Assembly (NCBI RefSeq): GCF_014203395.1
Contig: NZ_JACHIW010000001.1
Span: forward strand, 5,439,501-5,503,500
Direction: 5' to 3'
Source: Saccharopolyspora phatthalungensis
GTDB lineage: Bacteria > Actinomycetota > Actinomycetes > Mycobacteriales > Pseudonocardiaceae
DNA: 64,000 bases
The position numbers were made by a program, and so were the translations under genes. Positions within the stretch are counted from its first letter, which is position 1; the number at the start of each line of letters is the position of its first letter. The notes beneath the pieces were generated by a model. The model saw nothing but the letters and a program-made list of their open reading frames with translations. It did not search any database and was not told the origin of the DNA. This document shows, piece after piece, positions 1-64,000 of this stretch.

Positions 1-2447
1 GTGTCGAAGTCGCTGCGGGTTTGCCACGGGGGTGCGATCGCCGGAGTGAAGGCGTGCACGAACGGATGCATGTCCGTCGAAGACAGGTCGTGCTTTTCGT
101 ACCAGGTCGCCGCCGGCAGCAGTACATCGCTGAACAATCCGGTACTGGTCATCCGGAAATCCAGCGACACCAGCAGATCGAGCTTGCCCTCGGGCGCCTG
201 CGGGCGCCACGTGACGTCCCGGGGACGAAGTTCGGGCGGGACCTCCCCGGCACGCACGGCGGAGTCGGTTCCGAGGAGGTGCTTGAGGAAATACTCGTTG
301 CCTTTCGCCGACGACCCCAGCAGGTTCGCCCGCCACACCGTGAGCACGCGCGGCCAGTTCTCCGGGGCATCCGGGTCCGTGCAGGCGAAACGCAGCCGCC
401 CTGATCGCAGCTGCTCGGTCACGTACTGCGCGGGATCGTCTCCGGCGGCCCGTGCTTCGGCGGCGAGGTCGAGGGGGTTGCGGTTGAACGTGGGATAGGA
501 GGGCATCCAGCCCAGCCGGGCGGACTTCGCGAGGCAGTCGGCCATCGACATGCCGTGCAACGTGCCCGGCCCCAGCGGGTGCATCAGTTCGTCGGCGCCC
601 AGGGCGTCGTAGCGCCACTGATCGGTGGCCAGGTACCAGTAGGCGGTGCCGATCATCTGCCGTGGCGGCCGGGACCAGTCCGTGCCCCCTGCCAGGGTTG
701 CCCAGCCGGTGACCGGGCGGCACTTCTCCTGGCCGACGTAGTGGGCCCAGCCACCGCCGTTGACTCCCTGGCAGCCGGTCAGGGTCACTAGCGCCAGGAA
801 CGCGCGGTAGATGGTGTCGGAGTGGAACCAGTGATTGGTGCCCGCTCCCATGAGGATCATCGATCGCCCGCCCGATTCCTCCGCGTTGGCGGCGAATTCG
901 CGGGCCACGCGGACGGCCGTGGCAGCGGGCACGCCGGTGATTTCTTCCTGCCAGGACGGAGTGTGCGGTTCCGGGTCGCCGAAGCCGGTGGGCCACCGGC
1001 CGGGCAGCCTGTCCCGGGCGACGCCGTAGTGGGCGAGAACGAGATCGAACACCGTCGTGACCAGCTGCCCTCCGACCCGGAGCGCAGGTACGCCGCGCCG
1101 CATCGTGTGGCTGCCGTCGTCGAAACGGGCGAGCAGTACCTCCACTGGTTCGGTGCCGGGGTGTTCCAGCAGGCTCAACCGGGGTGTGACTCCGCCGAGG
1201 TCGAGATTCCATTTCCCGGCATTGTCGGCACCGAACCGGAAACCGAGACTGCCACCCGGCACATGCGGGCGGCCTGTGGCCTCTTCGATCACAACGGTCT
1301 TGAACTTCTCCGGATCGCCCGGAGCAGGATCGAGATCGGCGGCGGTGAGGAACTTGTCCGCGGCAAAGCCGTCCCCGGTGTCGCGCAGTGTCACCAGAAA
1401 CGGAAGATCGGTGTAGCGGCGGCAGTAATCCAGGAATCGGGGAGTGGGCCGCCGCACGAAGAACTCGGTGAGGATCACGTGTCCCATGGCCATCGCCAGT
1501 GCCCCATCGGTTCCGGGGTGCGGGGCGATCCAGGTGTCGGCGAACTTGGTGCTGTCGGCGTAGTCCGGGGACACCACGACGACCTTCTGCCCCCGGTAAC
1601 GGGCCTCGGTCATGAAATGCGCGTCCGGCGTACGAGTAACGGGGACGTTGGACCCCCACATCACCAAGTACGAGGTGTTCCACCAGTCCGCGGACTCCGG
1701 CACATCGGTCTGGTCGCCGAACACCTGCGGGGAAGCCACCGGAAGGTCGGCGTACCAGTCGTAGAACGACAGCATGGTTCCGCCGATCAGCGAGATGAAC
1801 CGTGCTCCGGCGGCGTGCGAGACCATCGACATCGCCGGGATCGGGGAGAACCCGGCGATCCGGTCCGGTCCATGCCGCCGGATCGTGTGCACGTGGGCCG
1901 CGGCGATGAGTTCGGCAGCCTCATCCCAGCCGGCGCGCACCAACCCGCCCTTGCCACGCGCCCGCTGATAGCGGCGGCGAGCTGCTGGATCATCGACGAT
2001 CGACCGCCATGCCTCCACCGGATCACCGGTAGAGGCTTTCGCCTTGCGGTACATCTCGAGCAGCACGCCGCGCACGTACGGGTAGCGCAGCCGGGTCGGC
2101 GAGTACGTGTACCAGGAAAACGCCGCACCACGCGGACAGCCTCGCGGCTCGTATTCCGGTGAGTCCGGTCCGACCGACGGGTAATCGGTCTCCTGCGCCT
2201 CCCAAGTGATGATCCCGTCCTTGACGTAAACCTTCCACGAACACGAGCCGGTGCAGTTCACCCCATGGGTGGAGCGCACCACCTTGTCGTGGCTCCACCG
2301 GTCCCGGTAGAAGACATCCCCCGCACGCCCGCCCTGATAGGTGATCGTGCGCAGATCATCGGACACCTTGCCCGGCCGCAGGAGCCTGCGGGTGCGTAGG
2401 AGCAGGTCCGACACCGGCCCGTCGAGACCCGCAGGACGCTGGTCCAC
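1..2447 (-). CDS. narG: Respiratory nitrate reductase alpha subunit (partial, 3' end outside window)
   Basis: This is the molybdenum-containing catalytic subunit that reduces nitrate to nitrite on the cytoplasmic side of the membrane. The complement reads through to the window edge. The N-terminal third has the NarG signature: SDDLRTI, a GGRAGDVFYRDRWSHDK stretch, then HGVNCTGSCSWKVYVKDGI, which carries the His and Cys ligands of the FS0 [4Fe-4S] cluster. It is followed by PEYEPRGCPRGAAFSWYTYSP and the molybdopterin-domain segments WGSNVPVTRTPDAHF and MGAGTNHWFHSDT. About 815 of the usual ~1230 residues are present. I chose GTG 2447 because a GGGGAGG site lies just upstream and an in-frame stop lies further out; GTG 2519 is an alternative. 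It is divergent from narK with about 134 bp between. narHJI would be expected outside the window. Confidence 0.95.
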   Translation of the reverse strand, partial: MDQRPAGLDGPVSDLLLRTRRLLRPGKVSDDLRTITYQGGRAGDVFYRDRWSHDKVVRSTHGVNCTGSCSWKVYVKDGIITWEAQETDYPSVGPDSPEYEPRGCPRGAAFSWYTYSPTRLRYPYVRGVLLEMYRKAKASTGDPVEAWRSIVDDPAARRRYQRARGKGGLVRAGWDEAAELIAAAHVHTIRRHGPDRIAGFSPIPAMSMVSHAAGARFISLIGGTMLSFYDWYADLPVASPQVFGDQTDVPESADWWNTSYLVMWGSNVPVTRTPDAHFMTEARYRGQKVVVVSPDYADSTKFADTWIAPHPGTDGALAMAMGHVILTEFFVRRPTPRFLDYCRRYTDLPFLVTLRDTGDGFAADKFLTAADLDPAPGDPEKFKTVVIEEATGRPHVPGGSLGFRFGADNAGKWNLDLGGVTPRLSLLEHPGTEPVEVLLARFDDGSHTMRRGVPALRVGGQLVTTVFDLVLAHYGVARDRLPGRWPTGFGDPEPHTPSWQEEITGVPAATAVRVAREFAANAEESGGRSMILMGAGTNHWFHSDTIYRAFLALVTLTGCQGVNGGGWAHYVGQEKCRPVTGWATLAGGTDWSRPPRQMIGTAYWYLATDQWRYDALGADELMHPLGPGTLHGMSMADCLAKSARLGWMPSYPTFNRNPLDLAAEARAAGDDPAQYVTEQLRSGRLRFACTDPDAPENWPRVLTVWRANLLGSSAKGNEYFLKHLLGTDSAVRAGEVPPELRPRDVTWRPQAPEGKLDLLVSLDFRMTSTGLFSDVLLPAATWYEKHDLSSTDMHPFVHAFTPAIAPPWQTRSDFD

Positions 2448-2581
2448 CCCGACCTCCCCTCCATGCTTGGTCGGGCTGCACGGACAGGTCGAGTCGCCGT
2501 CCGTGACCGTGTGGACCACAATGCGCCCTGGACCCGATTCGTGCAGCGCACGACACCTTCAGCCGGCTCAGAGGGGGTCTC

Positions 2582-3841
2582 GTGAGCGAGCACAGCGACT
2601 ACGCCGGAGAGGAGTCGGCCTCAGCGGAGGCGGCCCACGACATCCGGCATGGCGTAGCGAGCGAGCGGATTTCCGGCCGAGCGCGAATTGTGCTGGTGGT
2701 GGCCACCCTGGCCTTCCTGGTCAACTTCTGGGCCTGGGCACTGCTCGCCCCACTGGCACCATCACTGGGACAGAGCATGCGGCTGACGCCGTTCACCCAA
2801 GCCCTGCTGGTCGCGCTGCCGGTGATGATCGGATCACTCGGCCGGGTCCCGGTCGGCTCGCTCACAGACCGCTACGGCGCCCGCCCGATGTTCACCCTGT
2901 TCAGCGCGCTGACGATCATCCCGGTGCTCACCATCGGTTACTTGGGCCGTTCGATGCCGGTCCTCATGACCGGCGCGATCCTGCTCGGGGTGGGCGGCAC
3001 GACCTTCGCCATCGGCGTCCCGGCCGTCAACGCCTGGTTCCCCCGCAGGCGGCGCGGCATGGCCCTAGGCCTGTTCGGCCTCGGCACCGGCGGCACCGCC
3101 ATCGCCTCGTTCACGACCATCCCGTTGACCAAGACCTTCGGCCCAACCGCGCCGTTCAACACCGTGGCCTTCGCCCTGGCCGTGGTGGCCGGGCTGTGCT
3201 GGGCGTTGTTGCGTGACCCCGCCGACCGCGTGGCCCCGACCGAATCCATGATCCGCCGCACGACCGACACCCTGCGAATGCCGGTGACCTGGCAACTGGC
3301 GATCCTCTACGCGCTGACCTTCGGCGGGTTCGTGGCCTTCAGCGTCTACCTGCCCACCTACCTCAAGACCGCCTTCGACCTCGACCCAGCAGACGCGGCC
3401 TTCCGCACAGCTGGATTCATCGTGCTCGCCGTCCTCGCCCGACCCCTCGGGGGCTGGCTATCCGACCACCTCTCCGGCACCCACGTCCTCGGCGGATGCT
3501 GCGTGCTCGCCGGGCTCCTCGCGGCACTGGCATCGGTCGAACTGCCCTTGATCCCCATCGGCACGATCGCGTTCCTCAGCCTGGCCGCAGTACTCGGCGC
3601 CGGCGCTGGGGCCGTCTTCGCGCTCGTCGGCACACTCGCACCCGAAGGCAAGGTAGGAGCAGTCACCGGTGTCGTGGGCGCCGCCGGCGGCCTGGGTGGG
3701 TTCTTCCCGCCCCTGGTCATGGGCTCGATCTACGGAACCGTGGGCGACTACACCTACGGCCTGGTACTGCTGGCCGTCACCGCGATGCTCTGCGCCCTGC
3801 TGACCTACACCGCATTGCGACACAGAGCCACCACCGCATAG
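2582..3841 (+). CDS. narK: NarK-type nitrate/nitrite transporter (MFS)
   Basis: A 419-aa major facilitator protein that would import nitrate and/or export nitrite across the membrane. About 12 hydrophobic segments are visible after a short polar N-terminus. The MFS loop motif appears as GSLTDRYGARP. The NarK-family segment GVGGTTFAIGVPAVNAWFP is followed by RRRRGMALGLFGLGTGG, close to the nitrate signature of NarK1/NarK2 proteins. The GTG start is preceded by a GGGGGT site. It is divergent from narG, so the pair forms a nitrate respiration unit. In M. tuberculosis narK2 belongs to the DosR regulon. Transport direction cannot be read from sequence. Confidence 0.92.
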   Translation: MSEHSDYAGEESASAEAAHDIRHGVASERISGRARIVLVVATLAFLVNFWAWALLAPLAPSLGQSMRLTPFTQALLVALPVMIGSLGRVPVGSLTDRYGARPMFTLFSALTIIPVLTIGYLGRSMPVLMTGAILLGVGGTTFAIGVPAVNAWFPRRRRGMALGLFGLGTGGTAIASFTTIPLTKTFGPTAPFNTVAFALAVVAGLCWALLRDPADRVAPTESMIRRTTDTLRMPVTWQLAILYALTFGGFVAFSVYLPTYLKTAFDLDPADAAFRTAGFIVLAVLARPLGGWLSDHLSGTHVLGGCCVLAGLLAALASVELPLIPIGTIAFLSLAAVLGAGAGAVFALVGTLAPEGKVGAVTGVVGAAGGLGGFFPPLVMGSIYGTVGDYTYGLVLLAVTAMLCALLTYTALRHRATTA

Positions 3842-3992
3842 TCCGCGTCCGGCCGGTCTCAGGGCGCGACGGCGACCGGGTCCGCGCCTGGTGGCCGCCG
3901 GTCCGAACAGTGCGGGACGTCCATCGCGGGAGCACACTGCGGTGCGAGACCGGGTGTCGGGTCCGGCTCACCCCGGTCGCAAGGGGACTCCG

Positions 3993-5420
3993 ATGGGACG
4001 TCAGCAGCTGAGCGCACTTGACGTGGCGTTTCTGTGCTTGGAGCAGGAGACGACGCCGATGCATTTCGGCGCTCTCCTGATGTTCAGCGCACCGCCTGCA
4101 GCCGATCTCCGCAGGCTGGTGACGTTGCTGGGAGAGCGGGCAGGACGGTTACCACCGCTGCGTCAACGAGTTCGGTCGACGTGGTTTCCCCCAGGAGGCG
4201 CGACGTGGGTGGAGGAGCCTGGCTTTCGCATCGATGACCACCTGGCTCTGCACTACCTGGAACATCCGGGTGATCGCGAGGAGTTGATCGCTGTTGTCGC
4301 CGAACTCATGGCCCGCCCGCTGGAGTTGACCCATCCTTTGTGGCATCTGGAGGTGATCGGCGGGCTGGCCGACGGTGGCTTCGCCGTGCTGGCCAAGCTG
4401 CATCACGCCGTCTGCGACGGCCCCGGGGCAGTCGAGTTGGGTCTGGGTTTGTTCGACGGATTCACGGCGCCGGAACAACCTCCGGCACCATGTGAGGGTG
4501 GTTTCCGAGCTCGCGGTTTGGCTGCCGCGCGCTCAGCCAGCGACGTGCTGACCCACCCAGCCCGATTGATCGGAGGGGCCACGAAGGCGGCCGATCTGGT
4601 GAAGCAGGGCTACGAGGCAGCGGGGATCTTCTCAGCGATCGTCGGCGGAATCCGACGGCTCGATCCCGCCTCGCCGCTGCGGTGCGCCCACTGGCCCAGA
4701 AGACGGATCGAACTGTCCCGATTGAGCTTGTCAGACCTGCAGCGAGTTCGAGCGCTGCATGGGGGCACGATCAACGATGTCCTGCTGGCGCTGGTGGCAG
4801 GGGCACTGCGCGCGTGGCTCTCGTCGCAGGACTGCGATCTCGCGGGACGCACCGTGCGAGTCTTGGTGCCGGTCAACCTCCGTCAGGGCGGAGAATCCGG
4901 GTTCGGCCGCAACCAGGTGTCGGGCTATTTGTGCGAGCTGCCGGTGGGCGAGCCCGACCCGGTCAAGCGGCTGCACGCGATCCGCTCCGCGATGGATCGC
5001 AACAAAGCGGCCGGTCCCCGGCGAGGAGCCGGTGCCTTCCCCTTGCTTGCTGACCAGCTCCCACGGGCCGTGCATCGAATCGTGACACCGGCGGTCGGTG
5101 GCATGGCCCCTCTGCTGTACGACCTCGTCATCTCCAACGTGCCACTGCCCGCTGTCCCGCTGGCCCTGGGAGGCGCAGGACTGCGCGAGGTCTATCCCTT
5201 TGTTCCGCTCGCGACCGGACAAGCGATGGGCATCGCCGCCTGCAGCTATGGCGATGCCATGTGCCTGGGCATCTATGCAGACCCACGCACCGTGCCCGAC
5301 CTCGCGAACTTCGCCGACTCGCTGGAACGGGCATTGGATGAGCTCGATGGGTGCGTCGAAACGACGGAGCGTGGCCGATCCAAGCTCGGCAGCGGTGAGC
5401 ATCGAGAAATTCTGACCTAA
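3993..5420 (+). CDS. Wax ester synthase/diacylglycerol acyltransferase (WS/DGAT, Tgs family)
   Basis: A 475-aa bifunctional acyltransferase making triacylglycerol or wax ester from acyl-CoA at the membrane or lipid-body surface. It begins with the typical LSALDVAFLCLEQETTPMH and carries the catalytic HHxxxDG motif as KLHHAVCDGPG. Downstream family blocks are INDVLLALVAGALRAWL, RVLVPVNLRQ and the C-terminal YDLVISNVPLPAVPLAL. An upstream in-frame start exists at 3891, but ATG 3993 has an AAGGGGA site and matches the family N-terminus. The gene stands alone between narK and a hydrolase. In mycobacteria tgs1 is a hypoxia-induced DosR gene that builds storage fat, which suits the neighbourhood. 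Confidence 0.93.
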   Translation: MGRQQLSALDVAFLCLEQETTPMHFGALLMFSAPPAADLRRLVTLLGERAGRLPPLRQRVRSTWFPPGGATWVEEPGFRIDDHLALHYLEHPGDREELIAVVAELMARPLELTHPLWHLEVIGGLADGGFAVLAKLHHAVCDGPGAVELGLGLFDGFTAPEQPPAPCEGGFRARGLAAARSASDVLTHPARLIGGATKAADLVKQGYEAAGIFSAIVGGIRRLDPASPLRCAHWPRRRIELSRLSLSDLQRVRALHGGTINDVLLALVAGALRAWLSSQDCDLAGRTVRVLVPVNLRQGGESGFGRNQVSGYLCELPVGEPDPVKRLHAIRSAMDRNKAAGPRRGAGAFPLLADQLPRAVHRIVTPAVGGMAPLLYDLVISNVPLPAVPLALGGAGLREVYPFVPLATGQAMGIAACSYGDAMCLGIYADPRTVPDLANFADSLERALDELDGCVETTERGRSKLGSGEHREILT

Positions 5421-5443
5421 CCGGGTGTCTTGACTGCTGGGTT

Positions 5444-5463
5444 TTCGGGAAGTTTGTCCCTAC
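5444..5463. promoter_or_regulatory. Putative DevR/DosR-type palindromic box
   Basis: TTCGGGAAGTTTGTCCCTAC matches 15 of 20 positions of the mycobacterial DosR consensus TTSGGGACTWWAGTCCCSAA, with both GGGA and GTCCC arms at the correct spacing. It lies 24 bp after the WS/DGAT stop and about 58 bp before the hydrolase start, so it could drive the hydrolase. Assignment rests on similarity to the M. tuberculosis consensus only. Confidence 0.55.
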
Positions 5464-5520
5464 CCCCGGCGTTGTTAGTGGTGACATGCTCTGCCGGAAT
5501 TTGGGGGTTGGTGGGGTGCG

Positions 5521-6528
5521 ATGTGGTGGTTCGGGACTGCGCGCGCGAATGACGTCGAATTTGAACCTGACGCCCAGGGATCGCTGGCGTCGGAAGGGCT
5601 CACCGTGACTGCATCGGACGGGGTGCCGCTGCACGCGGAAATCGTCGACAACGTCGCGAACGACGCGACCGTGATCTTCTGCCATGGCTACATGCTCGAC
5701 TCGCAGAGCTGGCACTTCCAGCGGGCGGCGCTGGCCGACCAGGCCCGGCTCGTGCTGTGGGACCAGCGGGGACATGGCCTGTCCGGGTGGGCAACACCGT
5801 CCAACGCCACCATCGACCAACTGGGTCAGGACCTCTACGCGGTCCTGCTAGCGACCGCCCCGCAGGGTCCGGTGGTGTTGGTCGGTCACTCGATGGGCGG
5901 GATGGCCATCCTGGGGCTCGCCGAGTCGCATCCCGAGCTCTTCGGTGACCGCGTGGTGGGCACCGCCCTCATCGCCACCTCCGCAGGCGGCTTGTCTGGA
6001 ATCACCCTGGGGTTGCCCGAGCCAGTAGCCCGCCTGCTGCACCAGGCCGTTCGCACCAGCTTGTCCCTGCTGCGTCGGCAACCACGCATGGTCGATGCCG
6101 TTCGCCGCGCGACTAGCCGCACGTCGTTACGGCTCACCCACCGCTACCTGTTTGCCGCACAGGTCCTGGAGTCTGTTGTCGAATCGACGGCCCGCCCGAT
6201 AGCCTCGACCCCGATTTCGGTGATCGCGGAATTCTTCCCCGAACTCGACACCTTCGACAAACGCACGGCGCTGTCGGCACTCGGAAAGATTCCCACGCTG
6301 ATCCTGGTCGGGGAACGAGACACGATCACGCCGGTAAGCCACAGCGAAGCCCTCGCCCGGGAAATCCTGGGGGCGGAAATGGTCGCCATCGCCGGTGCAG
6401 CGCACATGGTGATCCTGGAATCCCCACAAGGCGTCAACGCCCAACTCCAACGCTTGGTGGCACGCGTGACCCAACACAGCACCAGCTCCGGCGAGCAGCC
6501 CCGACAGGAATCGACAGGCTTAGCCTGA
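5521..6528 (+). CDS. Alpha/beta-hydrolase (lipase/esterase-like)
   Basis: A 335-aa alpha/beta-hydrolase. An oxyanion-hole region CHGYMLDSQSWHFQ leads to the strand and turn VLWDQRGHGLS. The nucleophile elbow is VGHSMGG (Ser), and the late catalytic region includes LILVGERDTITP (Asp) and GAAHMVILESP (His). There is no signal peptide or clear membrane anchor. The ATG follows a GT-rich stretch with a weak ribosome site. Its position behind a WS/DGAT gene and a DevR-like box suggests turnover of stored or membrane lipid; the substrate is unknown. No similar lid or cap domain could be assigned to a subfamily. Confidence 0.85.
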   Translation: MWWFGTARANDVEFEPDAQGSLASEGLTVTASDGVPLHAEIVDNVANDATVIFCHGYMLDSQSWHFQRAALADQARLVLWDQRGHGLSGWATPSNATIDQLGQDLYAVLLATAPQGPVVLVGHSMGGMAILGLAESHPELFGDRVVGTALIATSAGGLSGITLGLPEPVARLLHQAVRTSLSLLRRQPRMVDAVRRATSRTSLRLTHRYLFAAQVLESVVESTARPIASTPISVIAEFFPELDTFDKRTALSALGKIPTLILVGERDTITPVSHSEALAREILGAEMVAIAGAAHMVILESPQGVNAQLQRLVARVTQHSTSSGEQPRQESTGLA

Positions 6529-6566
6529 CCCTCTATCTTGCAGCCGAGGTCGTCGACGGGTGCTAC

Positions 6567-6656
6567 TTACAGTTGACGATTTGTGCGGCGATAGGCAAGC
6601 AATCCGGCCAGCGTCAACCCAGCGATCGCCACGGCAATGATCAGCAAGCGGCGCAT
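6567..6656 (-). CDS. Possible 29-aa single-pass membrane peptide
   Basis: This short reading frame begins MRRLLIIAVAIAGLTLAGLL and ends with a basic RRTNRQL tail, the layout of a small membrane protein with one hydrophobic helix. An AAGGGG motif lies about eight bases before the ATG. It lies between a hydrolase gene and a decayed ATPase. No family was recognised. Without conservation data it could be chance in an otherwise noncoding stretch. Confidence 0.3.
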   Translation of the reverse strand: MRRLLIIAVAIAGLTLAGLLAYRRTNRQL

Positions 6657-6996
6657 GAGAGCAGCCCCTTCCAGACAACGATCTGAATCGAAAGATGTGA
6701 ATGGAGAATTCAGTACACCAGCACTGACTGCCGCAGGCCCGCTCAGTAACCGCAGCGAGTGATCCCAGCCAGGTGCTCTGCGACGGGTCGACGCATGCTG
6801 TGGATCTCTCGTTTGAGCTGGCGCCGGTGGTCAGAGTGCATACCCTGCGCCAGCACGCCGGGCCAAGCGGTGGCTGTTGTTGGGTTTCATTGCGGGCGAC
6901 CGCAACCGGGCAAGGTGCCCTACGGGTGCTGATGCCGCTGGATTGAAGCCGAAGGTCCGTTTTACCTGGCTGGGGGGATGCGGGTGGGCTGGTGAG
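6657..6996. other. Intergenic stretch before the ctpF remnant
   Basis: No supported gene is seen in these 340 bases. There is an imperfect palindrome GGGCAAGGTGCCC at 6908-6920, with one base fewer between its arms than a DevR box. Base composition is less GC-rich around 6680-6720. It probably held the ctpF promoter. Confidence 0.4.
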
Positions 6997-8460
6997 GTGG
7001 CACCGAAGACAGCCGGGCACACCGGCAACGTACACCACAACCTGGGAGTGCATGAGGTTGTGCTGCTGTTGCAAACCGACCCGCATCGTGGGCTGACCCA
7101 GCCCGAGGCGAGTCGACGCCGGAACGCTACGGGCTGAACTCGTTACCCCAGGCGCGCACTGCCGGTCCGGTCCTCCGGGTGGTGCGGCAACTGCACTACC
7201 CGCTGGTGTATCTGTTGCTGGTCGCGGGGGCGGTGGCGCTGGCGTTCGGGGAGGGTGTCGACGCGAGCGTGATCTTCGGTGTGGTGCTGCTGAACACGGC
7301 CGTGGGGTTCGTGCAGGAGTCGAAGGCCGAGGCGGCGCTGGACGCGCTGCGGGCGATGGTGCGTACCCACGCGAGGGTGGTGCGGGAGTGGACGGTTCCG
7401 TCCGAGGACCTGGTGCCAGGTGATGTGGTGCTGGTCGGGGTCGGGGACAAGGTTCCGGCGGATCTTCGGCTGATCCGGCTGACCAACTTGCGTGTCGACG
7501 AGTCCGCATTGACCGGCGAGTCGGTCCCGGTGGTCAAGGACGAGGTAACGCTGCCCGAGATGATCCCGGTGGCCACCGGTGCCGAAACCGAACTGGGCAA
7601 GATCCACCGGCTCGTCGGCGCCGCCGAGGAGCTGGCGACACCGCTGACCCGCAAGCTCTCCTAGGTCAGCAAGGTCCTCACCGTGGTCATCCTTGCTCTG
7701 GCAGCGGTGACCTTCGCGATCGGCGTGGCCCCGGGCCAGGGCGGTGGAGATGTTCACCGCAGCGGTGGCGTTGGCCGTGGGGGCCATCCCCGAGGGACTC
7801 CCAGCTGCGGTCACCATCACCCTGGCCATCGGTGTGGCGCGCATGGCCCGCAGACGGGCGGTGATCCGGCGGCTGCCTGCGGTGGAGACCCTGGGCAGCA
7901 CGACCGTGATCGGTTCGGACAAGACCGGCACGCTCACCGAAAACCAGATGACCGTCCGCACGGTATGGACGCCGGACGACCGGTTCGACGTGACCGGCTC
8001 GGGCTACGCCGCCGACGGAACCGTCCTCGACAGCACCGGCCAAGCCGAGGCGATGGTCAACAGCGAGGCGTTGCGTTGGTGTCTGCTTGCGGGCGCGTCC
8101 TGCAACGACGCCACACTCATCTCTCGTGATGGCAGACCAGGTGTGGTCGGCGACCCCACCGAGGGTGCCATGCTGGTGGTTGCGGGCAAGGCCGGTCTCG
8201 ATCTCGACACGGATGTCGCTCACGCGTTTCCGCGCACCGCTGTGATCCCGTTCAGCTCCGAACGCCAGTACATGGCCACCCTGCACGAAGAAGCCGCCCA
8301 TCACCGGTATGTGGTGTTCGCCAAGGGTGCGATCGAGCGGATTCTTGCGTTGTGCGCGGACGAGATGGCTGCCGACGGCACCGTCGAGCCGCTGGATCGG
8401 CAGGCAGTGGTCACGGCTGCTGACGATCTGGGCGGAGCGGCTCACCTCGCGCGCTGGTGC
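6997..8460 (+). pseudogene. ctpF: Decayed CtpF-like P2-type cation-transporting ATPase
   Basis: Segments from three frames align in order to mycobacterial CtpF. They include HEVVLLLQTDPHRGLTQPEA, then LHYPLVYLLLVAGAVALAFG, FVQESKAEAALDALRAMV, the actuator loop LTGESVPVVKD, and the helix with the ion-site turn GAIPEGLPAAVTITLA. The phosphorylation motif SDKTGTLTENQMTV and the nucleotide-domain pieces GDPTEGAMLVVAGKAG and IPFSSERQYMATLH follow. Lesions visible are a frameshift near 7122, a missing block of about 30 residues near 7560, and an amber codon at 7662 where the family has Trp. A second frameshift lies near 7735. The whole C-terminal half (rest of the P domain and TM5-10) is lost around 8450, where the convergent ACP operon begins. 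It cannot make a working pump. Confidence 0.88.
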
Positions 8461-8489
8461 CGGGGTTCGCGGCGACGTTACGGCCAACC

Positions 8490-8747
8490 TCATGTCCGGG
8501 TGGTGAGGAAGTCCACTGTGGAGCGCATTGTGGTGAGCTTGTCGTAGTCGTCTTCGTCGATGCGGATGCCGGCGGCGTTGCCGAGCGCTTCGACGAAGGT
8601 GAGGAAGTCCAGCGAGTCCAGTTCGAGTGCCTCGCGGAAGTTCTCGTGTTCGTCCAGGGTGTCGAGGTCGGCCCCGGGCATGGCCTTGCGCAGCGCGTCG
8701 TGCACGAGGTCGCGGGCGCGGTCCGGCGTGATCGGCTGGGGCATCAC
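8490..8747 (-). CDS. Acyl carrier protein
   Basis: An 85-aa phosphopantetheine carrier. The attachment serine sits in LELDSLDFLTFVEAL, the standard DSL motif at the start of helix II, within a four-helix ACP pattern. It is the last gene of the acs-E1-E1-E2 operon: its GTG/ATG start overlaps the E2 stop. The stop lies in sequence shared with the end of the convergent ctpF remnant. An ACP beside a 2-oxoacid dehydrogenase is unusual. It might accept the acyl group made by E2 or by the acetyl-CoA synthetase; that is inference. Confidence 0.88.
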   Translation of the reverse strand: MMPQPITPDRARDLVHDALRKAMPGADLDTLDEHENFREALELDSLDFLTFVEALGNAAGIRIDEDDYDKLTTMRSTVDFLTTRT

Positions 8748-10036
8748 AGGTCCCCCGGGTGTTGCAAGAACGTGTCGACGGCAGTGAGGAAGCGGGCGCC
8801 GGTGGCGCCGTCAGTGGCTCGGTGGTCGCCGGAGAGCGTTGCGGTGACCAGCGGCCGGATACCGAGCAGATCGCCGATCGCCCACGGTCGGTGACTGACC
8901 GCGCCGAATCCGACGAGAGCCACTTGTGGTGGGTAGATCACGCCTTGGACGGATTCGACACCGAGCTCGCCGAGGTTGGTCACGGTGATGGTGGCCGGTG
9001 CGGTGTCCGAGGAACGCAGACGACCATTGCGGGCGCGGGAGACCAGCTCGCGCAGGCGGCGCATGACTTCGGTGAGGGGGAGCTGTTCGGCGTTGGGGAT
9101 GCTGGGGGTAAGCAGACCGCCGCCGTGCAGTGACACGGCGACACCCAGGTGTACTGCGTCTGCGGGCTGGAAGCGGTCGTTGGTCCAGTGGCCGTTGAGG
9201 TCGGGGACCTCGCGCGCGGCGAGTGCGCTGGCTTTGAGCAAGAGTGCGGCGGGTACGATGCGGTCTGCCACCGGGGCGTGGCGGTTGCGTTCACGTAGCC
9301 ATTCGAGTGCATTCGCGAGGTCGATGGTGCTGATGAGGTAGTAGTGCGGGATCTCGCGTTTCGACCTGGCCATGAGCGCTGCGATGGCGTGCCGCATGGC
9401 CTCCGCGCTGCGTTCGCCCGTGCTTGGGCGTGATGGCGCGGCAGGAGGTTTCTCCGCTGCGGCGCGTACATCGCGTGCTCGAACGGATCCGTTGGCGCCG
9501 GTTCCGGTCAGCCGGTTCGGGTCGACGCCGAGTTCGGTGGCCAGCCGTCGGGCGTAGGGCGAGATCCGCGGCCGCGTTGCTGCGGGTGCCTTGACGGGTG
9601 GTGTTTCGATGCGCCGGTGAATGGCGGCTTCGACGTCGGCGTGAGTGACGGCTCCTCCGTGGCCGGTGCCGTGGATCGTCGTGAGGTCGATGCCGTGTTG
9701 TGCGGCGAGTTTGCGCACCGGGGGCGTGGCAACCGTCGGGTGAGGTTGGGGTGTCGGCGCGGCGGGTTGGAGTGGTGCGGGGCCGGAGGGGGCTCCGTGC
9801 GCACCGGTGGAGATGATAGCGAGCGGGCTGCCGACCGGTACCGTCTGGCCCGGTTGCACGAGTAGGCGGTCGATGATGCCGGTGTCGAAGCATTCCACCT
9901 CGATGGTGGCCTTCTCGGTGTCCACGGCCGCGACGAGATCTCCCTTGTGGACGGTGTCACCGGGCTGGACAAGCCATTCGACGAGGGTGCCCTGCTCCAT
10001 GTCCGCACCCAGGGACGGCATCCGGAACTCGGCCAT
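8744..10036 (-). CDS. Dihydrolipoamide acyltransferase (E2) of a 2-oxoacid dehydrogenase complex
   Basis: A 430-aa E2. One N-terminal lipoyl domain carries the lipoylated lysine in DTEKATIEVE. A Pro/Ala-rich linker follows, then two peripheral subunit-binding-like segments, VRKLAAQHGIDLTTIHGTG and ARRLATELGVDPNRLTGTG. The C-terminal catalytic domain ends with the HxxxDG active site, GDHRATDGATGARFL. The start is ATG 10036, one base after the E1-beta stop; longer in-frame starts run into E1-beta coding DNA. It would take the acyl group from E1 and pass it to CoA. Pyruvate, acetoin or a branched substrate are all possible. No E3 (lipoamide dehydrogenase) gene is nearby. Confidence 0.92.
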   Translation of the reverse strand: MAEFRMPSLGADMEQGTLVEWLVQPGDTVHKGDLVAAVDTEKATIEVECFDTGIIDRLLVQPGQTVPVGSPLAIISTGAHGAPSGPAPLQPAAPTPQPHPTVATPPVRKLAAQHGIDLTTIHGTGHGGAVTHADVEAAIHRRIETPPVKAPAATRPRISPYARRLATELGVDPNRLTGTGANGSVRARDVRAAAEKPPAAPSRPSTGERSAEAMRHAIAALMARSKREIPHYYLISTIDLANALEWLRERNRHAPVADRIVPAALLLKASALAAREVPDLNGHWTNDRFQPADAVHLGVAVSLHGGGLLTPSIPNAEQLPLTEVMRRLRELVSRARNGRLRSSDTAPATITVTNLGELGVESVQGVIYPPQVALVGFGAVSHRPWAIGDLLGIRPLVTATLSGDHRATDGATGARFLTAVDTFLQHPGDL

Positions 10037-10037
10037 C

Positions 10038-11018
10038 TCAGCCCACCACCCGCCGCGCCGCGGCCACCACGTCGTCGGTCTGGGGCAGGGCGGCGTCTTC
10101 GAGGTGTTTGGCGTAGGGCATGGGGACCTCGGCGGTGCACACCCGTTCCACAGGGGCGTCGAGGTCGTAGAAGGCGTGTTCAGTGATGCGCGCGGCGATC
10201 TCGGCCGAAAGGCTGCCGCTGCGCCATCCCTCGTCGACCACGACGGCGTGGTGGGTGCGCCGGACGGAGTCGAGGATGCTCGCCTCGTCCAGCGGGCGCA
10301 GCGTGCGTAGGTCGATGACGTCGGCCTCGATGCCCTCGGCGGCGAGTTGTTCGGCGGCGGCCAGCGTTGTGGGCAGGGTGCCGCCATAGGTGATGAGTGA
10401 GATGTCGGTGCCTGTGCGGCGGAGGGCTGCGTTGTCGATATCCACCGCATCGGCCGGTTCATCAAGGTCCCCGGCGGCGTTGTAGAGCGAGCCGTGCTCG
10501 AACACCAGCACCGGGTCCGGGCACTCCAGCGCCGGGCGCAGCATGCCACGGGCGTCCGGCAGGGTGGCCGGGGTGATGATGCGCAGTCCGGGGATGTGGG
10601 CGTACCAGCCTTCCAGACTGTGGGAGTGCTGCGCGGCGAGCTGACGTCCGGCACCGGTGGTCATGCGGATGACCAGCGGGACGCTGAGCTGCCCGCCGGA
10701 CATGTGCAGCAGGGTGGCGGCGTTGTTGAGGATCTGATCCAGGGCCAGCAGGCTGAAGTTGACGGTCATGATCTCCACGATGGGGCGCATCCCGGCCAGT
10801 GCCGCGCCGATGCCGGCGCCGACGAACGCCGACTCCGACAGCGGGGTGTCCCGGATGCGCTCTGGGCCGAACTCCTCCAGGAGGCCGAGGCTGACGGCGA
10901 AGCAGCCGCCGTAGCGGCCGACGTCCTCGCCCATGAGGAACACACGCTCGTCGTCGCGGAGTGCTTCGCGCAGCGCCTCCCGGATGGCGTCGCGGTAGGT
11001 GGTGTGCACGGCGGTCAT
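10038..11018 (-). CDS. 2-oxoacid dehydrogenase E1 component, beta subunit
   Basis: A 326-aa beta subunit of a heterotetrameric thiamine-diphosphate dehydrogenase (pyruvate or acetoin type). It shows [12 protein letters not shown] near the N-terminus, then [20 protein letters not shown] and [20 protein letters not shown]. The central block is [19 protein letters not shown], with [18 protein letters not shown] after it. It overlaps the E1-alpha stop by four bases, so the two are translationally coupled. Confidence 0.93.
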
Positions 11019-12007
11019 GGCTGCTCGGTATAAACGAAACGGGTCAGGTCCTCGACGGGCTCGAGCGCTCCGGCCTGTGCTTCGGAAACCGCCCCATCCA
11101 GCTCGGTGTCCATTTCGGACCCCAATGCGGTCAGGGTCTCGTCGGTGAGTTCGCCGTCGTCGCGCATGCGGGCGGTGAGCCGGTCGATCGGGTCGTACTG
11201 CTTCCAGTGTTCAACTTCGGCTTTGTCGCGGTAGCGTTCCGCGTCGTACATCGAGTGCGCCCGGAACCGGTAGGTCCGCAGTTCCAGGAAGCACGGCCCG
11301 GGGCTGCCACGCATGGTCTCCACCGCGCGATGGCCCGCAGCGGCGACGGCCTCCGCATCCATCCCGTCGACGGCCCACGACGGCATCCCGTAGGAGCTCG
11401 CCCGCAGCGCCAGGTCGGTCTCGGCCTGCGCTCGGGCAAGAGCGGTACCCATGGCGTAGAGGTTGTTCTCGCAGCAGAACAGCACCGGCAGCCGCCACAG
11501 TGCGGCCAGGTTCAAGCATTCGTGGAACTCGCCCTCGGCGACGGCGCCGTCGCCGAACAGGCACGCAGTGACCTGCGGACGACCGCGCATCGCATCGGCC
11601 AGCGCGAGCCCCACGGCGATCGGCAGTCCTCCTCCGACGATCGCGTTGCCGCCGTAGAACCGCCGGGAGACGTCGAAGAGGTGCATCGATCCGCCACGTC
11701 CCCGGCTGCATCCGGTGACGCGGCCGAACATCTCGGCCATCACCGAGACCATTGGGACCCCGCGGGCGAGGGCGTGGCCGTGTTCGCGGTAAGTGGACAC
11801 CACGGCGTCGTCGGGGCTCAGCGCCTGCATCAAACCCGCCGCGACGGCTTCTTCGCCGATGTAGAGGTGCATGAATCCGCGGATTTCCGCGGTGCTGTAG
11901 AGCTCGACGCAGCGCTCTTCGAAGCGGCGGATCCGCAGCATTTGCCGCAGCAATTCGGTGCGGTGCTTGGCCTTAGCGCTGGTCGCTGGTGATCCTCGTC
12001 GGCTCAT
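11015..12007 (-). CDS. 2-oxoacid dehydrogenase E1 component, alpha subunit
   Basis: A 330-aa alpha subunit that binds thiamine diphosphate. The cofactor motif GDG...NN is seen as [20 protein letters not shown] followed by CCENN. The N-terminal block is [20 protein letters not shown] with [12 protein letters not shown]. The phosphorylation-loop region reads [15 protein letters not shown]. It overlaps the acetyl-CoA synthetase stop by four bases. The gene order acs-E1alpha-E1beta-E2-ACP is tight enough for a single transcript. Confidence 0.93.
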
Positions 12008-13776
12008 CGCGTCTTCTCCAGTGTGGACAGATCTCCTTCCGGGAGGCCGAGTTCCCGGGATTTGAGCAACCGGCGCATGACCTTTCCGCTGCGGGTGTGC
12101 GGAAGGTCGTCGTCGAAGGTGAGTTCTTTCGGGGCCACCGCGCCGAGCCGACGTCGACCGAAGGCCAGCAATTCGGTGCGCAGCTCCTCACTTGGTGTAT
12201 GCCCCGGGCGTAGCGACACGAACGCCTTCACCAGCTCTCCGGCGACCGGGTCCGGTTTGCCGATCACTCCGGCTTCGGCCACCGCCGGGTGCTCCATCAA
12301 GGTGCTTTCCACTTCGAAGGGCCCGACGAGATGACCGGCGGACTTGATCACGTCGTCAGCTCGGCCGACGAACCAGTAGTAGCCATCGGAGTCCCGCGCG
12401 GCGATGTCGCCGGTGAGGTACCAGCCGTCGGCGAACGCCGCCGCATACCGGGCCTCGTCGTGCAGATAACCGCGGAACATCGACGGCCACCCGGGCCGCA
12501 ACGCGAGCTCGCCCTCGACGTCGGCGCCGGTCAATTCGCGCACCTTCCCGTGCTCGACGCGGGCCCGGCCGTCCTCGCCGCGCTCCAGCAGGCCGGCTTC
12601 GACGCCGGGCACCGGGCGGCCCATCGACCCGGGCCGGACCTCCTCGGCCGGATAGTTACTGATCATGATCGCGCCGGTCTCAGTCTGCCACCAGTTGTCG
12701 TGGACGGGCAGCCCCAGCACGTCTTGACCCCACACCACGACTTCGGGGTTGAGCGGCTCTCCGACGCTGGCGACATACCGCAGGGCGGACAGGTCGTAGC
12801 GGGACGCCAGCTCCGGACCGTGTCGCATCAACATGCGCAGCGCGGTCGGGGCGGTATACCAGACGGTGACGCGCTGCTCGGCGAGCACGCGGTACCAGCG
12901 CCGCGCGTCGAACTCGCCCTCATCGCTGACCACGGTGGTGCCGTGCGTCAAGGGAGCGATGATCCCGTAGGAAGTGCCGGTGACCCAGCCGGGATCTGCG
13001 GTGCACCAGAACACGTCATCCGGACGCAAGTCCAGCGCATACGCTGCGGTGGCGTGGTGCGCGACCACCGCGTCATGCACGTGCACGGCGCCTTTTGGCC
13101 TGCCTGTGGTGCCGCTGGTGAAGTGCAGCAACGCCCAATCCTCTGGCGACGTCGGCGGGATCTCGAAATCGGTGCCAGCCCGCGCGAGCGCGTCCGCCAA
13201 ATCGATGGTCCCAGGTTCCGCGTCTCCGTCGCCGACTAGAAGCACGTGCCGCAACTGTGGCAGGTCGGCGCGGATCTGTCGGATCTTGTTCCGGTACAGC
13301 CGCGGCGTCGTCACCAGCACGGCCCCGGCACCGATCCGAAGCCGATCGAAGACCGGTTGCGGCCCGAACGCCGAGAACAACGGTGCCAGCACACAGTTGG
13401 CCTTCAAGGTCCCCAGGGCAACCACGTACAGCGCGGGAACGCGACCGAGCAAGGTGTACACCCGTTCGCCGCGTCGGACTCCGAGCCCGCGCAGGAGGTT
13501 CGCGAACCGGCTGGTCTGCTCCCGCAACTCTGCGTAACTGACTGCCGTCACCTGGTCTTGCTTGTCCACACAACGCAGCGCAGCGACGTGCGCCCGCTCC
13601 CCAGCGGCATGCCGGTCCACCGCTTCGTGAGCGATGTTCAAGCCCCGGCACCCAGGAAGGCCGGACAGCTGCAACCGGGCGACCGACCAGTCGAACTCAC
13701 GTCGGACCTGGTCGTACTCGCCGAGGTTCGACACAATGCGCTGCTCGTCCGGCTTGCTGATGGGCTCCCACCGCAT
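12004..13776 (-). CDS. Acetyl-CoA synthetase-like AMP-forming acyl-CoA ligase
   Basis: A 590-aa ANL-superfamily enzyme that adenylates a short carboxylate (probably acetate) and forms its CoA ester. It carries the P-loop-like [20 protein letters not shown] and the acetate-pocket region [14 protein letters not shown]. The A5 motif is [15 protein letters not shown], the A7/A8 region is [20 protein letters not shown], and the acetylatable lysine region is [15 protein letters not shown] 13776 has a strong GGAAGGAGG site, so the longer frame from 13809 is not used. It heads the operon with the E1/E2 and ACP genes; both routes would deliver acetyl groups. Confidence 0.9.
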
Positions 13777-14032
13777 CGGGCCTCCTTCCCGCCATGCCTG
13801 ACCAGGCAAGCCCGCTGACGACTACGCCCGCTAGAGGCCAACGGCTCTCGCAGGGACGCACCTGGCCTGGTGGCTCTTCCCGCGTGACCGGTGGCTCGCG
13901 TGGCGAGCGGGTACTCACAGGTGTCGACGCTGCGGTGAGGGCTTGGAGGTGCGCGACCTCGCGCTGAGGACGCGGTCACCCACGGGCTGGGCGCAGTCAT
14001 CGCGGGTCGTATACGTGGATGGGAGGCGGCAG

Positions 14033-16375
14033 GTGAGTGGCCAGGCCGATCGGGGTGCTCGCGACGGGCACCGCACCGCTGTGCTCGATGTCAGCGGGAT
14101 GTTGTGGGCGTCGGAGCAGAGCATTGTGGGCTCGGTGCTGGCCCGACGACCAGGGGTGGTCGTGGTCGAGACGAATCCGGTGGCCCAGACGGCGACGGTG
14201 ACCTTCGACCCTGGGCGGACTTCGCTGGCCGAGTTGCGTCGCTGGGTGCGGGAGTGCGGCTACCACTGCGCCGGTCAGTCTGTGCCGTCCCACATCTGCG
14301 ACCCGTTGCTGGAACCGGGTGCGCGGGTAGCGGCTCCGCCTGCTGAGGTCGTGGAGGCGCCGCCGGAGGCCGTGTCGATGGCGGGGATGGTCGCCGACAT
14401 GCGCAACCGGTTCCTGGTGGCGTTGGTGTTCTCGATCCCGATCGTGGTGTGGTCGCCGATCGGGGTCGAGGTCCTGGGCTTGGACGTGCCGGTGCCGTTT
14501 GGGTTGCGGCAGGATGTGTGGGCGTTGCTGCTGAGCCTGCCGGTGATCTTCTACTCCTGTTCGATCTTCTTTGCCGGTGCGATGCGGGCGCTTCGGGCGC
14601 GCACGCTGGACATGATGGTGCTGGTCGCCGTCGCGGTCGGCGCCGGGTGGCTGTACTCGCTGGTGGTCACGGCCACCGGCGGTGGGGAGGTGTTCTACGA
14701 GGCCGCGACCGTGCTGGCGGCGTTCGTGCTGCTCGGGCACTGGTTCGAGATGCGAGCACGCGGAGGAGCAAACGACGCGATCCGCACCCTGCTCGACCTC
14801 GCACCGCCCAAGGCGCTCGTCGTCCGCAACACCGAGCCGGTGGAAATCCCGACGGCCGAGGTGGTCGTGGGCGATCTGCTCCTGGTGCGGCCGGGAGCCA
14901 AGATCGCCGTCGACGGCGTGGTCGTCGACGGCGACAGCGAGGTCGACGAATCGATGGTCACCGGCGAGAGCCTCCCGGTGCACAAGCATCCCGGTTCAGT
15001 AGTCGTCGGGGCCACGATCAACACCCACGGGACCCTGCGGGTGCGGGCGACCAAGGTCGGTTCGGATACCGCTCTGGCTCAGATCGTGCAGCTCGTGCAG
15101 GCGGCTCAGAACTCCAAGGCGCCGGGCCAGCGGCTGGCCGACCGCGCCGCGTTCTGGCTGGTGCTGGTCGCACTGGTCGGCGGTGGGCTGACGCTGGCGG
15201 CGTGGCTGGTTGCCGAAAGCCCGTTCAGCGCGGCGATCCTGTTCGCCATCACGGTCGTGGTCATCACCTGCCCGGACGCCCTGGGGTTGGCGACACCGAC
15301 GGCGATCATGGTCGGCACCGGTCTGGGCGCCGCGCGCGGGGTGCTGTTCAAGAACGCGATGGCGCTGGAGACATCGGCTCGTGTCCAGGTCGTGGTCATG
15401 GACAAGACGGGCACCCTGACCAAGGGTGAGCCGGAGGTGACCGACGTCCACACCGACGGCATCTCCGAGGATGCGTTGATCGGGTTGGTGGCCGCGGTTG
15501 AACGGGAGTCCGAGCATCCGCTGGCGTCGGCGATCGTCGGCCACGCGCGCAGCCAGGACCTCGACACATTGCGCGCCGAACGGTTCGAGGCGGTCCCCGG
15601 ACATGGCGCCATCGCCGAAGTGGCGGGTCGAAAGGTCGTGGTGGGCAACCGGAAGCTGCTGGAGCGAGAAGGCATTGACTTCGGGACGCTGAGCCAGCGC
15701 CGGGACGAGTTGGCCACCACCGGCCGCACCGTGGTGCTTGCTGCGGTCGACGGGCGCGCGGCCGGGGTCATCGGTATTGCCGACGCTCCGCGCGAGACCT
15801 CGGCCGACGCGGTGGCAGCCCTGCACGGCCTCGGCGTCGAGGTCGCGATGCTCACCGGCGACAACCAAGCCACTGCCGAGCGGATCGCGCAGCGGCTGGG
15901 CATCGACACCGTCATCGCCGAAGTCCTGCCCGGCGACAAGGCGGCCAAGATCGCCGAACTGCAAAGCACCGGCCGCACGGTCGCCATGGTCGGCGACGGC
16001 GTCAACGACGCACCCGCCCTCGCCCAAGCCGACGTGGGGATCGCGATCGGAGCCGGCACGGACGTGGCCATCGAGACCGCCGACGTCGTGCTCATGCGCT
16101 CCGATCCCGTCGGTGTTCCCACCGCGCTGCGCATAGGCCGCGGCACGCTGCGCAAGATGCGGCAGAATCTCGGCTGGGCCATCGGCTACAACGCGATCGC
16201 GCTGCCCATCGCCGCCGGCGTGTTCGAACCCGCCTTCGGTCTCATGCTCCGCCCGGAGATCGCAGCGCTGACCATGTCCGGATCCAGCGTGATCGTTGCC
16301 GTCAACGCCCTCGCCCTCAAACGACTACACCTCCCCGCCGGGCCCGCCCAATCGCCTCCGCCGCATGGGAGGTGA
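14033..16375 (+). CDS. P1B-type heavy-metal transporting ATPase with altered CPD motif
   Basis: A 780-aa metal pump. The N-terminal HMA-like domain (about residues 15-80) has lost its CxxC: the position reads [18 protein letters not shown]. Six to eight membrane helices follow. The actuator TGE is in [15 protein letters not shown] and the phosphorylated Asp is in [14 protein letters not shown]. The HP motif is [10 protein letters not shown], and the hinge is [20 protein letters not shown]. The membrane metal-site motif reads [14 protein letters not shown], so the usual CPC is CPD. GTG 14033 follows GGGAGGCGGCAG; a TTG start at 13943 lacks such a site. It is divergent from the acs operon. Metal specificity is uncertain, though copper-family ATPases are closest in layout. 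Confidence 0.9.
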
Positions 16376-16556
16376 TCGCGGCAGCCGAAGACGAGCGACC
16401 GCACAGATGCGCAGGATGACGGATGCGGCCGAGGCGATCCGAGCAGGGCAGGGGAGTTGACCCGCGAACGCGTCGGCTCCGGGTCGATGAGGTCCCGGAT
16501 CGGGGTAGCCGGGCGGGTGAAGGGCTGGTCCGGCCGTGGGCCAGGGGGTGAGCGGA

Positions 16557-17396
16557 ATGCTTGGCGGCGAGAGCGTGGAGCGGGCCGAAGAGACTAGCGT
16601 CGAGGTGCGGAGACGGCTGCCGCGTCGAGTTTACGAGCGTGAGCTTTTCCAGTTGCAGGCGGAGTTGGTGAAGCTGCAGGAGTGGGTTCGGGCCGAGGGT
16701 GCGCGGCTTGTGGTGGTCTTCGAGGGGCGTGATGCGGCCGGTAAGGGGAGCACGATCAAGCGGGTGGCCGAGTACCTCAATCCCCGGGTAGCGCGGATCG
16801 TGGCGCTTCCGGCGCCGTCCGAGCGAGCGCGCTCGCAGTGGTACTTCCAGCGTTACGTCGAGCAGTTGCCTGCGGCGGGGGAGATGGTGCTGTTCGATCG
16901 CAGTTGGTACAACCGCGCCGGCGTCGAGTACGTGATGGGGTTCTGCACACAGCGGGAGTACCGGCTGTTTCTCCGGCAGTGCCCGGTGTTCGAGCGCCTG
17001 CTCGTCGAGGATGGCCTGTTGCTGCGGAAGTACTGGTTCTCGATCAGCCAGGTCGAGCAGGAACGGCGCCTGCGCAAGCGCGTTGATGATCCGATGCGCC
17101 GGTGGAAACTGTCGCCCATCGATCTGGAATCGGTGTCCCGCTGGCAGGAGTATTCGCGGGCCAGGGACGAGATGCTCGCGGCTACCGATACGCCCGAGGC
17201 GCCGTGGTACCTGGTGGAGAGCGAGGACAAGCGCCGGGGGCGGATCAACATGATCGCTCACCTGCTGTCCAGCGTCCCCTATTACGAGGTGCCGCGCCCC
17301 CAGGTGGACCTGCCCGCGCGGCAGCAGCCCGGCGACTACGAGCGGCCGTCCCGGGAGAACTACACCTACGTGCCTGACCACGCCGCTTCGCTCTGA
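16557..17396 (+). CDS. ppk2: Polyphosphate kinase 2 (PPK2 family)
   Basis: A 279-aa PPK2, which transfers phosphate between polyphosphate and nucleoside diphosphates. The Walker A is FEGRDAAGKGSTIKRV. The Walker B is MVLFDRSWYNRAGVE. The lid and later blocks are KYWFSISQVEQERRLRKR and DPMRRWKLSPIDLESVSRW. ATG 16557 follows AGGGGGTGAGCGG; an in-frame GTG at 16536 is also possible. Convergent to the GH65 gene with only 23 bp between. PPK2 could regenerate GTP or ATP when respiration is limited, in keeping with the surrounding stress genes. Confidence 0.92.
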   Translation: MLGGESVERAEETSVEVRRRLPRRVYERELFQLQAELVKLQEWVRAEGARLVVVFEGRDAAGKGSTIKRVAEYLNPRVARIVALPAPSERARSQWYFQRYVEQLPAAGEMVLFDRSWYNRAGVEYVMGFCTQREYRLFLRQCPVFERLLVEDGLLLRKYWFSISQVEQERRLRKRVDDPMRRWKLSPIDLESVSRWQEYSRARDEMLAATDTPEAPWYLVESEDKRRGRINMIAHLLSSVPYYEVPRPQVDLPARQQPGDYERPSRENYTYVPDHAASL

Positions 17397-17419
17397 TACG
17401 GGCGTGCCGGTGCTGGTGT

Positions 17420-19849
17420 TCAAGGAGCGAAAGCCGTGGGGTCCCCACCTCGGGGTGGGCGTTCCAGGGAGAATCGTGCGGTTTCTCCTGGCCCGAGGGG
17501 GATGATGCGCGGACCGCAGGCGCAGGCCACGGGGAGGCGGGCCCGCCCGGGTGCGGTTCTCACCGTGGCGGTTCGGCCGGTGATCTTGATGGTGAGGGGT
17601 TGGCCGCGGTAGCGGATGGACAGCTCCAGCGGGCCTAGTTCGGCGGGCCACAAGGGGTTGAACCGCAGGGTGTCGTCGCGGACTTCGATGCCGGCGAAGC
17701 AGCGTTGCAGGAGGTCGATGCTGCCGGCCATGGCGGCTAGGTGGATGCCTTCGGCCGTGGTGCCGTGCTGGGTGTCGTGGATGTCGCTGGCGAGCACATT
17801 GTCGAAGAACTCCAGTGCCTGGTGGCGGCGGCCGCGGGCGAGGACCCAGGCGTGCACGACGGCGCTGAGGGTAGATCCGTGGCTGGTGCGCTTGAGGTAG
17901 TACTCGATGTTGTCTGGAATGGCGGGCATCGGGTAACCGAGCCTGGTGAGGATCTCTTCGAGTTCTTCAGCCGACAGCAGGTAGAACAGCATCAGCACGT
18001 CGGCTTGCTTGGACACCTGGTAGCGGTTCGGGTCGTCGTTCTCGCCTTCGAGGATGCGGTCGAGGCGTTGGATGTCGCCGTAGTGCTGCCGGTAGGCGTC
18101 CCAGTCGAGTTCGGCGAGCCGGTCGTAGCCTTCGAACTGGCTGATGATTCCGTTGCCGTGGAAGGGCACGAACATGCGATGTGCGATGCGTTTCCAGCGG
18201 TCGATCTCGCCGTGGCGGAGGTCGAGTGCGTCGGTGAGCTCGGTGCGGCGCTCGACCGGCAGCTCGTGCAGGACCTGTACCGCGGTGTGGCACAGCCAGG
18301 CGGTCATGATGTTGGTGTAGGCGTTGTTGTCGATTCCCGGTCGGTCGCTTCCGGGGTAGGCGGTGTGGTACTCGTCCGGGCCGACGACGCCGCGGATGAC
18401 GTAGCGGTCGCGGCTGCGGTCGTAGTGGGCGAGCGAGGCGAAGAACCGGGCGATTTCCAGGATCATCTCCGCGCCGTAGTCGCTGAAGAACTCGTCGTCC
18501 CCGGTGGCCTGGTGGTAGTGCCAGATGTTGTGCGCGATGGCGATGCCGATGTGGCGCTGAAGATGCGTGTTGTCCGGAAGCCACCGCCCCGAGCGGGGGT
18601 TGAGGTGCAGCAGCTGGCTTTCCTCCCGGCCGTTGCTGCCGCTCTGCCACGGGAACATCGCCCCGGCGAATCCCGCATCGCGAGCGGCGTTCCGGGCCTG
18701 TTGCAGTCGGCGGTAGCGGTAGAGCAGCAATGCCCGGCTCAACTGCGGCATCCGCAGGTTGAGACTCGGCAGGACGAACAGCTCGTCCCAGAACACGTGG
18801 CCGCGATACGCCTCGCCGTGCAGACCACGGGCCGGTAGCCCGACGTCGAGATCCGTGGTGTTGGGCGACACGGTTTGCAGCAGGTGGAACAGGTGCAGGT
18901 GCACCGCCTGCTGCGCGTCCTCACTCATCGATAGTCCACAATGGAAAGCGCTGTGCAGGCGTGCCCATGCCAGGCTATGGGATCGGCACAACTCGTCGAA
19001 ACCGGCTGCGTCCCGCACCTGCTCGACGGCCTCGGCAGCGGGTTCGGTGCTGGCGAAGTCCCGCGAGGTGTGCAGCGCGATGATCTTCTCCACCCGCACT
19101 TCGGTGTTCCGGTCGACCTCGACGGTGAGATCGTGGGCGATCAGGTCCTCGCGACGTAGGAGTGACCGGTCGGCGTCGACCAGTTCGCCGCCGACGAACA
19201 CCCGGACGCGCTCGGCCTCAGCGATGCGGATGTGCGACTGGGACGTTAGCGCCTGCAGGACAACGATGTTCGGGGCGACTTCAGCGATGCGATGATCGAC
19301 GAGGTGTCGGCCGCCCAGGGCACGGTAGCGGGCGACCCCGCTGTTGGTCACGTTGCCGTCGATGCCGCTGCGGAACGTCAGCGGCCCTGACCAGTCTTCC
19401 GCGACGAGCGTGGTCTCCAGACCGGCGAGGTGGGGCGAGGCCATGTGCACGAAGCGGCGCTGCACGATCCTGGTCGTCCGCGCGTGCCCGTCGCGGAAGC
19501 GCAGCCGTCGGACCAGGATACCGCGTTCGAGATCCAACTCCTGCTCGTAGTCGAGCACCTCGACCTGCGCCAGATCGAACCACGGGCCCTCATCGATCCG
19601 GAAGGTCAGCAGCAGCCAGTTCGGCATGTTGACCAACGACTCGGTTTCCACCTCGCGGCCGGACACCGTCGAGGTAAGTCGGTTGTAGCAGCCCGCGACG
19701 TAGGTGCCCGGGTAGTGCGCCGCATCGGCACGGGATTCCGGCGCGGCGCCACGGGTCGCGAAGTACCCGTTGCCCAGCGTGCTCAAGGCCTCCCGGCGGC
19801 CTTCGTCATCCGGGTTGAAGTCGCCAAAGCGGTACTGCCAGGTGGTCAT
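17420..19849 (-). CDS. Glycoside hydrolase family 65 (trehalose/maltose/kojibiose phosphorylase-like)
   Basis: An 809-aa cytosolic GH65 protein. It opens with the family block EALSTLGNGYFATRGAAPES and PGTYVAGCYNRLTS. The (alpha/alpha)6 barrel has GEAYRGHVFWDELFVLP, GAMFPWQSGSNGREE and the general-acid glutamate in VVGPDEYHTAY. The phosphate or glucose-binding region is SKQADVLMLFYLL. C-terminal beta sandwich: GPLELSIRYRGQPLTIKITG. In M. tuberculosis Rv2006 (OtsB1) a GH65 module is fused behind a HAD-OtsB pair; here the HAD-OtsB part is a separate gene 2 kb away. Exact disaccharide cannot be told. Confidence 0.9.
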   Translation of the reverse strand: MTTWQYRFGDFNPDDEGRREALSTLGNGYFATRGAAPESRADAAHYPGTYVAGCYNRLTSTVSGREVETESLVNMPNWLLLTFRIDEGPWFDLAQVEVLDYEQELDLERGILVRRLRFRDGHARTTRIVQRRFVHMASPHLAGLETTLVAEDWSGPLTFRSGIDGNVTNSGVARYRALGGRHLVDHRIAEVAPNIVVLQALTSQSHIRIAEAERVRVFVGGELVDADRSLLRREDLIAHDLTVEVDRNTEVRVEKIIALHTSRDFASTEPAAEAVEQVRDAAGFDELCRSHSLAWARLHSAFHCGLSMSEDAQQAVHLHLFHLLQTVSPNTTDLDVGLPARGLHGEAYRGHVFWDELFVLPSLNLRMPQLSRALLLYRYRRLQQARNAARDAGFAGAMFPWQSGSNGREESQLLHLNPRSGRWLPDNTHLQRHIGIAIAHNIWHYHQATGDDEFFSDYGAEMILEIARFFASLAHYDRSRDRYVIRGVVGPDEYHTAYPGSDRPGIDNNAYTNIMTAWLCHTAVQVLHELPVERRTELTDALDLRHGEIDRWKRIAHRMFVPFHGNGIISQFEGYDRLAELDWDAYRQHYGDIQRLDRILEGENDDPNRYQVSKQADVLMLFYLLSAEELEEILTRLGYPMPAIPDNIEYYLKRTSHGSTLSAVVHAWVLARGRRHQALEFFDNVLASDIHDTQHGTTAEGIHLAAMAGSIDLLQRCFAGIEVRDDTLRFNPLWPAELGPLELSIRYRGQPLTIKITGRTATVRTAPGRARLPVACACGPRIIPLGPGETARFSLERPPRGGDPTAFAP

Positions 19850-19860
19850 GAGGGCCGCGG

Positions 19861-20307
19861 TCAGGTTTCCGCGGGCTCGCGGACGATGACGACGGGGCAG
19901 TGCGCGTGGTGCACGACGTGCTGGCTGACCGAGCCGAGCAACGCCTCGGTGAATCCCCCGTGCCCGCGGTTGCCGACGACGATCAGATCCGCCCGGGTTT
20001 CATCGGCGGCGTCGAGCAAGGCGCGCGCGGGATGGCCCTGAGCGACTTCTTTGTGGATCTCTACTGGGCTGGTGTCGCCCAGTACTTCGTCGATGACGGT
20101 GCTGAGTGTGGTGGCGGTGTTGTGCGCGAAGTCCTGGGGGCCGGGGACTTCCCAGTTGTAGATCATCGGCAGGTCCCACACCATGATCGCGGTGATGCTC
20201 CCGCCGACCAGGCCCGCATGCCAGGCCGCCCAGCGCAAGGCGGCCTTCGACGACGGCGACCCGTCCACCCCGACCACGATCGTGTACTGGTGTTCGTTGC
20301 TGCTCAT
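19861..20307 (-). CDS. Universal stress protein (single UspA domain)
   Basis: A 148-aa UspA-fold protein. It begins with the strand and turn YTIVVGVDGSPSSKAALRWA. The ATP-binding loop G-2x-G-9x-G-S is seen as VGNRGHGGFTEALLGSVSQH, followed by HCPVVIV. The start is ATG 20307 with a GGGGAGG site; an upstream in-frame start at 20475 would add a low-quality extension. It lies 11 bp upstream of the GH65 gene in the same direction, so they probably share a transcript. USP proteins of this type bind ATP and are hypoxia-induced in mycobacteria. Confidence 0.92.
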   Translation of the reverse strand: MSSNEHQYTIVVGVDGSPSSKAALRWAAWHAGLVGGSITAIMVWDLPMIYNWEVPGPQDFAHNTATTLSTVIDEVLGDTSPVEIHKEVAQGHPARALLDAADETRADLIVVGNRGHGGFTEALLGSVSQHVVHHAHCPVVIVREPAET

Positions 20308-20492
20308 GGCGGCCTCCCCCGACGGTGCCCGCACCAAGGATGTGCCGCGGATGAGCAGCGCGCACCAGCACGCCGGACCGCCGAATAGCCCGGCAGCACA
20401 CCGCGTACTCGCCGCTGACCCCGTGACCTGTTGAACCGGTCGGTGGTGCCCCAGAGACGACTGGTGGTATCGCACCCATACTCAATTTGAAC

Positions 20493-20511
20493 TAAGGTGA
20501 GCCTTGCCTAT
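20493..20511 (+). promoter_or_regulatory. Putative IdeR/DmdR iron box
   Basis: TAAGGTGAGCCTTGCCTAT matches 14 of 19 positions of the actinobacterial DtxR-family consensus TTAGGTTAGSCTAACCTAA. It lies 43 bp before the start of the FTR1 iron permease gene, a natural place for iron-dependent repression. Confidence 0.65.
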
Positions 20512-20553
20512 TTTCTTGTGGTGTCTCTCGGGCCACGGGCAAGGAGCGTGCGC

Positions 20554-21399
20554 ATGCTGACCAGCAACGCGCTGATCGGGCTGCGGGAAGGTCTGGAGGC
20601 CGTTCTCGTGGTCAGCATTCTGATCGCATTCCTGGTCCGCACCGAGCGCCGTCGCGCGTTGCCGCTGGTGTGGGCCGGGGTCGGCGTCGCGGTGGCCCTG
20701 TCGGTGGCCGTGGGCGCAGTGCTGACCTACACGGCGGCGACGCTGAGTTTCGAGGCGCAGGAGGCCTTCGGTGGCATTGCCTCGATCGTCGCGGTCGCCT
20801 TTGTGACCACCATGATCTTCTGGATGCGCCGCGCCGGACGCACCCTAGCCGCGCAACTGCGCGGGCAGCTCGACGAAGCACTTCGGCTGGGGCCTGTCGC
20901 GGTGATCACCGTGGCGTTCCTCGCGGTTGGGCGGGAAGGGCTGGAGACCGCGGTGTTCTTCTTCTCCAGCGTGCGATCCGCCGGCGGCGGCACGGTGCTG
21001 CCGCTGGTCGGCTTCCTGATCGGCATCGCGATCTCGATCATGCTGGGCTTTCTGCTCTACGTCGGGGCGATCCGGATCAACCTGTCGAAGTTCTTCACCG
21101 TCACCGGTGTGCTGCTGGTCTTCGTCGCGGCCGGGGTTTTGGCCTATGGGGTGCACGATCTGCAGGAGGCCGCGCTGCTGCCCGGCCTGCACGCCCTCGC
21201 CTTCGACGTGAGCGCAAGCGTGCCGCCGACGTCCTGGTACGGCGCGCTGCTGAAGGGGATCTTCAACTTCTCGCCGCAGACCACCGTGCTCGAAGCGATC
21301 GCGTGGGTCGGCTACGTCGTGGTCGTGCTCTCGCTGTTTCTCCGTCCGCGCCGCGGCGCCATCCGGCCCGCCCGCGCCCGCACAGGGGAGGCCACATGA
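20554..21399 (+). CDS. FTR1/EfeU-family high-affinity iron permease
   Basis: A 281-aa membrane protein with about seven helices. It carries both REGLE iron-binding motifs: LREGLEAVLVVSIL in the first helix and VGREGLETAVFFFSS in the fourth. ATG 20554 has AAGGAG eight bases upstream; the longer frame from 20497 overlaps the iron box and is unlikely. The next gene (EfeO-like) overlaps its stop codon as ATGA. This is the EfeU component of an EfeUOB-like importer. An EfeB peroxidase gene is not present nearby. Confidence 0.92.
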   Translation: MLTSNALIGLREGLEAVLVVSILIAFLVRTERRRALPLVWAGVGVAVALSVAVGAVLTYTAATLSFEAQEAFGGIASIVAVAFVTTMIFWMRRAGRTLAAQLRGQLDEALRLGPVAVITVAFLAVGREGLETAVFFFSSVRSAGGGTVLPLVGFLIGIAISIMLGFLLYVGAIRINLSKFFTVTGVLLVFVAAGVLAYGVHDLQEAALLPGLHALAFDVSASVPPTSWYGALLKGIFNFSPQTTVLEAIAWVGYVVVVLSLFLRPRRGAIRPARARTGEAT

Positions 21400-21809
21400 C
21401 GATCATCGCCCGCACCCTGGTTCCCGTGTTCTGCGCCGTCCTGCTCGCTGGCTGCGGCGGGCAACCCGCCGGCAACGCACCGGGCGCGATCATCGTGCAG
21501 GCCGGGGACAACAGCTGCGCGCTGTCGGCGACCTCCGCGCCTGCCGGCACGATCCGTTTCGACGTCACCAATGTCGGTAGCCAGGTCACCGAGTTCTACC
21601 TCTACGGCGAGGGCGACCGGGTGATCAGCGAGGTCGAGAACATCGGCCCCGGCCTGACCCGGCAGCTCGTCGTCGAGGTGCCGCAGAGCGGCAAGTACAC
21701 CACCGCGTGCAAACCTGGAATGCAGGGCGAGAGCATCCGCGAAGTTCGCCGTCACCGCGCCGTCGAACAGGTGATCACCGTGCGACAACCGCGGGCCGCG
21801 GACTCATGA
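21396..21809 (+). CDS. EfeO-like cupredoxin lipoprotein
   Basis: A 137-aa secreted lipoprotein. The signal peptide ends in the lipobox LLAGC (Cys about residue 20). The rest is an EfeO-type cupredoxin domain: VQAGDNSCALSATSAPAG, VGSQVTEFYLYGEGDRVISE and a late KYTTACKPGMQGESI. The M75 peptidase-like helical domain of full EfeO is missing. The last 25 residues look unlike the family; shifting frame by one near 21735 would give a natural KFAVTAP strand and a nearby stop, so an indel is possible. It is translationally coupled to the permease and should deliver iron to it. Confidence 0.8.
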   Translation: MTIIARTLVPVFCAVLLAGCGGQPAGNAPGAIIVQAGDNSCALSATSAPAGTIRFDVTNVGSQVTEFYLYGEGDRVISEVENIGPGLTRQLVVEVPQSGKYTTACKPGMQGESIREVRRHRAVEQVITVRQPRAADS

Positions 21810-23369
21810 GGCATCTACTGCGGACGCGATGCGGGTAAGCAGCGCGCTCAGCGAGCGGGGATCCTCGACCGAGTAGTGGGCCCAGGTCAGGCGGTCGCCG
21901 TGTTCGGCGCTGCGGACCACGATGCCGATGCCGTCGTCGTGGATCTCGTGGAGGGCGTCTTCGTCGGTGTAGTCGTCACCGGCGAAGACGGGGGTGACAT
22001 CGGTGGCTGCGAGCCCCGTCTTGTCCAGCAGCCAGCGCAGTGCCCGGCCTTTGTTCCAGTCGATGTTCGGCAGCAACTCCACCACGCGTCGGCCGTGCGC
22101 GATCCGGAGCGCAGGCAGCCAGTCACCGATCCGGCGCACAGTCCAGATCACGTGGTCGACGTCGTCCGGGCGGACGTTGCGGTAGTGCACGGCGAGGGCG
22201 AATCGCTTGCGGTCGACCAGCACACCGGCTATTGGGTCCAGTTCGATCGTCAGGAGTCGTTCGGCCTCGTCGAGATCGGGTAGTGCCGATTCGGCGGCGT
22301 CTTGTGCGATCGATTCGTCGCCGGGGCCTGCGAGTTCGAACCCGTGGCTGCCCGCGTACCACAGGCCGTCGAGGCGGACCCGGCGGCGCACGTCGTGCAG
22401 GTCTCGGCCGCTGATGATCGCCACTGGGCAGTGCCGCGCGAGTCTCTGCAGGACTTCACGGGTGCGGACCGGCATCGTGACTTTGGCGGGGTCGTTGCGG
22501 ATCGGGGCGAGCGTGCCGTCGAAGTCCAGCAGCAGCACCGGCCGGTGGCCCCGCAGGCGGTCTGCGATCTCGTCCCAATGCTCGAGTCCGTCGGGGACCT
22601 CGGACAGACGGCGCTCGGCGGATTCCGCGACGGCGACGTCGGTGAGCGTGGACACCACCGCGTCGGCCCCGGCGTCCAGCAACCGGCCCGGTGGTCCGGT
22701 GCGGGCCACGCCGACGACGAGGGCGAAACCTCCTGCTCTGGCGGCGTGCACCCCGGACTGCGCGTCTTCGACGACGACACCCGCCGAGGGCGGGGTGTCG
22801 AGCTGGCGTGCCGCCTCCAGGAAGACCGCGGGATCGGGCTTGCCGGGCAGCCCGAGTTCCTCGGCGAGGACGCCGTCCACCCGGATGTCGAACAGGTCGG
22901 CTATCCCGGCTTGTTCGAGCACGAGGGCGCAGTTCCGACTGGCGGAGATCACTGCGGTGTGAATGTGGTGACGGCGCAGCGATTCGATCAGGGTGACCGC
23001 GTCGTCGAACACCTCGACTCCACCGGTGGCGAGGGCTTCGCGGAAGTAGCGGTCCTTGAGCTTGCCCAGGCCGTGACCGGTCTCGATCCCGGCCTCGTCG
23101 TCCGGGGCACCACGTGGCAGGTCGATGCCACGGGAGCACAGGAAGTCGAGCACCCCGTTGACACGGGGTTTGCCGTCGACGTGCCGGAGGTAATCGGCGT
23201 CGGTGAACGAACGGTGATCTTCCCGTGCCGGGGGTGGGCGATCCGCCAGATAGAGGTCGAACAGCCGTGCCCACGCGGCGGCGTGCACCTTGGCGGTGTC
23301 GGTGAGCACACCGTCCATGTCGAACAGCACTGCACGGTGGCGACATGGATCGATGCTGGTGGTAGCCAC
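21804..23369 (-). CDS. HAD hydrolase (beta-phosphoglucomutase-like) fused to trehalose-6-phosphate phosphatase
   Basis: A 521-aa two-domain protein. Residues ~1-240 form a beta-phosphoglucomutase/HAD domain with VLFDMDGVLTDTAKVHAAAW, a cap, and motif IV in VVVEDAQSGVHAARAGGF. Residues ~270-515 form an OtsB trehalose-6-phosphate phosphatase with LLLDFDGTLAPIRNDP, AIISGRDLHDV, GSHGFELAGPG and VFAGDDYTDEDAL. It uses a GTG start preceded by AGGGAG. M. tuberculosis Rv2006 (otsB1, DosR regulon) has the same two domains plus a C-terminal GH65, which is here a separate gene. It would make or remodel trehalose under stress. Convergent with the EfeO-like gene, stop codons touching. Confidence 0.92.
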   Translation of the reverse strand: MATTSIDPCRHRAVLFDMDGVLTDTAKVHAAAWARLFDLYLADRPPPAREDHRSFTDADYLRHVDGKPRVNGVLDFLCSRGIDLPRGAPDDEAGIETGHGLGKLKDRYFREALATGGVEVFDDAVTLIESLRRHHIHTAVISASRNCALVLEQAGIADLFDIRVDGVLAEELGLPGKPDPAVFLEAARQLDTPPSAGVVVEDAQSGVHAARAGGFALVVGVARTGPPGRLLDAGADAVVSTLTDVAVAESAERRLSEVPDGLEHWDEIADRLRGHRPVLLLDFDGTLAPIRNDPAKVTMPVRTREVLQRLARHCPVAIISGRDLHDVRRRVRLDGLWYAGSHGFELAGPGDESIAQDAAESALPDLDEAERLLTIELDPIAGVLVDRKRFALAVHYRNVRPDDVDHVIWTVRRIGDWLPALRIAHGRRVVELLPNIDWNKGRALRWLLDKTGLAATDVTPVFAGDDYTDEDALHEIHDDGIGIVVRSAEHGDRLTWAHYSVEDPRSLSALLTRIASAVDAS

Positions 23370-23486
23370 GGTGACTCCCTGCCTGGCCGCGATGTGTTCG
23401 TGGAGTACCCACCGTCGTAGGAATCCACCGGCGAGGCGTGTCGGGTGCGGGGCGCGCAGCGCGGAAGAGCCGACTCGGTGTTGGTT

Positions 23487-24758
23487 TCACAGGGCGAGTG
23501 CGATCCCCACGGCGACTGCGGTGGCAGGCAGCACCAGCAGGGCTGCCAGGCGCAGTGCGAACCGCAGTCCGCCGGCTGCGGCGGCGAGTACGAGTTTGAT
23601 CAGGGTGTTGCTGAGCAAGGCTGCCCCAACCCCGAGCACGGCGACGCTGGTGGGGACGACGGTTTCGGCCAGTGAGGCAGCCGCGACTGCTGAGGTGTGG
23701 GCATCGGCGAGTCCGCCCACGAAGGCCGCGGCGAGCACACCCTGCTCGCCGAGCAGGGCTGCAGCTGCCCGGGTGGCCAGCAGGAGCAACACCAGCAACA
23801 GGGTCAGTGACAGCGTGACCCGCAGCGATAGCGGTCGCTGGAACGCCGACGGCGCGGCACCGGTGTTTGTCGGGCCCGATGAATCTTGGCCTTCACCGGC
23901 ACGCCCCGCTCGCCAGGTGAGCCACCCGGCCTCAACCAGCAGCACGACCGCGCCGGCGACCGAGGCCGGAACCAGCCGGACGGCGACCGGTGGGCTGGCG
24001 ACGGCGGTGAGTGCGATGAGCTGCACCAGGGTGGCCACGCTCGCGGCGAGTACTGCGGGCAGCACCACCGCCTGCACGCTGCGGCCGGTCCGGCGGGCGA
24101 GCACGACGGTGGTCGCCGAGGCGGACACGAATCCGCCCAGAAATCCGACGATCAGCAGTCCATGGCGTTCGCCCAGTGCACGCACGGCCACGTACCCGGC
24201 CCAGCCGATGACGGTGATGGCGATGACCAGCAACCAGATCCGGGACGGGTTGAGGACCCCGTAGGGGCCCAGTGGCCGGTCCGGGAGCAGGGGGTAGATC
24301 ACGAAAGCGACGACGAACAGCCGGATGGCGTCGGCGATGTCGTCGTCGGTGACCAGGCGGGTCGCGAAGCGGTGCAGCGGTCGTTTCGCGGCGAGCAGCG
24401 CCACGACGGCGACCGCGATGGGCACCGCCCAGGTCGGCTGCGTCCACGCCAGCGCCCCGAGGAGCACGGTGGCGATCGCGGCGACCTCGGTGGTCGCCCC
24501 GATGTCCGCCTCGGCGGACGCCTGGGCGGTGAGCACGTACCAGACGATGACCAGCACGCTGGCGGCGCTGATCGTGACGATCAGCACGGCCGGGCCGAGC
24601 GCCGCGGAGATCGCCCCTGCGACGCCGAGCAAGGAGAACGTCCGGGAACCGGCCGGGCGCAACGGCTGCCCGGCAGTGCTGTGCTCGCGCTCCAAACCCA
24701 GCAGCAGCCCGATCGCCAGGGCGGTGGCGAAGTGCACGAGCGCGGTCGTGGTGTCCAC
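23487..24758 (-). CDS. MgtC/SapB-DUF4010 family membrane protein
   Basis: A 423-aa integral membrane protein with about 11-12 hydrophobic segments. The N-terminus has the MgtC/SapB signature FATALAIGLLLGLEREH and GSRTFSLLGVAGAI. The C-terminal half has the DUF4010 features LGGFVSASATTVVLARR and AAFVGGLADAHTSAVAAASL. A central charged loop (about residues 280-300) separates them. It uses a GTG start. Function of this fused family is unknown; MgtC relatives affect magnesium or phosphate homeostasis. It lies 118 bp upstream of the HAD-OtsB gene in the same direction. Confidence 0.85.
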   Translation of the reverse strand: MDTTTALVHFATALAIGLLLGLEREHSTAGQPLRPAGSRTFSLLGVAGAISAALGPAVLIVTISAASVLVIVWYVLTAQASAEADIGATTEVAAIATVLLGALAWTQPTWAVPIAVAVVALLAAKRPLHRFATRLVTDDDIADAIRLFVVAFVIYPLLPDRPLGPYGVLNPSRIWLLVIAITVIGWAGYVAVRALGERHGLLIVGFLGGFVSASATTVVLARRTGRSVQAVVLPAVLAASVATLVQLIALTAVASPPVAVRLVPASVAGAVVLLVEAGWLTWRAGRAGEGQDSSGPTNTGAAPSAFQRPLSLRVTLSLTLLLVLLLLATRAAAALLGEQGVLAAAFVGGLADAHTSAVAAASLAETVVPTSVAVLGVGAALLSNTLIKLVLAAAAGGLRFALRLAALLVLPATAVAVGIALAL

Positions 24759-24767
24759 CGGGTCGCC

Positions 24768-24893
24768 TCAGTCGGGGACGTCGCGTTCCAGCTCGTCGAG
24801 CCGCGCGAGGTCGGTGGCGTCGTTGGGTGCCCGCCGGTCCCCGCGGGGCAACAGCGCTGCGCCCGAGCCGACCTTGGGGCCGAAATCAGCCAT
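24768..24893 (-). CDS. Possible small hypothetical protein
   Basis: A 41-aa frame starting [15 protein letters not shown], rich in Asp and Arg at its C-terminus ([12 protein letters not shown]). It ends 10 bp before the MgtC/DUF4010 start and is read in the same direction. The frame stays open upstream to 25046, so the start is unsure and no good ribosome site is seen. No family recognised. A DevR-like half-site (TGGGACCTGTACC, complement of about 24948-24960) lies upstream. Confidence 0.3.
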
Positions 24894-25023
24894 GGCCGAA
24901 CCCGTTGGTGCCGCGGGCAAGAGATTGCGACATCGCTGCTCCTTAGCGGTACAGGTCCCAGTGAAGAGCATCATTGACCGCATCACACACCGATGCAGTG
25001 GCGGGAAGCGTACGGCCGGACGG

Positions 25024-25491
25024 TCAGGAGGCCGGGGTCGCTCCATCCGCCAGGACCGGCACGGGTTCGACCTCGACGGAAACGTTCAGGCCCGATCGAA
25101 CGCTTTGGGTCACAGCGCAGTAGTCCTCGAACAGGTCGACGCATCGGTGCATCCGGCCGACATCATCTTCGGCGACCTCGGGGTGGATGTGCACGGTGAT
25201 ACCGCCCAGTCGCAGATGCCCACGCTCGTCCCGGGCGAAGGAGACATCAGCCGACGTGCTCATGCCGTACACCGTGATCCGCGCTTTGCGCAGGCAGAAC
25301 AACGCACTCGCGGACAGGCAGTTGGCGATGGCGGCGCCGAGCAGCCGCGCGGCATTGGGGCCCGCTTCGGCGCCAAGCGGTTCCGGCTCGTCCACGACCA
25401 GAGGGGGCACTCCCGGTTGGTGGAAATCGACGAGGAATTGGTAGCCCTCCTGCAGCGACAGGGTCACCGTGACCTCTTCCTGCTCTGCCAT
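25024..25491 (-). CDS. OsmC/Ohr-family peroxide-resistance protein
   Basis: A 155-aa OsmC-fold protein. The first peroxidatic cysteine is in [20 protein letters not shown]. The second conserved Cys lies in [16 protein letters not shown], as is typical of OsmC/YhfA-like members. GGTGGAG precedes the ATG. It would reduce organic hydroperoxides using a dithiol. The gene is divergent from the USP gene at 25686 with about 194 bp between, and sits inside the stress cluster. Confidence 0.85.
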
Positions 25492-25685
25492 CGCTCCACC
25501 TCGCCGCGTTGCAGGTCCCGTGTCCTCACCAGCGTTATCGCGACCAGGTCTCGTCCCTAGAGGACTTCGTCAGCGACTCCAACGGGGGCTCGTCGGCGTC
25601 GGCATGCGATCTCGGGTCATGGCGAGTACACCCGGCGTTATTGCCACTGCGGGCGTCGATCATTGACCTGGATACCGGGGGAGTC

Positions 25686-26138
25686 ATGGCCGAGAACAAG
25701 CCGCGGATCGTGGTGGGCGTGGACGGTTCGCCCGGCTCCCGCGCGGCGCTGCGGTGGGCGCTACGGTACGCCGAGCACAGCAACGGCCACATCGTTGCCC
25801 TGATCGCGTGCGGAATTCCGGCCCTTATCGATGTGGTGCTGCCGATGTCCGAGGACGATGTAGCCGCCCAAGCGGAACGCGAGTTGCGGAAGGCGGTTGA
25901 AGAGACCCGCGTTTTGCTGGGGACGCGGGCTCCCGTGGAGCAACGAGTCGTCCGCGACCACGCCGCGAGGGCACTGCTGGACGAGGCGCAGGAAGCGGAC
26001 CTGCTGGTGGTCGGACACCGCGGGCACGGCGGGTTCGTCGAGGCTCTCCTGGGGTCGGTGAGCCAGCACTGCGTCCACCACGCGCCGTGCCCGGTCGTCG
26101 TCGTCCGCTGCGCCGCTGGATGGGGCAGTCAAACCTAG
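25686..26138 (+). CDS. Universal stress protein (first of a tandem pair)
   Basis: A 150-aa single-domain UspA protein. It shows RIVVGVDGSPGSRAALRWAL, the ATP loop VGHRGHGGFVEALLGSVSQH and CPVVVVR. ATG 25686 is preceded by GGGGGAG; the frame open from 25509 adds an unlikely tail. It shares long identical stretches with the next gene (26256), including the first 20 residues and the C-terminal loop, so the two are recent duplicates. Confidence 0.92.
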   Translation: MAENKPRIVVGVDGSPGSRAALRWALRYAEHSNGHIVALIACGIPALIDVVLPMSEDDVAAQAERELRKAVEETRVLLGTRAPVEQRVVRDHAARALLDEAQEADLLVVGHRGHGGFVEALLGSVSQHCVHHAPCPVVVVRCAAGWGSQT

Positions 26139-26255
26139 AACGCGGTCCTCATAGGGGCCTTCGTCAACGACTTCGACCAGACCTGGGCTGGCCTCCGGTC
26201 TCGACGCGGCGTACATCGGCTTCGACTGGTCGAGCTGTGGGCCGTTGGGAGTGTC

Positions 26256-26702
26256 ATGAGCGAGAACGAACTGCGGATCGTGGTGGGAGTGGACGGCTCA
26301 CCGGGCTCGCGAGCCGCGCTGCGGTGGGCGCTGCGGTACGCCGAGCAGTGCGGCGGTGCGGTCACCGCGGTGATCGCGTGGTCGCCGCCGACCTTTACTG
26401 AGGTCGCGCCGATGCCGCCAGTGTTGTCGGACGAGGACTCGGTTGCGAGGGCGGAGTGGGAGCTGCGGAAGGCAGTCGACGAAACCCGGGCGTCGCTGGA
26501 GACGTCGGTGCCAGTCCGCCAGGAGGTGGCTCGCGGTCACGCCGTGCGGGCGTTGTTGGACTGCGCGCAGGATGCAGATCTGCTGGTGGTGGGAAGCCGC
26601 GGACACGGTGGATTCGTGGGGGCGTTGCTGGGCTCGGTGAGTCTGCACTGCGTGACCCATGCGCATTGTCCGGTCGTCGTTGTTCGTCCCGCCGCTGGAT
26701 GA
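26256..26702 (+). CDS. Universal stress protein (second of a tandem pair)
   Basis: A 148-aa single-domain UspA protein nearly parallel to the gene at 25686. It has RIVVGVDGSPGSRAALRWAL and the ATP loop VGSRGHGGFVGALLGSVSLH. The pair differ mainly in the middle (residues 35-80). The upstream spacer repeats a motif of the first copy's upstream region (CTTCGTCA-CGACT-type, 25563-25580 and 26158-26175), so promoter DNA was copied too. Convergent to the double-domain USP with 22 bp between. Confidence 0.92.
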   Translation: MSENELRIVVGVDGSPGSRAALRWALRYAEQCGGAVTAVIAWSPPTFTEVAPMPPVLSDEDSVARAEWELRKAVDETRASLETSVPVRQEVARGHAVRALLDCAQDADLLVVGSRGHGGFVGALLGSVSLHCVTHAHCPVVVVRPAAG

Positions 26703-26724
26703 CCGGACCGTGGCAATGATGTGT

Positions 26725-27564
26725 TCAGTCCCGTTCTCCGTTGACACGCACGACAGCCACTGGGCAGTGGGCGTGGTGCAGCACTCCGGCCGCGACGGAA
26801 CCGAGGAGCATGCCGCTGTATCCACCGCGACCTCGATGACCGACCACAACGAGCTCGGCGTCGTGGGATGCGCGGGTGAGAGCGGAGACGGGGTGACCGC
26901 GTTGGGCTATCTTCTGAATCCGGACATCGGGGTATTTGTCGCTGTACCCGGCCACCTGCTCGGCGAGGCGACGTTGCATTCGCTGCTGAAGTTCGGCCGG
27001 GCTGGGCAGTGGTATTGGTGTCGCGAAGACGTCGTCGTGTTCGGGCTGCTGCCAGAGTTGCATCGCCAGCAGATCGAGGCCGCGGACGGCGGCGGCTTCG
27101 AGGGCGAACTCCAGCACGACGCGACTCAGCGGTGAGGTATCCAAGCCGACGACAACGGGGCCGGTGACCCCAGCTCTCGCGCGGACGACCACGACGGGGC
27201 AGGAACTGTGCATGGCCACGGCGGTGCTCACCGAGCCCAGCAGCGCGCCGGTGAAGCCGCCGAGCCCGCGTGAACCAACGACGATCACGCTCGCCCGGGT
27301 GGAGCGACCGATCAGGACCTCGGCAGGGTGGCCCGAGGTGACTTCCTCGGTCACGGCAACGTGCGGTGCCTCCGCACGGCAGCGCGCCCCGAGCTCGCGC
27401 ACGGTCGCGTCAGCCCATTCGGACCGCGCTGGGTCGTCGTTGACGAGCACGAGATGCAGCGGTAGGAGTCGGTGTCGCGCGTCTGCGGCTGCCCACGAGG
27501 CAGCCAACGTCGACTCTGGCGAGCCGTCGACTCCTACCACCGCGAGGCGAGACGATTCCGTCAT
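26725..27564 (-). CDS. Universal stress protein, double UspA domain
   Basis: A 279-aa tandem USP like M. tuberculosis Rv2623/Rv2005c. Domain 1: AVVGVDGSPESTLAASWAAA with ATP loop VGSRGLGGFTGALLGSVSTA. Domain 2: VVVGLDTSPLSRVVLEFALE with loop VGHRGRGGYSGMLLGSVAAG and HCPVAVVR. It lies 55 bp downstream of the hsp20 gene in the same direction, so the two may share a promoter. In mycobacteria such proteins bind ATP and slow growth under hypoxia. Confidence 0.92.
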   Translation of the reverse strand: MTESSRLAVVGVDGSPESTLAASWAAADARHRLLPLHLVLVNDDPARSEWADATVRELGARCRAEAPHVAVTEEVTSGHPAEVLIGRSTRASVIVVGSRGLGGFTGALLGSVSTAVAMHSSCPVVVVRARAGVTGPVVVGLDTSPLSRVVLEFALEAAAVRGLDLLAMQLWQQPEHDDVFATPIPLPSPAELQQRMQRRLAEQVAGYSDKYPDVRIQKIAQRGHPVSALTRASHDAELVVVGHRGRGGYSGMLLGSVAAGVLHHAHCPVAVVRVNGERD

Positions 27565-27619
27565 GGCTCCCCAATCGAAGCCCTATCCCGCACCGACTGA
27601 CCAGCCGTCGACGCTCGGC

Positions 27620-28030
27620 TCACTTTCCCTTGCGCGCCACCGGGATTTCCTTCCGCATCTCGACTTCACGTCGTGGGATGCGGATGGTGAGGATGCCGGC
27701 TTCGTACTCGGCGTTGATGTCGTCGGTGTTGCAGCTGGTCGGCAGCAGCAGGGTGCGGCTGAACGAGCCGTAGAAGAACTCGCTGTGCCGGTCGGTGCGT
27801 TCTTCGTGCTTGCGTTCGGCGTTGATCTTGAGCTGGTTGCCTTCGACGTTGATGTGGATGTCCTTGTCGGGGTCCACCCCGGGCAGTTCGCAGCGGATGA
27901 CGAACTCGTCCTTCTCGGCGTAGGTCTCCACCCGCATCGCGTGCCGTTCACCGAAAGGCCATTCGGTTTCGAACATCTGGAAGATGTCGGGCAGGCCCAT
28001 GCTCGGGCGGGGCAGCAAGTGGTGGGTCAT
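27620..28030 (-). CDS. Hsp20/alpha-crystallin small heat-shock protein
   Basis: A 136-aa small heat-shock protein. The alpha-crystallin domain covers about residues 35-125, with ELPGVDPDKDIHINVEGNQL, FSRTLLLPTSCNTDDINAEY and EAGILTIRIPR. The C-terminal IPV matches the I-x-V tail that links oligomers. ATG 28030 follows GGAGG by five bases; ATG 28042 is upstream. It is the counterpart of HspX/Acr, the DosR marker protein, and sits next to an Acg-type nitroreductase exactly as hspX and acg do in M. tuberculosis (Rv2031c/Rv2032). Confidence 0.93.
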   Translation of the reverse strand: MTHHLLPRPSMGLPDIFQMFETEWPFGERHAMRVETYAEKDEFVIRCELPGVDPDKDIHINVEGNQLKINAERKHEERTDRHSEFFYGSFSRTLLLPTSCNTDDINAEYEAGILTIRIPRREVEMRKEIPVARKGK

Positions 28031-28176
28031 GGTGTCCTCCATAAGGACTGGTTGGAGCGTGCTTGAGGGTCCGGCATGCGCGTGGCGAGGAATAGTGCCG
28101 ACCGGCCCCGTTCCTGCCGGATGCGTCGCGGGTACCCGGGCGGTGTTGGGCGTGAAACCGGTGGTGCGGGGGTGTC

Positions 28177-29172
28177 GTGATGGGCAGATCGGTCCCGTCG
28201 CAGGAGACGATGCGTTCGGCGCTGGCCTTGGCCTGCCGGGCGCCGTCGGTGCACAACAGCCAGCCGTGGCGGTGGAAGCTGGCCGAGCATTCGGTGCACC
28301 TCTACCTTGACCGTTCCCGGCTGTTGGGGGTTATCGATCCGACCGGGCGGGAGATGGTGATCAGTTGCGGCGCGGTGCTGAACCACGCACGGATCGCGTT
28401 CGCCGGCGAGGGGTGGCAGGCCCGGGTGCATTGGTTGCCGAACCCGGCGCAACCGGAGCACCTGGCGTCGATCGAGTTTCGCGAGCTCACCGAGGTCGAT
28501 CCGCACGTTGAGACGTTGGCGGCTGCGGCGGCGGACCGGCGCAGCGACCGGCGACCGTTTCTGACCGACCCGGTGCCGCAGGAGGTTCTCGCGCCGTTGC
28601 GGGAGGTCGCGCGGGTGGAGGATTGCACGCTCACCTTCGCCCTGGAAGACCGGGAACGCCGGGAGCTGGAACTGGCGATCGAACACGCCGGATCGGAGGA
28701 ACGTCAACGGCCCGAGTATCGGGAGGAGCTTGCTGCTTGGGCGGGCCGACACGCCTCCCCGGAAGGTGTCCCGGTCCGCAGCATCCCGGCCGAACACCTG
28801 CGCGGCATGCCCGAGCGGGACTTCGCGCTGGCCGCCGAAGGAGAGCTGGCGGTGCCGATCCTGGACGACGGCGCGGTGCTCGCAGTGCTGTCGACCCGCG
28901 GCGACACCTACGACAGCTGGCTGGCCACGGGGGAGGCCCTGAGCGCGGTGCTGCTCAGCGCGACGGAGCAGGGGCTGGCGACCTGCCCGTTGAGCCAGAT
29001 CGCCGAGGTCGCCGAGTCCCGCAACCTGGTCCGGGAACAGATTCTCGGCGGCAGCGGCTATCCGCAGATGGCGATCCGGATCGGGTGGCCGGTGACGCGC
29101 GAGTTCCCCGGACCGCTCACGCCTCGCCGCCCGGTGTCGGAGTTCGTCGAACCGTTGTTCCCGAAGGAATGA
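28177..29172 (+). CDS. Acg-like nitroreductase-fold protein
   Basis: A 331-aa protein of the Acg family (Rv2032, Rv3127, Rv3131), a flavin-sequestering offshoot of the nitroreductases. Family marks: ALACRAPSVHNSQPWRW near the N-terminus, YLDRSRLLGVIDPTGREMVIS, DRRSDRRPF, and late GEALSAVLLSATEQGLATCP and GYPQMAIRIGWP. GTG 28177 and ATG 28180 are adjacent candidates. It is divergent from hsp20 with about 147 bp between and convergent with ppsA (stops one base apart). No substrate is known for the family. Confidence 0.92.
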   Translation: MMGRSVPSQETMRSALALACRAPSVHNSQPWRWKLAEHSVHLYLDRSRLLGVIDPTGREMVISCGAVLNHARIAFAGEGWQARVHWLPNPAQPEHLASIEFRELTEVDPHVETLAAAAADRRSDRRPFLTDPVPQEVLAPLREVARVEDCTLTFALEDRERRELELAIEHAGSEERQRPEYREELAAWAGRHASPEGVPVRSIPAEHLRGMPERDFALAAEGELAVPILDDGAVLAVLSTRGDTYDSWLATGEALSAVLLSATEQGLATCPLSQIAEVAESRNLVREQILGGSGYPQMAIRIGWPVTREFPGPLTPRRPVSEFVEPLFPKE

Positions 29173-29173
29173 C

Positions 29174-31426
29174 TCAGGTCCGGGTCCTGGCCGCTTCCAG
29201 GAGGATCTTGCGCTCGGCGACGTCGACGGCCTGCCGCACGGCGGGCACGGCGTCGGGGTTGACCGAGATCGACGTGATGCCCAGCCGAACGAGGTGTTCG
29301 GCGAACTCCGGATTATTGGAGGGCGCCTGACCGCACAGCGACGAGGTGATCCCCGCCCGGCGAGCGGAGCCGATGATATTGCCTATGGCGTCCAGCACCG
29401 CGGGGTCGGATTCGTCGAACAGCGGTGCGCACAGCTCGGAGTCGCGGTCGACGCCGAGGACGAGCTGGGTGAGGTCGTTGCTGCCGATGGACACACCGTC
29501 GATGCCCAGACGCGCGTACTCGGGAAGCCAGTACTGCACCGACGGGACTTCGGCCATGACCCAGCGGTGCAGGCCGCGGGAGTCGGCGAGCCGGCTGCGG
29601 TCGACTTCGGCCAGGCATTGCTGGAGTTCCCAGCGGGTGCGCACGAACGGGATCATCAGGTGCAGGTTGGGTGTCTGCTCCCGGACCCGTGCCAATGCTT
29701 CGAGTTCCATCCGGAACAGTGACGGGTCGCGGACGTAGCGGTAGCAGCCGCGATATCCGATCATCGGGTTGTCCTCGACCGGTTCGAAGTCCTCCCCACC
29801 GGTGAGGTGCCGGAATTCGTTGCTGCGGAAGTCCGCCGCGCGGTAGATGACCGGCCGTGGGGCGAAAGCACTGGTGATTGTGGACAGCGCTGCCACCATC
29901 GCGTTGATCGCCTTCTCCTCGTCGCCGCGGGCGAGGATGCGGCCGGGATGCTCACCGCCGAGCGCGTCGGTGAGCAGGAACTCCGCGCGCAGCAGCCCCA
30001 CGCCATCGACCGGCAGGGCCGCAGCGTGTTCGGCCTGGTCGGACATGGCCAGGTTGACGTAGATCCGCGTGGCCAACGGCTGCACCCCGGCTGCCGGAGG
30101 TTCGGCTACGTGGGCGGGCCGGTGGATCTCGCTGATACTGCCTTCGATCACGGTGCCGTTCGCACCGTCAACGGTGACCTGCATGCCGTCACGCAACGTC
30201 GTGGTAGCGGTGCGGGTACCCACCACGCACGGCAGCCCGAGCTCGCGGGCGACGATAGCGGCGTGGCAGGTCATGCCGCCACTGTCGGTGACCAACGCGG
30301 CCGCCTTGCGGATCGCGGGAAGCCAGTCCGGTGCGGTCATCGGCGCGACCAGCACTTCACCCGTCTGCAAGGCCCCCGCCTCCGCCGGGGACTGCATGAC
30401 CCGGACCGCACCCGATGCGGTGCCGAACGAGGCGCCGAGGCCGGAAACGAGGATCGCGCCCGTCTTGAGGCGCCGGTCGAGGGTGGTGACCGGGCGGGAT
30501 TGCACCAGCCACCACGTGCCGTCGGCGATCGCCCATTCCACATCCTGCGGGCTGCCGTAGTGCTGCTCCACCCCGACCAGCAGCCGAGCCAGGTCGCGCA
30601 ACTCGATATCGCCGAGCACTCGTTGATCGGTCTCGGTCGGGCTCACCTCGACGCGGGCCTGCCGCCCGTTGGCGTCGCGGACGATCTTGTGGGTCTTGCG
30701 CCCGACAGCTACGTGTGTGAGGCGGGAATCGGCTTTCCGGATCGTGTAGGTGTCGGGTTCCACGGTGCCGCCGACGACGGATTCGCCGAGGCCGAATCCG
30801 GCCTCGACCAGCATTTCGTCACGCGCTCCGGTGGCAGGGTTGGCGGTGAAGGCCACGCCGGAACGGTCCGCGTCGACCATTTGCTGCACGATCACTGCCA
30901 TCGCCGGGGTCTCGCGCACCCCTTGCGCCGTCCGGTAGACGATAGCCCGCGGGCTGAACAGCGACGCCCAGCAGTCCACCACTCGGGCGGCCAACTCCTC
31001 GGCGCCGACGACGTTGGTGAAGCTCTCGTTGACACCGGCGAACGAGATGTCCGGCGCATCCTCAGCCGTGGCCGACGAGCGCACCGCCACCCGCGGGTCG
31101 CCTTCGAGCTCCTCGTAGGCCTCGAGCAGCGCGGCATGCACCGCGGATGCCAGCCCCGCTTGATGCACCAACCGCTGCAACCGAGCACAGGTCTCGGCGA
31201 GTCGGTCTTGGTCATCGGCGACCCGGACGGCCTCGTCCAGCACACGGTCGAGTTCGGGCTCCACACCTGCCTGCGACATGCAGACGCGGTAGGCATCGGC
31301 GGTCACAACAAACCCCGGGGGCACCGGAAGACCCGCACCGGTCAACTCCCCAAGATTGGCCCCCTTGCCGCCTGCCACGGGCACTTCGGCAAGGCTGAGC
31401 TCGGAGAACCATCGAATCCACGGCAT
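29174..31426 (-). CDS. ppsA: Phosphoenolpyruvate synthase
   Basis: A 750-aa PEP synthase (pyruvate, water dikinase). The N-terminal ATP-grasp part has [37 protein letters not shown] and [20 protein letters not shown]. The swivelling phosphohistidine is in [17 protein letters not shown]. The C-terminal PEP/pyruvate barrel has [42 protein letters not shown] and the active-site SLCGQAPSN. It makes PEP from pyruvate, opening gluconeogenesis from the C2/C3 units released from lipid. A DUF1918 gene is 8 bp upstream in the same direction. Confidence 0.94.
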
Positions 31427-31433
31427 CGCGATC

Positions 31434-31661
31434 TCACCGGGACACGGCGGGAACGTTCACCTTCAAATGCTGGGGAAGAAGCCGCTCGAGGTGGGTGTCC
31501 GGTCCGGGGAAGAACAGGGTCACGCGGCCGTCGTCGAGCCAGTGCACCAGGTAGGGCGGCTCGCCATCCGGGCCGTGCACCTCGATGATCTTTCCCTTGC
31601 GGCGATGACCATCCAGGTGGACCGGTTCGGCGATCAGCCATTCACCCACTTCCGCGCGCAT
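31434..31661 (-). CDS. DUF1918 small protein
   Basis: A 75-aa protein beginning [18 protein letters not shown], then [20 protein letters not shown] and a [13 protein letters not shown] tail ([13 protein letters not shown]). This is the DUF1918 pattern, an SH3-like beta barrel common in actinobacteria and often next to USP or ppsA-type stress genes. Its function is unknown. It is probably cotranscribed with ppsA (8 bp spacing). Confidence 0.85.
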
Positions 31662-31808
31662 GATGCTGCTCCCTCTTCAGATGCATCCGCTTCGAGTCTC
31701 GTGTCCGCGAGCCGGTGGTGACGAGAGCCGAAGGACTCCAATGCGGCCACTCGATCGAGTTGTGCGGTGCCTGTGCGGTCGTACGGTCGAGCCGGGGAGG
31801 AGGCGAAT

Positions 31809-32660
31809 ATGCGCAAGCCCAACGTCGTCGGCGTCGATGGGTCGGAGTCGGCGCTGGACGCGGTGCGGTGGGCGGCACGCGATGCGGTGCTGCACCGCGT
31901 CCCGCTGCGGTTGATCTCCGTTGGACCGAAACCTGCTCCGGATACCGCGCGAGAGGTGAACAGGAGTGACCGAGACGGCTGGTTGTCGGCCGCAGCTCAG
32001 GTCGCCACTGATACCGCTCCAGGCGTTGAGACGACCTCGGAGCTCCGTGCGGGTATCCCGTACGCCGTTCTCGTGGAGGAATCCGCCCAGGCTCGCCGGA
32101 TGGTGGTGGGGATCCGGGGCCTCGGTGAGCGCACCGGCCTGCCGGTCGGCTCCACCGCCGAGACGGTCGCCATACATGCGAAGTGCCCGGTCGTGGTGGT
32201 GCGCGGCCGTGTGCCCGAACCGGCTGAAGCGAGTCCGGTCATCGTCGGCGTCGACGGATCCCGTGTGGGGGAGGCCGCCGCGGCCGTCGCTTTCGATGAG
32301 GCATCCGCCCGCCGCGTTCCGTTGGTGGCCGTGCACGTCTGGATCGACGTGGCGGTCGAGCCCTGGTTCGCCATCGACGACGACCGGGAGTGGGCGGAGA
32401 TCGACGAGACCGAGCGCGCGGTGCTCGCCGAGCGCTTGGCCGGCTGGCAGGAGAAGTACCCGGACGTCGAGGTGCTGCGCGTGGTGGAACGGGACCGGCC
32501 GGTGCGCTACCTGGTCGAGCACGCCAAGCACGCGCAGCTGATCGTCGTAGGAAGCCGAGGCCGGGGCGGCATGAGCGGAATGCTGCTGGGCTCGACCAGC
32601 CGCGCCCTGCTGCACACAGCCCCGTGCCCGGTGCTCATCGCCCGGACAGCCGGGCTCTAA
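31809..32660 (+). CDS. Universal stress protein, double UspA domain
   Basis: A 283-aa tandem USP. Domain 1 begins NVVGVDGSESALDAVRWAAR; its ATP loop is degenerate (VGIRGLGERTGLPVGSTAET). Domain 2 begins VIVGVDGSRVGEAAAAVAFD and has an intact loop, VGSRGRGGMSGMLLGSTSRA, then CPVLIAR. ATG 31809 has a GGGGAGGAGG site. It lies 35 bp before the Rv2004c-like gene on the same strand; in M. tuberculosis USP gene Rv2005c neighbours Rv2004c, so the pairing is conserved. Confidence 0.92.
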   Translation: MRKPNVVGVDGSESALDAVRWAARDAVLHRVPLRLISVGPKPAPDTAREVNRSDRDGWLSAAAQVATDTAPGVETTSELRAGIPYAVLVEESAQARRMVVGIRGLGERTGLPVGSTAETVAIHAKCPVVVVRGRVPEPAEASPVIVGVDGSRVGEAAAAVAFDEASARRVPLVAVHVWIDVAVEPWFAIDDDREWAEIDETERAVLAERLAGWQEKYPDVEVLRVVERDRPVRYLVEHAKHAQLIVVGSRGRGGMSGMLLGSTSRALLHTAPCPVLIARTAGL

Positions 32661-32695
32661 CCAGTGTGGACGATCGACTATGCGGGGGACGCAGA

Positions 32696-34183
32696 ATGGT
32701 GACCAGGCCCGGAACCTCCCCGGCGCGTTTCGTCGCACCGAACAGCGTCGGCATCGCCCAGAGCCACTGCGCGGTGGTGGTGTTCATCGGCGATCACGCC
32801 TACAAGCTCAAGAAGCCGGTCGATCTCGGCTTCCTCGACTTCAGCACGGTGGCCGCGCGGGAACGGGCCTGTCGGCGTGAGCTGGAACTGAACCGCCGAC
32901 TCGCGCCCGACGTCTACCTCGACGTCGCTCAGGTCCTCGACGGCCATGGCAAGACCTGCGACTGGCTGGTGGTGATGCGCCGAATGCCCGCCTCGCGGCG
33001 GTTGTCGACGCTGGTCACGCAAGGCGTGGACGTGCACGCCGATGTGGAGAAGCTGGCACGCATGCTTGCTTCGTTCCACAGCACCGCACGACGCGGACCG
33101 GAGATCGATGCCGCGGGGAGCTCGGCGGCGCTGCGCAAGCGGTGGGTCGACAACTTCGCTGGAGCCGAAGAGTTCGTCGGCGCCGTCATCGATCGCACTC
33201 TGTTCGACGAGATCGTTGAACTGACGCTCCAGTACCTCGACGGGCGCGCACCGCTCTTGGAGGAACGCGTTCGCCGGGGATGCATTGTGGACGGCCACGC
33301 GGATCTGCTCGCCGAGGACATCTTCTGCCTGCCCGACGGTCCACGGGTGCTGGACTGCCTGGAATTCGACGACGCGCTGCGCTACGTCGATGGCCTCGAC
33401 GACGCGGCATTCCTTGCCATGGACCTCGAACGCCTCGGCGCCCCCGGCCTGGCGCAGGATTTTCTGGCTTGGTACCGCGAGTTCTCCGCCGCCCGTAGCA
33501 CCACATCTCTGGCCCACCATTACGTGGCCTACCGGGCATTCGTCCGCGCCAAGGTCGCGTGCCTCCGGCACGCACAAGGCGTGGCGGAGGCCGCCTCGGA
33601 CGCCCAGCGGTTGACCATATTGACACACCGGCATCTGCGCGCCGCGCAGATCCGGCTGGTCCTGGTGGGCGGGCTGCCGGGCACAGGGAAGACGACCGTC
33701 GCCGGAGCGCTGGCCGACCGAATGGGGGCAGTCCTGCTGCGCACGGACCAGATTCGTCGGGAACTACCCGGCACCGCCGGGCTCGCCGCACACGCAGGCT
33801 ATGGCCGCGGCCTGTACGACAGCGGGAACGTCCACAACACCTATCAGGAGATGCTCGACCGCGCGCGAACTTTGCTCTCCCATGGGGAAAGCGTCGTGCT
33901 GGACGCGAGTTGGAGCAGCTCCGAGGAGCGCGAGCCGGCCAGGGCGGTGGCCCGGGAAACCTTCGCGGTGCTGACCGAACTGTGCTGCGTGACACCGACC
34001 GAGATCGCCGAACCCCGCATCACCGCGCGAGTCGGTGACGCCTCGGACGCGACTGTGGAGATCGCTGCCCAGATGAACCGCCACTTCGCCTCCTGGCCCG
34101 AAGCCACCCACATCGACACCTCGGGCCGCCCCGACACCGCGATCGCGACAGCTTGGGAGCCCATCGAACGCAGCTTCAGGTAA
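32696..34183 (+). CDS. Rv2004c-like aminoglycoside-phosphotransferase-fold/P-loop kinase fusion
   Basis: A 495-aa two-domain protein. The N-terminal half (to about residue 300) resembles the APH kinase fold, with YKLKKPVDLGFLDFSTVAAR and an HxDL-type segment DGHADLLAEDIF. The C-terminal part is a P-loop kinase with VGGLPGTGKTTVAGALADR (about residues 320-340), LRTDQIRRELPG and VVLDASWSS. The layout equals M. tuberculosis Rv2004c (DosR regulon, 498 aa). ATG 32696 follows GGGGGAC. The biochemical substrate of this family is unknown. A strong hairpin follows the stop. Confidence 0.88.
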   Translation: MVTRPGTSPARFVAPNSVGIAQSHCAVVVFIGDHAYKLKKPVDLGFLDFSTVAARERACRRELELNRRLAPDVYLDVAQVLDGHGKTCDWLVVMRRMPASRRLSTLVTQGVDVHADVEKLARMLASFHSTARRGPEIDAAGSSAALRKRWVDNFAGAEEFVGAVIDRTLFDEIVELTLQYLDGRAPLLEERVRRGCIVDGHADLLAEDIFCLPDGPRVLDCLEFDDALRYVDGLDDAAFLAMDLERLGAPGLAQDFLAWYREFSAARSTTSLAHHYVAYRAFVRAKVACLRHAQGVAEAASDAQRLTILTHRHLRAAQIRLVLVGGLPGTGKTTVAGALADRMGAVLLRTDQIRRELPGTAGLAAHAGYGRGLYDSGNVHNTYQEMLDRARTLLSHGESVVLDASWSSSEEREPARAVARETFAVLTELCCVTPTEIAEPRITARVGDASDATVEIAAQMNRHFASWPEATHIDTSGRPDTAIATAWEPIERSFR

Positions 34184-34186
34184 GGA

Positions 34187-34217
34187 CCGGTGCCCGTGTG
34201 GGAGGGACGGGCACCGG
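34187..34217 (+). terminator. Hairpin after the Rv2004c-like gene
   Basis: CCGGTGCCCGT and ACGGGCACCGG form a perfect 11-bp stem with a 9-base loop four bases after the stop codon. There is no U-run, as is common in actinobacteria. It marks the end of the dormancy-type island. Confidence 0.75.
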
Positions 34218-34339
34218 GGGCTTGCGGGTGTCAGGTGTTGGTGAGGCGATTGCGCAGGTTGTCGAGTTCGTCCCGGAGTTCGGTGGGGAGCTTGTCGCCG
34301 CGATGGTGGTGAACCATCCTTCGATCAGCGGCAGTTCCG

Positions 34340-34620
34340 CTAGCCATTCTGCGAGGTCGACGCTGAGCGCCTGCTCCACGTCAGCCGGGTTTTGGTCGTC
34401 CGCCGCTGGATCGCGACGATGTCGGGCCGCTCAGCCGCGATCCGGGCCTCCAGGCCGCGATAGCGATCGTGCGTTTCCGATGCTGTTGAGGCGTAGAGAT
34501 CCCAGGCGTTGGCGGACAAAGACGAAATACCGACACTCGAATTCTCTTCCGTATCAAGCACTTCACTCCCAGAGCGAGCCGGATCAGCTCCCGGTCGTGA
34601 AACCCGGCGCGGACAGCGGA
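34340..34620 (-). pseudogene. Possible remnant of an endonuclease/exonuclease/phosphatase-family gene
   Basis: One frame reads DRYRGLEARIAAERPDIVAIQ, much like the start of EEP-fold phosphodiesterases (…PDIVAIQE). The frame then breaks; another frame continues QALSVDLAEWLAELPLIEGW and a third ends GDKLPTELRDELDNLRNRL before a stop near 34231. These pieces cannot make one protein. The 34218-34720 stretch thus looks like junk between the stress island and the lanthipeptide locus. Confidence 0.3.
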
Positions 34621-34720
34621 TTCTAATCCGCCGAACCAGCCATCTGGCCCCGCCTGGCCCAGCCGCAGCCTCCACCGGGGCGAATCCGGCGAGGCTGCGA
34701 CGACAGCAGCACAGACCGCG

Positions 34721-35824
34721 CTACACGAGCAGGTTGCGCAGACGGTCTTCTGCCTTGTGGACTGCGGCGGTGAGGGCGTCGGTGTGGGCTGCTGAGAGCT
34801 TTCTGGTGCCGAGTCCTGAAGCTGCGAGCACGACGCTGAGTTCCTGTTCCTGCTGAGGAGTCATGTGGGATCGCATCGCGTGGTGGTCCAGCACGTCTCG
34901 GGCGGCGTAGGCGTCAGAAGATGCCACGTCTATGACTGTGGCCCGCAGGTTGGGTGTTTTCGGTGTGGGCTGGTCGGCGGTCAGGTCGAGCGTGGTCAGC
35001 CCGAGGCGAACTCGGAATGTTGCGGTCGTCGGTTCGGGCTGGGTGATCAGTGCGAGTGTTCCTCGCACCGCGTGATCCAATTCTTCTCGTGGTGTCTGCC
35101 GGGCATCGGGCTGGCAATGGATACGCAGGAGGGCCCCGACGCTGTTCTCCCAGGGCTCGGTAGGCACGCTGGAGTCGATCATGGTCATGGCCTGCTGGTT
35201 GAGCCCCTGCTCCAGCAGCGACATGATCTTGATCTGGCGGCCGTCGAGGAGCCGGTTGCCGATGCCGCGGTGTGCGGCCATGGCTTCGGCGGCTTGGGTC
35301 CAGCGGCCGCTGCGCGCGAGCGCCCTGGCACCGTCGATGAGCAGCGTGACCCACAGCTCGGTGCAGATCGTGCGATGGTTTTCCTCGGTTCGGATCAAGG
35401 ACGACAGGTCGACGTCGTGGTCGCGGATCGTGGTCGCTGCGCGCTGCTGGGCGGCGCGGTACAGACGCTGAAGCACCTCGTAGGCGCTGCTGCCGTCGCC
35501 TTCGCGGATGAGCAGCCGTGCGATGTTCACCAGCGGCATCAACGCCATCACGGCGATGTCCTGGTCCAGGGATCCGGCTTCGGTGAAGATGGTGTGCTGC
35601 CGCCAGCACAGGTCGGCTGCGAGGTCAGGCAGCCCGGTGTCGGAGGCGATGAGGGCGGCGACGTTGAGGACTCCGCTGGCGCGGGCCACCCGCTGGTGGT
35701 GTTCCGCGCCAGGCGGTTCGACGGTCAGCGCGGTGAGCTCCGCGATCCTTGTTTCAAGGGGAAGTCCCGGTGGTTTGGGGCGGCAGACCAGCGGGATGCG
35801 TCTGGTGATCGCGGGGTTCATCAC
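34721..35824 (-). CDS. Hypothetical helical (TPR-like) protein of the lanthipeptide operon
   Basis: A 367-aa, mostly helical soluble protein that I do not recognise at family level. Repeated Ala/Leu helices such as GVLNVAALIASDTGLPDLAA, MALMPLVNIARLLIREG and WVTLLIDGARALARSGRW suggest TPR-like repeats. There is no N-terminal helix-turn-helix, signal or membrane segment. GTG/ATG starts (35824/35821) lie about 10 bp after the methyltransferase stop, so it ends the lanthipeptide transcript. It could be a regulator or scaffold; that is inference from position only. Confidence 0.7.
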   Translation of the reverse strand: MMNPAITRRIPLVCRPKPPGLPLETRIAELTALTVEPPGAEHHQRVARASGVLNVAALIASDTGLPDLAADLCWRQHTIFTEAGSLDQDIAVMALMPLVNIARLLIREGDGSSAYEVLQRLYRAAQQRAATTIRDHDVDLSSLIRTEENHRTICTELWVTLLIDGARALARSGRWTQAAEAMAAHRGIGNRLLDGRQIKIMSLLEQGLNQQAMTMIDSSVPTEPWENSVGALLRIHCQPDARQTPREELDHAVRGTLALITQPEPTTATFRVRLGLTTLDLTADQPTPKTPNLRATVIDVASSDAYAARDVLDHHAMRSHMTPQQEQELSVVLAASGLGTRKLSAAHTDALTAAVHKAEDRLRNLLV

Positions 35825-35834
35825 GCCGGTCCTG

Positions 35835-36130
35835 CTACACCCAGTCGATGACGAGGCGGCTGAAGGTCTTGTCGATGATGAAGCGCGGGTCGGTGGCCTT
35901 GAGCATGTCGCGATGGGCGGTGGCGCCCATCCGGAAGCCGGGTTCGGGCGCGTCGTTGCCGTAGTCGCGGTCCCATTCGATGATCGCGGATACGACCTGG
36001 TCGGCGAGAGTGGCGGCGCCCGGGCCGTGACCGATGACGCCGATCTCCCAGAATCGGCCGTCGTTGTCCTCGCCCTCGCGGACGGTCAGGTAAGCGAGGC
36101 TGTCAGCTTCGAGCGCGGCCATGGAGCCCA
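35835..36130 (-). CDS. C-terminal piece of the FxLD-system methyltransferase (out of frame)
   Basis: This frame encodes GSMAALEADSLAYLTVREGE, WEIGVIGHGPGAATLADQVV and ends KTFSRLVIDWV. It is what normally follows the …PHFGW segment at the end of the upstream gene, but lies one base out of frame with it. An independent start inside it (ATG near 36128) lacks a convincing ribosome site. It is therefore either the product of a -1 frameshift or a broken end. Confidence 0.7.
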
Positions 36131-37879
36131 CCCGAAATGTGGTGTGAACCCGGGGCGCTGGCCGGGCATCCGGGACAGTCCGTTGGGCAGGACACACGCC
36201 AGCCACAGATATACCCATTCCCAGGACGAGCCTTGCCGGAACTTCACGCCGGTGTAGACCTTGTGGGCCGGTGTGTCGAGGATCGTGCGCATCGCCTCCC
36301 GGTCGACCTCCTGCTCGCTGAAGGTCTCCAGCCGGACGGTTCCCTCCCCCTCATGCCGGACGAGGGTGTAGACGTCGTCGCAGACGCCCTTGCGCAGCGG
36401 GACGAACGTCGCCATCTCACACGAGACCGTGGTCCAGGTGTCGCCGTCGCGTTCGAAGGCAAACGAACGAGAGATGCTGCCGCGGATCCGCATCGGGATG
36501 ACTAGACGTCCGCCTGCAGCTACCTGCTCCAGAACCCCCACGGGGACATCACCGGCGCCGACGGTGAACTGGATCCGGTCGTACGGGCCGTGCTCGGGCA
36601 GCCCGGCAGCGCCGTCGGCCATCAGCGCGGTCACGTTTTGCGCGCCTGCGGCCGCCAGGTGGGTGGCGGCGTTGTTGACGAGGTCTTGGTCGACGTCCAC
36701 GGTCCACACATGCCCGTCGGGGGCGGCCAAGCGGCCGAGGAGAGCGGCGTTGAAGCCGGTCGCGGCACCGGCTTCCAGAACCTTGTGGCCGGGCTTCACA
36801 TCGAGTTGCTCGAGCTGGGTCGCGACGACGGACGGAGCGGAGATACAGGAAAGTGTCTCCCCGGCGTCGTCGCGTTTGATCGCGACAGTGTCCTCGATGT
36901 AGACGTTCTGCGGGTCGGTGTCCGGAACGAACTCGTGGCGTTCGACGTCGCGGAACGCGTCAATGATCGCAGGACTCCGGAGGTGACCGGACTCGATGAG
37001 CCTGGTCACCAGGGCGTCACGGAGCTCGGCAGGATCGGCGGTCGTAGTGATCGTGGTCTCCATCCGCTTGAGGTTAGGGGTCACGGGTTCGGAACCGGCG
37101 GTCAACACGGCGGTCGCCTCGTCATCGTCGAAGGCGGTATGTCGGCCTAGCCAGGCGGCTGCGGCTTGCTCGGCCGGTGATGTTCCGGCGCGATTGAACG
37201 CGAAGATCGCGTGGTGGGCGAGCACGGCGCGCAGGCCCCGCGTCAGGCTCCCGGCGGCAGCGAGCCGCGAGAGCCGCAGTCCGGCGGCTTCGAAAGCGGC
37301 GACGCGCTCGGACCAGTGCGGCTCAGTCGTCTCGCGCTGGGCGGCGTCAGCATTCATCAGGCGCCGCATGGCGGTGATCGCCGCGGCGCGGTCGGCTCGG
37401 CCGGGAGGGGCGATCGGTGGCCGGAGATCGGCGATTTTTGCCCACACGTCGCCGATTTCGAACGGATCAAGGCCCGCTGCGCGGTTCAACGTGGAGATCA
37501 GCAGGATGCAGCGCTCCCGGCGGCAGGCATCGCCGGTCTCGGCCAACGCCGCTGGACTGTCGGCGCAAAAGAGTTCGTGGGCGATGGCCATGCCCTCCGG
37601 GCCGCCGAACGCGTCGACCTCGGGCTCGTAGATCCCGGCGACCCAGCCTGTGACGAGCCCGTCGGTGACGAGCCGGTTGAGGACATCGGCTGCGGGGTGC
37701 TCGGTGCGCAGCCGGAGCTTTCCTTGCTTGCGCAGGAAGTGGAACCGTTGTCCGGACAGCGCGGCGACCAGCGCGGTCGCGGCCTTCGCGTTCAGCCCTG
37801 AATCGTCAGGAAAGGCGACGGTGGCGTGCCACCAGCCCTGTTCGGCGGGGATCGGCAGGTTCTCGTCGTTGCAGTCCAT
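36086..37879 (-). CDS. LanB elimination domain fused to PIMT-like methyltransferase (FxLD system)
   Basis: A 597-aa protein. Residues ~1-270 form a thiopeptide/lantibiotic dehydratase C-terminal (elimination) domain beginning GWWHATVAFPDDSGLNAK, with FHFLRKQGKLRLR. Residues ~290-560 form a protein L-isoaspartate methyltransferase-like domain: RDVERHEFVPDTD, VLEAGAATGFNAALLGRLA (SAM motif I), WTVDVDQDLVNNAATHLAAA and FTVGAGDVPVGVLEQVAAGG. This is the family annotated as 'methyltransferase, FxLD system'. By analogy with LanS_A enzymes it may convert an Asp of the cyclised peptide to isoaspartate. The frame ends early (KLTASLT) where the family would continue in the -1 frame. It lies 40 bp downstream of lanC. 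Confidence 0.9.
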   Translation of the reverse strand: MDCNDENLPIPAEQGWWHATVAFPDDSGLNAKAATALVAALSGQRFHFLRKQGKLRLRTEHPAADVLNRLVTDGLVTGWVAGIYEPEVDAFGGPEGMAIAHELFCADSPAALAETGDACRRERCILLISTLNRAAGLDPFEIGDVWAKIADLRPPIAPPGRADRAAAITAMRRLMNADAAQRETTEPHWSERVAAFEAAGLRLSRLAAAGSLTRGLRAVLAHHAIFAFNRAGTSPAEQAAAAWLGRHTAFDDDEATAVLTAGSEPVTPNLKRMETTITTTADPAELRDALVTRLIESGHLRSPAIIDAFRDVERHEFVPDTDPQNVYIEDTVAIKRDDAGETLSCISAPSVVATQLEQLDVKPGHKVLEAGAATGFNAALLGRLAAPDGHVWTVDVDQDLVNNAATHLAAAGAQNVTALMADGAAGLPEHGPYDRIQFTVGAGDVPVGVLEQVAAGGRLVIPMRIRGSISRSFAFERDGDTWTTVSCEMATFVPLRKGVCDDVYTLVRHEGEGTVRLETFSEQEVDREAMRTILDTPAHKVYTGVKFRQGSSWEWVYLWLACVLPNGLSRMPGQRPGFTPHFGWAPWPRSKLTASLT

Positions 37880-37918
37880 CGGTCGTGGTCGCTCCTGCTC
37901 AACTCGGGTAACGGGGTA

Positions 37919-39001
37919 TTAGGTGATCAGCAGTGCGCGGGTCCAGCCAGTGCTGTCCGTGCCCTCCAGCGCCAGCCGTGCGCCGGCGCGGCCTTCCATG
38001 AATCCGGGTTTGGGCAGCGCGCCGATACAGGCCGCCAGACGACCGGCGAGCCGGTCGATGGGCTTGGCGAACCGGTCAGGGGTGGGGCTGTCGGCGGCGA
38101 TGGCTCGAGTGACGGTCAGCAGCCCAGCCCAGCCATGACACAGGGACGCATCGGTGATCAGGCTCATGCGGGCCGGATCGGTGAGCGCGGCCAGTGCGAT
38201 CTGCTCGGCCTTCCCGAAGGCCGGGTCACCGACCGCAAGGGCGGCCAGTTGCAGGGCGCGGGCGATACCGATGTCCCCGTAACACCAGGACGGACGGCCC
38301 GGCACCGCCCCGGGCGGCGCGGTAGAGGACAGCTGGTCACGGGTGATCCAGTAGCAGCCACCGTACTGCTGCAGCCAACGGGTGAACTCGGCGATCGCGT
38401 CGGTCTGGCCTGCTACCTGGATGCCATGGCGGGCAGCCAGGGACAACAGCGCTAGTACCCCACCGACGCCATGAGCTAAACCGTTGTTTGCGTGGCCGCC
38501 GGTGACGTCCTCCTCATGGCCTGGGGCCTCTGGTGACCACCATCCGGGCAGCACCGGATCGGCGACGGGGTGTGCCAGGGAAACCAGGTAGGTCAGCACG
38601 TTCTCCAGCAGCGGCGAGGTCCCCGGACGCCTCAGCAGCAGTGCCGCGAGGCCGGTCATGCCTCGGATGAGGTCGAACTCCGCCAACTGTGGCAGGCTTC
38701 CGGACTCCCGCCGCCGACGTGCTGTGGCCAGGCGGGTGGTCACGATCCGGTCGACGGCCGCGCGCACCTCACGGTCGGTGTGCCCGGCGCAGCTGAACAC
38801 GAACTCCAGCGCGGGGGCGCCGTGGAACAGGGACGCGTTCGCGCCTGTGCTCACCCCGCCGGAGATCGCCTCAGCGATCAAGTGGCGAGCGGCCGGGAGA
38901 TCGCCGCGCTCAAGGTGCAGCAGCGCCACCCCGAGCGCGCCTTCGGACAGCGCCTGCGTTGTCGGCGGGCGCACGGTGTTCCCCCTGGTGGCCGGGCTCA
39001 T
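37919..39001 (-). CDS. LanC-like lanthionine cyclase
   Basis: A 360-aa alpha-toroid LanC protein that adds Cys thiols to dehydroamino acids, forming lanthionine rings. The zinc and active-site motifs are NNGLAHGVGGVLALLSLA, PSWCYGDIGIARALQLAA (Cys ligand) and ASLCHGWAGLLTVTRAI (Cys-His ligands). The start is ATG 39001, overlapping the lanB stop as ATGA; the frame open further upstream runs within lanB. Between the LanB-type and the methyltransferase genes on one transcript. Confidence 0.92.
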   Translation of the reverse strand: MSPATRGNTVRPPTTQALSEGALGVALLHLERGDLPAARHLIAEAISGGVSTGANASLFHGAPALEFVFSCAGHTDREVRAAVDRIVTTRLATARRRRESGSLPQLAEFDLIRGMTGLAALLLRRPGTSPLLENVLTYLVSLAHPVADPVLPGWWSPEAPGHEEDVTGGHANNGLAHGVGGVLALLSLAARHGIQVAGQTDAIAEFTRWLQQYGGCYWITRDQLSSTAPPGAVPGRPSWCYGDIGIARALQLAALAVGDPAFGKAEQIALAALTDPARMSLITDASLCHGWAGLLTVTRAIAADSPTPDRFAKPIDRLAGRLAACIGALPKPGFMEGRAGARLALEGTDSTGWTRALLIT

Positions 39002-41025
39002 GGATGTGACCTCACCGGGACGACGATGCTGTGCGCCCGCCCGCCGATCCAGCCATCGGCATCCCGCGGTGGGGCGTCGTAGAGCACCGCGACCGAGGAA
39101 ACGCTGAGGTGGGTGCGGAGCAGGTCCAGGTCTCGGTCCTGGGTGAGATCCAGCAGCAGATGCTGATCGTCCATGGCCAGCAGCACCCGGTCGGGTACCC
39201 CGGCACGGACTCTCCAGGCGTGCAGCTGCTCGGCCCACTTGTCGAGAGGGGCAGTACGGTCGGGCAGGGTGCGGGCGCGCAGTTGCCACCGACCAGGGAT
39301 GAGGATGCTGCGCCGGTAGTGCAGCGCCGGGGTGAACGGCAGGGCCCACGCCGCGCCCCAGTCGAACCACGTCACCTGTGGGGTGGTGGCGCGGCTTATC
39401 TCGGCTAAGAACCGGACCATCGGCGGTGTGAAGTTGTTCCACACAAAGTTGATCGCGGTCGGGGCCAGCAGTTCCACGCGCTCTCCTGTCGAGGCCACCG
39501 CGAGGTAGAGGTGGTCACCGGATAGCCCGACGACCAGATCGGCGGGGCGGAGCACTGTCTCGCCGCTGCCCCGGAACTCACCGACGCTAACCAACTCCGG
39601 CAGGACCTGAGGTGCGCGGGTGAGCAGGTCGGCGGCGACGCGGGAGGGGTGGAACGACAGCTGTGCCAGCTTCGCCCCGGGCGCGACGGTGGGCAGGTCA
39701 GCGTACCCGTCGGCGGCTTCGGGGAGGAGGTGCCAGAACCGTCCCGTCATCGAACCGGCTGCGCGCGAGACGGTGTGGACGCGCAGCCGGAAACCGCCTC
39801 GGTCCAGCGCCGACAGTGAACGGGCCTGGACCTGGCCACACACCTCGACATGCGGAGCGAGGACCGTCGACGGCCCGCCTGCCGCGGCCTCCAGTTCCTC
39901 GATCATCGCCTCGGAGAGCACCACATCCTGGCGGCTTTCCACCGCGGCGGTCCCAGCAAGCTCAAGGAGCAGACGGTCGCGTCGCGACATCGGCCTAGGT
40001 GGCTCCGACACCGAGTCGAACCCGTCCGGAAATCCCAATCCGCGGTCGGGATCGATCAGCTGCTCCAGGCCGACCTCGGAGCCCTCGCCCCACCGGTCAC
40101 CGAACCTCTCGATGTAACGGCGCCACGCCGGAGTCCCGTGAAGATGGGTCGCGAGCCTGGCCAGAACGGTGGCTGCGGTCTCCATCTCAACCTCGACCGC
40201 CTCCGGCAGCCGCACCTCGGCGTCCAACCGGACATCGGCGGCATCCCGCTCGCTGATGCCTGGAACGCCGACGGGCAGGGCGTCGGCAGGGTCGACGATG
40301 GTGGCTGCGGCCCGCAACGCCGACCGCAGCAGCCCCGTCCGGAGCAGCTCCGCCACAAGGGCAGCACGGCGCCCTTCACTGGTCTCGGGGAACTCGGCGG
40401 CGAGCTTGCCTAGCAGGACGTCGTGCGGAATCGGAGATCTGGCCACCTCCAGCACCGCCACTACCGCAGGGGTCAGCGCGAGGGAGAACTCCGAGGGCCC
40501 TTCGGTCGGGACGTGCACGCGATTCTCGTGCACCCGCGCCAGAGTATTGACGCACACCTCAACATCTGCCATCAGCGCTGCATCCGACTCGCACGCCCTG
40601 ATCCGCGCATCCATCGCCGTTGGGTCGGCCCGACTCACGACCTCATGTGTGTCTCCGATACACACGGAGGAGGTCTCGCCGAAGTCCACCAGGGCTACGC
40701 CCGCGAACTCCCCGAACGGTGTCGACCGGTGCGCGTACCTGATGGAATACCGAGCAAGGGCAAGCGCGGCCCGCCGAGCCTTACGGGTGTTCATCGATCG
40801 CCCCGCCAGGACCGCGTCCACGCGGCGGGCCAGATCCGGACTGGCACCCGCGACCGTCCTCCGGAACGTCTCATCGGCCCACACCGGGGCGAGCCAGGAC
40901 CGCCACTGCGCGGCAGTGCCGCCCGGTCCCGGCCACGTCGGCAGGACCGGGGTCGTCACGTTCAGCGCAGCGCGCAGCATCCCCGCGCACGAGCGCCGAT
41001 ACAGCCTGCGCCGCCTCCGCGTCAT
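38998..41025 (-). CDS. Class I lanthipeptide dehydratase, glutamylation part (LanB)
   Basis: A 675-aa Lant_dehydr_N-type protein that glutamylates Ser/Thr of the precursor from Glu-tRNA. Conserved parts are RRALALARYSIRYAHRSTPFGEFAGVA (an R-Y-x-R-x-T/S-P-F-G block) and WRRYIERFGDRWGEGSEV. Later come VLAPHVEVCGQVQARSLSAL, the FTPPMVRFLAEIS region, and ALPFTPALHYRRSILIPGRW. The elimination domain is on the separate protein encoded at 36086-37879, so LanB is split. ATG 41025 follows GGAACGGAG; the frame opens upstream at 41133. It lies 50 bp downstream of the precursor gene. Confidence 0.9.
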   Translation of the reverse strand: MTRRRRRLYRRSCAGMLRAALNVTTPVLPTWPGPGGTAAQWRSWLAPVWADETFRRTVAGASPDLARRVDAVLAGRSMNTRKARRAALALARYSIRYAHRSTPFGEFAGVALVDFGETSSVCIGDTHEVVSRADPTAMDARIRACESDAALMADVEVCVNTLARVHENRVHVPTEGPSEFSLALTPAVVAVLEVARSPIPHDVLLGKLAAEFPETSEGRRAALVAELLRTGLLRSALRAAATIVDPADALPVGVPGISERDAADVRLDAEVRLPEAVEVEMETAATVLARLATHLHGTPAWRRYIERFGDRWGEGSEVGLEQLIDPDRGLGFPDGFDSVSEPPRPMSRRDRLLLELAGTAAVESRQDVVLSEAMIEELEAAAGGPSTVLAPHVEVCGQVQARSLSALDRGGFRLRVHTVSRAAGSMTGRFWHLLPEAADGYADLPTVAPGAKLAQLSFHPSRVAADLLTRAPQVLPELVSVGEFRGSGETVLRPADLVVGLSGDHLYLAVASTGERVELLAPTAINFVWNNFTPPMVRFLAEISRATTPQVTWFDWGAAWALPFTPALHYRRSILIPGRWQLRARTLPDRTAPLDKWAEQLHAWRVRAGVPDRVLLAMDDQHLLLDLTQDRDLDLLRTHLSVSSVAVLYDAPPRDADGWIGGRAHSIVVPVRSHP

Positions 41026-41075
41026 CGAAACACTCCGTTCCTGGAAAGAAAGTCCGGGCCGAACGAACCTGCGGC

Positions 41076-41261
41076 CTATGAGGTCGTGCAGGCGCTCGGG
41101 CAGGAACTCCCGCACCCGTCGCCGGTGCTGCACATCAGCACCGTCTCGGCCGCCGGGGTGCCCTCGATGAAGGTGATGTCAAGATCGAACGGGTCGCCCA
41201 CCGCTTCGACGGGGGCCTCATCGGTCGCAGGGGTCTGCTGATCGACGGTCGGGGTACTCAT
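41076..41261 (-). CDS. FxLD-family lanthipeptide precursor
   Basis: A 61-aa precursor. The leader holds the FxLD recognition motif as DPFDLDITFIE (residues 23-33). The core, about residues 40-61, runs from TVLMCSTGDGC to GSSCPSACTTS. Cys 44, 50, 54 and 58 and nine Ser/Thr are available for up to four lanthionine rings. Asp48-Gly49 is a natural target for the PIMT-like enzyme of the locus. An AGGAGGCAGG-type site precedes the ATG. It is the first gene of the lan transcript and divergent from the regulator. Confidence 0.92.
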   Translation of the reverse strand: MSTPTVDQQTPATDEAPVEAVGDPFDLDITFIEGTPAAETVLMCSTGDGCGSSCPSACTTS

Positions 41262-41361
41262 TCCTGCCTCCTGTGTTTTCCGGAGAAATTGCTTCAGACC
41301 AGCGGGCTGAGGCCTCGATCAAGTCCGGTACAAGTGAACGACAGACAGTCGGTAGGCGACT

Positions 41362-41385
41362 ACGGTCTGCGCTGTCGCAGACCGT
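41362..41385. promoter_or_regulatory. Perfect 10-bp inverted repeat, probable operator
   Basis: ACGGTCTGCG-CTGT-CGCAGACCGT lies in the 152-bp promoter region shared by the lanthipeptide precursor and the divergent regulator, about 30 bp before the latter's start. It is followed by a short direct repeat, CGTTTAA/GGTTTAA. A dimeric autoregulator would bind such a site. Confidence 0.7.
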
Positions 41386-41413
41386 TTAATCGGTTTAACC
41401 ACGCGAGGTTGTG

Positions 41414-42775
41414 ATGCCGAAAACACCTGTTCAGCGCTCTCCCAACCATCTCCTGCGCGAGATGATCACCACGTGCGGCCTGAGCTATGACGGGGTGGCA
41501 CGCGCGGTCGTGCGCATCGCGGCGGAAAACGGGGAAGTACTAGGGACCAACAAGTCCGCCGTCGCGCACTGGGTCGCCGGAACCGAGCCCAACGAAAGAA
41601 CAGCCGCGTACCTGGCCGAGGCGTTGTCGAGAAGAGCGGGACGGCCGGTGACGCCAACGCAACTCGGGTTCGCCGCAGGATCACAACCTCGACTGGTCGG
41701 CGCAGAGCCCATCGCGACGGCGACTCTCCTTGGCCGGGCCGACATTGAGCACCGTGGCTTCCTGTCCGCCGCCGTCTACACGGCCTCCGATATGACGATG
41801 CCCTTGGACTACGACCACGAGCCGGTATCCAGGCTGCTGAAAGCACGCACCGGGCAAGGCCGAGTAGGAGCGGAGGAGGTCGCGGTGGTCCGGCAGATCA
41901 CCAAAGCCTTCGGCGCCGCCGATGAGGTGCTCGGCGGAGGACACGGCTTGTCCACGGTCGCGGCCTACCTCGCCGACACCACCGCCCCCATGCTCTCCGG
42001 CCGCTTCGCCAACGACAAGACCCGCCGCGATGCCTTCGGTGCCGCCGCGGAACTGTCATGGCTACTGGGATGGAAGCATCACGATCTCGGCCAGGAGGGC
42101 GCGGCTCAGCGGTATTACCTGCTCGGCTTCCAGCTCGCGGTCGAGGCGGACCCGCACGCACACGCCGCATGGATGATGCGCGCCGTCGCTCACCAGGCCC
42201 TTAGCTTGAAACAGCGCCGCCACTGCCTCGACCTCGCCCAGGGTGCGCTTGAGCGTGCCGAGGGCTACACGGACGGGGCGACGCAGGCGCTACTGCACAT
42301 CACGCACGCCAGGGCCTACGCTGCCCTCGGCGAGAAACCTCAGGCCGCACACGCGTTGTTGGCCGCCGAGGACGCACTCGGACGAGACGGCGAACCACAA
42401 CCCACGTACTCCCTGCTAATGGGGCCGGCTGCCGGCACCGTGGACTCCCACACCGCCAGAACCTTGACCGAGATCGGAGACCACCCCGGCACCGAGGCAC
42501 GACACCGAGCCGCTTTCACCTCCTGGGATCCGGTCGCCTTTCCGCGCGTCCACCTGCTCACCCATATGGACCTCGGGGACTGCCTCGCCGCCCAAGCGCG
42601 GGTCGATGAGGCAGTGTCGGCGTGGAGTCAGGCACTGGAGCTGGCCGAGGGAATGGCCTCAGCACGAAGCAGATCGGCGTTGGCGTCCATCCGGCCTACT
42701 CTTGCCGTTTACCGGCGCCGTGGCGTTCCCGGCGCGGCGTTGCTGGAGTACAGGATCCAGCGAGCAACTGCATGA
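41414..42775 (+). CDS. XRE-type/TPR transcriptional regulator
   Basis: A 453-aa regulator of the kind that pairs with actinomycete lanthipeptide and antibiotic loci. The N-terminus is HTH-like (LLREMITTCGLSYDGVARAV, then TNKSAVAHWVAGTEPNERTA). The rest is helical, with TPR-like repeats (AAQRYYLLGFQLAVEADPHA, CLDLAQGALERAEGY, RVDEAVSAWSQALELAEGMA). GAGG precedes GTG 41411/ATG 41414. It is divergent from the lan operon, so it likely controls it through the adjacent palindrome. The Nudix gene follows 12 bp later. Confidence 0.8.
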   Translation: MPKTPVQRSPNHLLREMITTCGLSYDGVARAVVRIAAENGEVLGTNKSAVAHWVAGTEPNERTAAYLAEALSRRAGRPVTPTQLGFAAGSQPRLVGAEPIATATLLGRADIEHRGFLSAAVYTASDMTMPLDYDHEPVSRLLKARTGQGRVGAEEVAVVRQITKAFGAADEVLGGGHGLSTVAAYLADTTAPMLSGRFANDKTRRDAFGAAAELSWLLGWKHHDLGQEGAAQRYYLLGFQLAVEADPHAHAAWMMRAVAHQALSLKQRRHCLDLAQGALERAEGYTDGATQALLHITHARAYAALGEKPQAAHALLAAEDALGRDGEPQPTYSLLMGPAAGTVDSHTARTLTEIGDHPGTEARHRAAFTSWDPVAFPRVHLLTHMDLGDCLAAQARVDEAVSAWSQALELAEGMASARSRSALASIRPTLAVYRRRGVPGAALLEYRIQRATA

Positions 42776-42787
42776 AAGGATCGAACC

Positions 42788-43264
42788 GTGACCGATACCG
42801 CCCTGCCCCCGGCGCTCGATTCCCACACCCTGCTCGTCGCCGCCGTCATCGTTCACGACAGGGCGGCGGGGCAGGTGCTGCTGATCCAGCGCGGCCCCGA
42901 TGCCAAGTTCGCTCCGCAGCACTGGGACCTGCCCGTCGGCAAAGCGGACAAAGGCGAGATCATCACCACCACCGCCGTCCGAGAACTGAAAGAAGAGACG
43001 GGCCTGATCGTGGATCCGGCCGAACTGAACATCGCGGGCATCATCCACGGCGCATGGGGCGTTGAGGCCCCCAACGGATTCCTGACCGTTGTTTTCGTGG
43101 CGCACACCTGGACCGGCCAGCCGGTCAACGCAGAGCCGCACAAACATTCTCAGGTGACCTGGTTCCCCGTCGAGCAGGTACCGACACAGTTCGTGTCGAC
43201 AACCCGTGAAGCACTGGTGAACTATCTCCAGCATGGGCCGATGGTGCTCACCGACGGCTTCTAG
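42788..43264 (+). CDS. Nudix hydrolase
   Basis: A 158-aa Nudix enzyme. The Nudix box is GKADKGEIITTTAVRELKEETGL (GX5EX7REUXEEXGU; one residue in the first spacer is unusual). It starts at GTG 42788 with a GAAAGGA site. In the same direction and 12 bp after the TPR regulator. Such Nudix genes often accompany these regulators in actinobacteria; the nucleotide substrate is unknown. Confidence 0.88.
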   Translation: MTDTALPPALDSHTLLVAAVIVHDRAAGQVLLIQRGPDAKFAPQHWDLPVGKADKGEIITTTAVRELKEETGLIVDPAELNIAGIIHGAWGVEAPNGFLTVVFVAHTWTGQPVNAEPHKHSQVTWFPVEQVPTQFVSTTREALVNYLQHGPMVLTDGF

Positions 43265-43314
43265 ATGTTCGCCGGCTTCGACGCTTCGGGCGCATCCACT
43301 GGGGAGCACGTGAG

Positions 43315-43485
43315 TGTGGATAGAGCTTCCAGAGTCTCAGGTCCGCCGATGGCACGACTCCCGCTCATTGACAGGCTGCCGGCGGAGCCGTGGACGGCGC
43401 TCCAGTTGACCATGCCTGGCTGGATATCGATGCCCGAAACCGCGCAAGCTCCTTGGCGTGCGGTTGTGGATAGGTCTGTGGATAG
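43315..43485. repeat. Three DnaA-box-like 9-mers in an intergenic gap
   Basis: TGTGGATAG (complement CTATCCACA, one base from the TTATCCACA DnaA box) occurs at 43315-43323, 43465-43473 and 43477-43485. The last two are 12 bp apart. The gap 43265-43717 has no supported gene. Confidence 0.4.
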
Positions 43486-43717
43486 ATGTGTAATGCCCAG
43501 GTCGGCGGTGGGGGTGTTGGGGCTGTTTCTCGCGCGGCGTGGCGGCCGGTTCGGGTGAGGCAGACTTGGCGTTGTTGTGCGGGGCCCTGGGGGGTGTCGA
43601 CGTCGGTGGTTCGGATTCCGATGAGTCTGCATCTGACAGTGTTGCGCCGGTTCCTGGGTCGTGGATGCCTTCTTGTGCGAGGCGTTAGACGCCTGCGTTC
43701 ATGAACACGACATAGTC

Positions 43718-44026
43718 TCACCAGCCCCGATGAGGTGCGTCCTGATCCGGGCAATACCAGCCGTCCTCCTCACTCCAGCCGAGGAAAACCGAGACATCCT
43801 TGACGAAGGCAGCGAGCGTGGACTTCGCGAGTTGAAGGTTGGCATTCCGAGCGGAATCGTCGCAGGAACCCTCGGTGTCGAAGGCCGCGACCTCAACCCC
43901 GGCGGCTTCGATCGGGGCGACCACGGTAATGGTAACGATGTACGGGGCGTGCTCATGGTGTGGTTCGGGCGCTGACGCGATCACCGGAGGCTCCTGCTCG
44001 ACCATGAGCGCAACGGTGACCAGCAT
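43718..44026 (-). CDS. Hypothetical protein
   Basis: About 102 aa when read from ATG 44026 (GGGG just upstream); the frame is open to 44407 but that part is not protein-like. The middle reads YIVTITVVAPIEAAGVEVAA, then FVKDVSVFLGWSEEDGW, ending YCPDQDAPHRGW. It is acidic and soluble, with no recognised family. Small proteins of this type occur next to actinomycete integrated elements. Confidence 0.5.
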   Translation of the reverse strand: MLVTVALMVEQEPPVIASAPEPHHEHAPYIVTITVVAPIEAAGVEVAAFDTEGSCDDSARNANLQLAKSTLAAFVKDVSVFLGWSEEDGWYCPDQDAPHRGW

Positions 44027-44346
44027 CCCCCGAACCACATGCAGAGTTACGAGAGGAATATTCCACCTCAAGGCATGTCGCCAGCGATCTGAGCCCTGGT
44101 GCGGCGCCACGCGCGGTCCGCGTCGCGTTGCCGCGCGAAGGTCCTGGGCCCTGGCGACAGGCGGCATGCAGGTCAAGCCTGGCCAGATGGGGACCCGCGG
44201 CCAGGGCTTGACGTCCGTGTTACGCGGCTCGGACGGGGCGCAGAATTCACGCCAATCGGTGACCACGAAGGGCAGGACCACCTGGCCCCGCACCCTACGG
44301 GGCTGGAAGCTCAGATCCTGTCGTCTGTTGGTGGGAGCGGGGAATT

Positions 44347-44648
44347 GGGAGGAAATTGGGAGGAGCCAACTGCGCTGAACTGCACTGAACCGCGTCCAAC
44401 GGTTCACAGCGGAACCGCCCCGACCTGCCGGTTCTCCGTTTGTGCAGGTCGGGGCGGTTTTCGCTACTACCTTGACACGGTAGTGGTCGTTGGCGTTGTT
44501 TGTGCTGGTCAGCGTGGTTTCATAGGTCGATTTCGCCGTGCTGGGTTGGATAGGCGTATGGGGTAACTCGGTCCACCGTCTTGACCCCCCACCGGGCGGT
44601 GTTCAGTAGCGCCGTTTTGACGCTGGTGATGGGAGGAAAGCGGGAGGA
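44347..44648. repeat. Diverged direct repeat next to the tRNA-Pro attachment scar
   Basis: GGGAGGAAATTGGGAGGA (44347-44364) recurs as GGGAGGAAAGCGGGAGGA (44631-44648), 16 of 18 identical. Both are followed by TGCACTGA words. Just before the first copy, CAGATCCTGTCGT (44312-44324) resembles the T-arm core CAAATCCTGTCGT of the tRNA-Pro fragment at 44779-44791. This looks like two generations of insertion scar. Confidence 0.45.
44413..44462. terminator. Strong rho-independent terminator hairpin
   Basis: AACCGCCCCGACCTG (44413-44427) and CAGGTCGGGGCGGTT (44445-44459) form a perfect 15-bp stem with a 17-base loop, followed by a run of T. It works on the + strand and would shield the stretch to the right from left-hand transcription. 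Confidence 0.8.
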
Positions 44649-44754
44649 TTGTGTTGAGCTGGACCGCGTTGTATTGCACTGATCGGCAGTAAACTGCACC
44701 GGTTTGTCCTGCGGTTTCAGGGTTTTGGCAGGTGAGTGTCTCTTGTGGACGCCG

Positions 44755-44798
44755 CTGGGGGTCAAGGGGTCACAGGTTCAAATCCTGTCGTTCCCGAC
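44755..44798 (+). other. 3'-half tRNA-Pro fragment (probable attachment site)
   Basis: The stretch runs from an anticodon-stem CTGGGGGTCA, through the T-arm ACAGG-TTCAAAT-CCTGT, to the acceptor 3' strand CGTTCCCGAC. It resembles the 3' half of actinomycete tRNA-Pro(GGG) genes. The 5' half (D arm and acceptor start) is absent, so it is not a working tRNA. pSAM2-type elements integrate at the 3' end of tRNA-Pro and leave such a duplicate. The tyrosine integrase gene lies 2.1 kb to the right. Confidence 0.7.
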
Positions 44799-45167
44799 AA
44801 CCGAATGAGCCCCCGCTGACCGGGCGCGAAAGCGTGTTTTGGTGGATCTTGCTTGATCGCCGGGGTTCGTGATCAAATCGGGCGCATCCAGGAGCGAATC
44901 AGTGAGCGTGGCCGTCAGTTTCTTGTCGGGACGTACTACCGGTGTCCGTGCCGCACGCCTGCGTGTTGCTCGTCCGTACTTGCCGAGAAACTCGAGGAGA
45001 CCGCTGCAACGCCGGTTGTGGGGGATCCTGGAGATTGGTGCCGAGTGCGCAGAAAACGAGCACTCGCCAGCCCGTCGTCAGCCGGAGGACCCGGGTTTAT
45101 TGGGTTACTCTGTGGTGGGCAGGGAGGTGTCGGCGGCCGACGGTCGATCCCGTAGGAATGCGGTGGA
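44799..45167. other. Gap between the tRNA-Pro fragment and the HNH gene
   Basis: No gene is supported here. Two short + frames are open but lack a ribosome site and any family pattern. It may hold integrase-binding arm sites. Confidence 0.4.
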
Positions 45168-46199
45168 TTACGCCTCGGGTTGCCCATCCAGGCCAATCGG
45201 CATTGTGTAGGGTGTTCCATCGGTATTCTGAAGGAGCGTCCGGTAGCTTTTTCCGTCGTAGATTTCGCTGACTTCCATGCCGAGTATCTGAGCAAGTATA
45301 TGCATGTAGGCTTCGCTGGAGAACTCGTCAAAAATGAACTTGCCTGATAGGCCGGCGATGGGAAGCGTAAATATTTCGACGTGGTCTTCCCTTGATACTA
45401 CGATGTGCTTCGGTGTGCGGTTAAATAGTGTCGTCATGTAAGCGGCGAGTGCAGACACTTCCCGGAACTGTTGAGGATGAAGGCTAAGTTTCTTGGCAGC
45501 TTCGATGCCAGGAACCTTGACTGAATTGGCGAGGGCGCCCCAATCCTGCAGGCTGGCTACAACTGCTGTGCTGCCAATTCGCATCGCCAGAAAAGGGAAA
45601 TGTAGGATGTCGACATAATCGAACCGGTCGCGGGGATCGGCAGGCTCCTGAGTGCGGAAAACGAAAATTGAAGCGGGAAACTGTCCTTGGTGCCAGCGAA
45701 CGGTTCCTCGAGCTGCCTGCATCAGCGTGTGGTGCATTCGGAATGTATTGAGGATGTCCGCGGAGACGATGGATCCGGCCGACGGGTCTTTGCGATCCGC
45801 AGGTAGAAACAGCTCTCGATACAAGATTCCATAATAGACCTTTCCCATCCACAGGAAGAGAGTCGTGCGGTCTAATGCAGACACGGCACCCGGGCCGTCC
45901 TGAAAGGCTCGCCCTACTTCAATCTCGATACGGGAAAGATGCTCGTTGTTGCATGAGTTGCAGCAAGGGATTTTGAGTTTTGAGTACGGTAGCGAAGTCC
46001 CATTTAGTAGATTTATTTTCTGATTTTGCAAATTGAATCGCCGCAGTAGCCACTGTGGAAAGACGTGCTCGTCCGTGCGGTTGGTCTCGATGAGTGCGAC
46101 CCCGCATAGGAAGCACTGGTTATCCGTGAGTGACTGGCCGTCTTCAATGCTGTAGATGAAGTCATGCTCTTGGGTGGGGTCCTTGTGGGAGTTGTGCAT
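45168..46199 (-). CDS. HNH-nuclease-like protein
   Basis: A 343-aa protein. The N-terminal 80 residues have an HNH zinc layout: CFLCGVALIETN, then DEHVFPQWLLRRFN, then KIPCCNSCNNEHLSRIE. The C-terminal 250 residues have no recognised family (WMGKVYYGILYRELF, FPFLAMRIGSTAVVASLQ). ATG 46199 gives the usual N-terminus; no clear ribosome site is seen. Its DNA is visibly less GC-rich than regions 1-2, so it was probably acquired. It lies inside the element near the attachment scar and may be a defence or homing-type nuclease. Confidence 0.7.
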   Translation of the reverse strand: MHNSHKDPTQEHDFIYSIEDGQSLTDNQCFLCGVALIETNRTDEHVFPQWLLRRFNLQNQKINLLNGTSLPYSKLKIPCCNSCNNEHLSRIEIEVGRAFQDGPGAVSALDRTTLFLWMGKVYYGILYRELFLPADRKDPSAGSIVSADILNTFRMHHTLMQAARGTVRWHQGQFPASIFVFRTQEPADPRDRFDYVDILHFPFLAMRIGSTAVVASLQDWGALANSVKVPGIEAAKKLSLHPQQFREVSALAAYMTTLFNRTPKHIVVSREDHVEIFTLPIAGLSGKFIFDEFSSEAYMHILAQILGMEVSEIYDGKSYRTLLQNTDGTPYTMPIGLDGQPEA

Positions 46200-46258
46200 G
46201 CGAAGAGCATAGGACACCCAGACCCTCGTTAGGGCGGCCGAGGAAACTTCGCGGAATG

Positions 46259-46767
46259 TCAGAGTCTGGAAACGTGAGCGCCATAGCCGACTCGGGACCA
46301 CCAGTCGACGTTGCGAGCTTCTGGGGCCAGCACGGGGGTTTCGGGCAGGCACGCCATTACCATGATGCTGCCGAGGTGTAGCTTTTCCCGCCGACTTGGA
46401 AGCAAAAGAGGCTGATGGTGCGGGTCTCGTTCAGGCCCAGTGCAATCTTGCGGCCGGCGATTTCTCCGATGAAGCCGTACTGCGGCGTGGGATGCATGGC
46501 GCCGAGAAATGCATCGGGCTCGTGCACAGGCTCCGCACCCGCGACTCGAGGTGCGTCCCGTGGTGCCGAAGTGGAGTCCTCGCCGGGCGCGGTCGGGGAT
46601 CTCGCTGTCCCCGGACACGCCGTCTCCCAACGCGTGCTCGGCGCGATGGCGGGGGAGCGGGCACGGAAGACGGCTCGGGGCCCGGGACGCCTGGTGCTCG
46701 GAAAGCCGCATCCGTGACGCGCGGCACCGACAAGGTCAGGTGCGACAGAGCTAGAGCATCGGGGCAT
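46259..46767 (-). pseudogene. Remnant of a P-loop ATPase gene
   Basis: One frame gives FLGAMHPTPQYGFIGEIAGR, then KIALGLNETRTISLFCFQVG, then GKSYT. This resembles the entry and Walker A region of HerA/FtsK-like ATP-binding proteins (G..G.GKSYTLG). The continuation LGSIMVMACLPETPVLAPEA is in another frame. The rest of the ATPase core is missing. A frameshifted, truncated leftover. Confidence 0.4.
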
Positions 46768-46908
46768 GCCTTTCGGACGTCGACAAAGGTTGCGCGATAG
46801 AAGGTGGAGCCGGACGCTGTGTTGGATCGCCCGGCTCGGTAGCTCTTTTTAATCGATATTTCAGTCTTGATTGAATTTTGTGTGATGTCTTGTTGTTTCG
46901 TTTTCGGG

Positions 46909-47943
46909 TTAGGCGAGTGGGTGGGGTTCGCCGGTGAGTCCGGTGAGTGCGGTGGCGATTTCTTGGATGGTGGCGCGGATGTAGGTGGTGGTGGTTCCGG
47001 CGTCGCCTGCGTTGTCGGTGTGGCCTGCGTAGGCGCGGGCGATGGCGTAGCCGTAGTTGCGTTCGACCCAGGTGAGGGTGGTGTGGCGTAGCCAGTGTGT
47101 GGAGATTTGTTGGGTGGCGACCCAGGGTAGGTGGGAGCCGATGCGGTTCCAGAGATGGTCGTAGCGGCGGGTGGTGATCGGCTGTCCGTTGGTGTAGCGC
47201 AGGAGCTGCCCAGTGCGGGGGGCGCCGCGTTGTTCGGCGTGGTGCTGTAGGTGGGTCATGAGGGTGGGGGAAACGGGTTGCCAGCGGTGGGTTTCGCCTT
47301 TTTCTCGCAGGAGGATGAGGCTTTGGGTGGGGTCGAGGTCTTGGGGGCGGAGGTTGAGTGCGCCGCCGCGGCGGCAGGCGGTTTCGGTGTGGAGTCGCAG
47401 GATGAGGGTGTCGAGTGCGGGGTCGTTGCCGGTGGTGGCGGCGATGTGGTTGATCTCGGCTAGACGGGTGTCGGTGACGGCTCGGCGGGTGGAGGGGAGT
47501 CGGCGGGGTTTGGCGACTTTGCTGGCGGGGTTGTTGGCCGGGGTGATGAGTCCGTCGTTTTCGGCGTGGCGGTAGAGGCAGCGCAGGGCGGCGATGAGGT
47601 GTTCGCCGGCGCTGCGTCCGCCGCGTGCGTTGCGGCGGGCGATGACGTGGGTCTTGATGTGTTCGACGAGCTGCTTGATCTCGGAGGGGGTGGGTTCGTC
47701 GAGGCGTCGGTGGCCCCAGTGGTCTTCGATGCGGTTCCAGTAGGAGCGGTAGACGCGGCGGGTGCCGTCGGTGACGGCGGCCGAGACGGTGGGGATGTAT
47801 TCGGCGAAGGTGGGTACCGGCGGCCTGTGTGCGGGTGTGGCGAGAAGGTCCTCGGCTGACAGGCCGAGGCGGGCCAGTAGCAAGCGTGCGGCGTCCAGAT
47901 CGGCCTGAGTGGCGCCCGGGGGCTGGTGTTGGTGGGTTGTCAT
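46909..47943 (-). CDS. int: Tyrosine recombinase/integrase
   Basis: A 344-aa phage-type integrase. The N-terminal SAM-like core-binding domain includes TFAEYIPTVSAAVTDGTRRV and RSYWNRIEDHWGHRRLD. The catalytic domain has the first Arg in RLHTETACRRGGALNLRPQD. The HxxR motif is in ISTHWLRHTTLTWVERN, the second His in ARAYAGHTDNA, and the nucleophile Tyr in TTTTYIRATIQEIA. It is translationally coupled to the AbrB-like gene (ATGA overlap). A reverse frame of similar length on this stretch is an artefact of GC bias. It probably acts at the tRNA-Pro site at 44.8 kb. Confidence 0.92.
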   Translation of the reverse strand: MTTHQHQPPGATQADLDAARLLLARLGLSAEDLLATPAHRPPVPTFAEYIPTVSAAVTDGTRRVYRSYWNRIEDHWGHRRLDEPTPSEIKQLVEHIKTHVIARRNARGGRSAGEHLIAALRCLYRHAENDGLITPANNPASKVAKPRRLPSTRRAVTDTRLAEINHIAATTGNDPALDTLILRLHTETACRRGGALNLRPQDLDPTQSLILLREKGETHRWQPVSPTLMTHLQHHAEQRGAPRTGQLLRYTNGQPITTRRYDHLWNRIGSHLPWVATQQISTHWLRHTTLTWVERNYGYAIARAYAGHTDNAGDAGTTTTYIRATIQEIATALTGLTGEPHPLA

Positions 47944-48440
47944 GCGGTATCACCGTCCAGCCGCGTGGAGTGGCAGTGGGCGATCATGTCGTCCAACACA
48001 GCAGGTGGGTGTACGACGAGAGTGCCGTGTGCGGGTTCGGCGGTCAGCAGGACGCGGTCGCCGGGCAGCAGGCCGCAGCAGTGCCGGACCGGCGCGGGAA
48101 GCCGCAGGTGCCCCTGTGTGGTGACGCTGAACACACCGTGGGGATCGGTGCGGGTGATCAGCAGGCCGCGGGTTTCGCGGATTGCTAGCCGTGTGCCGGG
48201 TGTCCAGCCGAGGGCGCGTAGCACCGCTTGGTCGGCGACCCGGCCCCTGGCATCGACCGCCGCCAGCCCGTACACCACGCCACGATCACGTGGTTCCGGA
48301 ACGGCGGGCAGCGGAAGCGTCCGACGGGCGGTGACGGTTCCATGCTGGCCTACGGCCGACTGGCCGTCCTGCCGGGCGCGCGTTGTGGAGGGAACCACCG
48401 GCTTGATCACAGGGCCGGTCACGTCGACCACCGCCGCCAC
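47940..48440 (-). CDS. AbrB/SpoVT-like DNA-binding protein
   Basis: About 166 aa. The C-terminal two thirds contain two AbrB/MazE-like strands-and-loop blocks: AAVDARGRVADQAVLRALGW and GHLRLPAPVRHCCGLLPGDR. The sequence in front of RGVVYGLAAV is Pro/Arg-rich and may be an over-long start. It overlaps the integrase start by four bases, so it may regulate integration. An AbrB-integrase pair is often seen in actinomycete genomes. Confidence 0.75.
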   Translation of the reverse strand: MAAVVDVTGPVIKPVVPSTTRARQDGQSAVGQHGTVTARRTLPLPAVPEPRDRGVVYGLAAVDARGRVADQAVLRALGWTPGTRLAIRETRGLLITRTDPHGVFSVTTQGHLRLPAPVRHCCGLLPGDRVLLTAEPAHGTLVVHPPAVLDDMIAHCHSTRLDGDTA

Positions 48441-48879
48441 GTGCGGTGGGGTAGCCCCGGGAACGCTGAATCAGCGTGTTGGAGTGCCTTCAAACACTGG
48501 CACGTGAGATGTAGCAGGGATGCCACATTTTTGTGTCCGAGGGGCGAGTTGCACACTATCCACCCGCATCCAACTTCCCGAACGCGACTAACAAGCGCGT
48601 CTACGGCTGTCCTTCGTGTCCCTGCGACCCGGCCCTCGGGACGAGCAACAGAGACAACCTTATTTTGTCGCTGAACTGGGCAAACGAGCCTGACCCTGCT
48701 AGTGCCACGTAGCGCTGGGCAAGCGTTCCGGGGTCCCGAAACAGATCGGTCCCGCCCGTGTGAGAGCGGTGGGAGTGGGACGGCTCGGTATCGTCAAGCA
48801 GGTGTTCCCCGAACAGACATTGTCGCCCTGTCCGATCCCGTAGGCCCGTGTCGAACATCGATGCTCGTTGGGGAGGCTG
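48441..48879. other. Gap upstream of the AbrB-integrase operon
   Basis: No gene is supported. Short frames on both strands lack start sites and family patterns. It should include the promoter of the AbrB-integrase operon near 48441-48540. Confidence 0.35.
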
Positions 48880-49260
48880 CCAACAGAGTGGACAACAGGC
48901 AAGTCGTGCACGGCTTCATTCTGCGTTGAGCGAACGGCGTCTGGACGACTTACCGGAGCTGGTTGCGGCCGACGTCATTGACCACAACAAGATTATCTAT
49001 GGTGGAGCGGACGAACCTGGTGTCGCATTCGAGGGGCTACGCCAGCAACTTTCCGGGTCCGATCCGCTCACTATTCAGATTGACGAGTTGATCGCTGAGG
49101 GTCGGCGAGTGGCAGCGCGGGTGATCCCAACGCGGAATTCATAGCGGAACGCACCCACGGATGCCTGTGCCAACCGGCCGGAGCTCCGAGAACGAAGCGA
49201 TCTAGCTCTTTGCAATCGGAGATGGCAAGATCAACGAAATTCGCGTTAGCTGATCTGGCG
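48880..49260 (+). pseudogene. Broken SnoaL-like (ester cyclase fold) gene
   Basis: Pieces from three frames fit a SnoaL-like protein: VDNRQVVHGFI, then LSERRLDDLPELVAADVIDH with FEGLRQQLSGSDPLTIQIDE, then a third-frame FAIGDGKINEIRVS. Frameshifts lie near 48925 and between 49130 and 49200. It cannot make a full protein. Confidence 0.5.
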
Positions 49261-49539
49261 ACGCTGACGCGCAGCGTTTCGCCATTGTCCGATAACTTTG
49301 GCCAAGTAGATCAAATAAATGTATCCGCAGGTCAATTCCGATAATTCCGCGTAATATGTATACTAAAGAGTTATATGCCAACTGATAGTCGTGTCGATCC
49401 TTCTTGGACGAGATTGCCGGTCGGGTCGGCTCCAGTAATAGGCAAGAGCCGACCGCGGCAGCCCCATCGGAGAGTTTCTACATTTGGCGATTGGCGTGGT
49501 TTTCGGTATAGATCGTCTCCGGATGCCTTGACCTGCCCA

Positions 49540-52500
49540 TTAATCAAGAGTCTCCTGGTCGAACCATTCCTGCCTGGTAGATGCATTTGCTAAAGTTGTA
49601 GCCTTTGCAGCTACTTCAGCCGTAAGGATTTCGTTCGCCATATGCCGGAGCACAGGCGGGAGCTCATGAGAATGGCGGAGAATTTCGCGACATGTCGAGA
49701 TGTCGATTCCTCCAGTGCGTGCAAAATTATATCTCATTGGATGAATCGGCGTCGTAGGCTGACAGGATGCAAACGAATCGGAGAAATCGTCGAGCGAATC
49801 GGCCCATTCCTTATTAGGGGAACGCAGCAATATGGCCAACCGTGCAGCACTAATCAGGGCTTTCAGGTCTTGATCGCGACATGATTTCGCGATTCTATTC
49901 AGTGTCGTTATGGAGGTATTTTTATCCATCTGTGTTGAAGCAAGGTACAGCATCCCAGCTGTGCTTCGTGTGAGCCACTGAGGATCGGGTTCAGTGCCGG
50001 GTCGTATCCAGGCATTGGAAGCCATCGAATGGATAATGTACAACGTATATGCATCGAACCCTCTTATCCATTTGTCGAGCCTCTTCTCGTTTTCCATTAG
50101 CACTGACGGAGGTGCCCAGCGGAGAATGCAGCAGAGAGCAAAGAATGCATCGTCTGAGCTTTCGATATCCTTTAACTGGTCTGCCCACCAACCGCGGTCC
50201 AAGCGTCGCTGTCGCGCGTAGCGGGCTCGGAGCACTGGCGAGATCGACTCGTCAAATAGTCCGCCAGCAACTTTGCGACTGATGTTGCCGCCACGAACTT
50301 CGCCAAGAAACGCAGCCATCGCTAGCGTGCGCTGACATTTACCTCCAATCGCGTCCGTGAGCGCCTCATGGAAATCAACCCAAAGGCTGTACTTGTTTTT
50401 AGTGTTTGTCGACGACTGAACGATGGAGGCGGCTTCAACTAGTCTGCGGAGAAGCGCAGAGTGTTTCCCTTCGTCTTCTAGCTCCTCCCTAATGTTATAG
50501 AACGGCAGAAGTCTCCTGCGGCCGCGTGGCAGCAGTCCATCGCTTACATGCATCAGGTAGGAAAGACTATTTAGCGATGCTATCTCAGTGCAAAGCGCCG
50601 GTGCAGATTGTTGCGGTGCATCCAATGTTCCATTCAGCTGTACCCCGGCGCGGAATGCCGCGAGGAAGGAATCAAAGTTCGTTTCGCCTACAGAGGGAGG
50701 GAGTCGTACATCTGGCTGAAGTATGCTGTGCCAGAGATTGGTGTCGTTGCCGATGCTTTCGAATACTTCTTCGCCTTGAGACGGTGATAGGGTATGAAAT
50801 AGGTCCATAGACTTACCCACAAAGAACCAAAGGCGGCGTGCGCGCTTATTTCGGGCGTGCGACCATTTGTCGTACCACCAATCCACAATAAGAGCACTCT
50901 CGGAATTCTCCGCAAGCAATCGCGCGGCGTCAAAATCTAAGAGGCCAGACGCGACCCCTTTCTCAATACGAGTCCTCATTCGTTCGACAATCTCTTCACC
51001 TCCGGAATCGAAAGGAAGAGACAGGACCGACGATCCTAGCCCCCTGGTGATGGATCCAAGCAGGGCGACCGATTCCTCCGACGAAACTAGGTCGACTACC
51101 CTGGATACCGAACGTGGTTTCTGAGAGAAGACTTGGTCCCGAAGCAGGGTCAGAGCAACTTCTCGCGAGTAGGAAATGAGAGAATAATCGCCATTAGACT
51201 TGATGAGATCTTCCAACAAGTCGACGATGTTGGCGAGTTCGCCAACATCGGAAAATCCGGCATAGAATCGAGTGACGTTCCACCAGTACGGGTTTCGAAG
51301 AAGCGCCTCAAAACGTTCAGAGCGATTACCGGACCGTTCCGCGCCTGGGCTCGATGTGCGGGCCGTGGAATACAGGTACCTTGCTGCAAAGTACTCTCGG
51401 AGCGGCTGCACTTCGAATTCAAAAGTATTCTGAACACGACTCGTTAAGACCATGACCCGGTCGGTCATTCCGGTAAACAGTTGGTCAACGAGTTCTAGTT
51501 TCTTCTTCTTATATCCTCGCAGTTGGAGGTATTTCTTAAGTAGCGCCTTCAGCTTAGGTTCTGCGATGCTTCCGTTGGAATCTCCTGTCTCGGCGAGGCA
51601 ATGAAGTTCCCAGGCAACATATCCATGTAAGTCAAGGATCAGTTCACGCTCATCTCGAATGATTGAGCTTTTCTCGGCTTCGCGGTCGAGGAACGTCTCC
51701 ATGTATTCTCGGTATAGCGCGGTTCGTTTGTCCGGCAGGGACGGCCCCTTCTTTCGCACGAGCCAGAGAAGGATCGCGAGCTGCATAGGATTTCGAGCCA
51801 GGTCGACAATATGCGGCTGCCCTAGTTTCTGGCCGAGTACTTGACGGATTTCATAGGCCGCCTGATGAGTCACCCTGCGGGACATGAGCCACCCGTCCGT
51901 GTATTCTAGGACTAGGGTCAGTGGTAGGTCGCCGAGACCGAAGTAAGTCCACTCTCGTTTCGAGAATCCAGGCGTCTTCGAAAAGGAACTTGGTCGGCTG
52001 GATGCCATCGTTCGAAACGATGGACTAAACGGCTCGATCCGGTTTAATGCTTCATTGACGCAAGAGACAACAGCCCGACGGTCATTGAGATCGGGAACTT
52101 CATCCAGGCCGTCGAGAACCAGAATTGCAGGCGTAGCTCTTAGAACCGCGTCCAAATCGGATACAGAGAAGCGAAGTCCACCCGAGTAGCGTCTAACCTG
52201 GGCAGCCAGGAACGCCTCCAGGGTGTCCGACCAGCCTTCAGGGGCTCCGTCATTTGTGATGTCAAATGGATCCCGCCGTCTCAGCCAGGCAGCCAAATCA
52301 CGGAAGTCCACATGAAACGGCAGGCGAATGGGACTCGATCGGTGTTCAGCTGAGAAACGGTTGATCTGTGAGTTGTTGCCGAGTAGTCGAGCCCTGTGTG
52401 CTTGACATACGTATTGTCCGACAGTGGATTTACCTTGCCCAGGGGCGCCTTCTAGAACGATTCTTGAAGATGACGGTGCATCATCTCCAACCATGCTCTC

Positions 52501-53373
52501 AGAGAGAAGGACAGACGCCGCTGGTCGGCCGCTTGTCCGGTTGCTCGTCATGAAAGCGGTGGTGATGTCGCCCGAGAGTAGACCTGCCCATTTCTCTTCC
52601 ACTGCTGAATGACTGGATGAAACCAAGCGAGAATCTGCAAATCTGGTAAAGGCGCTGCCTGGGTAGAAAGGTCTTTCTATTGCGCTGGCTGCAAGCGGTA
52701 CGTCAATAAAAACATCGAGCAACTGAGGTTCGAGCTCGGCCTGCTTGAACTTCACCACTCTGTCGCGTTCGTACTGATGCGCCATACACTTCATCAGGGC
52801 GCTCACCCGCTGATCGCCTCGCGCGATCTTGATCAATGTCTTGTCATCTGCTCCGGGGTCTCGTAACCCTAAGAGCTCTGCCAGACCTGTTATCTCCCTT
52901 ATGAAGCCGTAAGTACGCTTGATCTCAGTTTCAGGGTCTAGTCGGCGATCTAGGTCGTCTCGCCACCATACCTGCGCGGGAATCGGCATTTTCTCGCTCA
53001 GCCAAGCCTGGACGCGGTCGCGTGTGCCGGAATCTGGGTGCGAGGAACACTGCGCATTCGTCAGGAGGACATACTGTTCAGCACCTTTTGAGGCGAGTTC
53101 TTGGACCTTCTCGATCTCACCTTCGAGCGCGCTGATTACCCAGTTAGCGATCTCGTCGGGATTAGCTAACTTGTTTGGCGTCGGTTTGCGAAACTTGACT
53201 TGATACACAATTGCGTCAGCGACTCGGCCGCGAGGTGCGGAGGCATCTCGCCCACCGTCAGGCATGCCGACCGGGAAACACTGAACATTCGGGTTATGTG
53301 CGACAAGTAACGCTTGGCAAAGCTGGTGAAAGGCATCTGCCCCAAGCGATTCATAGTCATATCGCTCTGCCAA
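49540..53373 (-). CDS. Mrr-like nuclease-NACHT ATPase protein (probable anti-phage STAND protein)
   Basis: A 1277-aa protein. Residues ~1-150 form a PD-(D/E)XK (Mrr-like) nuclease domain with GGRD (40-43) and YQVKF (57-61, catalytic Lys 60). Residues ~300-560 form a NACHT NTPase: Walker A EGAPGQGKSTV (about 308-318), Walker B ILVLDGLDEVPD (about 416-427) and a sensor-like RTMASSRPSSF. The winged helix/TPR part includes FEFEVQPLREYFAARYLYST. The last 650 residues are helical and unassigned, probably the sensor. It starts at TTG 53373 with GGAGG five bases before. The gene is clearly less GC-rich than its surroundings. This is the plan of Avs/bNACHT systems, in which ligand binding switches on a nuclease. 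It has no obvious partner gene. Confidence 0.88.
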   Translation of the reverse strand: MAERYDYESLGADAFHQLCQALLVAHNPNVQCFPVGMPDGGRDASAPRGRVADAIVYQVKFRKPTPNKLANPDEIANWVISALEGEIEKVQELASKGAEQYVLLTNAQCSSHPDSGTRDRVQAWLSEKMPIPAQVWWRDDLDRRLDPETEIKRTYGFIREITGLAELLGLRDPGADDKTLIKIARGDQRVSALMKCMAHQYERDRVVKFKQAELEPQLLDVFIDVPLAASAIERPFYPGSAFTRFADSRLVSSSHSAVEEKWAGLLSGDITTAFMTSNRTSGRPAASVLLSESMVGDDAPSSSRIVLEGAPGQGKSTVGQYVCQAHRARLLGNNSQINRFSAEHRSSPIRLPFHVDFRDLAAWLRRRDPFDITNDGAPEGWSDTLEAFLAAQVRRYSGGLRFSVSDLDAVLRATPAILVLDGLDEVPDLNDRRAVVSCVNEALNRIEPFSPSFRTMASSRPSSFSKTPGFSKREWTYFGLGDLPLTLVLEYTDGWLMSRRVTHQAAYEIRQVLGQKLGQPHIVDLARNPMQLAILLWLVRKKGPSLPDKRTALYREYMETFLDREAEKSSIIRDERELILDLHGYVAWELHCLAETGDSNGSIAEPKLKALLKKYLQLRGYKKKKLELVDQLFTGMTDRVMVLTSRVQNTFEFEVQPLREYFAARYLYSTARTSSPGAERSGNRSERFEALLRNPYWWNVTRFYAGFSDVGELANIVDLLEDLIKSNGDYSLISYSREVALTLLRDQVFSQKPRSVSRVVDLVSSEESVALLGSITRGLGSSVLSLPFDSGGEEIVERMRTRIEKGVASGLLDFDAARLLAENSESALIVDWWYDKWSHARNKRARRLWFFVGKSMDLFHTLSPSQGEEVFESIGNDTNLWHSILQPDVRLPPSVGETNFDSFLAAFRAGVQLNGTLDAPQQSAPALCTEIASLNSLSYLMHVSDGLLPRGRRRLLPFYNIREELEDEGKHSALLRRLVEAASIVQSSTNTKNKYSLWVDFHEALTDAIGGKCQRTLAMAAFLGEVRGGNISRKVAGGLFDESISPVLRARYARQRRLDRGWWADQLKDIESSDDAFFALCCILRWAPPSVLMENEKRLDKWIRGFDAYTLYIIHSMASNAWIRPGTEPDPQWLTRSTAGMLYLASTQMDKNTSITTLNRIAKSCRDQDLKALISAARLAILLRSPNKEWADSLDDFSDSFASCQPTTPIHPMRYNFARTGGIDISTCREILRHSHELPPVLRHMANEILTAEVAAKATTLANASTRQEWFDQETLD

Positions 53374-53605
53374 CCTAGCCTCCGTTATGCTGAGAACTCT
53401 GCCTGACGAACCTTGATCGTATCGATGCCGGTCCTAGGCGTTTGACGTGGTCCCCTGTGATTGGCTTGGTAGTGCACGCCTGACTTGCGTCGCGCACCGG
53501 AAGCTCGTTGGAGCACCAGTCCTGGTTTCTGCCCAAGGATGAGACGCTACGAGAATCAATTGGTTCGTAGTGCGACGGTGCTCGGCCGGGAACGCGGGCC
53601 GGGCC

Positions 53606-53795
53606 GTCCCACCTGGCCCGCCGAGTCCCGGCCGGGACACCTTCGGTGGGGACAGGTCGAGACGTCCGATGACCTGGGAAATCGGTCAACGCGCCACGCA
53701 TGGGACAGCCGCTGTCACGGGTCCCAGACTGTCCCCCGGAGCACTTGTCCAAGTACCCAGATGGCGCCTGCCGATGGGACACGGACACCCGTCCC
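53606..53795. repeat. Cluster of GGGAC/GTCCC words in a noncoding gap
   Basis: Nine GGGAC or GTCCC pentamers lie within 190 bp, at 53606, 53625, 53634, 53649, 53702, 53721, 53731, 53776 and 53791. Several extend to TGGGACA or GTCCCA. TGGGAC at 53775 and GTCCCA at 53791 face each other. The gap 53374-53854 has no supported gene. Confidence 0.5.
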
Positions 53796-53854
53796 ATTGA
53801 CAGGCGACGAGCAGCCGTGTGGTTCGGCGATCCCACACGCTGTGGGCGAATGGA

Positions 53855-54559
53855 TCAGCGCCTGGGCACGTGCGGGTCCAGAAGTCGAAGCAGCGCTTCC
53901 TGCCTCGTTCGGCAAGGAACGCCGGAGACCCGAGTCAGCATGGGACCGAGCGCTTGCCACTTCTTCGTCTTGGTGCCATCCGAGTCCAAGTACCCGATCA
54001 GACGCTCATTCTCTCCAGCGCGACATAGGACGATCCACCTGCGTGTCTGCTCGAAATCAGATGACCGTTCCATGCGGACCGTGTCCAGATCCACCGTCTC
54101 CGTGCGGCCGATCGGCCTCGGAAGCTGCCGAGACTCCGGCAAGTCGGTGGTTTCCGCTGTCGTCTCTTCCTGCTCGGTCTCGGCAGGATTGCTCAGGTCG
54201 TTGCCTGAAACGGGTTCCGTGACGATTTCCGTGACATCGGGCTCGGTACTGCCCTCAATCGAAGCGTGCTCCGCTGGAGTTGGCGTGGCAATGCCGTGGG
54301 CTTCTGCGAGTTCGGTTACGGCGGTTAGTAGGTCTTGAATCGCCTGCTGGGGATCGGCGCCAGCGCTCAGCGTTCGTCGTACGGCCACCATTGCGGCGTC
54401 GGCACGTTCTACCGCTTCCCAGGAACGCGCGCCGCCAGCCTGGATTCGTGCTCGTCGGGCGCGTTGGCGACATGCTGGTCCGTGGTATCGGGCGCGTCGT
54501 CCGCGTGGTGATCCCGGTGGTAGTGGCTCGCCGCATCCCAAGCACACGCCAGCAGACAT
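53855..54559 (-). CDS. Hypothetical protein with N-terminal FCS-like zinc ribbon
   Basis: A 234-aa protein (or 242 aa from ATG 54583). The N-terminus has a Cys pattern VCLGCGEPLPPG ... YHGPACRQRARRARIQ, as in small zinc-ribbon proteins of actinomycete elements. The middle is Thr/Glu-rich and low-complexity. The C-terminus has MERSSDFEQTRRWIVLCRAG and ERLIGYLDSDGTKTKKWQAL. Probably third in an operon with the next two genes. Confidence 0.7.
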   Translation of the reverse strand: MSAGVCLGCGEPLPPGSPRGRRARYHGPACRQRARRARIQAGGARSWEAVERADAAMVAVRRTLSAGADPQQAIQDLLTAVTELAEAHGIATPTPAEHASIEGSTEPDVTEIVTEPVSGNDLSNPAETEQEETTAETTDLPESRQLPRPIGRTETVDLDTVRMERSSDFEQTRRWIVLCRAGENERLIGYLDSDGTKTKKWQALGPMLTRVSGVPCRTRQEALLRLLDPHVPRR

Positions 54560-54682
54560 CGACTGACCCCAATCGTGACGCATTTCGTGACGTCCGCCTG
54601 AGCCTATCCGTTGTCACGGAATGTGTCACGGAACTATCGCCGGAACGACGACGGAAGGCAGGGCAGGCGTTGGCTGCTTCGT

Positions 54683-54889
54683 TTACAGCTGTAGAAGGAC
54701 GTCAAGCACGGTTTCCAGGATTTCGTTCGAGGGCTTCGAAAACTCTTTGATTGCAGGCGTTCTCAGCTCTGCGAGGGATAAGATCCTGGTCGGCAGATCC
54801 GGGTTCAGGTCGCCGGTCCAGGCCGTTACGTAGCCGTCCGGTTCGCGGTCGAGGCTGTGCCGTCCCACCGGTTCTGCGAGCGTGGTCAT
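54683..54889 (-). CDS. Small hypothetical element protein
   Basis: A 68-aa protein beginning MTTLAEPVGRHSLDREPDG, then TGDLNPDLPTRILSLAEL and ending EILETVLDVLLQL. No family recognised. Its ATG overlaps the stop of the 158-aa gene upstream (ATGA), which supports this start over the longer open frame. Confidence 0.6.
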   Translation of the reverse strand: MTTLAEPVGRHSLDREPDGYVTAWTGDLNPDLPTRILSLAELRTPAIKEFSKPSNEILETVLDVLLQL

Positions 54890-55362
54890 GCGCCGGATTG
54901 CTTGGCGGCGAGGTCCCGTGCGCACTGCTCGCGGATCAGGGCGGCGAGTTCGTCCAGCGTTGTCGCGAGCAGTTCGCGGTCCTCGGCGCTGTATTGTCCC
55001 TCGGGCAAGTAGTGGGCGGCGTCGTCGAGTAGCCATTGCGCTTTGCGTAGAAGGACTGCGAGCGTGCTGGTCCCGGAACATGTCACCGCAGGCTGGGCGT
55101 TGTCCTTCGCCGCGTCGGCTACTGCCGCCAGTCTCAGCAAGCAGGCGCTACAGGGCGCGCATGCGGGTGCTTTGGCGGAATCCGGCGGGCTGGTTGGGTC
55201 GGCTGCTTCTTCGATGTCCGTCGGGCGAAACTTCAGCCGACACCACGACTGGACTTCGTCATCCTGGCTGGTCGGCGCGGCACAGTGCGCGACACGCAGT
55301 GACTCGACCACGAGCCCAGCCTTGAACTGAAACCACTTCGCCTGTTCTGTCGACCCATCCAC
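54886..55362 (-). CDS. Hypothetical Cys-containing element protein
   Basis: A 158-aa protein. A Cys-x2-Cys-x2-Cys cluster (ACAPCSACLLRLAAVADAA) lies near the middle, next to AVTCSGTSTLAVLLRKAQWL, and could hold a metal. The tail is helical (EDRELLATTLDELAALIREQ). There is no recognised family. It is divergent from the HTH-Nudix gene at 55612 and leads the small operon reading leftwards. Confidence 0.65.
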   Translation of the reverse strand: MDGSTEQAKWFQFKAGLVVESLRVAHCAAPTSQDDEVQSWCRLKFRPTDIEEAADPTSPPDSAKAPACAPCSACLLRLAAVADAAKDNAQPAVTCSGTSTLAVLLRKAQWLLDDAAHYLPEGQYSAEDRELLATTLDELAALIREQCARDLAAKQSGA

Positions 55363-55516
55363 CGCTGAACTCCAATCCCTGGAGGACCACGGCCGGAGTC
55401 GAGCATGGCGGGCCGGCCGATTCCGGCCGTGGTCCAGGTCCGGCGACGGTCGGGGGGAACGGAGTGCGACGCCGCCGGACGACTTGGGTGACCGCGTGTA
55501 AGCGGCTCGTGTCAGA

Positions 55517-55525
55517 CTGAAATCA
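55517..55525 (+). promoter_or_regulatory. CTGAAATCA half-operator
   Basis: CTGAAATCA in the divergent promoter region 55363-55611 is the same 9-mer that occurs twice in the other divergent promoter of the element at 59872-59880 and 59892-59900. Confidence 0.4.
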
Positions 55526-55611
55526 TGCTTGCATCAGCGCTCGATCAGCGGAACGACCTTGACGCGACCTGCTGACGACATAGGGCGGCCTCGTAGCGCG
55601 GACGGGAGACG

Positions 55612-57288
55612 GTGATGCAAACGGCACGCACATTGCTCGAACTGAAGATCAAAGAGCGGCGGCAAACGCTACAGGAGTTCGTGGAGTACGCCGAGGTATT
55701 CGCTCGCGAACACAACGAGCCCGGAACGCTCAGCGTCCGGCACCTACAGCGGTTGACCACCAGGCGGGGGCCGAACGGGAAGCCGCTTGGCCAAGTGCGC
55801 CCGGCAACCGCGCGGCTGCTCGAACGCATCTTCGGCCTCAGCATTGATGAGCTGCTTGTCCCTCCGGGGCGGCCGACGCCGACGCAGGACGTGGAGGTGG
55901 CCGCCGAACGTCATGCGGGAGGCGCTTCTGTGCCGCCGTGGACCTTTGGCCAGGCCGAGACCCATTGTCTGGGCCGCCGGGAAACGCATACTCCAGCTGT
56001 GCAAACGCCAGAAACACGCGTCGACATGGCCCAGTCGTTCGCGTGGCTGGACGACTGGGCTGGATGGGGTCCTGAGACGGCTCGGCGGAAGGTGATGTCC
56101 CAGCTCGGGACGCTGAGCACGGATGACCTGCTCGTCCGGCATACGCGGCGTGGCAAGGTTCGTCGAAGCCAGATCGGGAATGCATTGGGGGAGTACTACG
56201 CGGATAGCGTGCAGGGCTACGCCCCCTATCGCGTGCGTTGTGGACGTCGAGAGACTCAGACGAGTGTTCTTACGCGGCCGAGTTGGTTGGATCTCGCGTG
56301 TCCGCTCTGGCAGGGCAATGATCGCCTGACGTTGCGTGCCGAACCGGGCAGTCGTCTTGCGGCGGACGACACCGGTGTGAGTCATGCAGTGCATCGGCTC
56401 GCCGAAGCCGCCGCGCTTGGTGTACGGGTCGCGAACGTTCCCCTCTATCGGCTCCTGAGCGTCGACGTTAGGGAAGGGGCGATTTCGGGTTCGGTCGCCG
56501 TCGCGCCGTTTGTCGAGTATGCCGTAACTATGGATCTGCTCGAAAAAGAACTCATCGACGCTATTTGTGACGCCTCCACAGATCCGCTCGGCAACCTGCC
56601 GCTACGTGATCGGTATCTGCCGGACATTTCATCAGTCCTCGACCTGTCTGGTCGATTGTGTGCGGGTGGTGTGCTCGCGTTGTGTGCTATTGCGCGCCCT
56701 GCCGATCCATACCGTGGTGAGCGGGACTATGCGCTTCTGATTCAGCAGCGCTCCGGTCATGTTCTCAACGCTGTACGTAGGCTGGCGGTGATTCCGAAAG
56801 GTTTCCATCAGCCGATGACGGATATTCATGCCGATGCGCAGTTGGGGACCACGTTGCTGCGTGAAATGGAAGAGGAGTTGTTCGGGCGGAGTGAGGTAGA
56901 CAGCACGGTCGGTGCGCCTCGTGTGGCTGTTCCGCTGCACCCTGGTCGCTTGTCCGAGCCCATGAAATGGCTCATGGAAGATTCTGGCCGCGTGCGGATG
57001 GAGTGCACTGGGTTCGGGCTGAACCTGGTCAGTGGAAACTTTGAGTTCGCCTGTCTCGTCGTCATAGATGACGATGAGTTCTGGACGCGCTATGGCGGCC
57101 AGGTCGAAGCGAACTGGGAGTCGTCCGGACTGCGACTGTACTCCAGTTTGGACGATCATCTGGTGGCTGAGTTGACAGCCGATGAGTCCTGGAGCGATGA
57201 GGGTCTTTTTGCGCTGTCGCAAGGGATTCGGCGTCTGAGCGAAGTTGGTGGCGACCGCGTGAACTTGCCCGCTGTGGAGTGGAGCTAG
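55612..57288 (+). CDS. HTH protein with Nudix-like domain (paralogue A)
   Basis: A 558-aa protein. An N-terminal XRE-like segment (LQEFVEYAEVFAREHNEPGT, VRPATARLLERIFGLSIDEL) is followed by an unassigned ~200 residues with DWAGWGPETARRKVMSQLGT. The C-terminal ~250 residues include RSGHVLNAVRRLAVIPKGFH and a Nudix-like REMEEELFG. Further blocks are MECTGFGLNLVSGNFEFACL and FWTRYGGQVEANWESSGLRL. GTG 55612 and ATG 55615 are adjacent starts. It is paralogous along its whole body to the convergent gene at 57639-59228. Overlaps the cupin gene's stop by four bases. Confidence 0.75.
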   Translation: MMQTARTLLELKIKERRQTLQEFVEYAEVFAREHNEPGTLSVRHLQRLTTRRGPNGKPLGQVRPATARLLERIFGLSIDELLVPPGRPTPTQDVEVAAERHAGGASVPPWTFGQAETHCLGRRETHTPAVQTPETRVDMAQSFAWLDDWAGWGPETARRKVMSQLGTLSTDDLLVRHTRRGKVRRSQIGNALGEYYADSVQGYAPYRVRCGRRETQTSVLTRPSWLDLACPLWQGNDRLTLRAEPGSRLAADDTGVSHAVHRLAEAAALGVRVANVPLYRLLSVDVREGAISGSVAVAPFVEYAVTMDLLEKELIDAICDASTDPLGNLPLRDRYLPDISSVLDLSGRLCAGGVLALCAIARPADPYRGERDYALLIQQRSGHVLNAVRRLAVIPKGFHQPMTDIHADAQLGTTLLREMEEELFGRSEVDSTVGAPRVAVPLHPGRLSEPMKWLMEDSGRVRMECTGFGLNLVSGNFEFACLVVIDDDEFWTRYGGQVEANWESSGLRLYSSLDDHLVAELTADESWSDEGLFALSQGIRRLSEVGGDRVNLPAVEWS

Positions 57289-57638
57289 TTGGACGCCGAC
57301 GGCCAGCGGACGGTGACAACCACGGAATCGGCGAGAGCTTCCCAGGAGTGGTCGATTCCTGGTCCCCAGACCGCGTAGTCGCCCTGCTTGGCCAAATCGA
57401 CCGTGCCTTCGGTGAGATGTAGGCGGAAGTGTCCTTGTACTAGCAGAAGCATGGTGGTTCGCCGGTCGTCAGTCGTCCACTCGGGTCGCTTTTCGCCAGC
57501 CGGGTGGACGCCCCATTTCACTTCGAGGTCTTTCGTTGAGCGGACGCCTTCGGATGGGTTGATGAAGTGGCCGAGCACCCAGCCGCGGGTTTCGCTGCCG
57601 TCTTCGGCTGCGTTTCCGTGGTGCCAATTGCGGCTCAC
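57285..57638 (-). CDS. Cupin-like protein between the HTH-Nudix paralogues
   Basis: A 117-aa cupin-type beta-barrel: HPAGEKRPEWTTDDRRTTML, LVQGHFRLHLTEGTVDLAKQ and GDYAVWGPGIDHSWEALADS give the two cupin strands-and-turn motifs. Its GTG start directly follows the TAG stop of the 57639 gene, so they are one transcript. Relatives in streptomycetes are often mislabelled signal peptidase I. A small-molecule ligand sensor is plausible. Confidence 0.75.
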   Translation of the reverse strand: MSRNWHHGNAAEDGSETRGWVLGHFINPSEGVRSTKDLEVKWGVHPAGEKRPEWTTDDRRTTMLLLVQGHFRLHLTEGTVDLAKQGDYAVWGPGIDHSWEALADSVVVTVRWPSASN

Positions 57639-59228
57639 CTAACGTACCTCCCATTCGATCGATGGCAAGCTCACTCGCTCACCACCGATTTGGCCAAGCC
57701 TGCGAAGGCCCTGTAGCAGTGCGAACAGTCCTTCGTTGCTCCACGCTACATCACGGACCAACTCGCCGATCAAGTCCCCGTCCAGGCTGGAGTATTGGCG
57801 GAGTCCTGCCGATTCCCAGTTGGCTTCGACTTGGCCGCCGTAGCGTGACCAAAATTCTTCGTCGTCGATGACGATCAGGCTAGCGAATTCAAAGTTTCCG
57901 CTGAGTAGGTTTAGCCCGAATCCGGTACATTCCATGCGCAACCGAGTCGGGTTTTCAAAAAGCCACCGCATCGGCTCGGAAAGTCGACTCGGGTGCATAG
58001 GATCAGCAGACCGTTGATCGCCGAAGGTGTTGTCGATGTCGTCGCGCCCGAACAGCTCTTCTTCCATCTCGCGCCGCAGCGTCGCGCCGACCTGTGCGTC
58101 CGCGCGCAGATCGGTCATCGGCTGGTGGAATCCTTTCGGGATCACCGCCAGTCGACGCGCCGCGTTGAGGACATGGCCCGAGCGTTCCTGCACCAGGAGA
58201 ACGTAGTCCGCTTCGCCTCGGAACGGACTAGCAGGCCGGGCGACCGCGCATAACGCGAGTGGGCCGCCCGCGCACAGTCGCCCGAAGACATCGATCACGG
58301 ACGCGATGTCCGGCAAGTACCTGTCGCGTAGCGGCAACGACTCGTGTGCCGATTGGGGGTCGGCTGCGATCGCGTCGATCAGCTCGCCTTCGAGTAGATC
58401 CATAGTGACGGCATACTCGACGAAACGCGTGACGCCGACCGATCCGCGAATCGAGCCAGGAGAGACGTCCACGGCGCGCAGCCGGTACAGCGGCATGTCT
58501 ACGAGCCTGGTCCGCATGGCCAGCGTTTCCGCTAACCGCTGGGCTGCGCGTCCGGCTGCTTCGTCGTCCAACGGCATGTCGGCGTCTTCTGCCGCGCTGG
58601 TGACGGTGAGTCGGTCGTGGGACGCGATCAGCGGGCATTCCAAGTCCAGCCAGTCAGCGCTGGTCAGAATGCTTGTTTCGGCCTTGGTGTCGGTGCCGTA
58701 CCTGGCGCTGTACCTGCCGTGGCTTCCTGTCCTCTCGCCGTAGTACGTTCCGAGAACTTGTGCGACGGTGCGTTGATCCACGCGCCCTCGACGGCTCGCC
58801 CTACCCTGTAGCTCGCTCACGTCCAGCCGAGCTAGCCGTGAAGCAACTTCCCGCCGACTGGTACCCGGCTCCCAGCATGCATGCTGGTCTAGCCACTCCA
58901 GCGCCGCGCCGATGTTGGGATCGGCGCTCAGCCGTAGCTCGGCATCGGCCGCCGCCTGGTCGTTGATCGGCGGATCGGCAGGGACAGTATCGGCCGCGTC
59001 GTTGAGAAGCTGGGCGAACCGTGCTTTGACCGACGACGACGCCTGTTCGAACGCCGTGTCAAGCAGCTGTTGCATCTCGGATTTCGGTACCAAAGTGGGT
59101 TTCTGGTGCCACCCGCTGACTGTTCGCACGGCAATTCCCAAGTGCTCCGCGAACGCCTCGTTGCTCATTCGCAGCGCCGCTTGTAGCGCGCACGCGGTGC
59201 GGCCCGTCCAGCCGGTCACCAAATCCAT
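57639..59228 (-). CDS. HTH protein with Nudix-like domain (paralogue B)
   Basis: A 529-aa protein. A clear XRE HTH is at the N-terminus: MSNEAFAEHLGIAVRTVSGW. The body matches paralogue A block by block: YAVTMDLLEGELIDAI, PLRDRYLPDIASVIDVFGRL, RSGHVLNAARRLAVIPKGFH, RREMEEELFGRDD, MECTGFGLNLLSGNFEFASL and EFWSRYGGQVEANWESAGLR. ATG 59228 with GGAGG upstream is preferred to the longer frame from 59372. It lies upstream of the cupin gene. Confidence 0.75.
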   Translation of the reverse strand: MDLVTGWTGRTACALQAALRMSNEAFAEHLGIAVRTVSGWHQKPTLVPKSEMQQLLDTAFEQASSSVKARFAQLLNDAADTVPADPPINDQAAADAELRLSADPNIGAALEWLDQHACWEPGTSRREVASRLARLDVSELQGRASRRGRVDQRTVAQVLGTYYGERTGSHGRYSARYGTDTKAETSILTSADWLDLECPLIASHDRLTVTSAAEDADMPLDDEAAGRAAQRLAETLAMRTRLVDMPLYRLRAVDVSPGSIRGSVGVTRFVEYAVTMDLLEGELIDAIAADPQSAHESLPLRDRYLPDIASVIDVFGRLCAGGPLALCAVARPASPFRGEADYVLLVQERSGHVLNAARRLAVIPKGFHQPMTDLRADAQVGATLRREMEEELFGRDDIDNTFGDQRSADPMHPSRLSEPMRWLFENPTRLRMECTGFGLNLLSGNFEFASLIVIDDEEFWSRYGGQVEANWESAGLRQYSSLDGDLIGELVRDVAWSNEGLFALLQGLRRLGQIGGERVSLPSIEWEVR

Positions 59229-59378
59229 CGCGGCGCGCCTCCGGTAGCTGCTTTGTGCACTGGTTCTGCACTGCTCATGCGCTGGATGTGCATCGGTGAT
59301 GCATGGGTTCCCCGCCGGATTCGCACTGGAATTGAAGGCATGGAAAACGTCGGATCCAGCAAGCGAAACCACCCGGCT

Positions 59379-59762
59379 CTAGCGGTTCTTGCGGACATGC
59401 TCGATCACCGTCGAGAGATCACTTTTCAGGTCGTCAAGCCGCTCGGTGATCTCGACCATGCGCTGTTCGAGAGTGTCCAAACGGGACCAGACTGTGTCCG
59501 GGCCGGCCGTAACCGGTTCGTTGGGCTCAGGCGGTTTTCGGCCGTGCAGCACGGCATTCAGGTGCTGAGGATGCCAGCCGAGCGTCACGGACAGAGACTC
59601 CAGAGTCCGGGAGCTTCGGCGGCGTTCAACAACGTGGTGTTGGATCTCGCGGACGATCGCCTGCGAGACGTGCGAACGCTCTGCGAGCTCGCGTTGTCGC
59701 CAGCCGAGCTCGTTCACGCGCTCGTTAATGGCTCTGGCGACTGCCGCCCAATCTTCCGACAC
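59379..59762 (-). CDS. XRE-family regulator with C-terminal coiled coil
   Basis: A 127-aa repressor-like protein. HTH: WRQRELAERSHVSQAIVREI; helices then continue to LGWHPQHLNAVLHG. The tail VWSRLDTLEQRMVEITERLD-DLKSDLSTVIEHV is a heptad-type coiled coil for dimerisation. It is divergent from the xis-tra operon and likely represses it through the palindromes at 59858-59902. Confidence 0.85.
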   Translation of the reverse strand: MSEDWAAVARAINERVNELGWRQRELAERSHVSQAIVREIQHHVVERRRSSRTLESLSVTLGWHPQHLNAVLHGRKPPEPNEPVTAGPDTVWSRLDTLEQRMVEITERLDDLKSDLSTVIEHVRKNR

Positions 59763-59857
59763 CTATTCCTCCGCGCTCCGCCTCAGCGCAGAGGTTAACT
59801 GTTCCGTTCCGCATTCCGTGACATGGCCGCGCACTAACCGCGCGACGGGGACTTTTT

Positions 59858-59902
59858 GCGCACTTTGTGCGCTGAAATCATCAGAATAATGCTGAAATCA
59901 GC
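59858..59902. promoter_or_regulatory. Palindromic operators before the transfer operon
   Basis: GCGCAC-TTT-GTGCGC (59858-59872) is a perfect inverted repeat. GCTGAAATCA follows at 59871-59880 and again at 59891-59900, the second as the perfect inverted repeat GCTGA-AA-TCAGC (59891-59902). The two copies are 20 bp apart, about two helical turns. The site lies between the XRE gene and xis. Confidence 0.6.
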
Positions 59903-59929
59903 TTTCTTTTTTATCGAAGGACTTCTTCA

Positions 59930-60142
59930 ATGGGTACCGATGTGTCCAACGCCGGACGACCGGCGTACTTCACCGTTCGAAAAGCGGCCTGGATTCTCAA
60001 CGTCGAGCCGTCGGCGATCTCTCGTGCGATCCGGCTCGGCACGGTGCGCACCACGCAACGGAACGGCCGCCGCGTGATCCCGGCCAGCGAGTTGGCTCGG
60101 CTGCTTGGCCAGCCTGTCGAGCAGGACGGGGGTCGGAAGTGA
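59930..60142 (+). CDS. xis: Excisionase-like MerR/HTH DNA-binding protein
   Basis: A 70-aa winged-HTH protein of the Xis type: YFTVRKAAWILNVEPSAISR then IRLGTVRTTQRNGRRVIPAS and ELARLLGQ. It is first in the rightward operon and overlaps the WhiB start. It probably steers excision by one of the two recombinases. Confidence 0.85.
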   Translation: MGTDVSNAGRPAYFTVRKAAWILNVEPSAISRAIRLGTVRTTQRNGRRVIPASELARLLGQPVEQDGGRK

Positions 60143-60489
60143 TGGCCTCGTACAGCGACCTCCGCTTGATCGGCATCGCTTGGCGGCTGGATCGCGTGCG
60201 TTGGGTGCCGAGCGCGGTACTCGCCGACGCAGTGCTCCGCAACGGCATCTGCATGGCAGGGATCCCGGAGGATGAACCTGCCTGGGCTGACGAACCGATG
60301 ACTGATCGTGAGTTGGCAGCCCGGATGTGCGCGGGCTGTCCGGTCCAGGATGAATGCCTCGAACTGGACCTTCGCGTCGCTGGGGAAAGCACTGTCGGCG
60401 TCTGGGGCGCTCTCTCCGAGGACGATCGGCGCGCGCTGTACCCGCACTGGCTTCAGCGCGGGGAGCGTGCCGAAGGGGGTGGCGCGTGA
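60142..60489 (+). CDS. WhiB-family iron-sulfur regulator
   Basis: A 115-aa WhiB-like protein. The four cluster cysteines are in NGICMAG and RMCAGCPVQDEC (C-x2-C-x5-C), followed by the turn GVWGALSEDDRRAL. The starts GTG 60139/ATG 60142 overlap the xis stop. It may sense redox state or interact with sigma factor to control element genes. The N-terminal 35 residues are an unusual extension. Confidence 0.9.
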   Translation: MASYSDLRLIGIAWRLDRVRWVPSAVLADAVLRNGICMAGIPEDEPAWADEPMTDRELAARMCAGCPVQDECLELDLRVAGESTVGVWGALSEDDRRALYPHWLQRGERAEGGGA

Positions 60490-60821
60490 TGATGCTGCAA
60501 CTGACCCCCATCGAGATCCTGGCCGCGCTCGGTGGCCTGATTGGCTTGGTCATGGTGTGGCGGGCGAGTGCGCGTGCCACGCGGCGAGCTACTGAAGCTG
60601 CTCGGGCGAGCGTCCGGCTGGTGTCGCTGGCTGGCCGGGTCGTGGTCACGGCCGCTGCGATCGTCGGAGTTCAGTGGATCGTGATCACGCATCCCGGAAA
60701 CACAACGCTGCTGCTCGCCGTGCTCGGCGTACCTGCGTTGTTCGCTTCGTACACGCTGACCAAGGCACTGACCGTGACCACAATGGACGTTCCTCAGCAG
60801 CGGAAAGGGCGGCGTCGATGA
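60489..60821 (+). CDS. Small two-helix membrane protein
   Basis: A 110-aa protein with hydrophobic segments IEILAALGGLIGLVMVW, VVVTAAAIVGVQWIVI and TLLLAVLGVPALFASYTL, and a basic tail. The start overlaps the WhiB stop and the end overlaps the next gene (ATGA). Equivalent small membrane proteins (Spd-like) assist plasmid spread in streptomycetes; here this is inference from position. Confidence 0.75.
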   Translation: MMLQLTPIEILAALGGLIGLVMVWRASARATRRATEAARASVRLVSLAGRVVVTAAAIVGVQWIVITHPGNTTLLLAVLGVPALFASYTLTKALTVTTMDVPQQRKGRRR

Positions 60822-61525
60822 ACGCGTCGCCGACGGTCAACGGTGGGCGGCAGCTGCCGCCCACCCTCGCCGAGGCCGAAGCGGTCGAGCAGGTATGCAA
60901 GCAGGTGGATCGGTTGTGCTGGACCGGGATTTTACTCGGGCTGGCGTTCACGATGACCAACGTGCAGAGCTTCGCCGCGAACGGTGCGGCTGCGTGGTGG
61001 CTGCCGTGGCTGGCGGCGTGGCTGCTGGACCCGATGGTGTCGCTGGTGCTGCTGGCGATCCTGCGGGCCGAGCAGGTCACCGCCCGGTACGGCGTCCGGA
61101 CCGGCGGATGGGTGCGCGGGGCGAAGTGGTTCACGCTCGCGGCCACGTACGTGATGAACACCTGGGCGGCGTACGCGGCCGGAACGGCGGACACGGTGGT
61201 GCTGCATTCCGTCCCGCCGCTGGTTGTATTCGTCGCCGCCGAGGCCGTGACCGATCTCCGGGACAAGCTCAGCGAAGCTGTCCGGACAGCGTTCACGAAC
61301 GCGGAAGCCCGTCCGGACACCGAGCGGGCAATCGAGTCCGCTGCCGACCGGTCGCCGGACACCAAGCGGCGGACATCTTTCGATGAGTACCTGGGCCGTG
61401 CGCGGGAGGCGTGGAGTCCGGACGTGGCCGTGACTCCGGCTTGGATTCGGGAGGTCACCAGTTGCTCGCGCGGCTTGTCGTCTCGGCTGGCTGCTGCGCT
61501 GTCTGCGGAGGTGACGCAGCCATGA
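60818..61525 (+). CDS. DUF2637/SpdB-like membrane protein
   Basis: A 235-aa protein with four hydrophobic segments: CWTGILLGLAFTMTNVQSFA, WWLPWLAAWLLDPMVSLVLL, GAKWFTLAATYVMNTWAAYA and VLHSVPPLVVFVAAEAVTDL. A charged cytoplasmic tail follows. This is the layout of DUF2637 proteins encoded beside tra genes on actinomycete plasmids and AICEs. ATGA overlaps on both sides show tight coupling with the membrane protein and the FtsK/Tra gene. Confidence 0.8.
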   Translation: MNASPTVNGGRQLPPTLAEAEAVEQVCKQVDRLCWTGILLGLAFTMTNVQSFAANGAAAWWLPWLAAWLLDPMVSLVLLAILRAEQVTARYGVRTGGWVRGAKWFTLAATYVMNTWAAYAAGTADTVVLHSVPPLVVFVAAEAVTDLRDKLSEAVRTAFTNAEARPDTERAIESAADRSPDTKRRTSFDEYLGRAREAWSPDVAVTPAWIREVTSCSRGLSSRLAAALSAEVTQP

Positions 61526-63672
61526 GCGGTGAGACGCTTCACGCTCCCGCGCAATCACAGGAGGCCGAGCGGCACATCTTCGACGCCGAACTGATCGACG
61601 GTGAGCTGCCGTCTGAGCCACAGCCGAATCGTCGGCGCAGGTTCATGAACTGGTGGCAGCGTTCACCGCGCGTGCCAGCCGCGTTGAAGTCATGGCAGGC
61701 TGCGAAACACGCGGCCGTGGATGTCTTGGCGTTCATTGTGCGGTCGCCGTGGAGGTTCGTCAGTGCGGTCGGTCGGGGCATAGCGGCGGTCGTCCGGGGC
61801 TGGCGTCGGTGGGTGCGCGTGCATGACTACCGGGACGCTGCCGAGCAGTCCGAGAAGCTTGCGGACAAGTTCACCGAGATCCGCGCGTTGACGCTCTTCC
61901 GCTGGCGTGTGACCGGCCTTGTGGCGCTGTCCGCTGCCGCAGCGGTCACCGTCGCCTATGTGGTCTACGGCGGACCGGCGCTCTGGATCGCGGCCGGCAT
62001 TGCCTCGGCGACCTTGGCCGTGTTTGGCCGCCGCAAGGACGGCGCACCTGGACGTAAACCGGTCCTTGCCGGTCCGCGGACACTGACCTGGACGATGGAC
62101 CCGCAAGTGCTGGTCGACGCGTTCCGGGACGCGAAGCTGATCGGCAAGGACGAATCGCTACGGCTCGTGGAGCGTGCCGCGCATGATGGCGCGGGCTGGG
62201 CCGTCACCGTCGATCTACCCGCAACCCGCAAGGCTGCTGACGTCATCAAGCACCGTGAGGCGCTTGCGTCGGCGTTGGCGGTCGATGAATTGCAGCTCAT
62301 CGTCGAAAGGGTGCGCGGACGGAGCGGCCACGCGGGCCGGGTCTTCCTGTGGGTTGCCGATGAGGACCCGTATTCCGGTGCGCCGTTGCGGTTCCCGTTG
62401 CAGGATGTGGAGTTCTGGGACGCCTGGCGGTCGATTCCGTTCGGCCGCGACGCGCGCAACCGCCGGATTGACCTGCAACTGGTGTGGACGTCGCTGGTGG
62501 TCGGTGCGATCCCCCGGCAGGGCAAGACGTGCGCCACCCGACTACCGGCGGCCGGACTGATCCTCGATCCGTACACGCAGCTGTATGTCTTCGACGGTAA
62601 GGGAGGGAAAGACTGGCAGGCCGCCGAAGCCGTGGCGCACCGGTACGTCTGCGGTGACGAGCAGGAACACACCGAAGCTGTCCGGGACTACCTGGTCGAG
62701 CTGGTAGCCGAGGTACAAGCGCGGTTCGCTCGGATGTCCACCCTGGACGATGAGATCTGCCCCGAGTCGAAGATCACACCAGCGATCTCTCGTGACCGTG
62801 ACCTCGGCATGCCGATCACAGCCGTGATCATCGATGAGGTTCAGGTGTACCTGGAAAACCCGACGCGGCAGGAGATCGAGGGGAAGAAAATTACGCTCGG
62901 CGCGTACATCGCGGACCTACTGACCTACCTCGCCCGAAAGGGGCCAGCCGTCGGCATCGTGGTCATCCTCGCCACGCAGCGGCCGGACTCGAACACGATC
63001 CCATCACGGCTGCGGGCCGTGCTTGGGTCACGCTTTGCGCTACGAGTGATGGACTGGCGGGACTCCAACATCGTGCTCGGCGAGCAGATGAACACGCGCG
63101 GCTTCGACGCATCCACGCTGCTGCCCAGCCACAAGGGAGTTGGCATCCTGCGCCCGGACGGTGACACCGACGCAGGGGCCGACACGGTTGCGGTGGCGGT
63201 GCGCACGTTCTACATGGACAACGCTGAATGGCGGTCAATCTGCGAACGGGGACGCACGCTTCGGGAGGCAGCCAGGACGTTGACCGGTCACGCGGCCGGA
63301 GACGACAGTCCGCGCGCGATCGACCAGGCCGCCGTCGTGAAGGCACTCGGCAGCGGCACCCGCGCCGACGACACCTCGCCGGTCGAGTTGCCGGAACCGC
63401 TCGCGGCGGTTGTCGAATACCTCGGTGACGACCTGGACCAGCGCGAGTTTGTGCCGACCGCCGAGCTGACCAACGCGCTGGATGTCGAGCCGAGCGTGTT
63501 CGCGCGGCAGATGGGGCAGCTGGAGTGCAGACCGACCCGGCACCGCGTTCCGGACGAGGACGGCGAGGTCCGTCGGGTGCGCGGCTACTTCACCGCCGAC
63601 ATTCGGGCAGCGATCGACCGGGTATCTGATGAAATCAGCTCAGCTGATCAGTCGGAAGCTGACCAGCCATGA
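61522..63672 (+). CDS. FtsK/SpoIIIE-type conjugal transfer translocase (Tra)
   Basis: A 716-aa protein. N-terminal membrane helices lie around residues 125-175 (LVALSAAAAVTVAYVVYGG, ALWIAAGIASATLAVF). The motor domain has Walker A VVGAIPRQGKTCATR (about residues 325-340), LYVFDGKGGKDWQAAEAVAH, Walker B ITAVIIDEVQVYLENP and VVILATQRPDSNTIPSRLRA. The C-terminus has a winged-helix part (FVPTAELTNALDVEPSVFAR) that would bind clt DNA. It moves double-stranded DNA between mycelial cells in TraB-type systems. Confidence 0.9.
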   Translation: MSGETLHAPAQSQEAERHIFDAELIDGELPSEPQPNRRRRFMNWWQRSPRVPAALKSWQAAKHAAVDVLAFIVRSPWRFVSAVGRGIAAVVRGWRRWVRVHDYRDAAEQSEKLADKFTEIRALTLFRWRVTGLVALSAAAAVTVAYVVYGGPALWIAAGIASATLAVFGRRKDGAPGRKPVLAGPRTLTWTMDPQVLVDAFRDAKLIGKDESLRLVERAAHDGAGWAVTVDLPATRKAADVIKHREALASALAVDELQLIVERVRGRSGHAGRVFLWVADEDPYSGAPLRFPLQDVEFWDAWRSIPFGRDARNRRIDLQLVWTSLVVGAIPRQGKTCATRLPAAGLILDPYTQLYVFDGKGGKDWQAAEAVAHRYVCGDEQEHTEAVRDYLVELVAEVQARFARMSTLDDEICPESKITPAISRDRDLGMPITAVIIDEVQVYLENPTRQEIEGKKITLGAYIADLLTYLARKGPAVGIVVILATQRPDSNTIPSRLRAVLGSRFALRVMDWRDSNIVLGEQMNTRGFDASTLLPSHKGVGILRPDGDTDAGADTVAVAVRTFYMDNAEWRSICERGRTLREAARTLTGHAAGDDSPRAIDQAAVVKALGSGTRADDTSPVELPEPLAAVVEYLGDDLDQREFVPTAELTNALDVEPSVFARQMGQLECRPTRHRVPDEDGEVRRVRGYFTADIRAAIDRVSDEISSADQSEADQP

Positions 63673-63833
63673 CGGCCGATGACAGCGACGGGGACCGTGT
63701 CACAGTTCGTCTACCGGACGAATTACCTGTACTAACGAGAGAAGTGAGCCGCATACTGCTTGGCATACTGGTCGAGTTGACCGAGATCGAGGTCCCCGAC
63801 GAACCGCCAAGGAAGGAATCACATGACTGTTGA
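63669..63833 (+). CDS. Small hypothetical protein
   Basis: A 54-aa acidic protein: RVTVRLPDELPVLTREVSRI, LLGILVELTEIEVPDEPP. Its ATG overlaps the tra stop (ATGA) and its end overlaps the recombinase start, so it is part of the operon. The RVTVRLP beginning recalls small ribbon-type proteins, but no family is assigned. Confidence 0.65.
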   Translation: MTADDSDGDRVTVRLPDELPVLTREVSRILLGILVELTEIEVPDEPPRKESHDC

Positions 63834-64000
63834 AATCAGCGGAGATCCGTGGGCGACGCTGGATGACCTGCTCGGAGTCGAGGTGGTCGACAACGTTGAC
63901 TCTGGGATCGGGCCGGTCGCCTTCTACGGCCGCTGCTCCACTGAGGACAACCAAGACCCGGAAACCTCGCACGGCTGGCAGCTCGGCAACGCGACGAAGT
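63823..64000 (+). CDS. Serine recombinase (partial, cut by window end)
   Basis: The first 59 residues are in the window. VAFYGRCSTEDNQDPETSHG followed by WQLGNATK fits the start of large serine recombinases (the catalytic Ser in Y-x-R-x-S). AAGGAAGGA precedes the ATG. Being last in the xis-tra operon, it may be the element's own integrase or resolvase. Confidence 0.85.
   Translation, partial: MTVEISGDPWATLDDLLGVEVVDNVDSGIGPVAFYGRCSTEDNQDPETSHGWQLGNATK

Follow-up and report, generated by a model that had tools for sequence, protein, structure and literature searches.

According to the sections of PMC5309233 drawn on here, the DosR (DevR) regulon of Mycobacterium tuberculosis comprises about 50 genes in nine dispersed blocks, which encode DosR and DosS/DosT, the nitroreductase-type proteins Rv2032 and Rv3131, Hsp-X, USPs, NarK2, a diacylglycerol acyltransferase, a nicotinamide-recycling protein and the hibernation factor Rv0079. 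The OsdR/OsdK region of Streptomyces coelicolor (SCO0167-SCO0219, published in 2016) holds, in the parts of PMC5069765 used here, DosR/DosS orthologues among clustered USPs, a nitroreductase-family gene, a pyruvate phosphate dikinase, narG2HJI2 and a nitrate transporter, with a 16-bp palindrome AGGGCCGATCGGCCCT ahead of many units and with EMSA and mutant microarray data reported for control by OsdR. An earlier note on the window, a 64,000-nucleotide stretch of Saccharopolyspora phatthalungensis DNA, read its first 34 kb as a DosR-type dormancy island outside mycobacteria, and this remains the best reading. We find that this 34 kb is very probably the right-hand part of an approximately 85 kb DosR-type island (island A, about 5.389-5.474 Mb of contig C1) whose genes we propose to be switched on jointly by DosR; the extended island holds a DosR/DosS pair, is enriched in candidate operators and has clustered counterparts in relatives. 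The kinds of protein are those of the M. tuberculosis regulon, dispersed there and gathered in islands here (PMC5309233, in part), and since the S. coelicolor OsdR region is a published precedent for such clustering, the arrangement found here is of an already described type, varied by multiple copies and a shuffled order. As in S. coelicolor, a regulator, USPs, a PEP-forming dikinase and nitrate reductase lie together, the PEP-forming enzyme being a PEP synthase by curated model here and an annotated pyruvate phosphate dikinase there (PMC5069765, in part). Against that region, compared in part, island A has in addition WS/DGAT, HAD-OtsB, GH65, PPK2, FTR1, acetate-CoA ligase with E1/E2 and CtpF; gene order here differs between related genomes, and the regulon is predicted from sequence.

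No dosR/dosS pair was found in the window itself, as the earlier note stated, and the genome-wide search that it proposed places one about 46-49 kb to the left, inside island A, and a second, stand-alone pair elsewhere. The island regulator (genome 5390020-5390670) matches DevR 3c3w over residues 1-208 (E 8.9e-85), with TVKNYVSRLLAKLG unchanged. Its DosS-like partner has the domain order GAF-GAF-HisKA_3-HATPase; the first GAF domain matches DevS 2w3d (E 8.8e-55) and conserves in the alignment the HPPMR histidine, which we take to be the heme ligand His149 of DosS, and the kinase end matches entries named DosT (3zxq) and DevS (3zxo). The pair belongs to a dosR-acg-dosS module, the Acg family members of the island being called by a curated model. 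Also in this left half, outside the window, lie nar genes, a hibernation protein, an intact CtpF-like pump, ten more USP genes, and CBS and Rv2632c-like proteins (Pfam), and the regulon core families present in island A are Acg-type flavoproteins, Hsp20, USPs and nitrate transport (NarK model below cut-off). The CBS, CtpF and OtsB-GH65 proteins presumably pair with members of the M. tuberculosis DosR regulon. The stand-alone DosR-Acg-DosS locus, at about 4.234-4.238 Mb, is collinear in the four genomes compared, and the neighbourhoods of the DosR genes in G005, G006, G014 and G021 are without such an island.

Family scans of the window recover all gene types named in the earlier note, with corrections to ctpF and OtsB/GH65 (feature coordinates are window positions; scores are Pfam-type E-values or curated-model bits against the model cut-off). 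The 5' two thirds of narG, for nitrate reductase alpha, occupy 1..2414 on the minus strand (Molybdopterin 1.1e-59 on 3-2519), the called gene ending at window -1212; the nar gene calls span genome 5435270-5441914, and those beyond narG are taken as narH, narJ and narI purely by order and size. On the plus strand lie a NarK-family nitrate/nitrite MFS transporter (2582..3841; MFS_1 9e-46; TIGR00886 4e-55, 187.3 bits, below the cut-off of 311.7), a WS/DGAT (wax ester synthase/diacylglycerol acyltransferase) of uncertain start (3891..5420; WS_DGAT_cat 3.6e-34 and WS_DGAT_C 5.1e-26 on the piece 4209-5420) and an alpha/beta hydrolase (5521..6528; Abhydrolase_1 2.8e-25). The ctpF claimed for the window is present as a CtpF-like P-type ATPase (7179..8547, plus) but is disrupted, leaving fragments of 161 and 267 aa (7179-7664 and 7744-8547, with E1-E2_ATPase and Cation_ATPase pieces); at the matching place in G002, G012, G019 and G033, stop-to-stop frames of 916-953 codons are open. 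Genes for a phosphopantetheine protein, E2, E1-beta, E1-alpha and acetate-CoA ligase (8490..13809, minus; family scans; ligase NF003313 883.7 bits, cut-off 729) probably form one operon, judged by their spacing; this acetyl-CoA operon, PPK2 and FTR1 had all been named previously. A copper-type, CopA-like P1B ATPase (13943..16375, plus; TIGR01511 587.5 bits, cut-off 397) and polyphosphate kinase 2 (PPK2; 16536..17396, plus; PPK2 1e-100; TIGR03707 366.2 bits, cut-off 301.8) complete the first 17 kb.

Beyond PPK2 lie a GH65 glycoside hydrolase/phosphorylase (17420..19849, minus; Glyco_hydro_65m 6.6e-133), a single-domain USP (19861..20475, minus; Usp 2.1e-33), an FTR1 iron permease with a cupredoxin (20497..21809, plus; FTR1 2.9e-61; Cupredoxin_1 4.6e-7) and a beta-phosphoglucomutase-like HAD fused to trehalose-6-phosphate phosphatase (OtsB; 21804..23369, minus; Trehalose_PPase 1.2e-52; T6PP 175.5 bits, cut-off 68.05; PGMB-YQAB-SF 153.1 bits, just below the cut-off of 153.35). 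HAD-OtsB plus GH65 had been equated with Rv2006, which we take to join these domains in one protein; both are present, but as separate genes with the USP gene, FTR1 and cupredoxin between them, and the two adjoin each other in eight relatives' regions. An MgtC/DUF4010 membrane protein (23487..24758, minus; family scan) and an OsmC-like protein (25024..25491, minus; OsmC 6.2e-12) precede three further USP genes (25509-26138, plus, Usp 1.7e-28; 26256-26702, plus, 6.8e-31; and the two-domain 26725-27564, minus, 2.9e-49), and the predicted adjacency of Hsp20 and an Acg-like protein is borne out by a divergent pair, the alpha-crystallin-type hsp20 (27620..28042, minus; HSP20 5.2e-21) and an Acg/Rv3131-family FMN-binding oxidoreductase (28177..29172, plus; NF047509 325.8 bits, cut-off 199). 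The call of phosphoenolpyruvate (PEP) synthase was right (29174..31426, minus; TIGR01418 771.8 bits, above the cut-off of 739.75), and the first gene ahead of it encodes a DUF1918 protein (31434..31661, minus; DUF1918 6.6e-25). A two-domain USP (31767..32660, plus; Usp 3.1e-48), which brings the USP genes of the window to the five expected, with seven domains, lies beside the anticipated kinase protein (32390..34183, called start 32696, plus), whose kinase is a C-terminal AAA_33 domain (9.3e-22) and which we take to resemble Rv2004c.

Island A covers about 1% of the genome and contains 25 of the 76 USP domain matches found genome-wide, against 0.75 expected by length; together with a second island (island B, 3.72-3.80 Mb, 43 gene matches) and a mini-island it holds 62 of the 76 in about 2% of the genome, an excess of about forty-fold, with binomial p-values for this clustering overstated because USP domains are often paired and two of the matches, both in island B, lie below the Pfam cut-off. 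Large genomes commonly carry many USP and P-type ATPase genes, so that common families might simply have come to lie near one another, but the USP and cluster counts already exclude such an accident, which is vanishingly improbable when much of the set clusters again, in other order, in island B and in relatives. Two large islands, a mini-island and a second, stand-alone regulator locus in one genome distinguish this organism from S. coelicolor, as far as the published region was compared.

The intergenic DNA of the island is enriched in OsdR-type palindromes; the excess is modest under the full published matrix and strong under one trained on relatives' sites. Three matrices were used: a 10-sequence S. 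coelicolor matrix (nine published sites plus the consensus); the Table 1 matrix, built from all 25 distinct sequences in Table 1 of PMC5069765, where, in the part drawn on, the sites are predictions, some only of which were tested by EMSA; and the relatives' matrix, trained on relatives' sites only, which were first picked with the S. coelicolor matrix, and so independent of this genome though not of shared ancestry. At 10 bits the 10-sequence matrix finds 9 sites in the 10.76 kb of DNA between island genes, whereas the control, at 71.9 kb, yields 5 (p 1.1e-5). The Table 1 matrix at 9 bits finds 7 sites in 10.48 kb of island A and the same number in the 71.9 kb control (p 8e-4); at 10 bits it finds 4 in the island, one of them in the window part, and 4 in the 7-fold longer control (p 0.012). 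Among 500 shuffled matrices, 2 attain this island count and 30 the island-to-control ratio. The relatives' matrix finds 8 sites at 12 bits in island A and 1 in control DNA (0 of 1000 shuffled matrices reach 8), and 3 at 10 bits in the window part (4 of 1000 reach 3). Island B has, in 17.1 kb, 7 sites at 12 bits with the relatives' matrix and 4 with the Table 1 matrix (p 0.05). For ten relatives' islands, with limits set by eye from gene matches, plus our mini-island, the Table 1 matrix at 10 bits gives 23 sites in 31.3 kb inside and 5 in the 74.4 kb outside them; of 500 shuffled matrices none attains 23 sites and 2 attain the inside-to-outside ratio. The G011 island has no site, and five other relatives' islands have one each at 10 bits.

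In the window part, AGAGGCCAACGGCTCT (13833..13848; 13.0 bits with the relatives' matrix) lies 65 bp before the called acetate-CoA ligase start, and an identical 16-mer stands at the same distance, 65 bp, ahead of the island B copy of the operon. The second, AGTGCCGACCGGCCCC (28094..28109; 14.5 bits with the 10-sequence and 13.9 with the relatives' matrix), sits in the gap that separates the divergent hsp20 and acg, at -60 and -108 from their called starts, and a box is also found at the Hsp20 genes of G008, G012, G013 and G019. The third, AGAGCCGAAGGACTCC (31724..31739; 12.6 bits, relatives' matrix), separates DUF1918-PEP synthase (-71) from USP-Rv2004c (-77); it and AGAGGCCAACGGCTCT are absent among the sites of at least 6 bits of the 10-sequence matrix. 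In the upstream scoring suggested in the earlier note, the Streptomyces-type 16-mer is enriched, and the mycobacterial 20-bp DevR box is not clearly so: with its consensus, observed sites against the shuffled mean in 145.5 kb are 20/35.8, 8/11.3, 4/3.0 and 1/0.2 at scores 20, 21, 22 and 23. The OsdR type does not require such a box; the site nearest to it lies at 5444-5463, ahead of the alpha/beta hydrolase. Ahead of the island dosR, unlike S. coelicolor osdR, no site was found, and none of at least 7 bits precedes intact ctpF, PPK2, GH65, FTR1 or narG. Boxes before part of the transcription units only, with one to three in the window part depending on the matrix, are what one would expect of a general stress-gene neighbourhood in which most control comes from other regulators (sigma factors, CRP, redox sensors) and DosR acts at few promoters. 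We consider this unlikely, given that boxes are enriched in islands A and B (for B modestly under the Table 1 matrix) and in relatives' islands, and that a dosR-acg-dosS module sits inside the island.

The earlier note had named an absence of similar clustering in related genomes as grounds for rejection; dense clusters are found in several genus genomes and in G033, of another genus, so that in some relatives much of the gene set is still clustered, though arranged differently. Of 22 genomes of the genus, counting this one and some partial matches, 17 carry HAD-OtsB at the set cut-off and 17 an Hsp20 of at least 63% identity; HAD-OtsB reaches that cut-off in 9 of 120 family genomes, among them this one and two others of the genus. 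Such patchiness, the dense version in G033, the extra copies within one genome, one DDE transposase in the left half of island A, and a DosR tree that places the island copies outside the clade of the examined collinear stand-alone DosRs could all reflect a mobile island recently spread by horizontal transfer with its DosRS pair. That history is rather unlikely: in the same tree the members of one clade of 16 (97/98), made up of the island copies and 11 others, all belong to the genus, island A taken in 10 kb steps has a GC content of 0.67-0.69, equal to the 0.675 (sd 0.011) of 20 control stretches, and the island proteins scanned, a part of all, include no integrase. The sole integrase found in the window (46909-47943) belongs to a separate stretch of low GC, and no tRNA was found in the window. 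Within the genus, OtsB identity tracks RecA score (13 genomes, rho 0.82), a pattern that speaks for inheritance accompanied by shuffling rather than for a recent transfer; of the two histories in the earlier note, moved or kept together, the second is preferred within the genus.

For a DosR-driven island, we propose that the DosS-like kinase would use a heme in its first GAF domain to sense that O2 is lost, or that NO is present, and would phosphorylate the DosR-like regulator, which would then bind 16-bp palindromes RGGGCCGAWCGGCCCY, mostly 60-110 bp before called start codons, and switch on many short transcription units together. These would serve nitrate respiration, a formate-dehydrogenase-like enzyme, lipid storage, polyphosphate, PEP synthase, FBPase, acetate-CoA ligase with its dehydrogenase complex, ribosome hibernation, Hsp20, USPs and Acg-type flavoproteins. 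Because each unit would carry its own box, unit order would be free to change while the neighbourhood is kept. More tentatively, and on balance doubtfully, the DosR regulon of this lineage may consist of multi-copy islands of largely conserved membership and closeness but largely free order, in which selection keeps nearness to targets and dosR rather than operons; among the ways in which nearness could be kept are a common chromosome domain that responds to hypoxia, or the joint transfer of cassettes that each contain a promoter and its gene.

These findings suggest that the DosR system is an old programme of actinobacteria for hypoxia and NO, present outside pathogens too, and its likely members, namely the acetate-CoA ligase/dehydrogenase operon, PEP synthase, FBPase and the hibernation factor, hint at the purpose of dormancy metabolism. 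Differences in order across relatives could help to tell true regulon members, as genes that keep a box wherever they land, and let one ask whether bacteria select closeness of co-regulated genes apart from operons. Soil hosts would make such DosR questions approachable without the tuberculosis organism.

We find that a DosR/DosS pair, missing from the window itself, and for which the earlier note had proposed a search of the remaining genome, lies in the same gene neighborhood: window 1..34217 is the right-hand part of an ~85 kb DosR-type gene island (island A, about 5.389-5.474 Mb on contig C1). A HisKA_3 search of the 8.54 Mb genome, in which the window spans C1:5439501-5503500, returns nine matches, one of them ~46 kb left of the window at 5392925, in a kinase of GAF-GAF-HisKA_3-HATPase domain architecture that matches solved DevS/DosT pieces (2vzw, 3.5e-61; 2w3d, 8.8e-55; 3zxq, 5.5e-30; 3zxo, 2.8e-28), structures that we take to be mycobacterial. 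The HPPMR histidine, presumably the heme ligand His149, is conserved in the alignment of this kinase with DevS. The response regulator at 5390020-5390670 matches DevR (3c3w) over residues 1-208 at 8.9e-85, with an Acg-type gene sitting between regulator and kinase.

Family scans of a part of the left-half proteins identify a molybdopterin oxidoreductase, formate-dehydrogenase-like in our own reading, an acetyl-CoA-ligase/GNAT protein, a CBS protein, a nicotinate phosphoribosyltransferase-family protein, an intact CtpF-like ATPase, fructose-1,6-bisphosphatase (FBPase), a DUF3040 protein, Rv2632c-like protein(s), an S30AE ribosome-hibernation protein and three further nitroreductase/Acg-type genes (one at 5402793; one of the other two scores below the cut-off of the Acg model). 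These are joined by narG, which runs from the window into the left half, where putative narH, J and I follow, named by order and size. The 25 USP domain matches of island A group into 15 genes, five of which are in the window, and include a USP gene at 5403852 that the gene caller did not recognize as such. A DDE-type transposase gene is also found in the left half, at 5398353-5399672.

In the window itself, Pfam and NCBIfam scans recover all of the gene classes that had been named for 1-34217, with a number of scanned proteins, here as in the left half, giving no Pfam match, and two of the earlier descriptions are amended. The CtpF-like P-type ATPase is present but broken into two fragments (7179-8547) adjoining the acetyl-CoA operon; four relatives have open frames of 916-953 codons at the matching place. 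HAD-OtsB and GH65, earlier described as a pair, are both there, but as separate genes: a USP gene, FTR1 and a cupredoxin intervene. In the regions of eight relatives HAD-OtsB and GH65 are adjacent. Gene content changes rightwards of 34.7 kb. Family scans place at 36086-40980 a lanthipeptide-type cluster that encodes a lantibiotic dehydratase N-terminal protein, a LanC-like cyclase and a protein combining the dehydratase C-terminal part with a PCMT methyltransferase, and at 46909-47943 a phage-type integrase, inside a stretch of low GC (0.584 between 45 and 55 kb). Together with large ORFs of 1277, 558, 577 and 753 aa, none with a Pfam match over cut-off, the integrase possibly marks 45000-63700 as a separate mobile element.

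The earlier note had also proposed that upstream regions be scored with a DevR matrix. The mycobacterial 20-bp DevR consensus shows no clear enrichment, with fewer matches than shuffles at scores 20 and 21 and a similar or marginally higher number at scores 22 and 23, and was therefore dropped in favor of an S. coelicolor matrix. S. coelicolor OsdR is reported to bind the palindrome AGGGCCGATCGGCCCT (PMC5069765), and Table 1 of that paper lists predicted sites, some of them EMSA-tested; one sequence is repeated there and was counted once, leaving 25 distinct sequences. A mixed matrix with five DevR-type forms was excluded from the counts. Using a first matrix of nine S. coelicolor sites plus the consensus at 10 bits, we find nine sites in 10.76 kb of island A intergenic DNA versus five in 71.9 kb of intergenic DNA from 20 control stretches of 20 kb (Fisher p 1.1e-5), and in coding DNA six sites in 74.2 kb of island versus 12 in 327.8 kb of control. 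The enrichment is weaker with the full Table 1 matrix: seven sites versus seven in the control at 9 bits (p 8e-4) and four versus four at 10 bits (p 0.012), where four sites are reached by 2 of 500 column-shuffled matrices and the island-to-control ratio by 30 of 500. A matrix trained on 27 sites from other genomes, leaving out two G009 sites, three from a mini-island on contig C2 of this genome and repeats of one identical site, gives eight sites in island A versus one in the control at 12 bits, a number reached by none of 1000 shuffled matrices.

Three of the sites found with this relatives' matrix are in the window, a count that none of the 1000 shuffled matrices reaches at 12 bits and that four reach at 10 bits. 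These predicted boxes are at 13833, -65 before the acetate-CoA ligase operon; at 28094, between hsp20 and acg; and at 31724, at -71 to DUF1918-PEP synthase and -77 to USP-Rv2004c. Only the 28094 box reaches at least 6 bits with the first matrix. A box at Hsp20 is also found in G008, G012, G013 and G019. The 13833 box recurs in a second island of this genome (island B), with all 16 bases unchanged and its distance kept, and islands A and B as well as G012 have a box at the USP (hyp264)/FBPase pair. The best-scoring box, AGGGCCGATGGGCCCT (5411681-5411696), lies between a minus-strand USP gene and the conserved part of an acetyl-CoA-ligase gene; our gene caller is crude and ran the ligase ORF (5410562-5414479) over the opposite-strand USP gene, so that this box was filed as coding, and it was kept there in all counts.

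Island A is one of several such regions in the genome. Whole-genome USP domain matches number 76 (two below the Pfam cut-off), of which 25 are in island A, 34 in island B, three on C2 at 605-613 kb and 14 elsewhere, versus 1.5 expected by length in the three islands together. Island B (C1, 3.721-3.802 Mb) has 43 matches to island A proteins at 26 to 97% identity, carrying USP, Acg, Hsp20 and acetate-CoA operon genes and OsdR-type boxes; the search with island A proteins found no DosR there. The C2 mini-island consists of a USP gene, Hsp20, an OtsB half, another USP gene and two Acg-type genes, and its divergent genes have two boxes of at least 10 bits (first matrix) between them. At ~4.234-4.238 Mb the genome has a further, stand-alone DosR-Acg-DosS module.

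Similar clustering in related genomes, whose absence the earlier note would have taken as part of a refutation, is seen, with very uneven cluster size (4 to 35 matches, counting weak matches below 50% identity and leaving out tblastn matches covering less than 30-40% of the query). DosR lies inside the clusters of G012 (35 matches over ~46 kb) and G013 (22); others are found in G002 (24), G017 (22), G009 (17), G003 and G019 (14 each), G021 (12), on short contigs of G018 (19) and G008 (18), and in G033, of another genus (33). Small clusters of only 7-9 matches occur in G015, G004 and G011, and G006 has 4 and 13 matches at two places. No island surrounds the DosR genes of G005, G006, G014 and G021 in the fetched neighborhoods. 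Of the 22 genus genomes, counting this one, 17 have HAD-OtsB (E 1e-60 or better, several partial) and 17 have Hsp20; a sample of 120 family genomes has HAD-OtsB in 9, Hsp20 in 10 and PEP synthase in 27. Among named organisms, Saccharopolyspora subtropica (76%) and S. kobensis (69%) come closest in HAD-OtsB, in a list that may omit this or near-identical genomes, which makes a Saccharopolyspora the most likely host. The Table 1 matrix finds 23 sites in the 31.3 kb that lie inside ten relatives' islands plus the mini-island, and five in 74.4 kb beyond their limits (p 1e-8); 0 of 500 shuffled matrices reach 23 sites and 2 of 500 the ratio. By the first matrix the sites are uneven, with seven in G012, five in G013 and none in the G011 island.

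With matches below 50% identity removed, gene order in the larger clusters follows island A loosely (rho 0.11 in G013, 0.16 in G012, 0.18 in G018, 0.04 in G002, 0.35 in G033, 0.39 in G017, 0.25 in G008 and 0.53 in G009), with better agreement in G019 (0.75, 13 genes), G004 (0.83, 6) and G006 (0.96, 12), and rho 1.0 in G015 and the C2 mini-island (6 genes each). At least four adjacencies are conserved in 10 of 14 regions and two in the other four, versus about two expected at random, so that shuffling is incomplete. Island B shares 31 genes with island A at rho 0.35 and 13 conserved adjacencies. To guard against paralogy mistaken for shuffling, the clusters were compared again with both islands A and B; most larger clusters are nearest A in content and near neither order. 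The stand-alone DosRS region is collinear with G005, G006, G014 and G021 (19, 22, 15 and 13 shared genes), at rho 1.0 with every adjacency kept.

A tree of 23 DosR-like proteins, built after dropping five duplicates and all sequences under 48% identity or under 90% of the length, leaves 8 of 20 inner forks open. The five stand-alone DosRs examined (this genome, G005, G006, G014 and G021) form a clade of 11 (99/96) with six others, whose neighborhoods are outside the examined set. Outside it are the island copies of this genome, G012 and G013, the G003 cluster copy and G019_C6, itself a DosR-Acg-DosS module that has no large island around it. All of these join the 11 to make a single clade of 16 rows from the genus (97/98); another such module, G019_C4, is outside that clade. 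The GC of island A equals that of the control stretches, and HAD-OtsB identity follows the RecA score within the genus (rho 0.82, 13 genomes; 0.65 with G033), RecA being only a rough yardstick because it is 97-99% conserved. We read the islands as mainly vertically inherited, with shuffling and duplication; transfer may have contributed.

The OsdR region of S. coelicolor, as described in PMC5069765, is a clear precedent for a DosR-type island, and the M. tuberculosis regulon, described in PMC5309233 as nine dispersed blocks, differs from the islands seen here. Titles and abstract openings on Saccharopolyspora DosR, USP/hypoxia, DosR-regulon evolution and DevR clusters, with few subscription journals among them, report no such islands in the genus. 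As far as we have seen, several islands within one genome, an island DosRS pair beside a stand-alone pair, and a neighborhood conserved with differing gene order are new. The regulator genes and predicted boxes are present. By analogy with the orthologues, which supply the model for heme binding, phosphotransfer, DNA binding and induction, the heme of DosS would detect a fall in O2 or the presence of NO, DosS would relay the signal to its partner DosR, and promoters with boxes would be activated by DosR~P. The gene set fits oxygen-free survival, for which it offers redox enzymes of the nitrate and formate type, storage of lipid and polyphosphate, enzymes of gluconeogenesis and acetyl-CoA metabolism, a ribosome-hibernation protein, a chaperone and USPs.
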